A stretch of DNA of 64,000 nucleotides from Bimastos eiseni. Its lineage: Eukaryota > Annelida > Clitellata > Crassiclitellata > Lumbricidae. Below, piece after piece: positions 1-64,000 of this stretch. Each line of letters starts with the position of its first letter. Position 1 is the first letter of the stretch. A program made the position numbers and the translations under genes. The notes beneath the pieces were generated by a model. It was not told where the DNA came from and did no database searches. It worked only from the letters and a program-made list of their open reading frames with translations. Where the stretch lies: assembly GCA_959347315.1 (NCBI GenBank), contig OY365810.1, positions 14,643,461 to 14,707,460 of the forward strand, read 5' to 3'.

Positions 1-600
1 TTAAGGATGATTAAGTAGTTACGGACTTATGATTATGAGATTATATGACCATGTCGTTTATTATTGGTACGTTGTTTCTTCGTAATGAATTGTGAACTTA
101 TTATTAATAATCTTTACTGGCAAAGTTTGATTTAGTCTGGTTCTTATTCGTGAGCGAAATGATAAGAAACTGATGAAAGCTATTTATGAGTCGTTTATCG
201 GGTGTCCGTGTGAGCTAGATTCCTAATTCCCTAATGGAGCCTTGTGGTGTAGTTGATTACTTTGCTGATTGTGCAGTTTGGAAGATGAAGAACTCATTGT
301 TACCTATAGATTAAGGAAATGACTTATTAATCCACGTACAGGAAAAAGGCTGCGGGATTGAGTCATTGAAGTATTAAGATATCGTGATTTAGAGATTCAC
401 GTACAGCAAGAATAGCTGCGGAACTCAGATCGACAAATATGGGTTAGGGTATCATAATATACAAGTACTTAGCCAGGACACTGAAGTATGACAGTGATGG
501 CGAAGCTAACGATGGTCGCTACATTATCAGAAGTACAGTCCAGTATCGTAAATCAACTACACGTTATAGAATAATAAATCCTCCCATGATAGTTATATCT
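1..600. other. Non-coding left flank
   Basis: No open reading frame or recognisable element. The only structure seen is an imperfect direct repeat of roughly 65 bp (about 330-395 and 395-440) built around 'CACGTACAG...GCTGCGG'. Confidence 0.4.
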
Positions 601-1403
601 TGTCGAAAGTCCATGCAGTCTTGTCCGCTAAAGCGTTCTTTTATAAGGTACAGTTCAGTAGAGAAACCTGACTTAATATGCCTCGATCGACTCTTCACTC
701 TATAATCATGACATTGCTGTTGACTTTTTTTCATGTTGGCATAATAAAGTTGAATTTAGATCCGGACTTGCTCATATGTTTATTTTACTGAAACCACCTT
801 CAACTTTCGATTATCAAAAAATGGAAATCAATAAAACAAAGTTCAGTGCAGTCATTTATTTGCGAATATTCATTTTGCCCTGTCTTTTAAAGTGCAATTT
901 ATAAAGGTACTATAATATAGAGGTATCTGACTTAAAAATCGGGATCTTATATTTACCTAACATCTTAGCTAACGCGTGAGCTCTTGTAAAAGTAACATTC
1001 AATCTGGACTTAATCAAATAATTTTAAATTATCTCGTAGAAACAATAAGCTCGAAGCTAATAAAAATGTCAAGTCTAAAACGTCAAGTTTAAAAATGCGA
1101 ACCAGTGCTCTATCCCGTCTATTTAAAGGTCAACTTAGGCGTGTCCTTTAAAGCGTTCTTAAATAAGAACACTATGAGGTCGAGAAATCTTCACTCCATA
1201 ATTATCTTGACACTGTAGCTGTCTTTCCTCAGGTTGGTCGTGATAAAGATCCGGGCTTATTCAACTTTAAAGTCACCATAATATGGTAAGATGTGGAGTG
1301 AAGATATTAAAAGGTACAGTTTAACCAATTATTTGTCCAGTTTTTGAAAATATTCAGTCACTGAATATTTCAAAATACTTCATAAAGGCACTATGAAGTA
1401 GAG

Positions 1404-2276
1404 GAGGAGGGCATAAACGGAAGAGGCGACTGAAGGAGTAAAGATAGCAGGAAGGACATTGAATAATCTAAGATTTGCGGATGACACAACACTGCTGGCA
1501 GGGAAGAAAGCAGATCTGGAAAATCTGTTAAGAAGATTGAAGAGAGAAAGTGAGAAGGCAGGCCTATACTATATAGTGTTCTTCAACTTAAAGAAGACAA
1601 AGATAATGAAAGACAAAGACAACAGCTGATTGGGACAGTTTCGAGATAGACGGAGAGGAAATAGAGGTGGTAACAAGCTTCACGTTCCTGGGATCATTAC
1701 TAGAAAAAGAGGGAAAATGTGACTCGGAAATAAAGAGAGGGGTGGCGATAGGGAAAACTGCAATGAACGGACTGGAAAAGATATGGAAAGACAAACATGT
1801 GAGCATAGACACACAAAAAAGATTAGTGAGAGCAATGATCTTTCCTACAGTAATATATGGCTGTGAGACATGGACAATGACAAAGAACATTGAGAAGATC
1901 AACGCATGCGAAATGTGGATATGGAGGAAGATGCAGAGAATATCATGGACGGAGAAGAAGACAAACGGAGAAGTGCGCAGGAAGATTGGAGTTGAGAATG
2001 ATGAGACGTTACAACAAACAGCGTTGAGAAGGAAGCTGGGGTTTTTGGACATGTTATGCGATCAAATGGAATGGAAAAGGAAATGATGCTGGCATGTGGA
2101 GGAGGAAGGAAGAAAAGAAGGCGCCCAAGAAAAAATGGATGGATGTGATACATGAAAAAATTGAAATGAGCCAGAAGGAATTAAGACATGCAACTTCGGA
2201 GAGAAAAAACTGGAGAGGATTGGTCATGGCGGTCGCTAGATTTCCAAGAAATAATAGCACAAGGTGACAAGGTGCT
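1404..2276 (+). mobile_element. 5'-truncated non-LTR retrotransposon (LINE) with 9-bp target duplication
   Basis: Reverse-transcriptase-derived sequence sits inside the satellite array. The 9-bp word GAAGTAGAG lies at 1395-1403 and again at 2277-2285, and the satellite unit resumes exactly after the second copy. The element is therefore an 873-bp 5'-truncated copy inserted into one satellite unit. No poly-A tail is visible. The element end is 'CAAGGTGCT'. Confidence 0.75.
1435..2086 (+). pseudogene. Reverse transcriptase C-terminal fragment of a LINE
   Basis: In the frame around 1441 the translation contains NNLRFADDTTLLA. The FADD catalytic palm motif of reverse transcriptase is at 1474-1485. 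After a frame break the open frame 1667-2086 (139 aa) continues with FLGSLLEKEG, IKRGVAIGKTAMNGL, FPTVIYGCETWTM and WIWRKMQRISWTEKKTN. This is the C-terminal region that follows the RT domain in endonuclease/RT LINE proteins. The N-terminal endonuclease and most of the RT are absent, and at least one frameshift lies near 1620-1667. The clade is uncertain; RTE or Jockey-like elements are plausible. Confidence 0.8.
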
Positions 2277-3899
2277 GAAGTAGAGCAATCTGAATTAAAA
2301 TACCTCAACTAAATCTTCACTCCACATCTTGACTATGAAGTTGACTTTCAAATGAGGTAATAAAAGTAACATGTTCAGTTTAAAAGTACTAGCTAGTGTT
2401 GAGTCCTGTTCTTAAAAGCATTCCTTTATAGAGGCACAATAAAAGAGAGGAAACTGAATTGATATACCTCGATCATATCTGCACTCTATATCATGACACC
2501 ACAGTCTTTCATTCTAGCCATACGTGTTGAATTTTGCTCGGGACTCACATGTAAGCCTATTTATATTTATAATTTGCTCGACAACTTAATATTGCCATGA
2601 GATCAAAACCAAACAAAATTTCAATTCAAAATTACAATGCAGAGGAATCTGTCTTAAAAGCATTCCTTTATAAATAAACTAAAGGACCATGACTTGATGT
2701 ACCTCGATCATAATCGTTACACTACAGTTTACGTTCGTTTCATGTTGGAGCTGAACTTATTCGTATACTGATATGCTGAAACTCTGTTCAACTCCAAATA
2801 ACCATAAAGTGGAAACAAATCAAGAAGTTCATACGCGATCTTATCTTCAGTCCTGTCTTTGCTAATGTGTAGTCCTTTTCTTTAAAGCGTTCTTTATATA
2901 AAGGTTCATTAAGTTGAGGAACCTGAATTGATATAACTCGATAGTTTCTTCTCTATATAGGCCTATCGTGACATTGCAGTTGGCCTTTGTTTCCTTTTGA
3001 AGTGTGGAAATCAATTGCAAATTCAGTTTTAATAAACGAGTTACTGTTATTACATGTCATAGCTATTGTTCATGCCGTTGTTTTTGAGAGTGTCATCAAA
3101 TATAAGAACAACAGGGATACAAAGATAGAATTTAAATGCTTCGATCGGATCTTCACTCCTCATCGTGACTCTAGAGAAGTGTTCATTCCGTTTGGCTATA
3201 ATAAAGTAGATATTCAATCAGGACAAAGCTCGCATATCTTGATTTGCTGAAATCTTCATCAACTCTAAACTTCCATCAAGTGTAAACAATTAAAATTTTC
3301 AGTTTACAATATGCGAGCTAATTTTTAGTCTTCTCTTGGCAAATGTTCCCCTGTCCTTTAAAGCGTTCTTTTATAAAGTACAATATATGGGAACAACAAG
3401 CTCACGTGCGATTCTTAGCCCAGATGTACTCTCCTTCTAAAGACCCTGGCATTATGATTATAGCAACTCAATGCCACCATATCTTGCGTGTACTATCTAT
3501 TGTAAACTGTTGCGTTCTGACAAGTTATGTAAATAAACGAAATGCAATGCAATACAATAGATATACCTCGATCGTATCTTCACTCCATAATTATCATAAC
3601 ATTGCAGTTGACGTTCGCTTCATGTCGGAATAATAACGTTGACTTTAGATCTGGACTTAGTTATATCTTAATTTGCTGAAACCCCATCAACTCTACATAA
3701 TCATAAGGTGGAAACAAATGATAAAGTCCAGATAAAATATAAGAACTAATGTTTCGTCATCATTTTGCTAACGTAGTCATTCCTTTAATAAAGACACTCT
3801 AAAGTAGAGAAATCTGAATTCAAATACCACATCTTGTATTTGAAGTTGGCGTGCCTTTTGTGTTGGCCATTATGAATCTGAGCCTTTGCGTGTGCTTTT

Positions 3900-4729
3900 T
3901 GATATTATGATTTGAAAAACTTAAACTTAAACTTAAAATCACAAAACGGTCAGAGTCGGGTCGAGCGGGGTCGGGTCACGACTATCTGTAGATTAGGCGG
4001 ATCGTGTCGGGTGGTTCGAGATCCAGATGGGTGGGATTGGGTCGGGTCACAAACCCGAACCAATTTCGACTCACTAAGTTCATGCAGAGCCTAATTTTCA
4101 ACTATGTGCTTTTTATAATGATTCGTTACTGCTTGCATCTTCTGTGTATGCGTTCACTGGTAAGGGATCTCCAAGGCACTTGAGTGAGAAAAAAAGAAAG
4201 TACGACACCCAGGGGCTATCGCCTAGCCGATTGAACGTGATACGCGTCTAACTGATATAAGTTTATTTAACGACGCATCCATAACAACGATGATATGCGT
4301 GCTTGATACGCGTGATTGACTTCTTATTTAAATAGTCGAGTGCCCTTAAGTGCCCTATTCTTTGACTCAGAAGCCAATCGCGCAACTTGATGCTATCCTG
4401 AATATAAATAAATACAGGGCCAAGACTAAAATCTCTTACACATGCCAGACTCGCCATTGCGAACCGTGGTCCGATTCGGACCCTGGTGTTAATCAATTAC
4501 AATTAAATAAATTGAATATGGCGAAGGAATTAGAGTGAAAACGTAGGGCATTACCGGATATACTCCTTGTAACACCGAACTCAGCTCAAACTGAAGTATG
4601 GAATAATTTGTCATAAAGAAATATGAAAGTTCAACGGATTGATTTCAAGCGTGTAAATTAGCTAAGGATGCAACGCAGGGACATACGAGTCGGATTCTTA
4701 TATACCTAATAATATCCGGAATTCTTTAG

Positions 4730-4768
<39 letters not shown>

Positions 4769-4920
4769 TATGTGTGAATGAGCGATTATATGCTATCCAA
4801 ACTATTAATGATAAATGTACTGTGATCACTTATTAGTTTGGAGTGCAAAATATATGTCAATCTGATGTTTTATTTTCACAATATGACTATGAATTGGTGC
4901 CGTAAATTTAAAAAAAGCAT
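3900..4920. other. Non-coding spacer with a GGGTCGGGTC-rich patch
   Basis: Between 3950 and 4060 the sequence is enriched in GGGTCGGGTC and its complement-like GACCCGAACC, as at some transposon ends, but I could not define termini or a target duplication. The rest holds nothing I can name apart from the AT microsatellite. Confidence 0.35.
4731..4766. repeat. (AT)n microsatellite
   Basis: Uninterrupted TA dinucleotide run of about 36 bp. Confidence 0.95.
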
Positions 4921-5153
4921 AGTATGATTTTTTCCCCAGTTTTTTTTATCGTGTGTTCCATATAGCCTTATTCATAATCGCTATTTCCGTCCATTGTGAA
5001 CAGATGCTGGAACGCTAAGTAGAAAGCGCTAGGCCTATTGTAACATCTGATATGATAATAAGCACCGGAACACCAGTCCGACTTGTCAACACCGATGGCA
5101 ACGAGATGTTTCTAATTTCTTTTCTTTGACGTTTCTAATTATGACATTTAGCG

Positions 5154-5899
5154 TGACCCGTCAAAAGAGCGTCCGACAAAAGAGCGCCTGACAAACAGGC
5201 GCTTCTGTATGAATAAAATAATTCTTCCTATTATGAAAGTTGGATTGATGCAAAAAGTTATGCGAGGGAAGGGCCAGCGGGGCTGAGGCCCAGGTCCCAA
5301 ATGTGGAAAGAACGCACGCTTCAGGACGGAATAACTTATTATTCCATAAAATGCAGTATTTTCAAAATGTGGCAGCGCCAAATTGATGCTACGCACAGGG
5401 CGCAATTATATATCGCTCAGATATATAACTCGGTAAGGCCCTGCGTGAATGGAAGCTGGATTGATGAAAAGGAGTCTGCTTAAACAGAAGCTGTATTGGC
5501 GCATTTATTAATGAGCATAATTAGAAGAATGTTCACCGGATGTATAGAATTATGCTTCAGTGGAAGCGGGAATGATGATAACTTTTCTATTCAACAAGAA
5601 GGTGGACTGATGCAAATAATTCTCTTTAACTAGGGTTACTAGGGGCCTGATTGATGAAAAGAATTTGGCTCAAATGGAAGCGGGGTTGATGAAAAAATGT
5701 CTTAATTGCATGATTTATTTCATCAATCCAGCTTCCATTTCGACGCGATTCTTTTCATATCAATTTAGCACCTCTTCTAACGGAATTCTTTTCATTAATC
5801 CAGCTCCCATTTAAGCCAGAATTTTTTTTATCAGTCCAGCTTCTATTTCAAATTGTCTATGCGCTCTTTTGTCGGGTGCACTTTTGTCGGTGTGCCGGC
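5154..5899. mobile_element. TU-like foldback element, 15-mer 'GACAAAAGAGCGCCT' type
   Basis: Left arm is 15-bp units (GTCAAAAGAGCGTCC, GACAAAAGAGCGCCT). Right arm is the same word inverted (GCGCTCTTTTGTCGG, GTGCACTTTTGTCGG). The target duplication is ATTTAGCG (5146-5153) and AATTAGTG (5900-5907). The empty sites in unit 2 (ATTTAGTG) and unit 3 (ATTTAATG) confirm the insertion. Inside lies an inverted pair of arrays of a roughly 35-bp module based on GGAAGCTGGATTGATGAAAA, pointing right near 5450-5700 and left near 5720-5850, so the whole 746 bp can fold back. It carries no gene. TU elements of sea urchin have the same layout, as I remember it. Confidence 0.75.
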
Positions 5900-6648
5900 A
5901 ATTAGTGCTCTACACCGTCAAAACTGGAAGCGCTCCTTTAGAGACTTTCACTGAGAGTTTGCTGCTGAGAAATCGCCATGAATAAATTTATTCAAAACCT
6001 AAAGAGTAATCAAATTTTTCCCCATCCTGCACCGTACCATTGACAACGACGTAAAATCACACTCAGTTCATATTTTAATGATCGACAATTTCACATGTCA
6101 CATTCTGCAAATAATACATTGCCTAAACTACCATGCATTTGACTGTGATAGTAAATTGAAAAAACCGAGAACGCTTAATTAGAGTCGTGAATTAAACCGA
6201 ATTAAAGTAACACGTCATTCTTTGCAAAAATCTAACACAAAATAAAAGAGTAAACAAACCAGTGGATTGAAACCTAACTGATTCATGTATGTACATAAAC
6301 GTATTATATGAGTAAACTACAAATTTTAAAAGCGTACAAGTGATCTTAGTTAGCTAAACTCTTTGAGAAATGATATAAAAGTTAGTATACTAGCAAGTAT
6401 AAGCGTAATTGAAATTATAATTGTCACCTTTCTAAATTTATAGGCTTAGCATTACATACCTAGATCTACTTAAGCGAAATATTAGCATGTCTCTCATCAC
6501 ATCACACATGATTAGCAAGCACATGATATGTTCAATTATTAATAAACAAGTAGTTTGTATAACTTCATCCATCAACGTTTATAAAAATCATGATTGCATT
6601 AAGAAAGAGGTGCTGATCATATCCATGAAACATTTAGGTGGTTCTGAC

Positions 6649-7295
6649 TTATTTGAAAAATGAAATCTGACGTGGAGCCACTGGACATCTATCATTCCAC
6701 TCTCCACAGGGCCAAGTGTCTGATTTGGGGTCATGTGGCTTTAAACAGACGAAGCAGAAGGCGTACCCACACTTGCAGCTCATGTGCTTACATTTATCCG
6801 CGTGTTGAATCAAAGCACTGCACTTGACGCAGACTCGGGCGATCGGAACGTCGCTCACTTTACCAATTTTTTTGGTGCCACATGTTTCGAGGAACTCAAC
6901 ACGAGGATCCTTTCCGGGGCAACCGATGTTTCCGCATTTAGAATTTGAACTCGACTTCCAAGGCTTTAGACAGCACCAGCAGAACTCCATAGCTTTCCCG
7001 GCTCTATCTGAGCAAATCGTGCACCTGACGTAATATGGGTTCGCGAAATGCTTGGAGAAATCTCTCATGATTAAATTCTTGCATGTCGGACATCTGCGTA
7101 TCGTCAACTGCTGTGCAGTGTAGTTGTCGTTTAGCTTCTCGTTTAGTTTAATGAGCTCCTCATCTTCCATGCACTCACTTAGAACATGGCGTACAGCGTC
7201 ATAACTCCAACTAGCGTTGCACTTTTGACAAGAGAAGGAACAATTCTTTTCCGAATCTACCACTGTGTCGCAATAAGCTTTTAGAGCCTCAGTAC
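6649..7295 (-). CDS. Gene 1 exon F: RING1 end, IBR, catalytic Rcat, stop
   Basis: The acceptor AG is at 7297-7296, and the exon then reads (A)GT-ACT-GAG, continuing a phase-1 codon. It encodes about 214 residues. They contain FSCQKC (last RING1 ligands), RRCPTC...YYVRCTIC...EFCWCC (IBR), and VCVKC...HADKCKHMSCKCGYAFCFVC (Rcat), in which the Cys of ADKCKH is the expected catalytic thiol. It ends QISFFK-stop. The frame is open throughout and all zinc ligands seen in gene 3 are kept, which argues for selection until recently. Confidence 0.8.
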
Positions 7296-10200
7296 CTGAA
7301 AATTTATGAAAGAATATTTGGATATAGTCTAATTATAAAAGCTTACTACCCTTATATACAAGAAAGTACACCCTTCTGCACAGTGTGCAAAAATAGATTA
7401 GGCTTACTGTTTCTGCTTCTGCAGCAATTTTCATTGACAAACAAACCTTATTTAAGCTGAATTTGTTGTTCAACATTTAAGTCTTAGATTATGCAAAAGC
7501 CGAAAAGCTTAAGACTCCATCCGGATGCCAGATCATTGGACAAATCCGAAGTGTTTCATTAGAGCTTTGCACTCCTAACGATTGACTAGGCAATCGAAAC
7601 TGATTGGCCTAGAGTGTCACAGTCATAGTGCGAAATGGACATGCACTCCATATTCAACCATGAACATTATCATTTTTGCTTTATTAAAAAAACCAGTCAC
7701 TTTACATGACATGCCTCTGGCATGCAATGATCGTTCTAGCTAGTTAAGGATTGTCTTGCACGTTAGACAGGCTGTAATTAAGGGCGAATAATTGATTTAC
7801 ATACGTGCGGGCACCGTTGCCGAGATGTCAGAGGATGTTTATAACCTACGAATTATTATAGTCCTCTACGAAACGGTAATTGTGTAGGTTGATTGTGTTA
7901 GTCTTTCAATCACAATTTGCCAGCGCCATCGATTGATACTTATAGTGTCACCTAATGAATGTTAAAAAAAAATATTAAGAATTAGTAACGTATTCACAAT
8001 TTTCTATCGTAAGAATTGTCCAACAGTCTCTAAGAATAGTTCGCGTTCAAATTTTCTGCAGAATTAAATCGAAGATGTTTGACAGGCAAGTAAGTATTAA
8101 GTGACCTCGGTGGGAACCTCTAAAATACTGATCAATCAAGTCGCCAAATAATATTATTTAAAAACTCTATTGAGGGCTTTTATCTTAGTGTTCTAGGCGC
8201 ATGTCATTTTATCAGTCTATATTTCTGTCTTTCTGTTTGAGCTCTTTATGCAAATGAATGGTATTATCTTATGGGCCCCAGTTTTTGTACAAGCATACAA
8301 TACAAGAGAAATATGTTTCTATAAATATCCATTCTTCCAAATCTCTGAACAGGTTGACTGATAACAATAAGAAAGACAAATGTCAAGTAAGTTTGAATGC
8401 CTTATTCTATATGACTTTGACAGTAACGCTCGGAGTGGCGTTTCACACGATTGGCCTTCAGATTATATGGTGCACAAGAGCAATCTAGTCTTGCGGCTAT
8501 AATTATAGTGCAACATTAATTGTTAATATCAAAATATGTGACCAAAATATATTCGAAAGGAGCCTTTTAAAAGTTTAACTTGCAACTGTATTGTGATGTT
8601 GCAAATGTTTAGAATAATGCGTATAATGAAGGGCCAAACGAATGAATGAATATGTATATATACGAATAATAGGCCATGCTGATGAAGATGACAAAGGGCA
8701 CTCAGGGCAAAGAATGACTGAATGACTGTGTTATCCCAGAAAAGTTCTGGTGTGTCTAAAACATTCCACAGCAACACTGAATACTTAGGATCCTTCTCCT
8801 TTTTTGTTGATGTATTACATGATTTAATTAAACTCTTATACCGTTTCTGTTCTTCATTGCACAATTTGCACATTATAGATTTCAAGCTTACTTGGTAAGA
8901 CACCTAGACCTTGAGCGACCTCAAAATACTCATCAATCAATCTCAAATTTGGTGGAGGTAATAATAGGCAGTCATAGAAAAAAAAGTGAGTCGTAGAGCA
9001 CAATTCTTAGAAGTTCATTTTTAGACCACCTAACGAATATATTTATTCTCTTCTATTCTGAAATTTGATATCGTCCTTCTGCCAAAATTTTTGGCTCAGA
9101 AGTGCACACGCCTTAAAGGCGCAGTTGTACTGCAAAGCAATTGTGCGCGAAGCACTTGCTCAAGGTCCCTACACAGTGACGCCTCGGACGAGGGTCGAAC
9201 CCGCTCACTCAACGCACACTGAACATTACGGGTCAACCGCTCTAACCAACCGGCCACCGTGCCATGCAATATAATTATATATACAAACGTTGTTAAAATC
9301 TTTATAAAGCGGCTTGTGGAATTAATAATTATTACATCTTTAGAGACGTGATTATGTTCACACATTGGATCACTAGGAATAGTGTTAAGCCTGCATGGTT
9401 GGCAACCTACACATGTTTGTGCAAGACTATTGGTGCCTTCCTTTAGGATCTAGGAGGCGATGTATTTCTTATTAGTTATTTAATTAATACGATGGATATA
9501 TTCTCGTCGATTTCTCTTTCACACTCTCTCACTCTCGCTTTCTCTGTATCTACATGTACATAAATTTTTTATGTTTGTCTGCCTCTGTCTGTATTCTCTC
9601 TCTGTCTCTCTCACTCTCTCTGTCTCTCTCACTCTCTCTGTCTCTCTCACTCTCTCTGTCTCTCTCGCACACACACGCATTCTCTTTCCCCCCCTCTCTC
9701 TCTCTCTTTCCCTATTCCCCCTCTCTTTCTTCTTTCTCTCGATTAGTTTCCTGCCTTTGACCACCTGCATATTTTGATACGTTGTGCATTATGCCGGAGC
9801 GATAGAAAAGGTTGCAATTATCGATATTTGTGTTAAAGTTTTGCTGTTCTATTCTGCATTTATATATAGAGCGCATCTGTGCTTTGTCCTACTTTACTTG
9901 GTTGCTCGTTTGAGTGGAATTTTGGAAATAGTGGTTACTACGAGGCAGCGTAAGACTACGTGACTTAGGTTCCAAGTGTCGATTCATCTGAAGGAGAGTT
10001 CATAATGCGTATTATATCGTAATGTGGCTTAGTCGTGAATGTATACGTGAACATCTACTGGAGCTGGGTCCGTATGACTACGCTTGGACACCAGCCCATG
10101 GGGCAGAAGAACAACAACAACCCAGCATATAGGTAGTACATAAAACATGGAGCAAGCGCGGGACTTACTTCCTCCTGCATCTCAACGCATTGTCTTAAGC

Positions 10201-13200
10201 TCATTGTCTCGTTTAAATTATTGCTCAGATGACTCTTTACAGACTACTTATAAATTTACGTCAACAGAAGTCCACTTGCACTATGATTATTTTATAAATT
10301 CATCTTCTGCTAACACTAGTAGTGCTTCATTAATATTGCATTACCTGCATCACATGATTTTTCTCATAGACTTTATAATTATCACAACTGAAATGATGCT
10401 TACTGTATACACATCCGCAAGTCATCTTATAGCAAACGTCCCCTTCTACATAGTCGTCAAATATGCAGCACTTTTCTTTGGAAGGTGTTGGAAGTGCAGC
10501 TTTTGCAGCCGTCTTAGCTTTTCCGATGGATTCGATTAGCACATGGAGAACATCATTACGGTTCCATTCGATCGAGCATACTTTGCAGAATAACCGAGGA
10601 TTTGTCAGTTTTCCTCTGTACATGTAAGTGCTTAAAGCCGTAGTGCCTGCAAAATTAATATGAAAGAATCTTATAACTAATATAAAATTTATCCTCGTAA
10701 GCTTAAGAAGTGCAGTATGCTACTCATGTCGATGTGCATAAAATGATAACCGTCGTGATTTAGACTAAATGATAATTGTCATTTTATAACATAAATTGAA
10801 TGCCGATTCTGCTTCAATGGAGATTTTAGTGCAAAGAGAAACCCAACTAAATTTTAATCTAGGTTTGAGCCTGTTAGCTGATTGGCCTAGAGTGACGCAG
10901 CCATGTAATTTAAATGAATGTGTGCAACAAAAAATAGTAATTTTCTCACAAATTCAGTCTTTACTTTAGCTTTAATCATTCATCAGTTCGCCGCCTTCTT
11001 GCAGTCTTGCACTATGATGTTTCCATCAATAGCCGACACAGTCCACTTGCACTATGATTGTTTTATAAATTCATCTTCTGCTAACACTAGTAGTGCTTCA
11101 TTAATATTGCATTACTTGCAACACATGATTTTTCTCATCAATCCAGCTTCTACTCAGAAAATTATTTTTTTCATAAAATCAGCTCCAATTTCGCCGCATA
11201 TATTTTCCGTCAATCAATTTCTACTTGCACTATGCGTTTTTCATCAACCCAGCTCTTCTTCTTACAACATTTTGTAATTATTTTTTATCTACTTACGCTA
11301 TAACATCGCTTCATCAATGCAACCTGCATTTACCCTGTAACATGCATTCTCAATTCCAACTGCCATTTAGCATGGATTAATTTTGTCAATGCAACTTCTG
11401 GATATATGAAAGCAATCCTGCTTCAATAGAAGCTCGATTCATTAAAGAATTTTTCAATAGTTCCAACTTCTAATTAAGAGCTACTTAATTCTATCATCAG
11501 TCCGGCTTCTGAGGAATAACTAAAGGATTCTGCTGAAATTGAAGCTGGATGGTCTAAGACAAAGGTTGTCAAAATTTGTGTATTTATGCTGCTGAATTTT
11601 ACCGACATTTCCTTTACCTCGTTTGGCTTACAGACCGACTTTTCGGCTACAGACTTTATATTGGAGATTGGTCTCCAGGGCCATAAACCTGTCTCAGGTC
11701 TGCAACAACTACCGCAAGGAGTCCACATGAAAGCAGTTTCCTCCTTCTCAGTTGTCAGGTACGTGTCGACAAAACACCTGCTGCTCACCAAGCAAGACTT
11801 GCTGCTGACGTCATGTGGGCGTTTTGTCCCACCTTCCCCTATATTATGAATATTTAAATCATGTTGATTTTGATTGGTGTGAGCAATTGACTAAATGGCT
11901 GCGCGGAAGTGCTTGTAGGAAAAGAGTTCCGCTAAAATGGATGCGGGATTGATGAAAAGAGGCTTTAACTAGAAGCCGGATTGATGAAGAAATTTCTGCC
12001 AAAATGGAAGCTAAAATAATCAAAATATTTGTGCCTAATGCAAGCTGGAATGATGAACCTTCGGTATCAGAGGCTTTCACCTCTGGACGTTTCACCTCTA
12101 GGGGCTTTCACCTCTAGGGGCTTTCACCTCAACTATCAAATTAAAGACTGACGCGCAAACAATGCGATTACCATGACACTAATAAGCAAAATGTTATAGA
12201 ATGTCACAGTTATTGCAATACAGCATTTCGAAGCAAGGTATGCAAACATTCAAATAGGCTAAAGCACGAGATTTAATCATACCCCACTGATGCGCATACA
12301 ATGCGACTATCGTGACACTAATAAGTAGGCAACGTAAATCGGGCTGTTGGCGGTTACGGAAGTACTGACTTTCTAACATTTTTGAAGGCGATCCCTCACC
12401 TTTCTCATGCTTAATCACCTTTTGGACAGTAAATCGAAGTTATTGCGATTACGGAAGAGGGATAACATTTAATACTTTTCTTAATGTGTCTATTTACAGT
12501 TCATTGCTTATGCTTATGCTAAATAATTTTGCTTTGCTTCTTATATATTACTTATGTACAATTCAATGACAATCTCCATCGAAATTTCACTTTACATGTC
12601 TATAAATTATGCAATCCCCAGGAGGTGAAAGCCCCTAGATGTGAAAGTCCCTAGAGGTGAAAGTCCCTAAAGGTGAATCGTCCGGTGGTGAAACGCCCGG
12701 AGGTGAAAGCCCCAAGAGGTGAAAGGTCCGGAGGTGAAACGTCCGGTGGTGAAAGCCTCTGGAACCGAACCTTCGAGTAAAACATAATTATTTTATGGAA
12801 CCTTTATGAGTTATAGGCCCAAGCTATTAATTCTGCACATGTCATCAACCATGTCGGTCGATTGATCGAATGCTGCGTCATTTTGATGAATTTTTCATCT
12901 ATGTGCAAAATTTACTCAGCAGTTTTTAACATGTTGGAGTTCACCAGTGCTAGGTTTGCGGTTCAGTCTCGTTCGTCGGCTTTGTCAAGGACTTTGAGCG
13001 TACATTTTGTGTGATAGGGTGTTTACCAGAGGTTACCAGCAAGAGGTTACCAGCAAGAGGTTACCAGCAAGAGGTTACCAGCAAGAGGTTACCAGCAAGA
13101 GGTTACCAGCAAGAGGTTACCAGCAAGAGGCTACCAGCAAGAGGTTACCAGCAAGAGGTTACCAGCAAGGGCATTATATTGCCACGTGGCGGGAACACGG

Positions 13201-16200
13201 AGTCGAGGAGGACAGACAAAGACATGGATAGAAAACGTCAGACAAGATCTTGAAGAAAATAACATGGACATGAGAACAGCTCTTGATACAATCAGAGACA
13301 GACAGAAATGAAGCCATTGTGTAAAAACCTCATCGTCGGCACACATCTGACGGCAGAGTAAGAGAGAGAGTGTGTGTTTGCCAGTTGACAAGGCCAAGTG
13401 ATTGCGCATGCGGTCGAGTTTCAGCCATGCTGAGGTGTACGCCTCCTGTAGCCGAGTTTTTCGTCTCGGTGCATGGCGGCTTAAGTGGCTGTTGGAGTTA
13501 CCTTAACCGATAGTCACCAGTGGCTATTCAATCTACCGACCAACACACGACGAATGCCTTTTCTATGTCCTCCGTGTGCTTCGACGAATGTATGGACGTG
13601 TGTCGTCTTCCACCAGTTACTCGTCGACATCGACACCGCGTCTGCCAACGTTGTCAGCAACTCTACCCTATCGACGCAACTTGGCCCAGATACTCAGAAC
13701 ACCCATGCCATCTGTTGGCTGTCGACTGGAACCAGTTAGTTGGTTCCACGCTTGTGCGTGGCCCGACCGCTGGTGACTCTTTTCAGCGTAATGTGCACCT
13801 TTTTGATAACTGATTTAAACTATTGTTAGAAATGCCAATTACCATCATATTAAAAGCTAGCGCAGAGAGCGTCTCTGAATAGATTGCTTGAAGAGATTTC
13901 AAGATTTATTGATTGAAAGAGGCATGGGCTATAGAATTTGTTAGATGCGTTGTGCAATATGAAAAGACTACAACTCTACGGAAGCTCGAGTTGCGCTAAT
14001 AAACCTCATATATGTTATTCGCATTACAAAATTTTACAGGTATTTGAGCAATTACTGAACTGTTGCTTACTATATACGCATCCACAAGGCATCTTGTAGC
14101 AGACGTCCTCTGCGGCGTCGGCGCCCAATATGCAGCACTTCTCTTTGGAAGGCGTTGGAATGGTGGCACTCTCACCGTACGAGACGTCTTCTGAGTTGTA
14201 ATAGTTGTCACGATTACGTCTCGAGAATCGATTACCGCCACCAAGAGCTTTGATGGCCAAATCGAGGGTGTTCAAATTTCGCATCCCTAAGGTCTCGATA
14301 TCGCCTTCTTGATCTTCATCAATGGCACGTCCTAAAAATGGAGAACGCTTCTCTTAACGTTCATAAGTCGTCTCTATCATTTGAATCAGGTCAATCTGTT
14401 ACATAATTCAATAAATAAATAATTTCTAGCTACCCTAAGTAGTGACAATTGGAGCATTCATTCACCATTCATTCACCAAGACAAAAGTTAAAAACGTTAA
14501 CCTATTGGTTCATGATGGCTCATTTATCATAAACGAACCTGGGCATAGGTTAAACAAACTACACGAACTTAAGCCATATGTCAGCATCTGGCTCATTCAC
14601 CGTCATATATACATCATACACGAAACCTAAGTCACCATGTAGGTCAATGACCCACCTATAGGTGACCACGTGAATTGCCAACGCGTGCATGAGCGTGAGC
14701 CAAAGGTCAAAACATACAACAATGAGTAACCAGGCGTAAATTTTTCCAACAGTTTCGATACTGGGAACTTCCAACAATTTCGCTGAATCAGCAGTTTCAA
14801 TGATGAATCACACACGAAAATTGTTCGACACACACAAAACTAATTCTACATGTGAAAAATGACAATCACAGAAAATATTTTAGCATCCCTACTTCAAGTA
14901 AATACCTCAAAATATAACATGGAAAACTCGATGAAGGACAAAATTAACCTTCGTCTATCGATTTCTAGACAAAAGGTTTTCCACCAGCTTTTGAACAGCG
15001 TTAATAAAAGATGCGGAATCGATTCCGTTAATTCAATTTAAATCGACTGACTAAGATTGATTTTGTCCTTACCTGCACAGTGGAGCCTGTTGATTTGAAA
15101 TCCGGGCAAGTAGATCCACAAATTTACAGTAGGCCTACAGTGTTTTCGATCACTGAAGTGATTTTACACCAAACCCATACGAGCGAAATTTACAACAACG
15201 CCAAAGTTAAAATCTTAGATTCAATCGCTAGTTTTCAGATGCGTGGTAGTAACTGGAGATTCAAAGTGGTTGTGAAGTTGGATGTCAATACGGCCGTCTA
15301 TAAACCGTTGAAAAGTAGTCCATACATTCCACTACCGAACGTTTTAGCGAGTAAAAAAGCTATAATCAATATGAAGAACGAAGACGAAGAATGTTTCAAG
15401 TGGTGTGTATCGAGAGCCTTAAACCCCGTTGAGAAACATTCAGAAATAATTTCGAAAGAATAAAGAAAACAGTCTGAGGAACTTAAATGGTCCGGCATCA
15501 AATTCCCCGTCATCACCGATGCTAACATAATAAGTAAGTTTGAGAGAAATAATAATATCAGTATAAATGTTTTTTGTCACGAGAACGATGTAGACCTATT
15601 GCTCATTTCCGATGGAGAACGGAATTATTATTGTTGGATAAAGAATTTTAACAGATTGATGGCTGCACAAACGAAAAAACCACATAATTCGATGCATTAT
15701 TGTAAAAGATTTTTGCTCAGTTGCAGAGAGATAGATTCGTTAAATCAACATTGTTCCCAACACGCCGCACAAAAGAAAGAAAGAACAATGATGAGTCAAT
15801 CGTTTGGAGAAAAACGCCGTGTATATTAGAAGTCGATTTAGAACATCCAAAAGAATTGCACGATCTCCACAATGAGCATATCCTCTAGCTCCTGACATCG
15901 TTAAAGTCAAAGAATCAGACTACCAAAATGTATTCCAAACCTGAACGTAAAAGAAAACTACATAGTTCATTACGAAAATGTAAAACTGTATGAGAGCCTA
16001 TCTTTGGAGGAAAAAATTCATGGTGGAATTGAATTTGAAGTAAGCGCTTGGCTGATATAGTATATGGATTTAAATACAGAATTGAGGTCAAAATGACTTT
16101 CTCAAACCGATGAACAACAGCGTATTTGGTAAAGCTTGTGAAAATATTGAGAATCATGTAGAATCGTGTTAACTTCGTCAGTTTGCTCAGCTCCACATTT

Positions 16201-18831
16201 CATCTCCAAATATAACCTCTTCTTCGCTTTCACTATCCTCTGCCACTTTCCATTAGGTCAACGATTGATCAACGGGCGATTGGTCAACGGGCGATTGATC
16301 AACGGACGATTGGTCACATACGATTGGTCAACGGACGATTGGTCAACGGACGATTGGTCACAGACGATTGATCAACAGACGATTAGGCAACGGACGATTT
16401 GATCACATACGATTGATCAACGAACGATTGGTCAACGGACGATTGGTCACAGACGATTGATCAATGGAGAATTGGTCAATGGACGATTGGTCATAGAAGA
16501 TTGGTCAAAGAAGATTGGTCAAAAGATGGTTGGTCAAAGGACGATTGGTCACAGACGATTGATCATCGGACGATTAGGCAACGGACGATTGGTCAAAGAC
16601 GATTGATCAACGGACGGTTGTTCAAAGAAGATTGGTCAACGGACGATTGGTCAACGAACGATTTGGTCACATACGATTGATCACCGGACGATTAGCCAAC
16701 GGACGATTGATCACAGACGATTGATCAACGGACGATTATTCAAACAGACTGTTCGTCATGGAGATTGTTGATCAAGGGTCCATTCGTCAAGAAGACGGAT
16801 GATCAGAAATTTAAATTTTAGAGGCTGGAGATGCTTGTAAACTACACGTATGTCAGTTCTCCTATCAGAGCAAACAATTGCACTGGCACAGATATACGAA
16901 AAAATAAAATCGACGACCACTAATTACATATGTCATATGCCTTCATTAGTGCAAATAAAAAGTCAGGTTGATCATAAACTATAAACTTTATAGCTTCGTT
17001 GTTTGCTTTATGAACTATATACTTTATAACCTCATTGCTTGCTTTATTAAATATATACTTTATAAAAGGTCAAATGTTGAAACGAATATTTTCTAGAACA
17101 CTTCATTGATTGCTTAAAAACGGACGAATGATCAACAGTCCTCTTGACGAATGGTCGGCTTGACCAATCGCCTATTGACCAATTGTCCGTTATCGACCGT
17201 GCGTTGAGCAAACGTCCGCATGCCAAAAAATCAATAATTTAATTACTTAAATGTGTACTTATTTTTTATTATTTTTATTTTATTACCGAATTTTGATAAC
17301 GCCCATCTTCCAACATTTTTTGCTCAGAAGTGCATACAAAAAATATTTATATTTGCATGCACACGCCTCGACGGCGCAATTGCAGTTGTACTGCAGCAAC
17401 GGTACGCGAAGGACTTGCTCAACTGACTGATGCCCCGGACGAGTCTCGAACCCGCGAGCTTAAAGCGGATTTTGTGCTCCGTGCATATTGTGACGGATAT
17501 GGACTGTTGGGACAAGTACTAACACGACAATGATGTCTTGGAAAGCGTCGTAAGATTCCCTAGTCAAGTCTGGGGCAAAGACTAGCGTTTGCTGCCAAAT
17601 GAAGCCGATTTTTGCCACTTTATTTTACCAACTCTACATTTGTTTATTGTACATTACACCTGTTTAAGTCATGCATAACGTTTGAAATAATAGCATTATT
17701 AGTTTAGCCATATCACAAAAATAATTGATATAAATAAGTCAGTGAAAGGTCGAGTGTATATGATACAGTAAATGATTGCAGCTACAACACACAAGGATAT
17801 ACATGTATTGTATCTGTAACTTGAGCAAACACGACCAATTTCATTCATCATGTTATCAAGTGGTATAATCTTAGATCAATTCGACAAGAAGCACCAGTGA
17901 CAAAATAATGATCGATTCAAAGTGAATGCTAATATGAAGTTAGACTGGCTGGTTCAAAACAGAGAAGGAAAGTTTAAAATATTTTGAAAATGCTATGAAA
18001 TCATGCTAGATCTACCTACGGTCTTGGTCATGTTCCTGGATCACTCGGTCTTGGTCTTGGTATTCAATATTTGATCTTGTTGCCCAACACTGCTCTGGGC
18101 ACATTCTTCTGGGCCCTTCTGCTATCGTATTTTTTAGTTCTGCTAAACGACCTTTTATCGCTGTGACTATGGCGGTCGCAGCCACCATTACACAGAAAAC
18201 CATATCCAACGTTAATAATATGAACGTCAACAAGCAATTCGATATTCACCAAAATGGCGGATGCCAAATCCAAATTAGTCTGTTACGTCACTGTGCAAAC
18301 ACTCCATACTTAGGAGTTTTCTAAATCCGGGCGCAGAGCAAGAGAGACTGACTGACTTGCTAACACTCGGACACCCAGTACCCATAAGGCATGCTTTCAG
18401 ATCACTACTTTAACAGAAGCATAGAAACTAATTTAAAATAAAATTAGTCGATGCCCGAGCATTGGAAAAGACATTCGTCATAAGCTATGTCATTTCCTTA
18501 CTGCCACTTGTTGGATTCTTCTACCGTCAAAGGACAAAGCACCAGCAGAACTAAACCGCAATTTGGCCAATGTCAAGTTTAGTGTGTATTTAAGCCTATG
18601 ATAACAGATAATTTAAAACTCGAAAGAATAAGACTGCCTCAAGACTTCAATAGGATAGCGTTTATGATAATAGGATAGCGTTTACCTAAATATCACAGAG
18701 AAACGGCTCACCGTGATAAATAGCAGTGAAACTCGCGTCTTCGTTGTCAAGTACCTCTTCCCGCAGACGCTTGAATAACTCGTGCACCTGTGCGCACTGT
18801 AATTGTTTTTACAAAGAAGCAAAACTGCGAA
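6649..18831 (-). CDS. Gene 1: UBL-RBR E3 ubiquitin ligase with a predicted duplicated RING1
   Basis: Four minus-strand exons in the order U 18831-18712, M 14331-14071, H 10646-10404, F 7295-6649. Every join is phase 1, with GT donors and AG acceptors. Predicted order of domains is UBL (ending ALGGG), RING1a (end of M plus start of H), RING1b (end of H plus start of F), IBR, Rcat. RBR ligases pass ubiquitin from E2 to a catalytic Cys in Rcat and then to substrate. That Cys is present here (HADKCKHMSC). Relative to gene 3 there is one extra exon, H. The U exon has an in-frame TAA (see its entry), so the first exon may be unused, spliced differently, or the gene may be dying. No start exon was found. 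Family assignment is secure from the cysteine pattern; expression and integrity are not. Confidence 0.7.
7296..9060. other. Intron of gene 1 (H to F), lower part
   Basis: No coding exon seen. The stretch 7480-7990 aligns with 32240-32700 and 51060-51560 of the other units (shared words 'CTGGACAAAT', 'TTAGAGCCTT', 'GTGCGAAATGGACATGCACTC'). Beyond about 8000 unit 1 diverges from the other two. Confidence 0.5.
9061..9262 (-). mobile_element. tRNA-derived SINE, near full length
   Basis: Read on the minus strand it starts GGCCGGTTGGTTAGAGCGGT (box A-like) and has GGTTCGACCC (box B) about 45 bp on, then a shared body '...TGTGTAGGGACCTTGAGCAAGT...' and the tail 'TGCACTTCTGAGCCAAAAAT'. The same family is found at 59388-59605, 56575-56765, 17286-17530 and a fragment at 39905-39960. 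The head is tRNA-like but is not a functional tRNA gene. Confidence 0.8.
9596..9735. repeat. CT-rich minisatellite, 18-bp unit
   Basis: Four copies of the 18-mer TCTCTCTGTCTCTCTCAC, followed by simpler CT-rich sequence. The Ser/Leu-rich frames across it are artefacts of the repeat. Confidence 0.9.
10262..10375. repeat. Direct repeat, copy 1, beside exon H
   Basis: About 110 bp starting 'GTCCACTTGCACTATGATT' and ending 'ACATGATTTTTCTCAT', nearly identical to 11033-11145. The two copies bracket exon H of gene 1. Confidence 0.85.
10404..10646 (-). CDS. Gene 1 exon H: chimeric RING1 exon (F start fused to M end)
   Basis: The acceptor is TTTTGCAG at 10654-10647 and the donor is A|GTAAGC at 10404/10403. 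The exon is 243 nt, phase 1 to phase 1, so it adds 81 residues without shifting the frame. Its first third (TALSTYMY...FCKVCSIEW...VLHVL) aligns with the start of exon F (SFSCQKCNASW...VRHVL). Its second part (LPTPSKEKCCIF...CYKMTCGCVYS) aligns with the end of exon M (IPTPSKEKCCIL...CYKMPCGCVYS). The intron just upstream (10650-10920) also resembles the intron upstream of exon F. No equivalent exon exists in genes 2 and 3. The simplest origin is a deletion that joined exon F of one tandem gene to exon M of the next. Confidence 0.75.
11033..11145. repeat. Direct repeat, copy 2, other side of exon H
   Basis: Partner of 10262-10375. It runs straight into a 'CATCAATCCAGCTTC' internal module of foldback type at 11135. 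Confidence 0.85.
11135..12054. repeat. Array of the 35-bp foldback inner module
   Basis: Left part (11135-11520) carries the module as CATCAATCCAGCTTC. Right part (11925-12054) carries the reverse orientation, GGATTGATGAAAAG. Between them, at about 11580-11860, is unrelated sequence. The same module makes the inner arms of the elements at 5154-5899 and 21014-21757, so this is probably an element that lost or rearranged its outer ends, into whose right side the element at 12063 was inserted. Confidence 0.55.
12063..12766. mobile_element. TU-like foldback element, 15/16-mer 'GGTGAAAGCCCCTAGA' type
   Basis: Bounded by a perfect 8-bp target duplication GAACCTTC (12055-12062 and 12767-12774). Termini are GGTATC at the left and GGAACC (inverted GGTTCC) at the right, followed inward by CAGAGGCTTTCACC in both arms. 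The left arm has four units of TTTCACCTCTAGGGGC type. The right arm has about nine units (GGTGAAAGTCCCTAGA, GGTGAAACGTCCGGT). The middle is non-coding and contains its own direct repeat around 12152 and 12292 ('ACAATGCGA...GTGACACTAATAAG'). Confidence 0.85.
12840..13890. repeat. Dispersed repeat, copy in unit 1
   Basis: Homologous to 62400-63190 (shared 'AACATGTTGGAGTT', 'TGACCTTGACCGATAGT'-like, 'ACACACGACGA', 'CCAGTGCAGAGAGCG'). It lies between gene 1 exons M and H, but in unit 3 the same sequence lies far upstream of the gene, so it is displaced. A 99-codon open frame (13520-13813) shares a pattern with 62838-63074 (LPPV...HRVCQR...PIDATWPR). I do not recognise it. Confidence 0.6.
13022..13170. 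repeat. 15-bp tandem array GGTTACCAGCAAGAG
   Basis: About nine and a half nearly perfect copies; only one unit shows a T-to-C change. The period is the same as in the foldback outer arms, but no inverted partner was found nearby, so it is a lone arm or a young expansion. Open frames across it are repeat artefacts. Confidence 0.95.
14071..14331 (-). CDS. Gene 1 exon M: second half of UBL, Gly linker, first half of RING1a
   Basis: The acceptor TTTTTAG ends at 14332 and the donor is TATATA|GTAAGC. The exon is 261 nt, phase 1 to 1. It encodes RAIDEDQEGDIETLGMRNL, then DLAIKALGGGNRFS, where ALGGG marks the end of a ubiquitin-like fold, then a linker 13 residues longer than in genes 2 and 3, then EKCCILGADAAEDVCYKMPC and GCVY. 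The split codon joins to exon U as Gly and to the next exon as Ser. Confidence 0.75.
14332..15079. other. Intron of gene 1 (U to M), non-coding
   Basis: No exon or element recognised. The first 150 bp upstream of exon M align with the equivalent intron of units 2 and 3. Confidence 0.4.
15080..16170 (+). pseudogene. Decayed protein-primed type B DNA polymerase gene of a virus-like DNA transposon
   Basis: Open frame 15080-15463 contains YKPLKSSPYIPLPN, KKAIINMKNEDEECFKWC and SRALNPVEK. This is a region found N-terminal to the polymerase domain in polymerase proteins of Polinton/Maverick-like and related virus-like elements. A stop follows at 15461-15463. Fragments in other frames follow: LLISDGERNYYCWIKN and a Cys/His motif (CSQH) at 15599-15829, then YMDLNTELRS near 16064 and, one frame over, MNNSVFGKACENIENHV near 16103-16155, a polymerase B palm signature. 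At least two stops, two frameshifts and an internal deletion (about 15830-15950) break it, and the C-terminal catalytic part is missing. No capsid or integrase gene is seen beside it. The family is recognised from motifs; the exact element type is inference. Confidence 0.7.
16253..17222. mobile_element. TU-like foldback element, 15-mer 'ACGGACGATTGGTCA' type
   Basis: Left arm, about 16255-16765, is more than 30 copies of a 15-bp unit (GGACGATTGGTCAAC and variants with GATCA or CACA). Right arm, about 17105-17215, carries the inverted word (TTGACCAATCGCCTA, TTGACCAATTGTCCG). The arms are very unequal. The middle (16800-17100) is AT-rich and has no open frame. I could not find a target duplication. 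The left end begins at GGTCAACGATTG, in line with the GGT termini of the other elements. Confidence 0.65.
17286..17530 (-). mobile_element. tRNA-derived SINE, diverged copy
   Basis: On the minus strand it shows GGGTTCGAGACTCGTCC (box B region), 'TTGAGCAAGTCCTTCGCG' and the tail 'TGCACTTCTGAGCAAAAAAT', matching 59388-59605. About 25 bp of AT-rich sequence interrupts the body near 17330-17355, and the 5' head is poorly preserved. Confidence 0.7.
17531..18700. other. Intron of gene 1 (U to M), upper part
   Basis: No coding signal. Short repeats 'GGTCTTGGTC' near 18020-18055 are simple sequence. Nothing else recognised. Confidence 0.4.
18712..18831 (-). pseudogene. Gene 1 exon U: first part of UBL, with in-frame stop
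   Basis: Same length (120 nt), phase and splice sites (CCAACAG acceptor, G|GTGAGC donor) as exon U of gene 3. It encodes QVHELFKRLREEVLDNEDAS then FTAIYHG, a ubiquitin-like helix and strand. Upstream of this, a TAA codon replaces the TCC (Ser) of gene 3, eleven codons before VHELF is fully under way. Either gene 1 is inactivated here, or a downstream acceptor such as TTACAG is used. I cannot tell these apart from the sequence. Confidence 0.6.
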
Positions 18832-19310
18832 CTGTTGGAAATCTAGTAAATCTGTAGGCCTACACGTCTTACTTGGACCTGCATGCAATCTAGGCCACAG
18901 GAACAGCAGATTGTTTACACAAGGCATTGGGAACTCAAAATTACCATTGGTTTAGAATAAAAGAACTGCCACTGCTGCTACTTCCCCTTCCACCATTACC
19001 ATCTTACTACTATTACTACTACTATATACTTCCACTTGCCCACAACTTACATTACCACTTCAACGTACAGCCACGCTATTATTATTGTTATTATTTTTTT
19101 CCAGCAGTAGTTCTGATCGGTCAGGCGATAAGAAATTGTTCGGAGACTGAAAATTGGGTTAGGCCTATCGGGAACGGTTACGTCTCCAGCGGTTCAAGGA
19201 TTATTATTGTTTGTTTTTTTACTTAGTCAGTAGCCTAGTATATTGTAATTATTTATCAGAATGCTTGAAAGAAAATGTGAAATAGTGAGCTTTGAAGGGT
19301 TTCATTAAGG

Positions 19311-19382
19311 AGGAGATAAAATTCATGCATAATAAAAATAATTTGGTGGAGATAAAATTCAAGCATAATAAAAATAATTTGG
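19311..19382. repeat. Short direct repeat, two copies
   Basis: Two adjacent copies of a roughly 35-bp AT-rich unit containing GAGATAAAATTCA and AATAAAAATAATTTGGT. Confidence 0.85.
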
Positions 19383-19445
19383 TAGTCGACTCCATTTCTT
19401 AGAGACATCACGGTAGCCAATTACATTGCTGTATCGGATTTCAAG

Positions 19446-19688
19446 CAAAAGACCATTTCAACAAGATCGAAGACTGCGTGGAGGAAGGTAAAGAGATAGC
19501 AGTAGTTGAAAATAGGTGAAAATGCTGATTGTGGTAAGCCAGTTTTTGCCTTACTCTGAATTCCAGAGGAAGCCATTGAAGCTGACCGAGCACAGTTAAG
19601 GAGTTTCAACGATAAGATGCACGGAGAACCACGCAAGCAAGCGAATAAATTATTGGATGCGTTGAAGTCAATTGATATGAGAATCTGA
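19446..19688 (+). CDS. Possible terminal exons of an unrecognised plus-strand gene
   Basis: Exon 19446-19487 (after ..TTTCAAG, donor GAAG|GTAAAG) and exon 19567-19688 (acceptor GAATTCCAG) join in frame. They read KDHFNKIEDCVEE, EAIEADRAQLRSFNDKMHGE and KLLDALKSIDMRI-stop. The composition is charged and helix-like, as in a coiled coil. The homologous sequence in unit 2 (about 38030-38110) keeps DRAKLRS but then stops, and unit 3 is diverged, so if real it survives only here. The function is unknown, and it could equally be chance. Confidence 0.25.
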
Positions 19689-19699
19689 TTTATGCCTGT

Positions 19700-20975
19700 T
19701 GTCATTATCGAGGTAAGAGCAGATGAGACTTGTTTTCATGTCACTGGTAAAGGCAGATCTTGTTTTATTTATTATACTGATATAATAGAACAGATTTGCA
19801 AAGGTTGTCACATGTATGGGGAATTGGATTAGGCCTATTGTTCAGAGTGACAGAGAAAATAATTATGAGATAGGTGATAAAATTCGACAACCATAACTTT
19901 GAAACGTATCTTACTTCTATTGCCTACGTTAATATGAGATTACCGTTGCGACGCAAATTGGCCCATGTAATTAAATAGTTTCACTTTGAAAACGATTTGC
20001 TACCTTATGATAAGGATTAAGAAGTACATTTTATTTACTCTGCATATACAATTTGCATTGTATAGCCTATTTACTTATTTATGTGTCTAAACATTAATGT
20101 TATTACGGCGCCTTTCAAGTGCGTACAAAAAATGTTGATCAAACTGATCGAAAGAGATGCGAGTTAAGGCCAACGAATGCGCTTCGGAAGAAACATATGT
20201 GTATCAAAACGGATATTTCAAGAAGCTTGTTCCATGTGATGCATAAAACTGCTGAAGTGCGAAAGCCATAGGAACATGCAAAGCATATTCAGTTGGAGGA
20301 TCTATTTAGCTTTCCGCCAAGATCATCGACTCAGGAGCGTTTCTGACTCAATCTCGGGACAGTCCTAAGGTTGGAATAGATCATGATTGAATGGACTCTG
20401 GGCACAAGTAGAAGTGTCACAGGGAGCAATGTTGACACGACACTAGAATATGCAGCTCTATTAATACTAATATAGCATGGAACACGGCTGATTACGGTAG
20501 ATCGTTCAACCTTACAAGAGGATCTGGTTCAATTCTGTGCTATATAATTAGGATATATGGGAGCATATCAGTGATTTTTCACTATTATTCTTTACTTTGG
20601 CAGTTTTGTTAGGATGGAATTATGGTTGTAAATTTCTTGAGAGGCAGTTAAAGGCATAATCTATAAAAAGTCTGTGTAGGGCATATATACATGTATATCC
20701 ATGCATCCTGCATATTTAATCGTTTCGCTGGAACCAAGAAGTTTTAATAATTGAAGGAACTTAACTTTCTCATGATGATGGCTTTGGAATCCCCGTCAAA
20801 CCGAACTGAAATCTGAATAGTATCTGTTTAACAAAACCATTAAACACATGCAAAGTACATTAGATTTACATTGCGAAACGATAGTAACGAAGCGTGGTCG
20901 GTCAGCTATCATGGACTTCATGCTTATCCTCGCCGTCTAATCTTCCCGTCGACAGTGAGCGGCATTTACTGTGAT
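19700..20975. other. Duplicated non-coding sequence
   Basis: Aligns with 38150-39720 and 55080-57250 (for example TAATAATTGAAG, GTCAAACCGAACTGA, GAATAGTATCTGTT). No frame is conserved among the three copies, so I see no exon. Confidence 0.5.
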
Positions 20976-21013
20976 TGTAGCTGAGTTGGCTAGGATGCGA
21001 CGGTGAACCAGGG

Positions 21014-21757
21014 CGGTACGGGACGTTTTGGCGTAGCCGTTTTGGCGCAGGACGTTTTGGCGCAGATATCTGATACAATAATATTGTATATTATATATTT
21101 GGCCTTTATAAATATGTTCTACGACAATCTACCACTTTAGTATCGTAAATTATCCCCCGTGACAAATCAGGAAAAGCTTCTGGAGCGTCGATAATAGAAG
21201 AGGGATCGGTGAAAAGAATCATGTTCAACAGTTACTAAAAGCTGGATCAATGTAAAGGATACGGCTAAACTGTGAGCTTGATTGACGAAAAGAATAATGC
21301 TTAAATGGAAGCTGGAATGATGAAAATGGTCATACTTAAATGGTCGCTGGATTTATGAAAAGAATTATGATTAATTAAAGTTGGATTGATGAAAATAATC
21401 ATGCCTAAATGGACGCTGGATTGATGAAGAATATAATGCTTGAATAGAAGCTGGATTGATGGAAAATAATGCAGTTTTATTTTAAGCGGAGTTGATGAAA
21501 AGATTGTGACTAAAAGAGTTCAACAACGAGTAGAAATCTCATATTCATCCCGCTTCCATTTAAGCATGATTATTTTCATCATTCCACTTCCCAGTTTAGT
21601 ATAACTATTTTCATCGATCATGCTTAACATTACATTATATATTGTATCATTTTATATATCTGCGTCAAAACATCCTCCGCCAAAACGGCGCTGCGCCAGA
21701 ACGTTCTACGCCAAAACGGCTCCGCCAAAACGGCTGCGCCAAAGCGTCCTGCTCCGG
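21014..21757. mobile_element. TU-like foldback element, 15-mer 'GGACGTTTTGGCGCA' type
   Basis: Left terminus CGGTACGGGACGTTTTGGCG and right terminus (inverted) CGGAGCAGGACGCTTTGGCG match at 16 of 20. Target duplication AACCAGGG (21006-21013) and AACAAGGG (21758-21765). Outer arms are about three 15-bp units at left and about six at right (GCCAAAACGGCTCC words). Inside, inverted arrays of the GGAAGCTGGATTGATGAAAA module run right (21240-21500) then left (21540-21620). This is the same middle as the element at 5154 under quite different outer ends. Confidence 0.8.
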
Positions 21758-21784
21758 AACAAGGGATCTGGCTTAAAAAATACC

Positions 21785-21880
21785 TGCCGCGGCGGGGTAC
21801 ATTAAAACCCGGACCCCTCGCCTCTCGGTTGACAGTCCAGCACGCTAATCTTTAGACCATAGCACACTTGAAGTGTTATA
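21785..21880 (-). mobile_element. Possible tRNA-like SINE head
   Basis: On the minus strand 'TGGTCTAAAGATTAGCGTGC', 'CAACCGAGAGGCGAGGGGTC' and 'CGGGTTTTAAT' resemble a tRNA with a variable arm (box A and box B at a plausible distance). It appears only once in the window and is too diverged to be a tRNA gene. Confidence 0.25.
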
Positions 21881-21959
21881 TTAAAACACAACGGGGTGCC
21901 TTGCAACACTCCTTATTATAATGTATTCGCGGTTTTATTCAGGCCAACTTTCTGAAGGA

Positions 21960-22331
21960 AAGTTTTAGTTATACCGCCTAATAAGTTGCGCCATTCGTAT
22001 CGGGGTTGTCCCTTATTCTTGATTAGTGTCAACCAACCGGTCCAGACCAAATCTCCAACTGATTCATGAATTCTTGTCTGTGGGTCGTAGAGATGGAAGG
22101 GACAGTCGTTTCTGACATCTGCCTCGCGGTGTCGGGTTTCGTTGTTTGACACCCCGTTGATCTTTGCATAATCCTCGCCGTCTGTATTGAAGCCTACTGC
22201 TTCAGGCGAAACCCATTGATGTCTCCCATCTCATGTGTCAGGTAGACACCTTCAGCCCTAGTCCTCCTACGCCTCTGCTGTCGATCGATGACTTTTATAT
22301 AGCGCCATCGTTCAGAGTGTCGTGCGTGACA
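21960..22331 (+). mobile_element. LTR fragment (3' part)
   Basis: Matches 52393-52738 over about 370 bp (GTTATACCGCCTAA, CGGTGTCGGGTTTCGTTG-like, CAGGTAGACACCTTCA, GAGTGTCGTGCGTGACA). It ends in ACA followed by CTATC, the same sequence as the 5-bp left flank of the unit 3 copy. The 5' part is lost or replaced. Confidence 0.6.
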
Positions 22332-22442
22332 CTATCTATCTATCTATATATCTATTTATCTATCTATCTATCTCTCTATCTGTCTGTCTGTCGGTCTGTA
22401 CGTCCGTTCGTATGTCCATCCGTCCATCTATCTATCTATCTA
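22332..22442. repeat. (TATC)n microsatellite with TGTC/CGTC interruptions
   Basis: Tetranucleotide TATC runs at both sides with a degenerate centre. It starts exactly at the LTR end and may have grown from the CTATC target site. Confidence 0.9.
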
Positions 22443-22829
22443 TAAGCGTGGAGCTTCTTGCGGACGAGCGCTCGGCATAAAAACGCACCGAAACTTCTAT
22501 TTGTGTCTAAATTTACACTAACCCTAACCCCGACCCTAAACTAACCTCACGACGAGCTAATTTGTTTGCTGGCGAAGTTAAACGGAGCAGATGGCCGATG
22601 GCAATATTATATGCATCGAAAGTGAATAAAAGTTAACTTCACATTAAACGTACGCAAATGTAACCGTTATAACGTTTGTTTTATTTCACACTGTCACGCA
22701 GTGAGAAGATAAGATAAGAATGCCTTTTGTATATAAGTCTCGAGTCCGTAAATAAAATTTTCGTAGTAGTGGAGTAAAGTGTGCCTAGTCAGTAGCGCGG
22801 GGCCCCTGAAGTTCGGGGCCCAAGGCGGT
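22443..22829. other. Non-coding sequence between microsatellite and LINE fragment
   Basis: Contains 'CTAACCCTAACCCCGACCCTAAACTAACC' like simple sequence at about 22517-22545 and nothing else recognised. Confidence 0.35.
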
Positions 22830-23060
22830 TGCCTCGCTCGCCTTGCCTTGAGGCCGGGCCTGGTCTCCATATGGTTTGTTGATACGGCGGTCAAGCGGCT
22901 CCCAGCTCTACCAAGAATTCGCGTTCTGCGATTGACGTTGCCCAGCGATTCGAGCGCCAGAGGAACCAAATCGTGCGTAGCGGGTAGAGATGAATATTTG
23001 GAATACTTCTGGTCAGCGGCGTTTTCAGCTGTTACTTCGTGCACTCCCGACGTCAGGTGG
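22830..23060 (-). pseudogene. LINE ORF C-terminal fragment
   Basis: The minus-strand frame reads KYSSLPATHDLVPLALESLG then NRRTRILGRAGSRLTAVST and HMETR. This resembles the extreme C-terminus of many LINE ORF2 proteins (xLxxxxxFVPLAxExxG...GRRLxxxTxDPRET). No RT motif remains. It is an old, short remnant; assignment rests on pattern memory only. Confidence 0.45.
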
Positions 23061-23221
23061 ATGTAATACGCAGCGCACGTCGCGACACGTGTGAATGGTT
23101 GTTGCATCCCAAGCGACTTACTTGCCACTCTCCCACTGGACTACCGTTGCTCCATCCGGTTCATTGCCGTCGCTTCAGATCAGTCTCGGCGACTCTCTCG
23201 AGGATGGACTAATGTCTGCTT

Positions 23222-23223
<2 letters not shown>

Positions 23224-23282
<59 letters not shown>
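23224..23282. repeat. (ATT)n microsatellite
   Basis: About 19 uninterrupted ATT triplets. Poly-Tyr and poly-Ile frames here are artefacts. Confidence 0.97.
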
Positions 23283-23289
23283 TGGCTGC

Positions 23290-24370
23290 TAACCCGTGAA
23301 AAAAATCACAGGTCGTATTTAATCTTAGCCTTACATTGCACGATGTAACACTCAGCTAGTGTTGTTATTGTCATTTTTACACATATCATGTGATGAACTT
23401 TCGACCGCTTTCCGTGCTTTGAAAAACTGAAATTTCGACCGCAGAAGCTCCACTCAATTATAAAAAATGCTAAATACATGTGGACGAAACGGGTTTTAAA
23501 TAGACTAAAATACACATTTACCGATTTAAGATTCCATTTTTAATGATAATTGATGGAATTATACTTACATTACACGATGCATAACTAACTCATAAACAGG
23601 TGACTTAGGTAATTATCCCTGTTTATTATTATTATTATTAGATTCATCATCATCGTGGTCGTTACCGACATCATCAACATCATCATCATCGTCATCATTG
23701 AAGTTGCTGTTATTGCTGTGTGTTTCTATGACCATTTGATCTTGCTCGTTTTATAATAATTTTCTCCGTTACGGAGCTCTGGTGATCATTAGAGTCTAGA
23801 GATTTTTATTTAAAACAGAATTTACCGTTAGGCCTACTCATGATTTGTTGATGTTGTCGGAAAATTATGGTCCTTTTGTCATCAGTATCAAGCTTCAAGT
23901 GATTCCTGAATCATAGCACATACCGGATGCTTATACATGATTTTGTTCATATCAAAGCTACTTTATTGTTAATCTTTACTTAAGATGTTTATAAAAAGTT
24001 TCAGAGATTATAAATAATTTCATAAGTTGTTTTATTTTACAAAATAGCATAACAACGAAAGAAGCAAGCAGAACAGTTCTGGAAAGTACACGCTTAAAGA
24101 GTTTTGCCATTGAGCAGCTTACTTCTGCGAATGTGGTAACTTTGTTTAACGAATATTCTAACGAAACTGGGGATGCGGTTATCAACTGTAGCCTTTCTGA
24201 TCACCTTGACGTTGGCTGATCAACCACAAAATATCTGTAATTCTAGTCCCGTATTATTATAACGCCTATTAAATCTACGTGCTCGAAAATAATCTAGATT
24301 AGCATAATGCCATGATCAAATAGAATGATGTCCTGTTTAGAAGCAATTATTAAAGACAAGAGTACAACCC
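23290..24370. other. Duplicated non-coding sequence with (ATC)n patch
   Basis: An ATC-rich patch lies at 23640-23700. From about 23810 the sequence aligns with 40210-40330 and 57380-57480 of units 2 and 3. No exon recognised. Confidence 0.45.
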
Positions 24371-24377
24371 TTGTATG

Positions 24378-24540
24378 GTTTAATACTATCAAAGGGGCGA
24401 TTTCGCAAGGGCGACCATGAAAATATCGCATTCAAAAGGGCGAGTCGGCGACAATCAAAATGGCGCATGCTTAAAACGGACGACGACAGGAAGAGCGCGC
24501 AAGCAAAAAGACGGCAATCGAAAAGGCGAGTAAGTTGACA
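24378..24540. repeat. Single TU-like outer arm, 15-bp units of AAAAGGGCGAGTCGG type
   Basis: About ten degenerate 15-bp steps with an A-rich then GGCGA core (AAGGGCGACCATGAA, AGGGCGAGTCGGCGA, CAATCAAAATGGCGC). No inverted partner was recognised within 1 kb. It is present only in unit 1. Confidence 0.5.
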
Positions 24541-25971
24541 GTTCAAAGAAGTAACCCTTGAACTGTGTAATGTACACCATTAGGCCTAATTCATGGACTC
24601 AACATGCGGGACTAGAGTGACAGATATTTGGTTGTAGATCATCCATTGTCAAAAGATCATAAAGGTATGAATTGTAGCAGGACAAGAATAAGTTAGGAGT
24701 CTAGAATACATTCGATGAATGCCTGATGGTCAATAGAGTCGGTGAGACGGAAAGAATGACCGGGAGAAGTCTAGCAAAAAGCCTTAATTTATGGGACGAA
24801 AGTAATGGTCAGGTAGAGGCCGAGATTCGATAAACAAAGGGTACAGAAGCAGGGAATTGTCGGACGTTTGTGGTATTTAGACAGGTTAGAGTATTGGAAC
24901 GGACTCGTCAACTCCAGAGATAGATCCATGCTGAAAATCAGGTACGACGTCTAAACGGTGACGCCGAGGTTGAGGAAATTAAGTGAATGCCAAAATGAAA
25001 CGTGTCTACACGGTATACATATGTCTCTGGAGAAATTGATATGTCACATTCTCCTACATTCCAAAACATTTCGATTGGTGCTTTTGACATTTTAAACACT
25101 TCCACCGTGTTTTACCTAATTCATTCTTTACAACCTGTTGTCACTTTATAAATAAAGACCTTCAAATACGTCAATCTATTATCGATTTTTAGGAACATTA
25201 ATTACGTACCTGATTAACTCAGATTACCTAACAATAATTTGGGGCAGGTTATTAACCAAAGCGTTTTAGACGAATAGTCGCAAAGGCGATGCGCTATAAT
25301 GCCTATGAGATTTTAGTTATGTTTCGGCGTGACCATCTCAACCTGATTGCGCACTTTCTCTATCGCCAAAATTACCGGTATGCAATAATTTCTAAGTAAC
25401 CATGATCTGATTCAACCACGGTGTCTATGCACTCACTAATTGTTGTCATTATATCAACCATTTACTGTGGTTCCAACCACATAGGCGTGAGCTAATAATG
25501 AATATAGGCTCCGGCCAGAGTCCATTATTATATTATAAGAATCTGTTGAGACCGACGTTAATACTCTTGAAGGCCCATTTCACTTAGGCCTACCTTGTAC
25601 TCCGCGGTATCGTATACCACTCATGTTATTATAAATATCACATTCGATGGAGATCAATAAAACGCATTGATTAATTGATTGAAACATCTCACTTGGATGT
25701 ATATCCTGTATATATAAATATATCTCTCCTTAATGATATTCTCAGATCAGAAAGGCTTCCACGCATCCAGAATGAGTTTCTGCCCGAAGGCAGGACCATT
25801 CATTGGCTTTATCCCACCTGGGGATGAGATGAATGAGGTGGTTTTCCGTTGCCTTCTTCACGTACAATAATGGGTATCAACTTGTTCAAGGTCGATACTC
25901 AAGGTCCGTACAGTTTCAGTTCCATCACCATCACTGCCTGTCATCCAACATCATCTGTTCCAAGCTCCCCT

Positions 25972-26540
25972 AGCCATCACCCCGGGCTTTCCATCCTGAA
26001 CTCAAGTCTCACCTTTTCAAGAATTCTTACCCAGACTCCTTACTTGATATTCCACCTATCAATCCTCGACCAAAACGACACCCCCTCTCCTTAACAGCTA
26101 CTCTGCCTCCACTGACCTCTTGTAAACCGGACTTTGCTCTACCAAGGACAATCCTCTGAACAACTCCTCTGATTTTAAGCGGAGCTCGTGAATGAGCTGG
26201 TGCACTGCGCATGGCTCAAGTGGCACTTTAGAAATTTTGAAATTACGATTATAATTGATCTATCGATCACCCCACGGGCTTTCCAATGAAAACCGAAGTG
26301 CCATCTCATCAAGAACTCGAGTTGCCCTGACGCATTCGAGCCACCACCACCCCTCTATCGCCTTAACAGTTACTCTATCCCATCTCAGCCATCTGACAGC
26401 TCTGAAAATCTGACCATGGCCTCCTATGGACTACGCTTTTGGCACGATTCGACGCAGCGCTCGTGAATAATCTTGTGCCCTGATCTTGCCTTTCTAGTGG
26501 CGCTCTGTAGGTTTTGAGAATCGATTGCGATGAATAAGCA
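25972..26540. repeat. Tandem duplication, unit about 295 bp
   Basis: The block at 25972-26258 is repeated in diverged form at 26268-26540: 'CACCCC.GGGCTTTCCA', 'TCAAGAA', 'CCTTAACAG.TACTCT', 'GCTCGTGAAT', 'GTGGC.CT.TAG.TTTTGA'. It is non-coding and lies in the spacer after unit 1. Confidence 0.65.
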
Positions 26541-27630
26541 ATGATAGACCTGTAATTCACCACTTAGTTATTTTTTCATGCATTGAGCTAAAGAAGTCCA
26601 CAATATTGCGCCTTTAAGGAAGGAACAGATGTGCAGGTATTGATTTTTTAACGACACCTTTTCACTGTATTAGGAATTACGCTAACAAATAGCTCTTTAC
26701 TAGAACTCTCGTATACTTATATACTTGTCATTTGTTAACACCAGCTATTAACGCATATTTTTTAGTAGGCTTAGAAATGAAGTTTTTTCTATCATAACTG
26801 TTACCATGTCAAACAATTTACCTCTAGTAACCATGAAAAATTAAATTCTTTAGTTGAAATTTTATGTCCCTGTAGCAAAGTAGTAGCTTGCTTACCTGTT
26901 ACTACACTTTATTAATTAATAGGTACACTGTAGATTAGAATGAGCCAGCTCATTATAGTGGCGTCAAGTTAAAAGAGTGACACTATATGATTAATATTGT
27001 TGAAAAGTTGAAACCAATGGACTGTCTGTAAACAAACCTCAGCGGGACGTATCTCAAGTGACGTCTGCCACTGGCAATGGAAAGGGAATCGACAAGTGGT
27101 AAAAAGAGAAAATGATTTCAAACTTACGGACGGTGAATTAAAGTTTCGATTGGGTTTAAAGGAGCTACATGTAGAATCGTTGTGTTCCTGATTAGGATCG
27201 ACCCTATGTAGCGCTGCGGATGACTATAGACCAGCTGAAGGCACTTGTTTTATTGTTTATGCCGGACGTTAGGGTAGACGAACTGAAGGTAAATTCAAGT
27301 TCCGTTGACCTTCTGGGCAAAGCATACTTTAGAAGAAATGTCCGTTAGAACTTAGAAGTTGTTTGAATTGCGAACAGTGGTGCAAGTTTGGAGTAGGGCC
27401 TACATCGTTGGATTCTATTCTGTCGTTCGATTTCGACAGAGTCAATTTTTGCTGTGCGCTGAGGATTCCAACATGCATTCATCATTTTGTCACAAAAATG
27501 GATAAAGTTTTTTCCGAATGCGGAAAGGACGTGGTTATTTCTACAAAGACAGTCTGCATGCAATCTTCGCTTTGACGTCGCCTTATATATATATTATTAT
27601 ATATATAATTATATATATTACTATATTAAG
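26541..27630. other. Non-duplicated spacer between units 1 and 2
   Basis: No exon, repeat or element recognised apart from AT-rich sequence at 27585-27625, which borders the LINE. Confidence 0.35.
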
Positions 27631-28344
27631 ACCGACTTCCTGTGGTGCGCGACCAGCAGAAGGTGTCTCAACCCTGAAACTGGCACTCTGAGTGTTTGTG
27701 GGGCTTCGATCGCCCCTTCGACTACGGTGTGTGACTTCCGCGTCGTACTGGAGTCTGACTTATCCATGAGACGCCATGTCGCGTGGAAAGTCGGCTGTTG
27801 TTTCCGTCAGCTCCATCTCATCAGAGGCTGCATAAAGCCCTTGCCTTTCGAGGCCGCTAGAGCAGTCGTCGCTGCTTTCGTCATCGCTCGAGTGGCCCGC
27901 TGCAATAGCCTGCTGGCCGGCGCACCTACGTGTCTTTTGGACGGTCTCCAGTCGGTGCTCAATGCTGCCGCCAGATTCATCTGCAACCGGAGGAAGTACG
28001 ATCACGTAACGCCGCTCCTCCGTGATGTCCTGCATTGGCTGCCCATCCCGTTTAGTATCGAGTACAAACTCTGTTTACTCGTTTTCAAATCAATTCACGG
28101 GGCAGCGTCTGAGTACACGTATCTGCGCAACTACTGTGTAGAGACGCATGCCACTGCATCTGGGCTGCAGCTCAGATCGCTTCAGGAGACCGACCTACGC
28201 GTACGGAGGACGAAGACGTGCTTCGGTGATCGCGGTTTCTCAGCCGCCGGTCCCAGATGCTGGAATGGTCTTCCGCTCGCCATCAGATCGACCGACTCAG
28301 TGGACTGTTTCAAGTCCAAGCTCAAGACTTATCTCTTCTCGTAG
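27631..28344 (+). pseudogene. LINE ORF2 C-terminal domain
   Basis: An uninterrupted frame runs from FLWCATSRR through LNPETGTLSVCG, MRRHVAWKVGCCFRQL, ARVARCNSLLAG, LQSVLNAAARFICNRRKYDH, VTPLLRDVLHWLP, YKLCLLVFKSIHG and RCWNGLPLAI to KSKLKTYLFS-stop. This is the well-known region after the RT domain in CR1/L2-like LINEs. The RT and endonuclease are absent because of 5' truncation. The frame is still open over about 235 codons, so the insertion is fairly young. Confidence 0.85.
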
Positions 28345-28450
28345 GCGTATCCCGATTGTTAGTTGTATGTGAGGCGCCCTTGTAGCGGTATGGCCGGGTT
28401 ACGGCGCCAAATAAATCGTCTTTTATTATTATTATATATATACATATATA
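27631..28450 (+). mobile_element. 5'-truncated LINE (CR1/Jockey-like) with microsatellite tail
   Basis: The coding remnant is followed by a short 3' region 'GCCGGGTTACGGCGCCAAATAAATCG' (28394-28419) and a TTATTATTATTATATATA tail, typical of short-repeat-tailed LINE 3' ends. The left edge abuts an AT repeat, so no target duplication can be read. Confidence 0.75.
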
Positions 28451-29682
28451 TAGTCTAGTAAATGACGCCACTCTAAGTAGTTGGGGTATTTACTGATTTT
28501 ATTGTTTGATTGTCTTACTTTTATTGATTATAAATTTAGACATTTCTGCAAGATGTCTGGTGTTTACTTTCCTTCCTTCACCTAACAGTACCTATGCAGT
28601 TAAGCTCGTCTCAGCAAAACAATCCCATAAACCACACCGTGAATTCACCTTGAATTCCCAATTTTAAAAAGTATGCAGTGACTTTTGTTAATTACTGACC
28701 GTGATTTTTTGTAGGCCTGTTGCCCAATTTATACGTCTAATCAATATTTCCAACCATATGAATAAGTGCCGGAACGCTAAGTAGAGATTAAGTGTTACAA
28801 CTGATGTGACAATAAGTAGTGTTCCGGCTCGTCTATACACAACAAGTAGTGAAAGGTCACTCTTTCACTTATCTAATTATGACATTTAGTGTTGTGGACT
28901 ATCAGGACTCGTTGTACTCCGATGGATGTTTTTACTGAATGTTTGATGCTGAGAAATTGCCGGGAATAAATGTCTTCAATACACAAACAGTTATAGAAGT
29001 TTGTGTTCTTCCTTTCTACGTACATTGTGTCATTGGTCACAACGAAAAATTACACTAGACTCTTTAAATTACGACCCACAATTTTATATGTCACATTCTG
29101 CAGATAGTAGCCTACATAGCCTAATAATATCCTAGTCACACTAGGCCCCGATCTTACAACGCTCCCATCACGCTCGTAAAGCGTGGTGGAAACGTGTAGA
29201 ACGCAGTAGAACCGCAGTTCGATCTTCTATGAACGTATTGCAATCGCGATCGAGCGTGGCGCCGTCTCCATGAGCGTGGAGCGCGTGGCCCAATTTTGAA
29301 CATGTTCAAAAAGACGTGGTGCGAGCGTGGCGGCAAGAAACGCAGTGCGAGCGCATTTGAGCGTAATAGAAACGGGGCGAGCGTAGTACCGACGTATGTC
29401 GAGCGTAGTGCGAACTTAATTAATGATCGTATTGCAAACGTGTTGGAGGTCGTAAAAATTGTCTTCCCGATCTGAGCACAATGTCGTTAATTTTACATCA
29501 CGTCCACGGCGATGTCCCTGCATCCTGACCACGCTGTCGCTATGACCATAATGCGTCGCCGTCAGGCTCGACCCGTTCGTAATAAGCTTGTGCAACGCTC
29601 AACGCGCGCAGACAACGCCGCTGTGACGTTCTCGTAACGTATAACCTGTATCACGCTCATTTCGACCACTATGATCTTGTGG

Positions 29683-29689
29683 TATAAAT
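29683..29689 (+). promoter_or_regulatory. TATA box inside the long-TIR element
   Basis: TATAAAT about 58 bp upstream of the ATG at 29747, in the middle segment of the transposon; a plausible internal promoter. Confidence 0.4.
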
Positions 29690-29746
29690 TGGGGTGCAAC
29701 ACAAATAGTAGTGTCAGCATTGGATGAAACAAAATAGGATCACGCC

Positions 29747-29869
29747 ATGTTACTTCTTCAAGGACAACTCGAATCCCTGGAATGCCAAGCCATCATCATG
29801 CTGAGGAGGAGGAGGATGCAGGACTGTATGCTACGATTAAGAGGGACGCGTGGTCTAAAACGCCTTTGA
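29747..29869 (+). CDS. Short ORF in the long-TIR element, function unknown
   Basis: 40 codons from ATG, beginning MLLLQGQLESLECQAI, then a basic run LRRRRMQD, ending at TGA. It sits behind a TATA box and ahead of AATAAA at about 30095. An Arg-rich N-terminus is common in Harbinger-type nucleases, so this may be the stub of a transposase gene left after an internal deletion. That is inference only. Confidence 0.3.
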   Translation: MLLLQGQLESLECQAIIMLRRRRMQDCMLRLRGTRGLKRL

Positions 29870-30653
29870 CGGTGAACAATGGACACATAATGATATAATA
29901 GGATAATGGAATATTTATTGTACATAAGTGATTGGAGGTGTTGTGCTGCACTGCATTGATTGTGGTGATATTAGTAGTAGTAGTTTTAAATTTTTAAGAT
30001 ACGTGTGCAATGCTAGCATGATGATGATTATTTGGAGAGGTGTTTGTCATGCCATGTGAAGTAATTTAAGCTGTATTTCTGAAATATGAATTGAAATAAA
30101 AACTGTCTGAGGTTGCGATGTTTGCATCACTTTGCCTGCGGTATGAGAGGATAATTAGTCGTTTATTTTCATATATATATATATGTAAATACATACATAC
30201 ATGAATGCATGCATAAATACAAATGCGGCATTGTCTGCGCACGTTAAGCGTTACGCAATCGTATTACGAACGGGTCGAGCTTGTCAGCGACATATTATTG
30301 TCATAACGAGAGCGTGGTCAGGTCGCAGGGACATCCCCGTGAGCGTGGTGTAAAAGTTACGACATCGTGCTCAGATCGGGAAGCCATTTTTACGACCTCC
30401 AACACGCTCAAACGCGCTCGAACTGCGCTTCTTTCCGTCACGCTCGCACAACGCTTTTTTTAACATGTTCAAAATTTGGTCAGGCGCTCCACGCTCATGG
30501 TGACGGCGCCACGCTCGATCGCGATTGTAATACGTTCATAGAAGATCGAACTGCGATTCTACTGCGTTTATACTGCGATTCTACTACGCTCTACACGTTT
30601 CCACCACGCTCTACGAGCGTGATGGGAGCGTTGTGAGATCGGGGCCTAGTGTG

Positions 30654-31357
30654 ACTGTGTCTTTACGGTTATTCAATTGAAATTTAGGAGTAAACGATCT
30701 CAGTACTCAGTACGATCTCAGTAAAAGATCTCACCACGTTCAGCAGCATTCTTGAACCTAAGTCGTTCGTTCTAACCGTAGTCAGATCGGGGTCTAGTGT
30801 GACGGGAGTCTAAACTACCCTGCGTTTGAACAAGATTGGAAGTTCCAAACCGAGTAGGCCCTTCGCTTAATAAGATTTGCTATTAAATATCCAAATATCT
30901 GGCATTCCTCGCAAAATAGTGGCACTGATAAAGCGTGGTAAAATATTCGTAGGGCAAATCCATGTCTATGAACATTATTAGGCCTATATGCTCAAACCAC
31001 TAAATATGAAAGCTTACAATATAGCCTTATCTCAGCCAAAGACTTCCAAGAAATGAAGAAAAAGTTACAGCAAACAAGTAAGTAGTCTGCGAACATAATC
31101 GAATGCATATTGTCACCTTTGCAAATTTCGAAGCTTAGCCTTATGTTAGAGGCCTAAATATCGTGATCTGCTGAAGCGCAATACTGCAATGTCTCTCACC
31201 ATGATGATTAGTAATCACAACGATATTCAGCAATTACATAACACACAAACTAGAAGTTTGTCTGCGCATAACTCTATCTATCAACTTTAAGAAAAATCTT
31301 CATTGTATTAAACAAAACGTGCCGATCATATCCATGAAAAATTTGTGTAGTTCCAGA
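30654..31357. other. Non-coding, downstream of gene 2
   Basis: Contains the extra transposon end at 30785-30806. From about 30830 it aligns with 49690-50190 (downstream region of gene 3). No gene seen. Confidence 0.45.
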
Positions 31358-32003
31358 TTACTTGAAAACTGTTGTTTGTCGTGGAGCCAATGGACATCCA
31401 TCGCTGTAGCCTCCGCAAGCCCAATCCATTGTTTTGGTGTCAAATGGCTTTAAACAGATGAAGCAGAAGGCGTACCCACACCTGCACGTCATGTGCTTGC
31501 ATTTGTCCGCGTGTTGAATCAGTGCATTGCATTTGGCGCAGGAACGGGCAATCGGAACGCCGCTCACTTTACCAATTGTTTTGGTGCCACATGTTTCAAG
31601 GAACTCAACACGAGGATCCTTCCCGAGGCGACCGATGTTTCCACAAGAAGAGTTTGAACCCATAATCCATTGTTTCAGGCAACACCAGCAGAACTACACT
31701 TCTCTTCCGTTCTGTTGGTGCAAATCGTGCACTTGACGTAATATGGGTTCAAGAAATACTTGGAGAAATCTCTCATGATTAAATTGTTCCACGTCGGACA
31801 TCTGCGAATGGTCAACTGCTTTGCAACGTAGTTGTCGTTCAGCTTCTCGTTTAGCGCAATGAGTTCATCATCTGTCATGGACATGCTTATAACATAGCGA
31901 ACTACATCGTAGCCCCAGCTGGAGAAGCAATTTTGGCAGGAGAAAGCGAAATTCTTTTCCGTATTTATCACTGTGTCGCAGTAACTTTTCAGAGCCATAG
32001 TGC
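31358..32003 (-). pseudogene. Gene 2 exon F, frameshifted
   Basis: Upstream part reads TMALKSYCDTVINTEKNF, RRCPTWNNLIMRDF and KCTICTNRT, then runs out of frame into a stop. Downstream part, in the other frame, keeps VEFLETCGTKTIGK, SCAKC and HADKCKHMTCRCGYAFCFIC. The acceptor TGTTCAG before GC-ACT-ATG is intact. Confidence 0.85.
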
Positions 32004-33230
32004 CTGAACAGTTATGAAAGAATCTTTCGATACATTTTAATTTCTAAATAATATCTCCATACCAAAGGAGTAGGTGTACATTAGGCCTACTCTACACAAT
32101 ACACAATGTTCATGAATAGATTACCGTGATTATTTAGACTCAATGAAAACCGTTATGATATTTTGATGGCGCTTATAATACAGTTGAGTGCCGCTTCTGC
32201 TTCGGTAGCGACTTCCATGCAAGCCCACACTTAATTAGATTTGATTTAATCTGAATTTATGGCAATGAGCTGTTCAGCCTTGGATTCGAATATAACGCTA
32301 AAGCCGAGAAGCTCTAGGCTCCTTCCAGAAGACAGATGACTGGACAAATTCGGTTAATTAGAGCCTTGTACTCTTCACAATAGGTGACAGTCATTTAATG
32401 CGAATTGGATGTGCACTCAAAATTTAGGCACGAACATATACTTTTTAATGAAGTAAGACAGTTTATATGACATATCCCTGTAATGTAATGATAGCTTTAG
32501 CAATGTTGAGGATTGTCATGCACAATAAGCAGGATGTCATCTTTGGGCACAGTTACCGATTGGTCAGAGTCGGAAAGTACTGATTCTTACGTCCTCAGAG
32601 ACGGTTATTCAATGGGGTGCATGAGCAATTCCTTCACTCACGATTGATGATTGGTCATAATATTGTGGAACCTGATAAATGCGCAATATTAATCGCTATA
32701 ATTATAGTTATAATAATTATTATAATAATAATTTTCTTCGTTTCAGTTCTGTGCGTTTGGGCGGGATAATTGTTTCCTGTATTACTTCCAAAGCCCCCAA
32801 AATGACAGCGAGCGTAAAAGAAGGACAATCCAAAAATTAAGAATACAATGATTATAATTGGTGTTGTTAAATTGTGGTGACAATTACTGCTAAGTAAGTG
32901 GAACTTGTTTAATTGAGTGAAAGTTTTTAATAAAATTACGAAGTTTATGTGATGATATGACGTCAGCATTACGTGGACCCCTCGTCACACATCATCACAA
33001 ATTTGTGACCTCCCTCCCCTAGGCGCGTAAAGTCATTTATAGACGGCCTCTGGTCTATTTGCCAACACAACAAAGCTTTCGAGTTCGAGACAGTGGTCTC
33101 TGTGACAGGCATGAATACGTTTTTTGCACAAACATGTATGTCTCCTCCAAGAAGTGATAGAATGTTTGATACCAGCATGAACTGCTATCAAAACGAATTT
33201 TAAGTCCCGTAATAATAGCAGATCACCTCA

Positions 33231-33533
33231 ATGCTAATCGCAAACTTCAAACTTCCAAAGCGCCACTCGAAAACCGAGCGCAGAGCATCTGCTTTTCATG
33301 AGCGTTACGCCAAGTTAGAAGAATTTTTAAAGTGTAGTTTAAAAGATGTCCAAGCTCGGTTCCAGAGGGTTCAGATTAAGAGAGGAAACAGAGCAGCAGC
33401 TAAAACGGATGTCTTGAGAAGTATTTGTGTGATCACGCATCCAGGATCTTTGAATTTCTCCTCTGCTGGCTCCAAAGCCTGTGAAAAGCAAATTGAGCGC
33501 ATCTTATGCGTCGTACCACGCAATCAAGTATAG
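33231..33533 (+). other. 100-codon open frame, probably not a gene
   Basis: Reads ERYAKLEEFLKCSLKDVQAR then QRVQIKRG and so on. The homologous sequence of unit 3 (52741-53000) has a stop soon after AKLEEFLK, and another relic is at 60780-60960. The open frame is therefore more likely chance within a duplicated non-coding block. Confidence 0.3.
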
Positions 33534-33790
33534 GACATAGCAGATTTTTCACAAGAATTCTTTACGAAAAGTAATCTTAGCCATTATCCGTGTGTAAAGT
33601 CTGTGAAACAGGCATAGTCCATAGAATCTGTTCGGCGCGCTTTGCAAAACCGCCACTGGTGAAACGAGATAACTAAACTGGAGTTGTTCTGATTGACTTC
33701 ATAATCACTTAATATTCACAATGCAAAAGTTTGACAAACAGTTGAGTAATAAAAGACGCACGGCGCGATAACTGATATGATGGTGCTTAC

Positions 33791-34012
33791 TGTAGGCGCA
33801 TCCGCAAGGCATCTTGTAGCAATCGTCTTCTTCTCCAACGTCGCCTAATATGCAGCACTTCTCTGCTGTAGGTGTTGGAAGTATAGCCTTGTTGCTTCTC
33901 GACGAATGGCTACCACCGCCTCCAAGAGCTTTGATGGCCAAATCTATAGTATCCAAATTTCGTATCCCTATGGACTCGATATCGCCTCCTTCATTTTCCT
34001 CAAGTGACCGCC
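33791..34012 (-). pseudogene. Gene 2 exon M
   Basis: 222 nt, phase 1 to 1, with intact CTAG acceptor and TACA|GTAAGC donor. Encodes RSLEENEGGDIESIGIRNL, DLAIKALGGGGSHSS and EKCCILG...CYKMPCGCAY. The exon itself is undamaged; it is called a pseudogene because of its neighbours. Confidence 0.75.
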
Positions 34013-34259
34013 CTAGAAATAACGTTTATCAATCGCTACGCTATATCTACTTCAACTACTTGCATATTTATTCAATTAGGTTGGCCAAAATAAATCGAAA
34101 ACTTAACAATTTAGGTTTTTATGCCTACTTTAGGGTATTCTTATGTCCCAATTCGGTCATACTTGCGCCATTTGTCAATTGCTGAATGCACTCAGCTAAC
34201 AATTAACCGATTAAATTAATCAACAATTTCACGTGCGATTATGCTTCAGCTATGATAGT

Positions 34260-34455
34260 TGACACGTGGCAAGAAATGGGCTTCTAAATCTTACAGTCTG
34301 TATATGTGTACCACAGCAACAGTGACAGCATCTAAATATTCTTGGGGCCAGTTATTTAGCGAAGCAGGACGCCTTGGGAACGCCGTTGTAGTACCAACGT
34401 TTTGGCGCGGAGCCATTTCGGAGTGTCGATTGCCCGCATGGCACCAACCACATTT
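34260..34455. mobile_element. Insertion with a TU-like outer-arm remnant
   Basis: Absent from unit 3, where the flanks (GCGATTAT... and ...TTTTAA.A.TGTCA) are continuous at about 53705-53730. Contains AACGTTTTGGCGCGG and AGCCATTTCGGAGTG, two 15-bp steps related to the element at 21014. Confidence 0.45.
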
Positions 34456-34574
34456 GTAGTATTTTAATAATGTCAACTTTGAACATCGCTTTTCAGCTTT
34501 GATATACCAGGGTATTACTTTTTACAAATGCACTAAAATATAACAATATTTCTTGCCAACTGTTCCATACTGGG

Positions 34575-35640
34575 CTCGGACAAACTAATCGATTAATCGA
34601 GTATTACTAATCGTTTAATCGAGTATTACTAATCGTTTAATCGATTACTAGAGGTCAAAAATAATACTCGATTGTTCGATTAATCGACTAATCGCGAATG
34701 CTCGACTGTTCGATTATTAATAATAATTGTTTGATTGTTCGATTAGTGGACCTACGCATCGCTCGATTATTCTGTGTGGCAGAGCTGCACTTGTAACTTG
34801 TGTGGAAGAGCTGTACTGTTATCACACGCGTACACAGGTGGCAGGTAGTGGAACGACCTCTGGATATAGAGGTCAGCTACGATATAAGCAAGTGAATCAT
34901 CGGGCCAACAGCGGCCGCTGACAGGGCTTCAGAGTGTAGTGTGGGATGTGGTTGGCACCCGACCTTCAATTAAAGCCATCGGCTATGCGACAGGGCAAGA
35001 CCAGGCCGCCCTTCTAAATAAGCCAGGCTAGGTTTCCCATCTGAAAGAGGATTGGCGTAAGGAAGGGCACCTGGTTATAAATCATTTTGTTCCAAACTGT
35101 TCAATGGATCCGAGAACACTTTTGAATACGTGGCTGACCCATCCCCATGAGGGATTAATTCAATCCTGAAGGAGATTAGCTCGATTATTCGATTAGATAA
35201 TAATGATAAAATAATAATGAAGCCGCAAACGGTCATATTCACACTGCATGTTTACATATACTTTATTTTCAAAGAAACTGAATTGAGACATATTAACCTA
35301 AAGGCGTCGATGTTTAAGACACCAGGTACGTGCCTCCATGTCATTGTTAGGCACGCACATACAGTAAGCTTACACAGAGTTTGAATAAAACTGTCGGCAG
35401 TCATGTAAGGCGCTATGACGTTATACATCTAATTTGCAAATAGTACTGAAACAGACAAATAATTCTTATGGCATACGCGTTATAAATAAGTTGCAGTGCC
35501 ACTTCCATGATTAGTTCATGCAGGCTACCATAACAGAGCATTCACTGAGGAACTGAGTCAATATCCCGAGTTGTGGCATTACTAGTCGTCGTAATCCAGA
35601 TAATCGAACAATTCATGCTAAAAGTCACCAATCGCCCAAA
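34575..35640. mobile_element. Unclassified insertion in unit 2
   Basis: The flanks TTGCCAACTGT.C.ATA and TTTAC.GCGTTTATTGA are contiguous in unit 3 (53815-53845). The insert begins near 'CTGGGCTCGGACAAACTAAT' with an array of TAATCGATTAATCGA words (34590-34735) and ends near 'GATAATCGAACAATTC'. Its middle (34915-35180) resembles a LINE 3' region ('GCGTAAGGAAGGGCACCTGG'). Exact ends and target duplication were not resolved. Confidence 0.5.
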
Positions 35641-37237
35641 CCTATTATTTACTGCGTTTATTGAGAGATATGTTTTACGTTTATAAGCGCCAAATACGGC
35701 GGCGCAAAAAACATTACGCGCCAGTTATAAATTTAGATGTGCAATGGCGTAGCGAGGCAAAGTGCCGCCTGGGGCGAAGGTACAAAATGCCACCCCTCTC
35801 TTTTATTTCCATCAATTTATTCTTGTGCATATCCCGCGATATGCACAAATGGGGAGATAGGCCAAGACGCCTGTTTTGAGCGTTTTCATTATACATTACG
35901 ATTATTCTATTCAGTATTCAATCCATTATACAGTTAGTAACAGCATCAGCATGCACTGTCAAAATTAAAGCTGTTTGACTAATTAAAATGCGTTATCATT
36001 TGATATAAAAATAAGAGAATAAAATAGAATAGTACAAATTAAGAAATTATAAAGCAAACAAAAGCTTTTCGATATATTTATCAATCGCTTTGCAGGCTAG
36101 ATGGAAAATTAGAAAGTTAACATAAAATTAAAATTAAATAGTAAAAATTTTATTCTTTCTCTCTATATATTGAAAAGAAAGTCGTAAATAATACCATTTA
36201 ATCATGATGGGATAGTAAGCATAATAATTAGAATAGACTAGTTACTGGTAATCTATCATACAGATTACGGATACGGTACTGTTTCATACTTTCATTCCCA
36301 CTAAATTAAGATATTAAACAGCGTGGCTATAGGCTGTATAAACTTAGCAAGGCGCAGTCCTGCTTCCTGGTACTTCCGCTATTACACGCAGCCAATTTAA
36401 TTTAATAAACGTACAAAAGTCTAAAAGTCACAATCTAAATTAATGTTTTTCTATTTATGACTAAATTTAGTGTAGACATATTTAGTCGGTGAGTTGAAAT
36501 CAAGTTTGGATGAAAATAATAAATATAAAAAACAACGCTGATGATCTTTTCGGCTGCAAGAGGACGCTACTTAATTTAATTTCACCATTACTTTCGCACC
36601 TACCGAATTAAATAAATGTAGTAATAATAATAATGTCCAAATTCTCTTTTGCGCCATGTCAGTCAGGGCAGGTTCCTGGCATAGGCGACATAGGAAGCCG
36701 CCTAGGATGCCAAATTTGAGGGCGCCGAATTTTAGAAATAGTACGGTGATGTTCTGAGGGATAAAATTGTATGATGACACAAAAAGAAATTTATAAATTA
36801 TTTATTAACAACTAGTTTTAGACTAATTTCAATTCCAATAACGATAACAATCTCTTAGCACCTAATTGAATCTCCGACTCTTTCCCTATTAATTTTCCTA
36901 TGCCAAAATCGTCTATATATTTTGCCCCAAAATTTTTTATGTGCCTCGCGCAGTGTGACCCCATATTTTTTCACATCTTACTGTTGATGCAAAGGGGGTG
37001 GGCGTCCTTATATAAATGATTGCCTAGGACGCCAAATTAAATTACCTGAGTACTACTCTGATGTCTGTGAACACTAGGCGCCATTCGAGCATTTCGATAG
37101 TACTTAAGTCGAGAAAAAAAGCTAAAAAGCATTGTGCCAGGATTAGACAAGAGCAACAATAATCTTGAATAATGCAACTTATACAAAAAATTTTTTGCCG
37201 AAAATGCCGCCCCTCAAGCCTTCTTTATTTAGTCGTG
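35641..37237. other. Patchwork of DNA-transposon remnants
   Basis: Holds 15-bp-step remnant GCGCCAAATACGGCG (35688-35725, equivalent at 53868-53905 in unit 3), a 'GGCGTAGCGAGGCAAAGTGC' end near 35747 with a possible partner 'AAATGCCGCCCCTCAAGCC' near 37202, and 'CGCCTAGGATGCCAAATT' near 36697. The rest is AT-rich and non-coding. Confidence 0.4.
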
Positions 37238-37312
37238 GCTGGGATGGGAGCGCTCCACAGTATGTTCTTAAAAGAGCGCTATATAAATACTCAGAATGAA
37301 TGAATGAATTAA
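37238..37312 (+). mobile_element. LINE 3' end fragment
   Basis: 'GGGAGCGCTCCACAG...AGCGCTATATAAATACTC' followed by (AATG)n. Matches the 3' end of the LINE at 44480-46055 (46000-46055). A shorter relic with the same tail is at about 38345-38385. Confidence 0.65.
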
Positions 37313-37458
37313 TGTATGAAGGAAGGAAGGAAGAACAAAGAGGCAGCCAACGATAGATAAAAAATTTAAAATGGAAAGAATGAATAAGACTGTTTCAGGA
37401 TATCAGTATTATGGCGGAATTAAGCATCTGATCTAAATATCAGAGAGTAACCATTCAC

Positions 37459-37578
37459 CCTGATAGATGACAGTAAAACTGGAGTTCTGGTTGTCACCTA
37501 CTGCTTCCCTTAGACGTTTGAATAACTCCGGAACACGTGCGCGCTGTAACAATTTAGACGATGACACAATACTACTAA
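37459..37578 (-). pseudogene. Gene 2 exon U, acceptor lost
   Basis: 120 nt like the other two copies, reading PELFKRLREAVGDNQNSS then FTVIYQG. The base before the exon is A where gene 3 has G (AAACAA in place of AAACAG), destroying the acceptor. The His of VHELF has become Pro. Confidence 0.7.
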
Positions 37579-37599
37579 TTGTTTGAAAGTCAGCAAATC

Positions 37600-39900
37600 T
37601 CTACATCTTTTCAATGATGCTCAGCAACAGAAAGTGTGAGATGTGCTTAGGCAAAATGTTGGGAACTCCTCAGAATTACATGTATCATTTGTTTATAAGA
37701 AGAGCACAACTGCTGCTCTTACTTACTACTAATACCACCACTCGATAGGGTTTTTAAGGAAGAGAAAGATTTTGAGCAGTGAGCAAACAATAGTAGTTGA
37801 CTCCAATTCTTTTTGATATCACAAAGCCCATGAAAGTGGTACTTTGGAGTTCAAACAAAATAACTCATAGAAGAAGATAGGGTGTGTGTTTGAAGTTAAG
37901 GAGATAGTAGTGGTTGAAAGCAGTGCGTTACCGAGGGCAGTGCCAGCGGTGATGTGAAACTGGGCGCAAATACAGAAGGGGCGCAAATTTCAGGATGGAA
38001 TAACTCTGAATTCTATGGAAAGCCTATTATCCCTAGTGCAGTTGACCGAGCAAAGTTAAGGAGTTTGAACGAGAATATGCAAGAACAATTGAAGCCTATT
38101 GAAGACTGTTGACTTGAGGCGCTGATTAATTATTGCCTGTAAACACAGAGAGTCGGCATAATCGAGGCAAGAGCAGACAAGAGCTTGTGACATGATAAGA
38201 TTGTGACTGTAAGAGCAGGCCGTGTATGATTTGTTGTCCTGATATAATAGAAACGAGATTTGCAAAGGTCTCTCATGCGGGATTGGATCACTGTCCAGAG
38301 TGACTGAGTAAATTATTTTTAAAACAGTTTATCAAACTTGACGCAGGGCGATATATAAATTTTGGGAATGAATGAATGAATAATTCAGATGTCGTGGGAA
38401 AGGTGCAATCGTGCAATTATCAATGGGACAAACTGAATTGATCTTTCCACCATATCCTACTCCAATTACGGTAAGATAAGATTTATGATTGGCTGTAGTT
38501 TAGGTAGCCAAGAATAGATACCTGGTAAGCTACCTGAAGAAAAAAATTATTTTTAAATTAGAAAAATACGTCAATTCAGCGCATCGTAGAAGAAGCGTTC
38601 TTCGACTATATTTTACTGAGCATGGAGGACGAGTAAGAGTTGCCAGTTGTAGGATGATATTTGTTTGTTGCATATTTTTATTGCTCCTCTAGTCTAATGA
38701 ATGGTAATTAATTAGAATTCCGAAATGAGGGATCCGATTGGCCACTATTAATGGATTAAAGAAATAATAACTTTCTTTATGTTATCCTGAATAGGAAACA
38801 ATTATTAAGTAATGGCCTATAGTTAGTTAATCGTGTGGTGAAAAATTAAACATAATCTATAGTAAGCCCTATGGAGGAGAAGAGCTCTAGTTGTTCCTCA
38901 TAGATTGGCTAACTTAAGAAGATGATGCAAGCACATTTGTCACGACTTCATACTTTGTTTGATAGGGTTTAAACTTCAGTAGGACAGTCCAGCTAGCTAT
39001 GTTCGAATCCCAGATTTGCCGGGAGAAAGCAGTTTGGCGGGAAATCTCTTCGCCGCCGGTCTAGAAGTCGTCCCTATTCTAAACGCGGGAAAATATCATG
39101 ATTTACAAAAGCGCGGCCGAATTGTACTCCAAGGCCTGAATAGTTATGAGTTAATTGGGCGTCGCTGCGATTCCAAACTAAGCCATGGACAAATGTCATG
39201 ACTCATGACCACTTGACCGCAAAAAGACTTGGTATTTACCGGTGATGTAGCCCAGCCCTATTCGCATTGAGGAACACCACTTAGAGTCTTAGACGAAGCG
39301 CCCGTTTATGGTTCAAACTGCGCGCTATTTGTGCACTTTACAACCTCGGTCTATCCGACAGTGGCTAGAGAAGAAGACTTGCCGAAGACCGATGACCCTT
39401 CGCTAGATGGCGACGTGGTGACGGACGCGGCAGTACTTTTAAGACGTACTTTAAGACGATACATCAAGTGTCGTGACGCATTATAATTATATCCACGCAT
39501 CTTGTAGATTTATTCGTTTCTCCGGAACCAAAATGTTTAATAATTGAAGAAACTTAACTTTTTTATTTGGACCATTCGGCTATGCCCGTCAAACCGAACT
39601 GAGATGCGAATAGTATCTGTTAACCAATGATCACATGCAAGTTACATTAGATTTGCATAATTTGCATTAATAAAAAGATAACTGTGACGGTCAAGCCATC
39701 CTGAGAGACAGTCATGAGTATGAACTGATGTGGTTTAATTTTTATTCTCAACGTCTGATCTTCACACCAAAAGTGTAGCCTACGATCAGTGTAACGTCAC
39801 TATATCAGATTTGATAAGGAGGCATACATATAGGTGAAACAGGAAGATCCAAACATATCTACCTTTTGCATCATATAACTGCCTTTGAAATGCCTTTTCC
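37600..39900. other. Duplicated non-coding sequence upstream of gene 2
   Basis: Aligns with unit 1 18900-20960 and unit 3 54430-57260. No conserved frame, no upstream exon of the RBR gene recognised. Confidence 0.45.
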
Positions 39901-39904
39901 TAAG

Positions 39905-39960
39905 TTTCCCTGAGCTCAGAAGTGCACTCACGCCTCGACGGCGTAGTGGGGCCTAATAGC
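39905..39960 (-). mobile_element. SINE fragment
   Basis: 'CTCAGAAGTGCACTCACGCC' and 'TCGACGGCG' match the 3' part of the tRNA-derived SINE family; the rest is missing. Confidence 0.6.
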
Positions 39961-41528
39961 GACATCGCCACTTATTTATAAAAATGTATTATTATCCTTT
40001 TGTTATTAAAATTGTTATTATTATTATTATGATTATTATTATTATTGCTACTAATATACATTTCAACGGCCACTTAATTGATAGCCTACTATTCGTTTAT
40101 AGCCTAATGATCTGTATGTTGGGAAAATCTGCTAATCTTGATATAGACCTACATGTTTTTCAATGAGTATGAAACCATAGTTATCAAACAATTTCTGAAG
40201 TCTTTCTATAAAACGGAACTTACCATTACTCATGACTGATGGATGTTGTCAGAACTCAAGGCTGTTTGTCTTCAGTGTTAAGCTTCAAACGATCATTGAA
40301 TCATAGCCCGTGCCTGTCTATAATAGACCATATTCATACACATAGGCCTAGTTATAAAATTATATACGGTGGCACACACGATGTTTGTATATAATAGTAC
40401 TGATTCAGTGCTTAATATGGTTGCTTTAAATTTAAATCAAAAGGTTCCCAAGTTATAGGTAATTTCATATTTCATTTTTATTCATTAAAAGCAAAGTATA
40501 TTCACGCTAGTGGTGCTTTGTCATGAAACCGCGACTGAGGTTATCCTATGTTTAATGCAAAAATAATGCAAATGGTGATTTGGTTATAGAGACAGACTCT
40601 GCGAAAGTATTCACATGTAGGCTTATATTCATACAGACATTCACACTTGATGTCACTTGCAAATAAGAAACAACTTGTTTTCGATTCTGTCGAGCATTTT
40701 TTAGAACGAATAATTACACAAATGTTTAAATTAGATTAGGCCTACCTGAAAACAATTTGGTGTGGATCCTGAAAACGTAATTATAGACTAATAGACAACT
40801 AACTAATTGCACAGACAACGCGTTAATGTCATTTATACGACATTTGAAATAATATATCTCAGCGTGTCTCTATCAGCCTTATTGCGCACTTTCTCTATCC
40901 ACAAACTTTCTTTGAATTTCCAAATAACCACGGATCATGTTACCTAAGTACCTGCTAACGGTATCGAAAGCCATCCATTTACATGTACGGTGGTTTTGAT
41001 ACAGCCATACATGTATGTGCCCACGGCTTAATCTGCTCGAACGATCGATCGATCGAGTGATTGATCATAGCACGTCACATATGAACATCATATGTACATT
41101 ACTCCAGGCATGTTACAGACCATTTCCTGCAATATTCTCGATCATAATAAAACTTAACTATGTCCTTTTCAGGCAAGGGTTAGGCCGGGAGGGCCTCTGA
41201 GTAGATATCTTTAAGGGGCACTATATCAAGTATTTTTGATTGATTTTATTGAACTCTATGTTGCAGGCGTAGGCCTGTGCATGATGTCAACAGACTTCAA
41301 AGCACTCAAAATTTCTTCTGGTTCGTGTTGTGTTGCATGCACCTTGTCGTTCAGACGTCTTAACTCTGCTATGTCAGCTGCGCTGGTTTAGAGTATTATT
41401 CAGAATTCAAATATTTGGGCGACGCTCGCGTTTGCTAAGAAAAGCGTGATCGAAATCGCGTTTTTCTTAGCTAACGCGAGCGCACCTAGTGAGTTCAAAT
41501 TAAATCCCAAGCGAAGCTGGACTGTAAT
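39961..41528. other. Duplicated non-coding sequence
   Basis: Aligns with unit 3 in two pieces (57270-57720 and 61440-62236). Between them unit 3 holds a foldback element and a LINE. No gene recognised. Confidence 0.5.
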
Positions 41529-41916
41529 TAGTTATTGCAATTCCGGACCATAATCATTTATTTGGAATTTCGGGATTTTTTTCGGTAAAATTCCGGAATT
41601 ATTCCAGAATTCTCATTGTGAACGTATTGACCAACTCATTACTGTAAATTTTCAAATAAATTTCCAACTAATTAAAATACGAATTCTATGTCTCCTTAAC
41701 TAGTAGGTCTATAATACCAAACTACTCTTGGAAGTAGCGTCGAAGGTATCACAAAGTCAATATTCAGTGACAATGGTCAAAGAAATAGATAAAAAGTTAC
41801 AAACTTTAAGAACAAGTGATATATCCTATAATCCAAGTTGTTAAATCATTCATAGTGCATCTGGCGTGCTTCTGAAAATATGAACGCTGGAAGCACATGC
41901 AGTGAGTCCAAGGTTT

Positions 41917-42001
41917 CATCACCGAGTCTGCAACCTGGAGCAGTAGGCCTATGCTAATGCATTAGCCTAGCCTACTGCTCCAGGTTGCAGACTCGGTGAT
42001 G
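41917..42001. repeat. Perfect 32-bp inverted repeat with 21-bp loop
   Basis: Arm CATCACCGAGTCTGCAACCT... (41917-41948) and its exact reverse complement at 41970-42001. Located in the hAT-like element. Confidence 0.97.
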
Positions 42002-42011
42002 TAACTTTAAC

Positions 42012-42038
42012 TTTGTAGAGAGTTAAACTCTCTACAAA
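42012..42038. repeat. Perfect 13-bp palindrome
   Basis: TTTGTAGAGAGTT, one A, then AACTCTCTACAAA. Confidence 0.97.
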
Positions 42039-42404
42039 CTTTGGAGTCATTTTAAGGACTTTATTCTGCGTTCCCGGAATAACGGTAGAAATACAGAAAC
42101 GCACGAGTCTTTTTGCGCTCAGTTCATAAACCCAATAGCGCAATTAATTATTAAAGTTCATGCCACACATGAAATATAGGGCCTACTAGGATATATCATA
42201 TTCATACATTATTATGTAAATAAAACAAAGTTTTGCATCTTGTGTTCCATGAATCATGATAATAATAGTGATAATAACTGCTATTTAAACCCAAAATTTC
42301 ACTTCCAAAATTCCGGATTTCGTGCTTGAAAAATTCCGGAATTTCGGTATTTATAAAAGACCGGAATTTCCGGAAATTCGGAAATTCCGGAATTTTAATC
42401 TCTG

Positions 42405-43670
42405 ACTGTAACGCAAGGAGGCCTACCAATATTCTGAGCTCATTATTCTATGGTCGAATAAGAATAATTCAAGGACAATTTTTCAGTTAAATTTCTAATT
42501 AATCGCGAAGTCTAATTGATTATCATATAATAAGCTCAGGGGCCGTCCATAATGACGTCACGCAATTTTGGACGCAATTTTGCCCCATCCCGCTTTATCA
42601 CACTTCGTCGCAAAAGTCGTGACTCCCCGTAAAAACCAGATGTCCAGAATTTTACATGTAAATTTCTTAGAAATCTAAATAATAATGATAACGTCAAAAT
42701 ACTTCAAATTATATGGTAGAACGAAGAAACACGGAGAAGGTATAACAATTACACCAATTATGTATTACACGAGATGAAAAACTCCGGTAGAATCATCGCA
42801 TTTAGAAATATGTTTAACAACAATAACTTTAAGCAATACAAGCTTCTCCCACGCAGAAGCAAAATGGTCCCTCACGGAATAAATAGGAAGAGCTTGAATC
42901 TCATCATCCTATTCAATAAATATTCCAGATCCAGCCCTTCTTCGTCTATCCAATAAACACTCTCTCCATTTTCTTCACTTGCACTTACAACCATTAGTTC
43001 ACTTTGCCGACGTGTAGTGACATTTTGTGTCATGATGCGTTTTGGCGGTAGGCCTACATGTATATATGATTCAGGACTGCTTGTGTGTTACATAATGGGC
43101 CTCTGAATGGCTGCCTCACATCCAAAGCCTTAAAATTGACACAAACCGTAAAAGTAAACAATACAGAGATTAAGAATACAACTAGGCCTATAGGCTAATA
43201 ATTAGTGTTCTTAACATCATTATAGGCCAGTGCAGAGAATGGTTATTCTGTGAGAGGCTCTAAGTAAATCTAAAAATAGGCATACTATAAAATATTATGA
43301 AAGCAAAAACTACCGAAATGTTTCAAACGGCCACACTTGATATTGTGCTCAACGTATAGTCTACGTGACTTCTAAGCGCGTGCACGCCTGCTCGATAGGT
43401 AAACACAAGACGTTTCAACTTGAACTTTAGTTCAGAGCGTTCACTGAGGCTATCGCAATGTACAATGGTGCTCATTGACGTACCTACATTACAACATTTG
43501 TTCGTGAGATGTTGTACAAAACACGACAAGGAGTGAGTTACCAAAAACCACCCAAGGCAAATGTTTTCAATTAGGCCTACAACAAACATCTAATGAAAAA
43601 TAGAGGTAGAGACAGAAATATCAGAGTAGACCTATAGGCCTACCGCTCGTTGAAATTTTAGAACGTATTA
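42405..43670. other. Non-coding end of unit 2
   Basis: From 42539 the sequence 'GGGGCCGTCCATAATGACGT' looks like a widespread DNA-transposon end, but I could not define its partner. From about 43190 it aligns with the end of unit 3. Confidence 0.4.
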
Positions 43671-43673
<3 letters not shown>

Positions 43674-43737
<64 letters not shown>

Positions 43738-43740
43738 CGT
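43674..43740. repeat. (GT)n/(GC)n microsatellite
   Basis: About 54 bp of GT repeats followed by GCGCGCGCG. The Cys-Val frames here are artefacts. Confidence 0.97.
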
Positions 43741-44479
43741 CAGTGTCGTTTTACGAGCCAATTTTACAGTCTCTCTTTAGTTTCTTCCGTTTCGGTAGGT
43801 TCGTATGTCCATTGTCATTACATCTCTGTTCTGGACCTCCTCCTTCATCCAAAGCACTTGTAGCCGCTCATTCCATCATCCAGTCATACATGTAGATCAT
43901 TGTCCTCGGTCTTCCTCTTATCTATTCTATTTTCCTTCATTTTTCCTTCTATGACGTACCGTAGTAGGGAGTCGCATCTTAGTATGTGTCCAGTCCATCT
44001 CCTTTGTCGTTCTATTACCGTCTTTATCAGTGATCTTCTGTCTTTAGAGTAGACATGCTCAAGTTTGACCTTGCTAATTGTTTATATATATGTATGTATA
44101 TATATATATAGCAATGAGCAGCAATTCAAAATGAAATAGGCCTACAAATAAATAAGCTTTGCAATGGTTTACGATCGCCCGAGAGATCCAATTAAGGGAC
44201 CAAACGACCTGGCTAGTTAGGGCCACCCCGTAATGCACCGAATTGAGCAAAACCAACTTATGTCCGTTCAAGCTCTAACAAGCTGTTAGTTAGTCATTTT
44301 ATCATAACAGAAATCTTTACAATTTGCTTAACTAATCAAGACTAATATCTACTGGCGAGAAGATAACAATATAATGGAAACAAGACCATAAGCCTTCCAA
44401 ATCGAAACAGATTTGTTTTCTTTCATAGACTGATACAGCAAAGATAACAATATGCGCTGGTCACACGTACGACCATAAT

Positions 44480-46055
44480 ACATGTAGCGTGGACCACGAT
44501 ATTCTTCTTAGGCGCCTCTCTCACTCATTTCAGTCACTTGGCCTTTCTGGTAACTTCTTTGATTGGCTAGGATCTTTCTTGCATGATCGCTCCCTCTCAG
44601 TTGTTTACGGGCCTACCAGATCTCCTTGGGTACCTGCCCGTTTTGGTTTCCCCAGGAATCGGTATTGGGTCCCCTTCTTTAGCCTATATCATGTACACGG
44701 CCGACCTAGGCCTCCTTCTCGCAGCTAACTCTGCCCTAAGCCAGTCTTATGCTGATGATGTCCAGGCACAGGCCTACATGCAACGCCTGGCATCTGATGC
44801 TGCTCCCACAGTCCGAGCCATGAGCTTAGCGCTGGATATTCTTGAAGATGTCGTCGAACCGCCTGCGTCTCAACCCATCCAAGACCCAATTCATCTGGCT
44901 AGGCACGTGCCAACAGCTCGCAAAACTCAATCTTGCAGCCTTTGCCTCTATCAGCTGCGCCAGCCTAGAGTTGTCTCCCGCGCTCTCTTACCATGATCCA
45001 TTCTTTTATTGTCACTCACCTTGACTATTGCTGTGTGCTCTACGCTGGTCTCCCGGCTGGACGGTTGGAGTGCTTGGAGTGGGTCCTCAGCACGGCTGCG
45101 CGCCTCTTTGGCCGTATCCCAAAGTTCGGTCATGTAACTGATTATATGCTGGGTGTCCAGCATTGGCTACCTACCCAACAGCGGATTATGTACCGCGTTT
45201 CTGCCAGAGTTGTATGGTCTCGAGACAGTGTCTCGGTCTTGAGACGTCTCGAGACAGTTTTTTAGTGTCTCGGTCTCAGTCTCGGATGCCTGCTGTCTCG
45301 GTCTCGGTCTCGAGGTACTGTCTCGAATTTTTAGAAACTGTCTTGAAGTGAAAGTCTTGTTCTGTCACGAACAAGCGGTCTCGATAAGTTTTGAGTTAAC
45401 TGTCTTAAGGCTTTCTTAATTTATATTATTCAGAAGATAGGCCAACGACGAGAAAAAACGCGGCAATATAAAAACTATTCTTAGGAATTGGTACTATATA
45501 CATGCTAAGTTTCAAATCGAAATTACAAATGAACCTTATTACCGAAAACTGATACATTAGTATTTTACAGCATTTTATATAGGATCACTTGTCTTTTACT
45601 GTCTCGTACTGTCTTGAACCTAGTGTCTCGGTCTCGGTCTCGGCACCTCACTGTCTCGGTCTCGTCCTGGTCTTGAAGTTTCAAGTCTTGCATACAACAC
45701 TGGATTTTGCTTTGGTGTGGCGGTGCCTCCTGCTAGATACCGCCACCACGTAATTTACAAGAACTCTGTTGCTCTACCATGGGCGTGCAGGGACGACGTG
45801 CTCTCCGCTCTTCTACGCAGGTTGAACTCCATGTTACCCTCACGCGAACTACTATTAGGCAGCATCACGCTTTCTTTGTTGTTGGCCCAATGGCATGGAA
45901 TGCGTTACCATTATCGTTGCGTCTTATGCCTAAGGTTCATTCAGATGCATTTTACAGTAGCCTTAAGACGTTTCTTTTCAGCCGGGGTTGAGTTGGGAGC
46001 GCTCCTGAGTTGTAACCTGAAGGGACGCTATATAAATTTTCGCAATGAATGAATG
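44480..46055 (+). mobile_element. Broken LINE (CR1/L2-like) with a nested hAT element
   Basis: Translation in shifting frames gives LLRRLSHSFQSLGLSGNFFDWLGSF-like RT sequence (44489-44620), SYADD (RT catalytic motif, 44745-44759), SNRLRLNPSKTQFIWLGT (44850 onward), HLDYCCVLYAGLPAG, HVTDYMLGVQHWLP (45130) and, after the insertion, MGVQGRRALRSSTQ, FFVVGPMAWNALPLSLR and FYSSLKTFLFSRG to 45991. The 3' end is 'GGGACGCTATATAAATTTTC' plus (AATG)n. At least four frameshifts occur. Part of the RT and all of the endonuclease are absent. Confidence 0.85.
45205..45702. mobile_element. hAT-like MITE inside the LINE
   Basis: Ends CAGAGTTGTATG and, inverted, CAGTGTTGTATG (11 of 12). Target duplication GTTTCTGC (45197-45204) and GATTTTGC (45703-45710). 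Removing the insert restores the LINE reading from YRVSA to the following LVWRCL, which confirms the borders. The 498 bp are dominated near both ends by GTCTCG/CGAGAC words, with a unique 200-bp middle and no coding sequence. Confidence 0.85.
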
Positions 46056-46114
46056 AACAATATGCACTTGTCACACGTACGACCGTAATACATGTATGAG
46101 TATACTGTATAAGT
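46056..46114. other. Junction between LINE and next element
   Basis: Repeats sequence found before the LINE ('TCACACGTACGACC.TAATACATGTA' at 44462-44486 and 46064-46094), so this is a target duplication or a local repeat of about 30 bp flanking the LINE. Confidence 0.6.
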
Positions 46115-48097
46115 AGGGTAGAGTGGGGCAAGAGGCCCAGATGGGACAAAAGGTCTACTGCTCTTCTTAGGCACCAGCCGTAGTTTAGCGAGTTATAATG
46201 AAGTAGAGCACGTTGGTGACATCTTCAGCAAGCTTGTAATATTAAGATTTTTCTATTAGTTCACGGTAAGTGAAAATATATCATTTTTTAGATTTTTTGA
46301 CACTTTTGGCAATATTTGCGACCCGACATTTTCGCGATTTGTGAACGCAAGTGTTATGTCACCCAACAACGTCACAGAAAGACCTCATCAAGACGTTTCC
46401 AATGATATCTTAAGGTAAGAGCGATATTGCAGGATAACAAAGCTGCAATTGTTTTAGTTCAATAGTGGCTTGTGAGGCAAAACGCCCACCCGGTACCCCA
46501 CATAGCATGGGCGTTTTGCCCCGCAGCGGTTCACATGTTTATCAGTACTAGGCTCGTCGCAAAATTCTGTCACTGATCTTCAACAGGTGACTCTTTTGCA
46601 GCACCTTCTGCTCAGCTGAACGATAACGGACAAGGTATCTTATCACATTCTACTGGTAGCTAGTCCAGTTAGAATTAAATTGTAAGAAACACAGTGAACA
46701 TGGGTTAAGCTTAGACCTAACAGTGAACATTTGTTCTTTAAATTGAAGGTTCAACGTAGGCTAGTCTTACTTTCTTTTGGACTTAAGGTAGGCCAGTCAT
46801 CTAGATAAATATTTTTATGTGTACAATTACAGCTCGGAGACTGATCTCAGTTATTTCCCCTCGTTCGGAGATCTCTGCTGTGTACGCTCGAACTCTTAAA
46901 GCCGAGTCTGCTACACCTTTAACTGTAGGCTTATCACCGTTTACGACTGTGTTGGAGAACAAGCTGAAAGCTACGACATCATGCTCTTCCACTAAACCTT
47001 AATTCTAAGGGCGCTCAAAAGAGAGCCGCTCTCAATCAGATGCACAGAAGCAAAGAAAACACAGCTCAAAAGAAAACACTTCCGACAGCAGGATAGAAGA
47101 AAGACCCAAACACCATCCTAAGACCACTTCAACTGCAGTATGGGAGAAATAGGCCCAAGACTAAAAACATGCAATGCGGCACACGATTCAGTTGACTCGA
47201 GAAATGAAGACTGGGAATGGCCGTGAATTTCGCAAGCACCAGGTCCCATAAAAATGGAACGAGTGTTAACAGTGCGAGAAGTGGTGAAGTGTAAAAAAGG
47301 ACACTACGAGTTGCGCAATCGACGGAGGCTATGTGATTATCATGTATTATAACAATGTATTATTTAGTTTAAATGTGATTGTAACTATTATTTGTCCATG
47401 CGAACATTTGAATCAAGCTGGACTACAGAATATTCAGATCAGCTATGTACTGAATGAACTTTACATGTACGTGGCAGACCAGTAGCCGCTGCTAATCGCT
47501 TCTGTAATTGGCTTAATTAATACAACTCCCAGCGCATTACCAGATTCGCGCATCTGACGGCAAGAGATAGAGGGATAAATAGAGAGACAGGAAGGAGACG
47601 TAGAAGGACACATTATGGGAGATTATGGGGAAGGGCACGGCGACGGAAGCGAGGGAGTGACGAGAGATGGGACAGAAAACTCGGAAAGAGGACGGTCCAG
47701 ACGGACGATGGAAGCAAGCGAGGCAGAGGCGATAGGTGAAGAGATTAAGCAGACATCCGACAGGGGAAAAGAGGAAAGATATAAATATGGGACCCGGGCG
47801 AAAGTGAGGATTCGCCCAAGAAGGAGTCATTAGGCAAGGAGAGTGCGGAGTGTTACAGACGAGATTTGCTGAGCATCTCTAAACGCGTGACCTGATGCCG
47901 GAGTTGTTTGACTGAGGGCGGATCGGGACATTTAATATTACATAAACCAGTTTGCTGGGAATATAAGTTTGCATTTTTAAATATATCGTAACATCAAAAA
48001 GTCTTCGCTGATTCCGTGGCTAAACGAACATACACCTACCGAAGAGAAACGCCAGCTACCCACAACGACTTATCACCGCTCGCCACCATATACCTTT

Positions 48098-48128
48098 GGA
48101 AGAGATGATAAGTAAAGTCATCTCTTCC
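48098..48128. repeat. Perfect 11-bp hairpin
   Basis: GGAAGAGATGA, nine-base loop, TCATCTCTTCC. Confidence 0.95.
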
Positions 48129-48449
48129 AGTACAAGTGGGCACAGGTTTCTCGCAGAGAAGTTCTCGCTGTTTTGTTTATCCCAATTGCAATTCTGACTA
48201 GAACACTGTGTTCGTTTAATGCTTCTAACAGAGGCCTTAGGTACCGAGATCGAGACCCGTATCCCCCAAAAGTTGACTTCTTTCCTTCTTTCGCTAGGCG
48301 GCGGCGTTTGTTACAAATTAAGATGTATAGCGTAATGTGTGCGCCCTGCGTGGCTGCCGACGGTTAAACTCGACTCCTGTAATAACTCGTCATCATTCGC
48401 TCATACTGTTCTTGTAATCATTCTGCGGTGTGTCAGTTTGAAATTAAAC

Positions 48450-48451
<2 letters not shown>

Positions 48452-48489
<38 letters not shown>
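48452..48489. repeat. (AT)n microsatellite
   Basis: Uninterrupted AT run of about 38 bp. Confidence 0.95.
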
Positions 48490-48491
<2 letters not shown>

Positions 48492-49265
48492 TAGACACAT
48501 GGTTCTTAAGGCTAAATCTACGCTGCTGCCGTTATATTGGGTGAGTTGCGACAATGTAATCTGTTGGACATTTTGAGCCTAATGACAATTTCGCATTTCC
48601 ACAAGGGCCTGCTATATTTCTCACGTATTATTTAAATAGCCCACCCATGGGCTACTTACCCCATAGATGTGGGCTACTTGCCCCACCACCGGGGCAAGAC
48701 GTCCTTTTTGGGTGTCCTGGAAGATGCACTCCCACTATTACTGCTACTATGGGTAGCAACCAGTATGGTACTTTTCGATAGCAAAATGAATGAAGTATCT
48801 GCCTGCATAAATGTTATAATCATAGGATAGTAACTTTATAACTTTATTAGATGCGACGATTCTCCCGAAACCTCGGCCTCTTGCCCCACTTTACCCTGTG
48901 TCTTGATTTATTGCACTTTTTGACAGTGATTTTTCGTAAGCCTATTGTCCAATTTATATATGCCTAATCATTGTTTCCGCCCATTGTGAATAAGTACCGG
49001 AACGCTAAGTAGAAGGTGTTACAGCTGGTGTGATAATAAGTACCGTTTCGGCTCGTCTACACAACTGGTAATGAGAGGTCACTTTTTCACTGATTTAATT
49101 AGATGCATATGACATTTAATGTTGTGGACTATCAGGACTTTATCAGGACTACCAGAACTCGCTGTAGCCTACTCATATAGAGGTCTTTACTGAGTGTTTG
49201 ATGTTGAGAAATGCCCGTAAATAAACTTCTTCAATTCCTAAATAATAATCGAAGTGTGTGTACTT

Positions 49266-49530
49266 CAGGGGTTTAACAAGCTGGGGCAGGGGGGCACCGG
49301 CCCCCAGTTTTAGTGCTCAGTGCCCCCAATGTGCCCCTCAAATCGTTCTTTTTTGTTTATCCAATGGCTTTTTAAGATTTCCTTAGTTAAATAATGTGTG
49401 CCCCCATTTTTCTAACTGCTGAGGGGGCAAAATTTAAAAAGTGGGAGGGGAGGGCAAAAAATTTTTTTGCGCTTCGCGTAATATTATTTTAATTATGCCC
49501 CCCACTTTTCAAACCCTTGTTACACCTCTG
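49266..49530. mobile_element. hAT-like MITE with perfect 8-bp target duplication
   Basis: Target duplication GTGTACTT at 49258-49265 and 49531-49538. Ends CAGGGGTTTAACAAG and, inverted, CAGAGGTGTAACAAG (13 of 15), then G-rich/C-rich subterminal sequence. The homologous position in unit 2 (about 29000-29012) is empty: GTGTTCTTCCTTTCTAC. 265 bp, no coding capacity. Confidence 0.92.
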
Positions 49531-49538
49531 GTGTACTT

Positions 49539-50198
49539 CCTTTCTACAATTAACTTCAACAACACTAAATTACACTCAGCTTATTTAATTAATGATCCAC
49601 GATTTTATATGCCACACTCTGCAGATAGAAGCCTACGTAGCCTAAACTACCATGCATTTGAACGAGATTGTAAATTCTAAACCTAGTATAGGATTAGGCC
49701 CTTCGCCTAATAGGAGTAGCTACTAATACTCAGTTCTTCTGGCAATTGGCATTCCTCGCAAAAAATGTAGCCTAACACTGATAATGCATTAATGTAGGAA
49801 AAACTACGTCTATGAACATTATTATATGCGCCTACCACCGACTACGAAAGCTTGCAATATTGCCTAATCTTAGCTAAAGCCTTCTGAGAAGTCAAGGAAA
49901 CGTTGCAGCAAACTAGTAGGCCTATATGTAAGTAAGAGCATAATTGAATTCATTATGTCACCTGTCCAAATTTCGAAGCTTATAAGTACTACATCACGTG
50001 TCCTTATCCACTCAAGCGAAACACTGCATTGTCTCTCACCATTATGATCAGTAATCATTTAATATGTTTAGTAATTACTAAGCAAACAAATTAGAAGTTT
50101 CTCTATGCTTGACTTCATCTATCAACTTTAAGAAAAGCATGATCGCATTAAACAAAACGTGTCGATTATATCTAATAAAAATGTGGGTAGTTTATAAA
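49539..50198. other. Non-coding, downstream of gene 3
   Basis: Aligns with the downstream regions of gene 2 (30830-31350) and, more weakly, gene 1 (6050-6640). A possible polyadenylation signal AATAAA lies on the minus strand nowhere obvious within 50 bp of the stop; I cannot place the transcript end. Confidence 0.4.
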
Positions 50199-50839
50199 TT
50201 ATTTTAAAAGTGAACTCTGACGTGGAGCCACTGGACATCTAGCCTTGTAACTTCCGCAATTCCTTGTTCTTTTGTCAAGTGGCTCTAAACAGATGAAGCA
50301 GAAGGCGTACCCACACTTGCACGTCATGTGCTTGCATTTGTCCGCGTGTTGAATCAGTGCATTGCATTTGGCGCAGGCACGGGCGATCGGAACGCCGCTC
50401 ACTTTACCAATTGTTTTGGTGCCACATGTTTCAAGGAACTCAACACGAGGATCCTTTTCGGGGCAACCAGTGTTTCCGCAAGATTTGCTTAGACTCGATT
50501 GCCAAGGTTTCAAGCAGCACCAGCAGAACTCCACTTCTCTTCCGGTTCTGTTGGTGCAAATCGTGCACTTGACGTAATATGGGTTCGCGAAATGCTTGGA
50601 GAAATCTCTCATGATTAAATTGTTGCACGTCGGACATCTGCGAATGGTCAACTGCTTTGCAACGTAGTTGTCGTTCAGCTTCTCGTTTAGCTTAATGAGC
50701 TCATCATCTTCCATGGACTTACATAGAACATGGCGAACAGCGTTATAACTCCAGCTGGTGAAGCAAGATTGGCAGGAGAAAGTAAAATTCTTTTCCGTAT
50801 TTATCACTGTGTCGCAGTAACTTTTTAGAGCCATGGTGC
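50199..50839 (-). CDS. Gene 3 exon F: RING1 end, IBR, Rcat, stop
   Basis: Acceptor TGTTCAG before GC-ACC-ATG; with the A left from exon M the join reads Ser-Thr-Met. The in-frame ATG at 50834 is internal, not the start. The frame is open to TAA at 50201-50199. Best template for judging damage in the other copies. Confidence 0.88.
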
Positions 50840-53800
50840 CTGAACAGTAATGAACAAAATCTTTCGATAAATGTTCATTTATAAATAATAATCCTCATGC
50901 TAAAAAAGCACACCACTCTACATATACTTAAATGGACTATCGTGATTATTTGGACTCAATGCTGACCGTTATGATATTTTGGTGGCGCTCATGACACAGT
51001 TGAGCGCCGTTTTTGTTTCGGTAGCGACTGTCATGAAAGGCAGCACTTAATTATTTTAACTGAATTTTTGTCGATAAGCTGTTCAGCCTCGGAGTCTATG
51101 TTATATAACGCTAAAGCCAAGAAGCTCTAGGCTCCTTCCAGAGGACAGACGACTGGACAAATCCGGCTCATTAGAGCCTTGCACTCTTCACAATTGGCCG
51201 TTAGGTGACAGTCATTTAATGCGAATTGGATACGCACTCCAATTCAAGAACAAAGATTTAAAAAAACTTTTTACGAAGCAAACAGTTTACAGTACAAGAC
51301 ATACTTGTATCCCTGTAATGTAGAGATTTCCATAGCACTTTTGAGGATTGTTGTACATATTAAGCAGGTTGTCACTCTTGGACACGGATGCTGATTGGTT
51401 GGAGGTGGAAAGTACGGATCCCTGCGTCCTCAGAGACGGTAACACCGGTAGGGTGCTTGAGCAATCATTTCACTCGCGATTGGTCAGCGTTATCGATCGA
51501 TGACTGGTCAAAATTATAGTGGAGCCTAATATGCGCAATAATAATAGTTTTGATAATTAATGACGGATTCGCAATTTTCTATGGCAAGAATTGCCCAACA
51601 GTCCGACACGAAGGTCTGTTTTGCAACACACTGAAACTAAAGCTTTCGAGTTTGAGACAGAGGACTCTGTGACAAGCATGAATACGTTTTTTGCACATTA
51701 TACATGTACATATACGTCTCCTCCAAGAAGTGATAGAATGTTTGATACCAGCATGAGCTGCTATCAAAACGAATTATAAGTCCCATAAAAAAGCAAATCA
51801 TCTAAATAGTAGGCTAACCGTAAACTCCAAACTTGCAAAGCACACGTCACTCGAAAGTTGAGCGCAGAGTATCTATCTGTAGCGGATTTCTCCCTCTCCA
51901 ACTCCTTCTTCTAGATGACGAGAGTACCGCCGGTTCTTTCCTCTATCACCAAGCTCAGCAACACGATACACTTGATGGTTTTAATATGTATATTTAATGA
52001 TATATACACACCACTCATCCGATCTACACTTACAGGAGTTATTAGTGTCCTTTTAGAACTGTTTCCCTGGTTTACGTTGGAGACGGGATTCCCAACTACG
52101 TTGATACCCTTGTCGTCAGAACGACCTAGCGTCTCCCCCAGTTCCGAAACAAATCCCCGTTCCTTTGCTTGCTACGCTATATTAATCCTTCTAGAGGCGA
52201 TTTCCTTCGTCATCCCAAACGCAAAACTCGTATCTCTATTGGATGACAGGTCACCTGCAGAAACCATTACCAAACCCTGGTTGGTCGGGTCTTGGCGTCC
52301 CTAGCGTAACGTCAGATCCCTAGGGGCGTACAGTTACTGTTTGACTAGCGGTTGTTATGGCTGGGTCTTATTAGTGTCATTGAATTCCATTACTGCAGTT
52401 ATACCGCCTAACAGATTACGCCGTTCATATCGGAATTGTTCCCTATTCATGATCCGTGTCAACGGGCCGGTTCAAACCAGATTTTCAGCTGGTTGACGAA
52501 TTTCTTGTCCATGGGTCGCAGAGGAGGTAGGGGCAGGTGCCTCTAACGTCTGCCTCGAGGTGTCGGGTTTCGTTGCTTGACACTCCGTCTGTACTGAGGC
52601 CGTCGGCCTCCAGCGAAACCCATTGAGGTCTCCTTTCTCAGGTCTCAGGTAGACACCTTCATCCGTAGTCCTCTCTCACCTGTGCTGCCGGTCGAGGAAT
52701 TTTATATAACGCCATCGTCCAGAGTGTCGTGCGTGACAGTATCGCTTTCATGAGTGCTACGCCAAGTTAGAAGAATTTTTAAAAGTGTAGTCTAAAGGAG
52801 GTCCAAGTTTGGTTGCAGGAGGTTCAGATCAAGCGAGGTGTAGCAGCTGTAAGATGGGTGTCATGCGAAGTATTTGCGTGGTCACGCTTCCAGGACATTC
52901 TAATTTCTCCTTGCTGGCTCCATAGCTTGTGAACAGGAAATTGAGCGCATCTTGTGCGTCGTACCACGGCAATCAAGTATAGGACATAGCAGATTTTTCA
53001 CGAGAATGGACTTACAAAAAGTAATCTTAGATGATATCCGTGTGCAAAGTTTGTGAAACAAGCATAGTCCATAGAATTTGCTAGGTGCGGTTCGCAATAC
53101 GGACACGAGTGTAGCTAGACTAGGCCCACTAAACTGGAATGGTTCTGATTGACTTCCAAACCGCTATGATATTCACATTGCAAAATTTAACAGGTATTTG
53201 AGTAACAAAAAAACGCAATTACTGATATGTTGCTTACTGTATGGGCATCCGCAAAGCATCTTATAGCAATCGTCTTCTTCTCCATCGTCGCCTAATATGC
53301 AGCACTTCTCTGCTGTAGGTGTTGGAAGTATAGTCTTGTTGCCTATCGACGAATGGCTACCACCGCCTCCAAGGGCTTTGATGGCCAAATCGATAGTATC
53401 CAAATTTCGCATCCCTAAGGACTCGATATCGCCTCTTTCATTTTCCTCAAGTGACCGCCCTAGAAATAACGTTAATTAATCAATCGCTGCAACGTTGTCT
53501 CTAATTGCATATTTTGAGTCAGCTCGATTTGTTCAAAATTATTCGACAAATTATTACTTGAAACCTACCTTGTGGTATTCTTATGTCCCAATTCGGTTAT
53601 ACTCGCGCCATTTGTTAATTGCTGAATGCAGTCAGCTTACAGCTAACCAATGAAATTAATTAACTATTCAGTATCAGTTAGCCTACTTGAAACTTTCTCG
53701 CGCGATTATTTAAAGCATTTTAACAGTGTCAGCTCTGAACATTGCTTTTCAGCTTTAATGATACAACGGGGTATAACTTATTTGGCCAATGCATTAGAAT

Positions 53801-54405
53801 ATCAAAAATATTTCTTGCCAACTGTGCTATATTACGTTCATTGACATGATATGCCTTGTGTCTATGAGCACCAAAAAATCGGCGCCAAAGGACGGCGCCA
53901 ATGCATCACATGCTGTTTATATAGATATGCGGCATTTTCAATAAATCGTGATATACGAAATATGACAAGAAAAGAAGATTTACAAAGTAAGCGTTTCGCT
54001 TTAGTCGCTCCATTTCTATAGCCTATCAATCTTATCTAAAACCCGATATATATATATTATATATATATATATTATATATATATAGAGAGAGAGAGAGACA
54101 CATAGAGAGAGAGAGAGAAAGACGGACAGACAGACAATTTATTGATATACACATGCAGAGGGGCGGCTTACGATGAATAAACAATTTGAAAAAAGAAAGA
54201 ATAAGACTGTATCAGAACATCAGTGTCACGGTGTAACTATGCTTCTGATCTATAATAATTAATATATCAGAGAGTAACCACTCACCCTGATAGATGACAG
54301 TGAAACTGGAGTTCTTGTCGCCACCTACTAATTTCTTTAGACGTTTGAATAACTCGTGCACCTTTGCTCGCTGTAACAATGTGGACGAAGACACAATGCT
54401 ACTAA
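50199..54405 (-). CDS. Gene 3: UBL-RBR E3 ubiquitin ligase, apparently intact
   Basis: Exons U 54405-54286, M 53459-53238, F 50839-50199; introns phase 1 with GT/AG. The visible 327 residues comprise a UBL (about 1-74: QRAKVHELFKRL, FTVIYQG|R, DTIDLAIKALGGGG), RING1 (93-140, CC...CGC...SFSC-like FSCQSC), a linker helix, IBR (183-223, CPTC, YYVKCTIC, FCWCC) and Rcat (270-298, CAKC...ADKCKHMTC.C...FCFIC), with catalytic Cys283 (codon 50336-50334). A UBL before an RBR is the layout of parkin; RBR ligases form a thioester with ubiquitin before transfer. Strand b1-b2 of the UBL and the start codon must lie in an upstream exon that I could not find. No lesions were seen in the three exons. Confidence 0.85.
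51061..51870. other. Intron of gene 3, duplicated sequence
   Basis: Aligns with 32240-33280 of unit 2. A plus-strand frame (51640-51779) reading AFEFETEDSVTSMNTFFA and SPPRSDRMFDTSMSCYQNE is conserved in unit 2 (33080-33203) with only in-frame length change, but all substitutions are replacements, so I do not call it a gene. Confidence 0.4.
51878..52738 (+). mobile_element. Solo LTR of a retrotransposon
   Basis: Starts TGTAGCGG and ends GTGACA, flanked by CTATC (51873-51877) and GTATC (52739-52743). The unit 2 sequence GAGCATCTGC at 33282 is uninterrupted. A TATA-like TTTTATATAACG lies near 52699. The 3' 350 bp recur at 21960-22331. The 130-codon frame 51915-52304 has no recognisable domain. 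Length (861 bp) and TG...CA ends fit a Gypsy/BEL-type LTR, but no internal region is present. Confidence 0.65.
53238..53459 (-). CDS. Gene 3 exon M: second half of UBL, linker, first half of RING1
   Basis: 222 nt, phase 1 to 1, acceptor TTTCTAG and donor CATACA|GTAAGC. Encodes RSLEENERGDIESLGMRNLD, then ALGGGGSHSS, ILPTPTAEKCCILG and CYKMLCGCPY. The join to exon U restores YQ-G-RSL, a normal ubiquitin-fold loop. Confidence 0.82.
53868..53905. repeat. Remnant of 15-bp GCGCCAAA-type units
   Basis: GCACCAAAAAATCG, GCGCCAAAGGACG, GCGCCAATGC in near-15-bp steps. Present at the equivalent place in unit 2 (35688-35725), so it predates the duplication. Confidence 0.5.
54046..54099. repeat. (AT)n followed by (GA)n microsatellite
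   Basis: AT-rich palindromic run, then GAGAGAGAGAGA. Confidence 0.93.
54286..54405 (-). CDS. Gene 3 exon U: first visible part of UBL
   Basis: 120 nt, phase 1 to 1, acceptor TTTCAAACAG, donor CAGG|GTGAGT. Encodes SSIVSSSTLLQ, AKVHELFKRLKKLVGGDKNS and FTVIYQ. The helix KVHELFKRLKKL and strand FTVIYQG fit alpha1 and beta3 of a ubiquitin fold; the first two strands must come from an upstream exon. Confidence 0.78.
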
Positions 54406-54409
54406 CTGT

Positions 54410-56570
54410 TTGAAAGCCAGCAAATCTCTACATCAATTACCTTGTCTGCTGTTGCAATGTGCCATTGGTCTATGCCTTGTACATTAGACACTAATGAGAA
54501 TGCTTGTTGTAGTTGGATGTATATAATTTTGGTTATTTTTAGTTATTCAAGCATTTCAAGGTGGACTAGACAGTTCCAGCGGACTACGGAAGAACACGCG
54601 ACTAGAATGTGGATCTGATACCTAAGTTCATCATGGCAAGTGGTAGGTATAAACGGTATAAATTGATGAAGGAATACAAATTTATAAATGATGTTGAAAT
54701 GCTGGCATGTATCAGTTTTACATTTTCCATGATTATTGCTGGAAAAAGTGAATTGCTTGAAGTGTACTGTTGTTGTAAAGTCTTATTAGTATGAAAATAT
54801 TTTATTATTTTTAATGCTGTTAAAAATAATTACCTATACTATGAAGAGAGTTAATTAATGAGTATTAGCAAGGGCTTTGAACGATACTGGAAGAAAAGAT
54901 TGGCAATACCAATACTTCTGAATAAAAGTATTGTAAACCAACTCAGCCAACCGATCAAAGTTAAGGAGTTTGAACGGGAATATGCAAGAGCATTTTGGGT
55001 ATACGTTGAAGCCCGTTGACTTGAGGCTCTGATTATAATTATTTATGCTTGTAAACACAGAGAGTCGACGTACACGTAATCTAGGCATGAGCAGACAAGA
55101 GCATTTGGTAAGAGCAAACTGTGTGTGTTTCATTGTCGTGATATAACACAAACGTGATTTGCTAAGGTTTTTTTGTGTTAGATTGGTTAATATCTGTTTA
55201 TCAAAACCAATGAACACATGGAAGTTACATTACATGTAGATGTGCATTAATAAGAAAATAATGATGAAGTTCAAGCCACATTCAAGTTACATTACTGTCC
55301 AGAGTGACTGAGTAACTCATTTTGAAACAGTGAATAAAATTCGACGCAAACAATCATAACTCAGTTGTCGCGGGAAAGATGCAATCATGCAATTAGTAAT
55401 TGGACAGGCTGAATTAATCTATCATCAACTATATCTTACTCCATTGACGTTATTGTAAGATTATCATTGCGAGGCAAATTATCTCATGAAAGCCCTTATT
55501 AAATAGTATGTAGGACTTATTGCAGGTATGCTGATTTTATTTTTAAAACGATTTTAGCTTTAAGATGCTCTGGGCATGCGTATGTTTATTTATGCATCAA
55601 AACATTTATCCCTTCAAATACCTCTCAAAAGTGTTGCTTTGACTGCTATCGCCTATAACTGATCTGAAGAAATGTCACTTAAGGTTAACGAATGCACCTT
55701 TAAAAAAACAAATGAAATAAAATTATATTTAAGCCAGTTCGGCCATGTGATGCCTAAAAACACAGAGGTGTTATAGCTATAGGAACCTGCAATCATATTC
55801 TCATATTCAGTAGAAGCATTTATTTGGAGTTCCATCAAGACCTTTGACTCAGGAACGTTCCGACCCAACCGCGGCTAAATTGGACAACCTTATGGATGGC
55901 ATAGAACAAAGTTGAATGGCCTCTGGTCACAAGGCTAAGTGTCCCAGAGTCGACTCTAGAGCATGCAGTTCTCCGGCAGTGGTGACTACATGTAGGTCTA
56001 ATGTAGTCTGGAACATTGCTGATAATGGCAAATCGTTCAACCTATAAGAGGAATCTAACAGGAATTGACTCGAATATGTTGTCGTACATAATATATGACA
56101 TGACAGAAACAACATAACATAACATAATCTAACAGGGCTTAAGGTGGTGCAGTAGACTGCGGCCTGTGTGAGAACCACCACTCGTATACATTTTGAATCT
56201 TCCTTTAGATAGCGTATCCTAGAATTAGCTTTCTTCGATTACATTTTACTGAGCCTAGGAGGACGAGTAAGATACGCCAGTTGATGGATGATAGATGTGG
56301 GAATTTGTATACATTTTGTTTGTTGCATAGGCTATTTTGAATGTAGCTTTAGTCTAATGAATAGCGACTAGATTTCCGAAACGAGTGATTCGATTGGCAA
56401 TTATTAATTGCGATCAAAAGAAAAGAAGAAATTACTTTCCTTCTTTAAGGGAAACTAAGGACAAATGTCATGACCACTTGGCGATGAAAGGGTCTTTGTG
56501 TTTACCGGTGAGAAAGCCCAGCCATGGCACTCTGGATGGTCCAGCTCTCATCGCATTTAACAACACCATT
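54410..56570. other. Upstream region of gene 3, duplicated non-coding
   Basis: Aligns with 18840-20600 and 37580-39400. I searched the minus strand for a short exon ending in phase 1 before exon U and found none shared by the three units. One candidate in unit 1 (ATGGCTTCCTCTGGAATTCAGA|GTAAGG, near 19585-19560) is not conserved. Confidence 0.4.
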
Positions 56571-56574
56571 TAGA

Positions 56575-56765
56575 CGAAGCGCCCGTTTAGGCTCCAAACT
56601 CGAACATCGTCCGAGGCGTCACTACTGTGCAGGGACCTTGAGAAACTCTTCGTGTACAATTGCTCTGCATTACAACTGCAATTGCGCGCCGCAGAGGCAT
56701 GCGCACTTCTGATCAAAAAGTGTTGGAAGAAGAGCGATATCAAATTTCAGTTGTGCGTTTTTAAA
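56575..56765 (+). mobile_element. tRNA-derived SINE, 5'-truncated
   Basis: Begins within the head ('CCGAGGCGTCACTACTGTGC'), continues 'AGGGACCTTGAGAAACTCTT' and ends 'GCACTTCTGATCAAAAAGTG', 'TTGGAAGAAGAGCGATATC'. Confidence 0.75.
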
Positions 56766-56876
56766 ACTGTGCGTGATTTATGCACTTGACAACCTCGGTC
56801 TGCAGATATTGGCTAGGGAGGAAGACCGGCCGAAAACCTTCCATGTTCGCCAGATGGTGACGTGGTGCGGTCGCTG

Positions 56877-56937
56877 CAGTAGGCCTACTTTTAAGACGTA
56901 GGCCTACTTCAAGACGTAGGCCTACTCTAGTAAGCCT
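56877..56937. repeat. Three tandem units around TAGGCCTAC
   Basis: AGTAGGCCTACTTTTAAGAC, GTAGGCCTACTTCAAGAC, GTAGGCCTACTCTAGTAAG: three copies of about 20 bp, each centred on the palindrome TAGGCCTA. Unit 2 has only 'GCAGTACTTTTAAGACGTAC' here (39430-39450). Confidence 0.85.
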
Positions 56938-57489
56938 ATCAAGTGCCGTGACACATTATAATTATATACACGCATCTAGCAGGTTTAATCGTTTACTCCG
57001 AAACCAAGAAGTTTTAATAATTGAAGGAGCGTATACCTTTTTTATATCGATCATTCTGCTGAGCCCGTCAAATCGAACTGAGATGCGAATAGTATCTGTT
57101 TAACACAACCAATGAACACATTTAAGTTACATTAGATTTGCATTAATAAGAAGATAATGATGAAGTTCAAGCCACCCTGAGAGACAGTCGCGAGAATGAA
57201 CTGCTGTGACCTAATTTTTTATCCTCGCCGTCTGACCTTCCCGCCAAAAGTGTGATCTACGGTCAGTGCTGTCGTTATTTCTCGTAATCGTAATCTTCAA
57301 ATGCTAATCTTGATATACATTGTTTCAATTGATTATGTGAATTGTAATCACACAATTTCGTAAGTCTTTATATGAAACGGAACTTACCATTACTCATGAC
57401 TGATGGATGTTGTCAGAAATCAAGGCTCTTTGTTGTCAGTGTCAAGTTTCATACAATCCTTCAATCATAGCACATGCCTAGTATTTTAA

Positions 57490-57527
57490 TAGAATATATA
57501 TATATATATATTATATATATATATATT
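57490..57527. repeat. (AT)n microsatellite
   Basis: AT repeat with one TT interruption. Confidence 0.93.
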
Positions 57528-57731
57528 GCTTATGGTTGCTTCAAATCTCAATAAAACTGTTTCCAAATTTCAAAGCCTTTTATATTAATCTTCGTTTTCA
57601 TTCATTAAATGGCAAACCATGCACGCTAATAGTGTTCTGCCATGAAACAGCGAATGTGGTGATCTGCGTTTAATAAAGAAATTTATAAGGCAAATGGTGA
57701 TCTGATTATCGAGACATACAAAGAAGGTACT

Positions 57732-58272
57732 GGTTCTACGTCATTTGATTCTCCGTCTGTTGCTCCCCCTTCAGTTGCTCCCCGGTCAATTGATCCTCTG
57801 CCTATAGAACCCAGCTCAATCGATACAACATTCATGTTCCACTCGCGACCTTCTCCATTTATTAAAGGAACGGTGTAAAGAGCACAAAATGTTAACTTAA
57901 AATTATTTTTAAAAATATAAAAACGTAATTGAGAGTCATGATATGATTAGTTTATCAGCATAAAGTCCTAAGTATAAGCGTCTATACATGGGATAAATGA
58001 GCCATTGCTCTGGGATATAAAAGAATCTCCGAACGGTCGTAATCGATTACAGCGCGGAGTGACACGAAGCATGGACATTAATTTGTTTTTTGTAACGTTA
58101 TTTTGCAATCTGTAAAATCAATCTTCTACTTACTAACAGTATCAGCCTGACGCATAGCTTAGAGATTTGAATGGATCAATTGACGAGAGGATCAATTGAC
58201 TAGGGGACCAATTGACGGGGAGAGGTCAACTGACGGGGGATCAACTGACGGGGATCAATTGACGCGATACCG
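57732..58272. mobile_element. TU-like foldback element, 15-mer 'GGATCAATTGACGGG' type
   Basis: Target duplication AAGGTACT (57724-57731) and AAAGTACT (58273-58280); unit 2 has the empty site GCGAAAGTATTCAC near 40605. Left arm from 57743 is six exact 15-bp steps (CATTTGATTCTCCGT, CTGTTGCTCCCCCTT, CAGTTGCTCCCCGGT, CAATTGATCCTCTGC and two more). Right arm from 58171 is six steps of the inverted word (GGATCAATTGACTAG, GGGACCAATTGACGG, GGGATCAACTGACGG). Ends are GGTTC and, inverted, GGTATC. The 300-bp middle has no open frame. Confidence 0.85.
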
Positions 58273-58319
58273 AAAGTACTCAGACGTATATATAGTATAT
58301 ACATTACGGTGACCAGTGA

Positions 58320-58610
58320 CTACATGTTCCAAATTGGTCGGGACAGTCCCGGAATTGATAAAAATGTCCCGCGTCCCGGGTACATCCATTCCGGGACAAT
58401 CGATTAATGGAACTTCCCGGAATGGTGTTTCTAAGATGCCATCCTATAATTTTCCTATAATTTTACAGTAGAAATAACATCCAGTGCTGAGGCTAGTCTC
58501 CTTGTCGCCCTCGGGCTTAGTTTTTCAGGGCAGCCCATTCAAAATCAGAAAATGAATAAAACATGTTAATTCTATGTAATCAACTCATTCGGCGTCCCCT
58601 GTGGCGATTA
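58320..58610. other. Possible transposon end rich in TCCCGGGA words
   Basis: 'GGTCGGGACAGTCCCGGAAT', 'AAATGTCCCGCGTCCCGGGT' and 'ATTCCGGGACAATCGATTAA' are dense and self-complementary, as in some hAT ends. No second end or target duplication found. Confidence 0.3.
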
Positions 58611-58619
58611 TTATTGGCA

Positions 58620-60780
58620 CATTACAACATAGCATAACATACTCTTTATTGCATCTAACTAGCAAAGCATAAGAAGATACAGGTAGAAAATAGTTGAATA
58701 CAATGGGAGACACCCAAAGGGGCCAAAGAGGCCCCGCTAATAATTAAGGGACACCCAGATAAGCATCAAACAAAACTTTCAAGTTAAACATGAGGCAGGA
58801 TCAGAAAGAGTGAAAAAACAATAAAATTAAAAGCGAAACGTACGCTAGCAGCAATACTCAAACTAGTTAACTAAAATTGCACACTAAACGGTCATTCAGG
58901 TAAAACAGATAATAATGGTAATATTAACATTACACAAACATTTACATGGAGACATGAGTAATCAAGTAGGCCTACCTACGGAGATGTGCCTTAAATATTA
59001 ACAGAGTATGAAGATTTTTTAATGCCATGGGTATTGGGTAATGAATTCCAGAAAGAAGGACCAACTATTTTTAAAGAGAATCCTCGGGTGTTAATACGAT
59101 ATCGAATAGGTCTGAGGTTATCAGCCGATCTTTTCTAGAAAGTAACGATCAATTATTCGCGGGAGTAAATTCGCTTTATATTTAAACATAAAACTGCCGA
59201 TTTGAAAGTCTTTTAACTGATAAAAAAACCGTTAAAATTTCAAACCGACTAAATAAATTTGCAAATGGAACGGAAAATCCAGATCCAGATATAATTCTCA
59301 TTGCTCTTTTTTAGAGACGAAGTAAGTCAATTTAGACGGGTAGAGTAATTCGAAACCCATAGTAAATTGCAGTATGATATATAAACAGTGGCCGATCGGT
59401 TAGAGCGGTCAGTCCGTAACGTTCAGTGTGCGCTGAGCGAACGGGTTCGACCCTCGTCCGGGGAGTCACTGTGTAGGGACCATGAGCAAGTCCTTCGCGC
59501 ACCATTGCTCTGCAGGACGACTGCAATGGCGCCGTCGAGGTTGGTGTGTGCACTTCTGAGCAAAAAATGTTGGAAGAAGGGCGGCATCAAATTTCGGTAA
59601 TAAAATATAAAATAAATAAAAATAAGGGTGAATAAGTGTGTTATAAAGACTGATTCAATATCAGGTGTGTAAGAGATACGATATTTTAGATAAAATGCCA
59701 ATATTTCAAGCAATTTTTGAAGTAATTAAGGATATATGAATGATCAAGGTTAAATATTGGTCAAGTAAAATGCCCAAAAATTCAACAGAGGAGACTCGAG
59801 GAATAGAAAAGTTATCAATAATAATATTATAAGACCCCGAAATTAAGTTATGCTTCTTAAGAGGGGAACTAAATAAAATGTAATTAGTCTCTGATAAATT
59901 AAAGATAATTTATTACATCTAAACCAATCCGATATCAAAGGTAGGCCTACTTGCTGGTTGACACTTTGAATTAGGTGTTCATACGAATTATGTGGAAAAA
60001 ATATTTGTATCATCGGCAAATAAAATAAACGCGGCCAAAGATGATGAACTCGGCAAATCATTGATGAACAAAAATAGAAATAATAAAGGGCATAGAATAG
60101 ATCCTTAAGGCACCCCAAAATGTATAGGGTTAATTTTTGAGTACGAGTCACGAATTGATACAAGCTGGTACCTATTTTTTAAATAACTTTAAAACCATTC
60201 AAGTTGGATGCCTCGATTACCAATTGATGTATTCCAATTTAGCAAGTAATACGTTATGATTTACTGAATCAAAGGCTTTGGCAATATCTAAAAATTACCT
60301 ATTGAAAATGCATTACGGTTCATAGTAAAGGATATACTATCTTGGAGCGTCAATAGTGCCAAGTCAGTGGAGTGACCACTTTAAAACCATGTTGCGCAGG
60401 GTAGGTAGAAAATTAGGCAGGATAAAGAATTTTCATTTTAGTTAAATAATCAATGAAATTTGAATAGTTTCTTTTTCTTTTTAGCACATTTAAGAAAACC
60501 AGGTGTCATCCAAGGACTCCTAAATGTATTTGCTTTACTTCGTGATTTATTTTTGCAACGGGAAAGCAAGATTAAGGGCTGTATTGATCTTTTGTGAGAA
60601 TTCATCACAACCTGCATCGGTATCATTGATCAGACAATATTTAGTAACCGAAGTCCAGGTCATATTATTCAGATGAGATTGAAACTTCTCAAATGCAACT
60701 GGATCTAATTTTCTATATAGGTGGCTCTCTAGTTATTTCTTCAAAAGGTGCTAATAAGTTTATGTCCAATCGTAATCATA
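58620..60780 (-). mobile_element. Broken LINE on the minus strand
   Basis: Minus-strand reading from high to low coordinates gives FRSPWMTPGFLK (about 60510), FLDIAKAFDSVNHNVLL (RT motif, about 60260-60290), FADDTNIF (FADD at 60020-60009), SVNQQVGLPLISDWFRCNKL (59900), then after a SINE insertion QEXAMRIISGSGFSVPFANL-like sequence (59300), LFSRFEILTVF and GPSFWNSLPNTHG-like C-terminal sequence (59060). These motifs appear in different frames with several stops. It is present only in unit 3, so the insertion postdates the duplication, but it already contains a SINE. Confidence 0.75.
59388..59605 (+). mobile_element. tRNA-derived SINE, full-length copy
   Basis: Head GTGGCCGATCGGTTAGAGCG with box A, box B GGTTCGACCC at 59444-59453, body 'GTGTAGGGACCATGAGCAAG', tail 'CACTTCTGAGCAAAAAATGT' and 'GGCATCAAATTTCGGTAATA'. 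Best-preserved member of the family, inserted antisense in the LINE. Confidence 0.85.
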
Positions 60781-62399
60781 ATCGTGAACACCAAACTTCC
60801 TAAGTGCCACTCGAAGCCAAGCGAGGGGCACCAATTATTAACGAGCACCGCGTCAAGCCAGAGGGGTTGTCACAAATGGTTGTCCGAATGAGATTCGAGT
60901 CCAGCCGCCAGAGGGTGAGAGGAGGCATAGTAGCTCCTAAGGTGGATGTAGTTTAGAATTGAAAGGTGGCCGGAGGATCGATTCGGATCGAATGAGGAGG
61001 GGTAGGGATTCTTTGGAGAGGTCAGACATCAGCTTAGAACTTCAGAGTGGATTTTAGGATAGGAATGACATGATGATGCCCGGGCATTCTGGTAGTAGCT
61101 TGGACCAGTAGGCTAAGCATTGGATAGGCATAAGTTGTTATCACCTTAGGTGTGTGAATTCAAAATTTGGATCCTATAGCCTATTTGCATCATCGCTGTA
61201 GTGCTGCACTCTGCTATTCTAGGCGCACCTTGTCAAAACGATTAACTGACGTGATTATGTGAAATTTTCCTTTTTAAAATTAGAGTTTATAATTGCAAAC
61301 TTCAATTAAATGCATTTAGTTAAAAGAATCTTGAAATGGATTTCAGTCGAGTCATTGCCCAAATATAGCGTTCTTCCAATTGAAACCAGCTCCCAATTGA
61401 ATTTGATTTAGATTGGAGAAACTGTGGTGTCTCGGATAACCCTAATATACACACTGAGATACACACCTGGTGTCATTTGCAAAATAATACAAATTGGTTT
61501 CGATTCTGTCGAACATTTCTTTCAACGAATAATTACGTAAATACTTAAATCAGATTACCTGAATATTATTTGGTGTTGGTGCTGAAAACGTTAAAGACGA
61601 CTAGGCAATAAATCGCACAGACGACATGTGCACGCTAATGTCATTTATATGACATTTGAGATAGTATTTCTCAGCGTGTCTATATCAGACTTATTGCGCA
61701 CTTTCTTTATCCAAACTTTCCATCCACCTATAGGCCTACGGTGGCTTTGATGCAGTCATTCATGCACTGGACGAACCCACTCGTCCACGCCCACGCCCAC
61801 GCCTTAATCTGCTTGATCGATCTATCGACTGATTGATTGAGTCATCTGATCATAATAATAAATTATGATCATGGACTTTACACGTACGTCGCTCCAGGCA
61901 TGTTACAGACGACTACCTGCTCTTGTCTCGATCATAAGCCTATAGATCTATAGGCCGTCCAGATCTATGTTACATTCGTATGATGTCCTCATAGGCTATC
62001 AACAGAATTCAACGCATCCAAAACAATTCTCCTGGTTCGCGTTGTGTTGCGTGCACCTTTTCGTTCAGACGTCTTAACTCTGCTATGTCAGCTGCGCTGG
62101 TTTAGAGTATTATTCAGAATTCAAATAACTTATTAGAGCGAGGCTTGCGTTAGCTAAGAAAAATGCGATCGGGGCGAACTTTTTGGCTGAAGCAGCGCAC
62201 CCAATGAGCTCAAAATGTAATCCCAAGCGAAGGTGGACTGTGAGGCAAGTAGACCTATTGTTCTTATTTCTGAGCTCATAATATTATATGCCATGGTCCA
62301 AATTAATAGGAATCATTCAAATCAAGGACAAGTTTTCGATTATTTTTCTAATTAATAGCGAAGTCTAATTGATTGGCATTTTGCATATAATAAGCTCAC
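60781..62399. other. Non-coding end of unit 3
   Basis: 60780-60960 is a diverged copy of the 33231-33420 block. 61440-62395 aligns with 40640-41528 and 42405-42540 of unit 2. No gene recognised. Confidence 0.5.
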
Positions 62400-63190
62400 C
62401 TCTTCTCATGTCATCGACCATTGTTGGTCGATTTAGCGACTGTTGTGTCATTTTGACGAATATTTTCACATAAATTCCAAATTTAGGCCTACTCAGTAAC
62501 TTCGAACATGTTGGAGTTTATAGTGTTAGGTTTGCGCACCGGACTTATTCGTTGGCTTTTAGGATTCTGTGCATTTAAGAAGCAAGTTGCCTAGGGCCAT
62601 GTGACGGCATCATAATATGATGCCGTCACATGGCCCTATCATCCCTTTAAATGCGGTGGAGTCTGAGCCACGCTGACCGTGTAGGTTACACTCTCTGTTG
62701 CCGAGTGGTTTCGTCCAGGTGCAGGACGCCTGACGCGGCCATCGGAGTGACCTTGACCGATAGTTACAGCCCAAAGGTGGCTATTTATCTACCTACCAGC
62801 AAACACACGACGATCAAGTGCCTTTTCTACATCCTCCTTGTGCCTCGACGAATATCCGGAAACGCGTCATCTTCCACCAGTGATCGAGGGACTACGTACT
62901 CGTCAACATTATCACCGTGTGTGCGAACGCTATCAACAGTCGTCGCTCGATCCTATCGACTCAACCTGGCCCAGAAACTCTGAACATCATGCCATGTGTC
63001 AACTGTCGACGAGAATCCGTTGGGTGGTTCTACACTTGTGCATGAACCCACCACTAGTGACTCTTTCAGCTTAGGCCTACTGCGCCAAATTGTTGTGGCA
63101 TTATTCGTTAAAACTTACCTTTAACATCATAATAAGCCAGTGCAGAGAGCGCCTCTGAATAGCTAGATCTGTTAGAGGCTCTATGTAAAT
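62400..63190. repeat. Dispersed repeat, copy in unit 3
   Basis: Partner of 12840-13890. Not present at the equivalent point of unit 2. Contains the palindrome at 62592-62638 where unit 1 has the 15-bp array instead. Confidence 0.6.
62592..62638. repeat. Perfect 23-bp palindrome with 1-nt centre
   Basis: Arm TAGGGCCATGTGACGGCATC+ATA (62592-62614), centre A, exact reverse complement to 62638. Confidence 0.98.
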
Positions 63191-63584
63191 CTAAAATACT
63201 ATGAAGACAAAAACCACAGAAATGCTCCTAACGGCAACATTTGATAGTGCGCTCAACGTAGGCTACCTGACTTCTAAGCACGTGCACGACTGCACGATAG
63301 TTAACCATAGAAGGCGTTTCAACTTGAACTTCAGTTCAGAGCGTTCACTGAGGCCTATCGCAATGTACAATGGTGCTCATTGACGTACCTACATTTCAAC
63401 CATTGTTCGTGAGATGTTGTAAAAACACGACAAGAAAAGAGTTTCCGAACACCACCCAAGGCAAATGTTTTTAATTAGGCCTACTATAGGCTGCCAACAT
63501 CTAATGTAAAATAGAGGCACACAAAAACAACAGAGTGTACCTATAGGACTACTACTCGTTGAAATTTTAGAACCAGGGCTTAAA

Positions 63585-64000
63585 GTCTGCCTGGACGGTC
63601 ATGGACGGCGTCCAGGCACTTATTTTCGAGGCTGGAAGCCGTCCTGTCACTTATTTGACTGGCAGAGCCTGGGCGCCGTCCATGAACGTCCATGCAACAG
63701 TGCAATTCCTCTATATATGCACGTCATTATCAACAGGTAAAAGAGGAGGACAAACTTTTTTCGCGATTCGCGCGTTTACAAACTTTTTCAAACAACTTTC
63801 AAAACGATGCAGGAGCAACTAGCCCCTTTGTCGACAATTTCACAAAGGAAAGCAATTCTCTGTACGCTTCAAATTAAAACAAATGTTTCACCAACAAATA
63901 ATTGACGACGATGGGCTTATAATGGTTTATGGACAAAAAACCTAACGAATAATAAAAAATATCTTCTTTTCGTCCATTTTATTTGATCAATAGTAGTTGG
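63585..64000. other. Possible transposon entering at the right edge
   Basis: Begins 'CAGGGCTTAAAGTCTGCC' (hAT-like CAG start). 'GGACGGTCATGGACGGCGTC' (63596) and its inverted form 'GGCGCCGTCCATGAACGTCC' (63672) form a subterminal inverted repeat. The second end would lie outside the window. Confidence 0.35.

Follow-up and report, generated by a model that had tools for sequence, protein, structure and literature searches.

Foldback elements with family-specific tandem words in Bimastos eiseni: probable derivatives of related FLYWCH-type MULE families

A 64,000-nucleotide stretch of the Bimastos eiseni genome (contig OY365810.1; the whole stretch is called the window below) carries five elements whose inverted arms are built from tandem words of 14-16 bp, and each element has a word of its own. 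What kind of transposon, if any one kind, do they come from? A sequence-only reading of the window had proposed a family of foldback transposons resembling the TU elements of sea urchins, in which period and layout are conserved and sequence is not. TU elements are foldback transposons with 15-bp outer repeats and 8-bp target duplications, and to our knowledge they are unclassified. The window elements share with them the 15-bp outer repeats in inverted arms, a likeness of description, not of aligned sequence. Our analyses point to the window elements being non-autonomous derivatives of several related families of Mutator-like elements (MULEs) of the FLYWCH type ("type 2 foldback" elements), a reading to which we assign a probability of about 0.87.

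The proposed inverted arms were borne out in all five elements, with periods of 14-16 bp:

E1, 5152..5896, unstranded, foldback element; word GACAAAAGAGCGCCC; arrays 5157-5202 and 5853-5895
E2, 12063..12766, unstranded, foldback element; word GACGTTTCACCTCCG / GGGGCTTTCACCTCTA; arrays 12069-12130 and 12610-12763; ends GGTATCAG and GGTTCCAG
E3, about 16253..17224, unstranded, foldback element; word GACGATTGGTCAACG; left array 16261-16790, right array 17129-17226; right end GGCATGCG, left end uncertain
E4, 21014..21756, unstranded, foldback element; word GACGTTTTGGCGCAG; arrays 21021-21065 and 21660-21755
E5, 57732..58271, unstranded, foldback element; word GTCAATTGATCCCCC; arrays 57736-57798 and 58173-58264; ends GGTTCTAC and GGTATCGC
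Nested dispersed repeat inside E1, 5263..5444, unstranded; many 82-91% matches, confined to query positions 110-293

As in Tm1-like (type 2) foldback elements, an asymmetric outer motif is followed by 14-16-bp tandem units whose number varies from arm to arm. The outer ends of E1 (GGCACC/CGTGAC) and E4 (CGGTAC/CGGAGC) are less GGTATC-like than those of the other families. Applied to the window and to 200 kb of other sequence, a word-free scan for matching arms with an 8-9 bp duplication re-detected E2, E4 and E5 and missed E1 because the E1 duplication has two mismatches. The remaining hits in the window lay inside the E3 arrays or inside a palindrome at 29134-30656, and those in the comparison loci L023, L027 and L028 have the appearance of other palindromes or simple repeats. 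The palindrome at 29134-30656 is a 1.5-kb element with arm segments that are 84-94% complementary and with short GAGCGTGG-like words; its flanks are symmetric, not duplicated, and it is another foldback type. A 35-bp repeat, GCTGGATTGATGAAAAGAATAATGCTTAAATGGAA, occurs in both orientations at 5455-5840 (in E1), 21200-21623 (in E4) and 11113-12009 (adjoining E2); it is common to E1 and E4 despite their differing outer words and had 0 matches in a reversed-window control.

Duplications of 8-9 bp flank four of the five elements, and the proposal of foldback transposons of one layout was upheld:

E1 left duplication, 5143..5151, unstranded: GACATTTAG; right copy 5897-5905, GGCAATTAG, 7/9 matching
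E2 left duplication, 12055..12062, unstranded: GAACCTTC, exact; right copy 12767-12774
E4 left duplication, 21005..21013, unstranded: GAACCAGGG; right copy 21757-21765, GAACAAGGG
E5 left duplication, 57723..57731, unstranded: GAAGGTACT; right copy 58272-58280, GAAAGTACT

The E1 pair is not the top-scoring candidate; the end that it implies for E1 falls where other E1 copies also end. At the window E3 a convincing flanking duplication was looked for and none was found. Among copies elsewhere in the genome, and judged by eye, exact 9-bp duplications flank the E1 copies L002 and L003, the others have weaker ones, and L006 lacks a right end. For E2, allowing duplications of 8-9 bp and a 1-nt slide of the ends, all 12 copies have a duplication matching at 7/8 or better: 10 reach at least 8/9, seven of them exactly, and the other two reach 7/8, vs 0 of 5511 mismatched left/right flank pairs reaching 8/9. 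For E5, a duplication with at most one mismatch flanks 10 of 14 copies, compared to 2 of 182 mismatched pairs, and is absent from L042, L047, L049 and L052 (4/14).

E1, E2, E3 and E5 are dispersed. Plain DNA searches over the host genome (660 Mb in 118 contigs, 40 candidates being scored per query) gave at least 81 matching pieces for E1 (40 of 3398 candidates scored), at least 198 for E2 (40 of 169), at least 121 for E3 (40 of 255) and at least 142 for E5 (40 of 815). Many of the E1 matches fall on the nested repeat and not on E1 proper. Contrary to the expectation that homology searches would overlook such elements, these four each give many DNA matches, though a search with one family does not retrieve another. 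Each of the eight E1 loci fetched (the window copy and seven others) carries GACAAAAGAGCGC units with at most two mismatches, 1-6 per arm, on one side only in L006. The ends of all 12 E2 copies fetched are GGTATC and GGTTCC or close to them, with L037 the most divergent, and the E5 copies end in GGTATCGC and GGTTCTAC or variants, with one end poorly placed in L047; E2 and E5 therefore combine different words with the same unequal end pair. Matches to the window E3 run at 67-89% across arrays and middle in the search alignments, among the 40 candidates scored. The word marks the family: it is unchanged in the E1, E2 and E5 copies read, and E3 copies match across their arrays. The claim that the outer word differs in every element is thus correct inside the window and fails among copies of one family, where the word is constant.

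Gene-bearing relatives supplied the superfamily. The Pfam MULE profile PF10551 has 93 matches in the genome, and we read ten MULE loci, picked for long frames and not at random, with L054 chosen for its nearness to an E2 copy. Inverted arrays of 14-16 bp surround the gene at eight of the ten (L054, L055, L057 and L059-L063), or seven of nine when L054 is set aside; L056 and L058 have no such arrays within the 6 kb read. The eight array-bearing loci represent four families: L054, with the E2 word; L055; L057/L059/L061/L062; and L060/L063. The L055 element (1759-4255) has the ends GGTATGCG adjoining GACGATTCATCC and GATTTGGG adjoining GACGATTCGTCC, an exact flanking duplication, GAAAAACT, and a single open frame of 480 aa with FLYWCH and MULE domains. 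This frame is one of 11 among the PF10551 matches that measure 476-480 aa and score 44.6-49.5 bits, which suggests a recent spread (L055 is the one read). L059 has the ends GGTATCCT / GGTTTACT and an exact duplication, ATTTATCCC; L054 is flanked by a CGCCTATGG/CACCTATGG duplication; at L057 a flanking duplication was looked for and not found. Duplications in the 8-10 bp range taken as a mark of MULEs are therefore present at E2 and E5 copies, L055 and L059, and not at E3. The GG ends and the duplications of 8-9 bp had brought Merlin and hAT into consideration; both were dropped once the gene-bearing copies proved to be MULEs.

Specifically, L054 joins the E2 word and E2 ends to a decayed transposase that is 48-56% identical to that of L055, and the window E2, a deletion derivative, aligns with L054 on either side of an internal deletion at 94% and 81%. 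Two of the window elements retain a piece of the gene (E values from tblastn against the window):

Transposase C-terminus remnant in E2, 12325..12408, plus strand: L055 residues 452-479, 61% identity, E 3e-5, 28 codons
Transposase C-terminus remnant in E5, 57988..58056, minus strand: L055 residues 457-479, 57% identity, E 0.004, 23 codons

At E 1e-3 the C-terminal piece was found in 3 of 12 E2 copies and 5 of 14 other E5 copies. The same tblastn search with the L055 transposase gave no recognisable remnant in E1, E3 or E4. Among the ten loci read, a MULE/DDE transposase between the same arms was found for the E2 family only (L054); for E5 the link is the C-terminal remnant. The FLYWCH profile scored above the Pfam cut-off in L055, L057, L059, L061 and L062 and below it in L060; L056, L058, the L054 fragment and L063, whose frame has a later start, gave no match to it. 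The closest transposases of different families, those of L054 and L055 (about 50% identical), go with the closest words, which agree at 12/15 when E2 is represented by the GACG form of its word, and transposase pairs at 30-39% identity go with words that agree at 2-7 of 14-15 positions. These four families give a hint, and only that, of word distance following transposase distance.

The words themselves are less unrelated than they look. In E1-E5 the word starts 8 nt in from the duplication-side end (for E3 counted from the right end, which was chosen by eye), and in this register the words read GACAAAAGAGCGCCC (E1), GACGTTTCACCTCCG (E2), GACGATTGGTCAACG (E3), GACGTTTTGGCGCAG (E4) and GTCAATTGATCCCCC (E5). 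The first E2 unit is a variant, and the phase of this word is clearest in the second. In most families the outer 8 nt are GGTATC-like, and the word mostly opens with GAC. The view that period and layout are conserved and sequence is not was therefore not supported: the outer 8 nt and the GAC word start are also shared, in a fixed register. The summed identity of the five words, 82, is the largest of 810000 phase/strand combinations, and without E3 the largest of 27000, values that are descriptive since the test was devised after the words had been aligned by eye. Other choices of the E2 word weaken the result, to 23 and 128 of 810000 combinations and, without E3, to 172 of 27000. When the words were crudely compared and allowed to rotate freely, no likeness emerged (sum 78; P 0.16 and 0.25); only the end-fixed register revealed it.

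Fairer tests of the register come from words taken up afterwards. The L055 word scored 51 and ranked 1 of 30 rotations and strands, as did the word of the nematode element Tm1 with a score of 42 (its 14-bp motif was entered as 15 letters, GA being taken from motif B), and the L059 family word scored 29 and ranked 2 of 30, that is, not best. The seven families jointly reached 165, vs a maximum of 145 among 2 million random phasings. By eye, L060 and L063 begin to diverge just before GGTATCAC adjoining GACAAAATGTTCAC, the same register. Among 14 ends of E1-E5, L055, L059 and L060, G occupies position 1 in 11 and position 2 in 13. The last two positions are among the loosest of the unit in E1, E2, E3 and E5, with E2 also loose at 2-4; a loose terminal spacer was not seen in the 10 units of E4. 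We found no statement of a common register in the available portions of the open-licence accounts of Tm1 and Muta, a remark about those texts and not a claim that it is unpublished.

These observations fit the following scheme. Each family has asymmetric, mostly GGTATC-like outer ends followed, from 8 nt in, by head-to-tail units of 14-16 bp. MULEs move by cut-and-paste through a DDE transposase that makes staggered target cuts, and here the enzyme, which carries a FLYWCH zinc finger at its N-terminus and a DDE core, may cut at the shared ends and join them to the target with a stagger of 8-9 bp. The tandem units would most likely be binding sites of the FLYWCH finger, with some 12-13 firmer positions and 2-3 loose ones as a spacer. 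Loss of the gene by deletion would leave arms and ends, as in the window elements, and the word may drift with its transposase until each family has its own. For E1, E3 and E4 we infer a MULE origin from layout, duplications and register, E3 contributing no convincing duplication.

How unusual is the window? In 200 kb sampled from C1-C5 as twenty 10-kb stretches, 31 arrays of period 13-17 reached a score of at least 50 and 14 reached at least 60, two of the latter being paired; one convincing inverted pair was present, another E5 copy, together with one weak A+T-rich pair. Five elements per 64 kb vs one convincing pair per 200 kb therefore amounts to local crowding. The unpaired majority in the sample counts against the suggestion that the family is far larger than apparent. 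It also goes part of the way toward the lack of excess inverted pairing that had been named as refuting the family. In the window, 10 of the 12 arrays of period 13-17 that score at least 60 are arms of E1-E5. Those window arms speak against, and the dispersed copies with duplications and fixed ends already contradict, the notion that the arrays are ordinary minisatellites paired by chance, to which we give almost no credence; in its favor are the mostly unpaired arrays of the sample and the expansion of E3-word arrays into long one-sided blocks, such as the matches over about 3.2 kb at C11:6618292-6621468. An E5 arm likewise matches over about 1.2 kb at C7:19402875-19404110, and transposon ends are perhaps turning into satellites at such sites. 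The two lone arms reported at 13022 and 24378 fared differently:

13028-13169, 14-bp minisatellite AGAGGTTACCAGCA, 10 copies, 98% matches
24374..24551, plus strand, degenerate one-armed array flanked by exact AACCCTTG (24366-24373 and 24552-24559)

The first is a plain minisatellite, because of its 14-bp unit, its 98% matches and the lack of an inverted partner, which was sought within the window. The second stands as one-armed and is probably a worn end B of the L057/L059 family (GGTTTA..CTATCAAA..GGGCG), judging by eye from the likeness of its left end. Elsewhere in the window, three similar cysteine-rich stretches lie on the minus strand (6652-7332, 31361-32043 and 50202-50894), the first and last matching the IBR domain of RBR ubiquitin ligases and the similarity of the three suggesting a local gene family. 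The window also contains TAGGCCTA 29 times and AGGCCT 39 times, vs about 9 expected from base composition.

Descent from related MULE families has also to be set against convergence, in which foldback transposons of independent origin, from several superfamilies (hAT, P, Merlin, Mutator), would have arrived at one array layout. Galileo, of the P superfamily, also has foldback-like, internally repetitive inverted ends in the accounts available to us, and therefore layout alone does not prove kinship; the ends of E1 and E4, furthest from GGTATC, lean the same way. Against convergence stand the end pair GGTATC / GGTTYN common to E2, E5 and L059, words that share one register, and the pieces of a single type of transposase retained by E2 and E5; we regard it as very improbable. 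A less remote contender, which we still consider unlikely, concerns what the arrays do: they could serve the host, as protein-binding sites or a chromatin mark, with the transposase using the outer 8 nt only and the register being simple inheritance. Outer ends that are alike in several families and the array-less MULE loci L056 and L058 would suit this. Against it, gene-bearing copies have arrays at each end, and FLYWCH, a DNA-binding finger that may recognise them, is present in most of their transposases. We thus retain the derivation from FLYWCH-type MULEs, with the arrays as the likely finger sites.

With this derivation, foldback elements that seemed alike in layout only acquire a superfamily and gene-bearing relatives, and words that look unrelated can hide a common register. 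Such a register would make co-evolution of word and finger testable; if the two change together, the many families within one genome become a data set on the divergence of a finger and its site. The arrays also appear to grow into long blocks, by which a transposon end might become a satellite. More tentatively, and at somewhat less than even odds in our view, animal FLYWCH-MULEs in general, sea urchin TU elements included, may follow one end grammar: a GGTATC-like end of about 8 nt, GAC, and a fast-changing half-word every 14-16 bp that the FLYWCH finger would read, so that genomes like this one would hold a natural finger-word series.

Comparison with known systems, as far as the available portions of the published accounts describe them, places the window elements within a known kind. 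Tetris of Drosophila virilis has long composite inverted ends with tandem repeats and 8-10 bp duplications, its authors suggest Mutator, and the title speaks of satellite building blocks; unlike the families here, it has other repeat units and no transposase was found for it (PMC4079207). The same report cites the TU elements of Strongylocentrotus purpuratus. In a tabulation of MULE groups, FLYWCH and duplications of 8-10 bp are listed for some of the groups, and echinoderm MULEs are mentioned in another clade (PMC6446971). The Muta1-Muta14 MULEs of Aedes aegypti have 8-9 bp duplications and, in 10 of 12 long-TIR families, subterminal tandem repeats of 9-15 bp; Muta5 has an 8-bp end motif and nine 15-bp repeats, FLYWCH is predicted in 13 families, gene-less derivatives exist, and some families have little nucleotide similarity to each other (PMC5225508). 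The 12-bp units and 3-4 bp spacers of Muta1 recall the loose last positions of the E1, E2, E3 and E5 words. The host is a different one, and the likeness to Muta1-Muta14 is by description, the letters of the units being absent from the main text (PMC5225508). Tm1 of Meloidogyne, a Mutator/Foldback family, has duplications of 9 bp (range 8-10) and end motifs of 7 bp that are asymmetric and followed by GGA and a mostly 14-bp tandem motif, CGATTCAGTATCGC, in variable number; it also has a gene-bearing copy with a MULE transposase (PMC3169594). Its anatomy is the same, and its top-ranked word phase against the window words is the shared register. It differs in being one family with one word (one letter apart between two nematode species), whereas here eight words occur in a single genome, and in its outer ends, CGGTTAA / CCTACCC, those here being nearer GGTATC. 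On these published descriptions, Tm1 and the Muta families share the anatomy of the window elements, which are thus of a kind already known.
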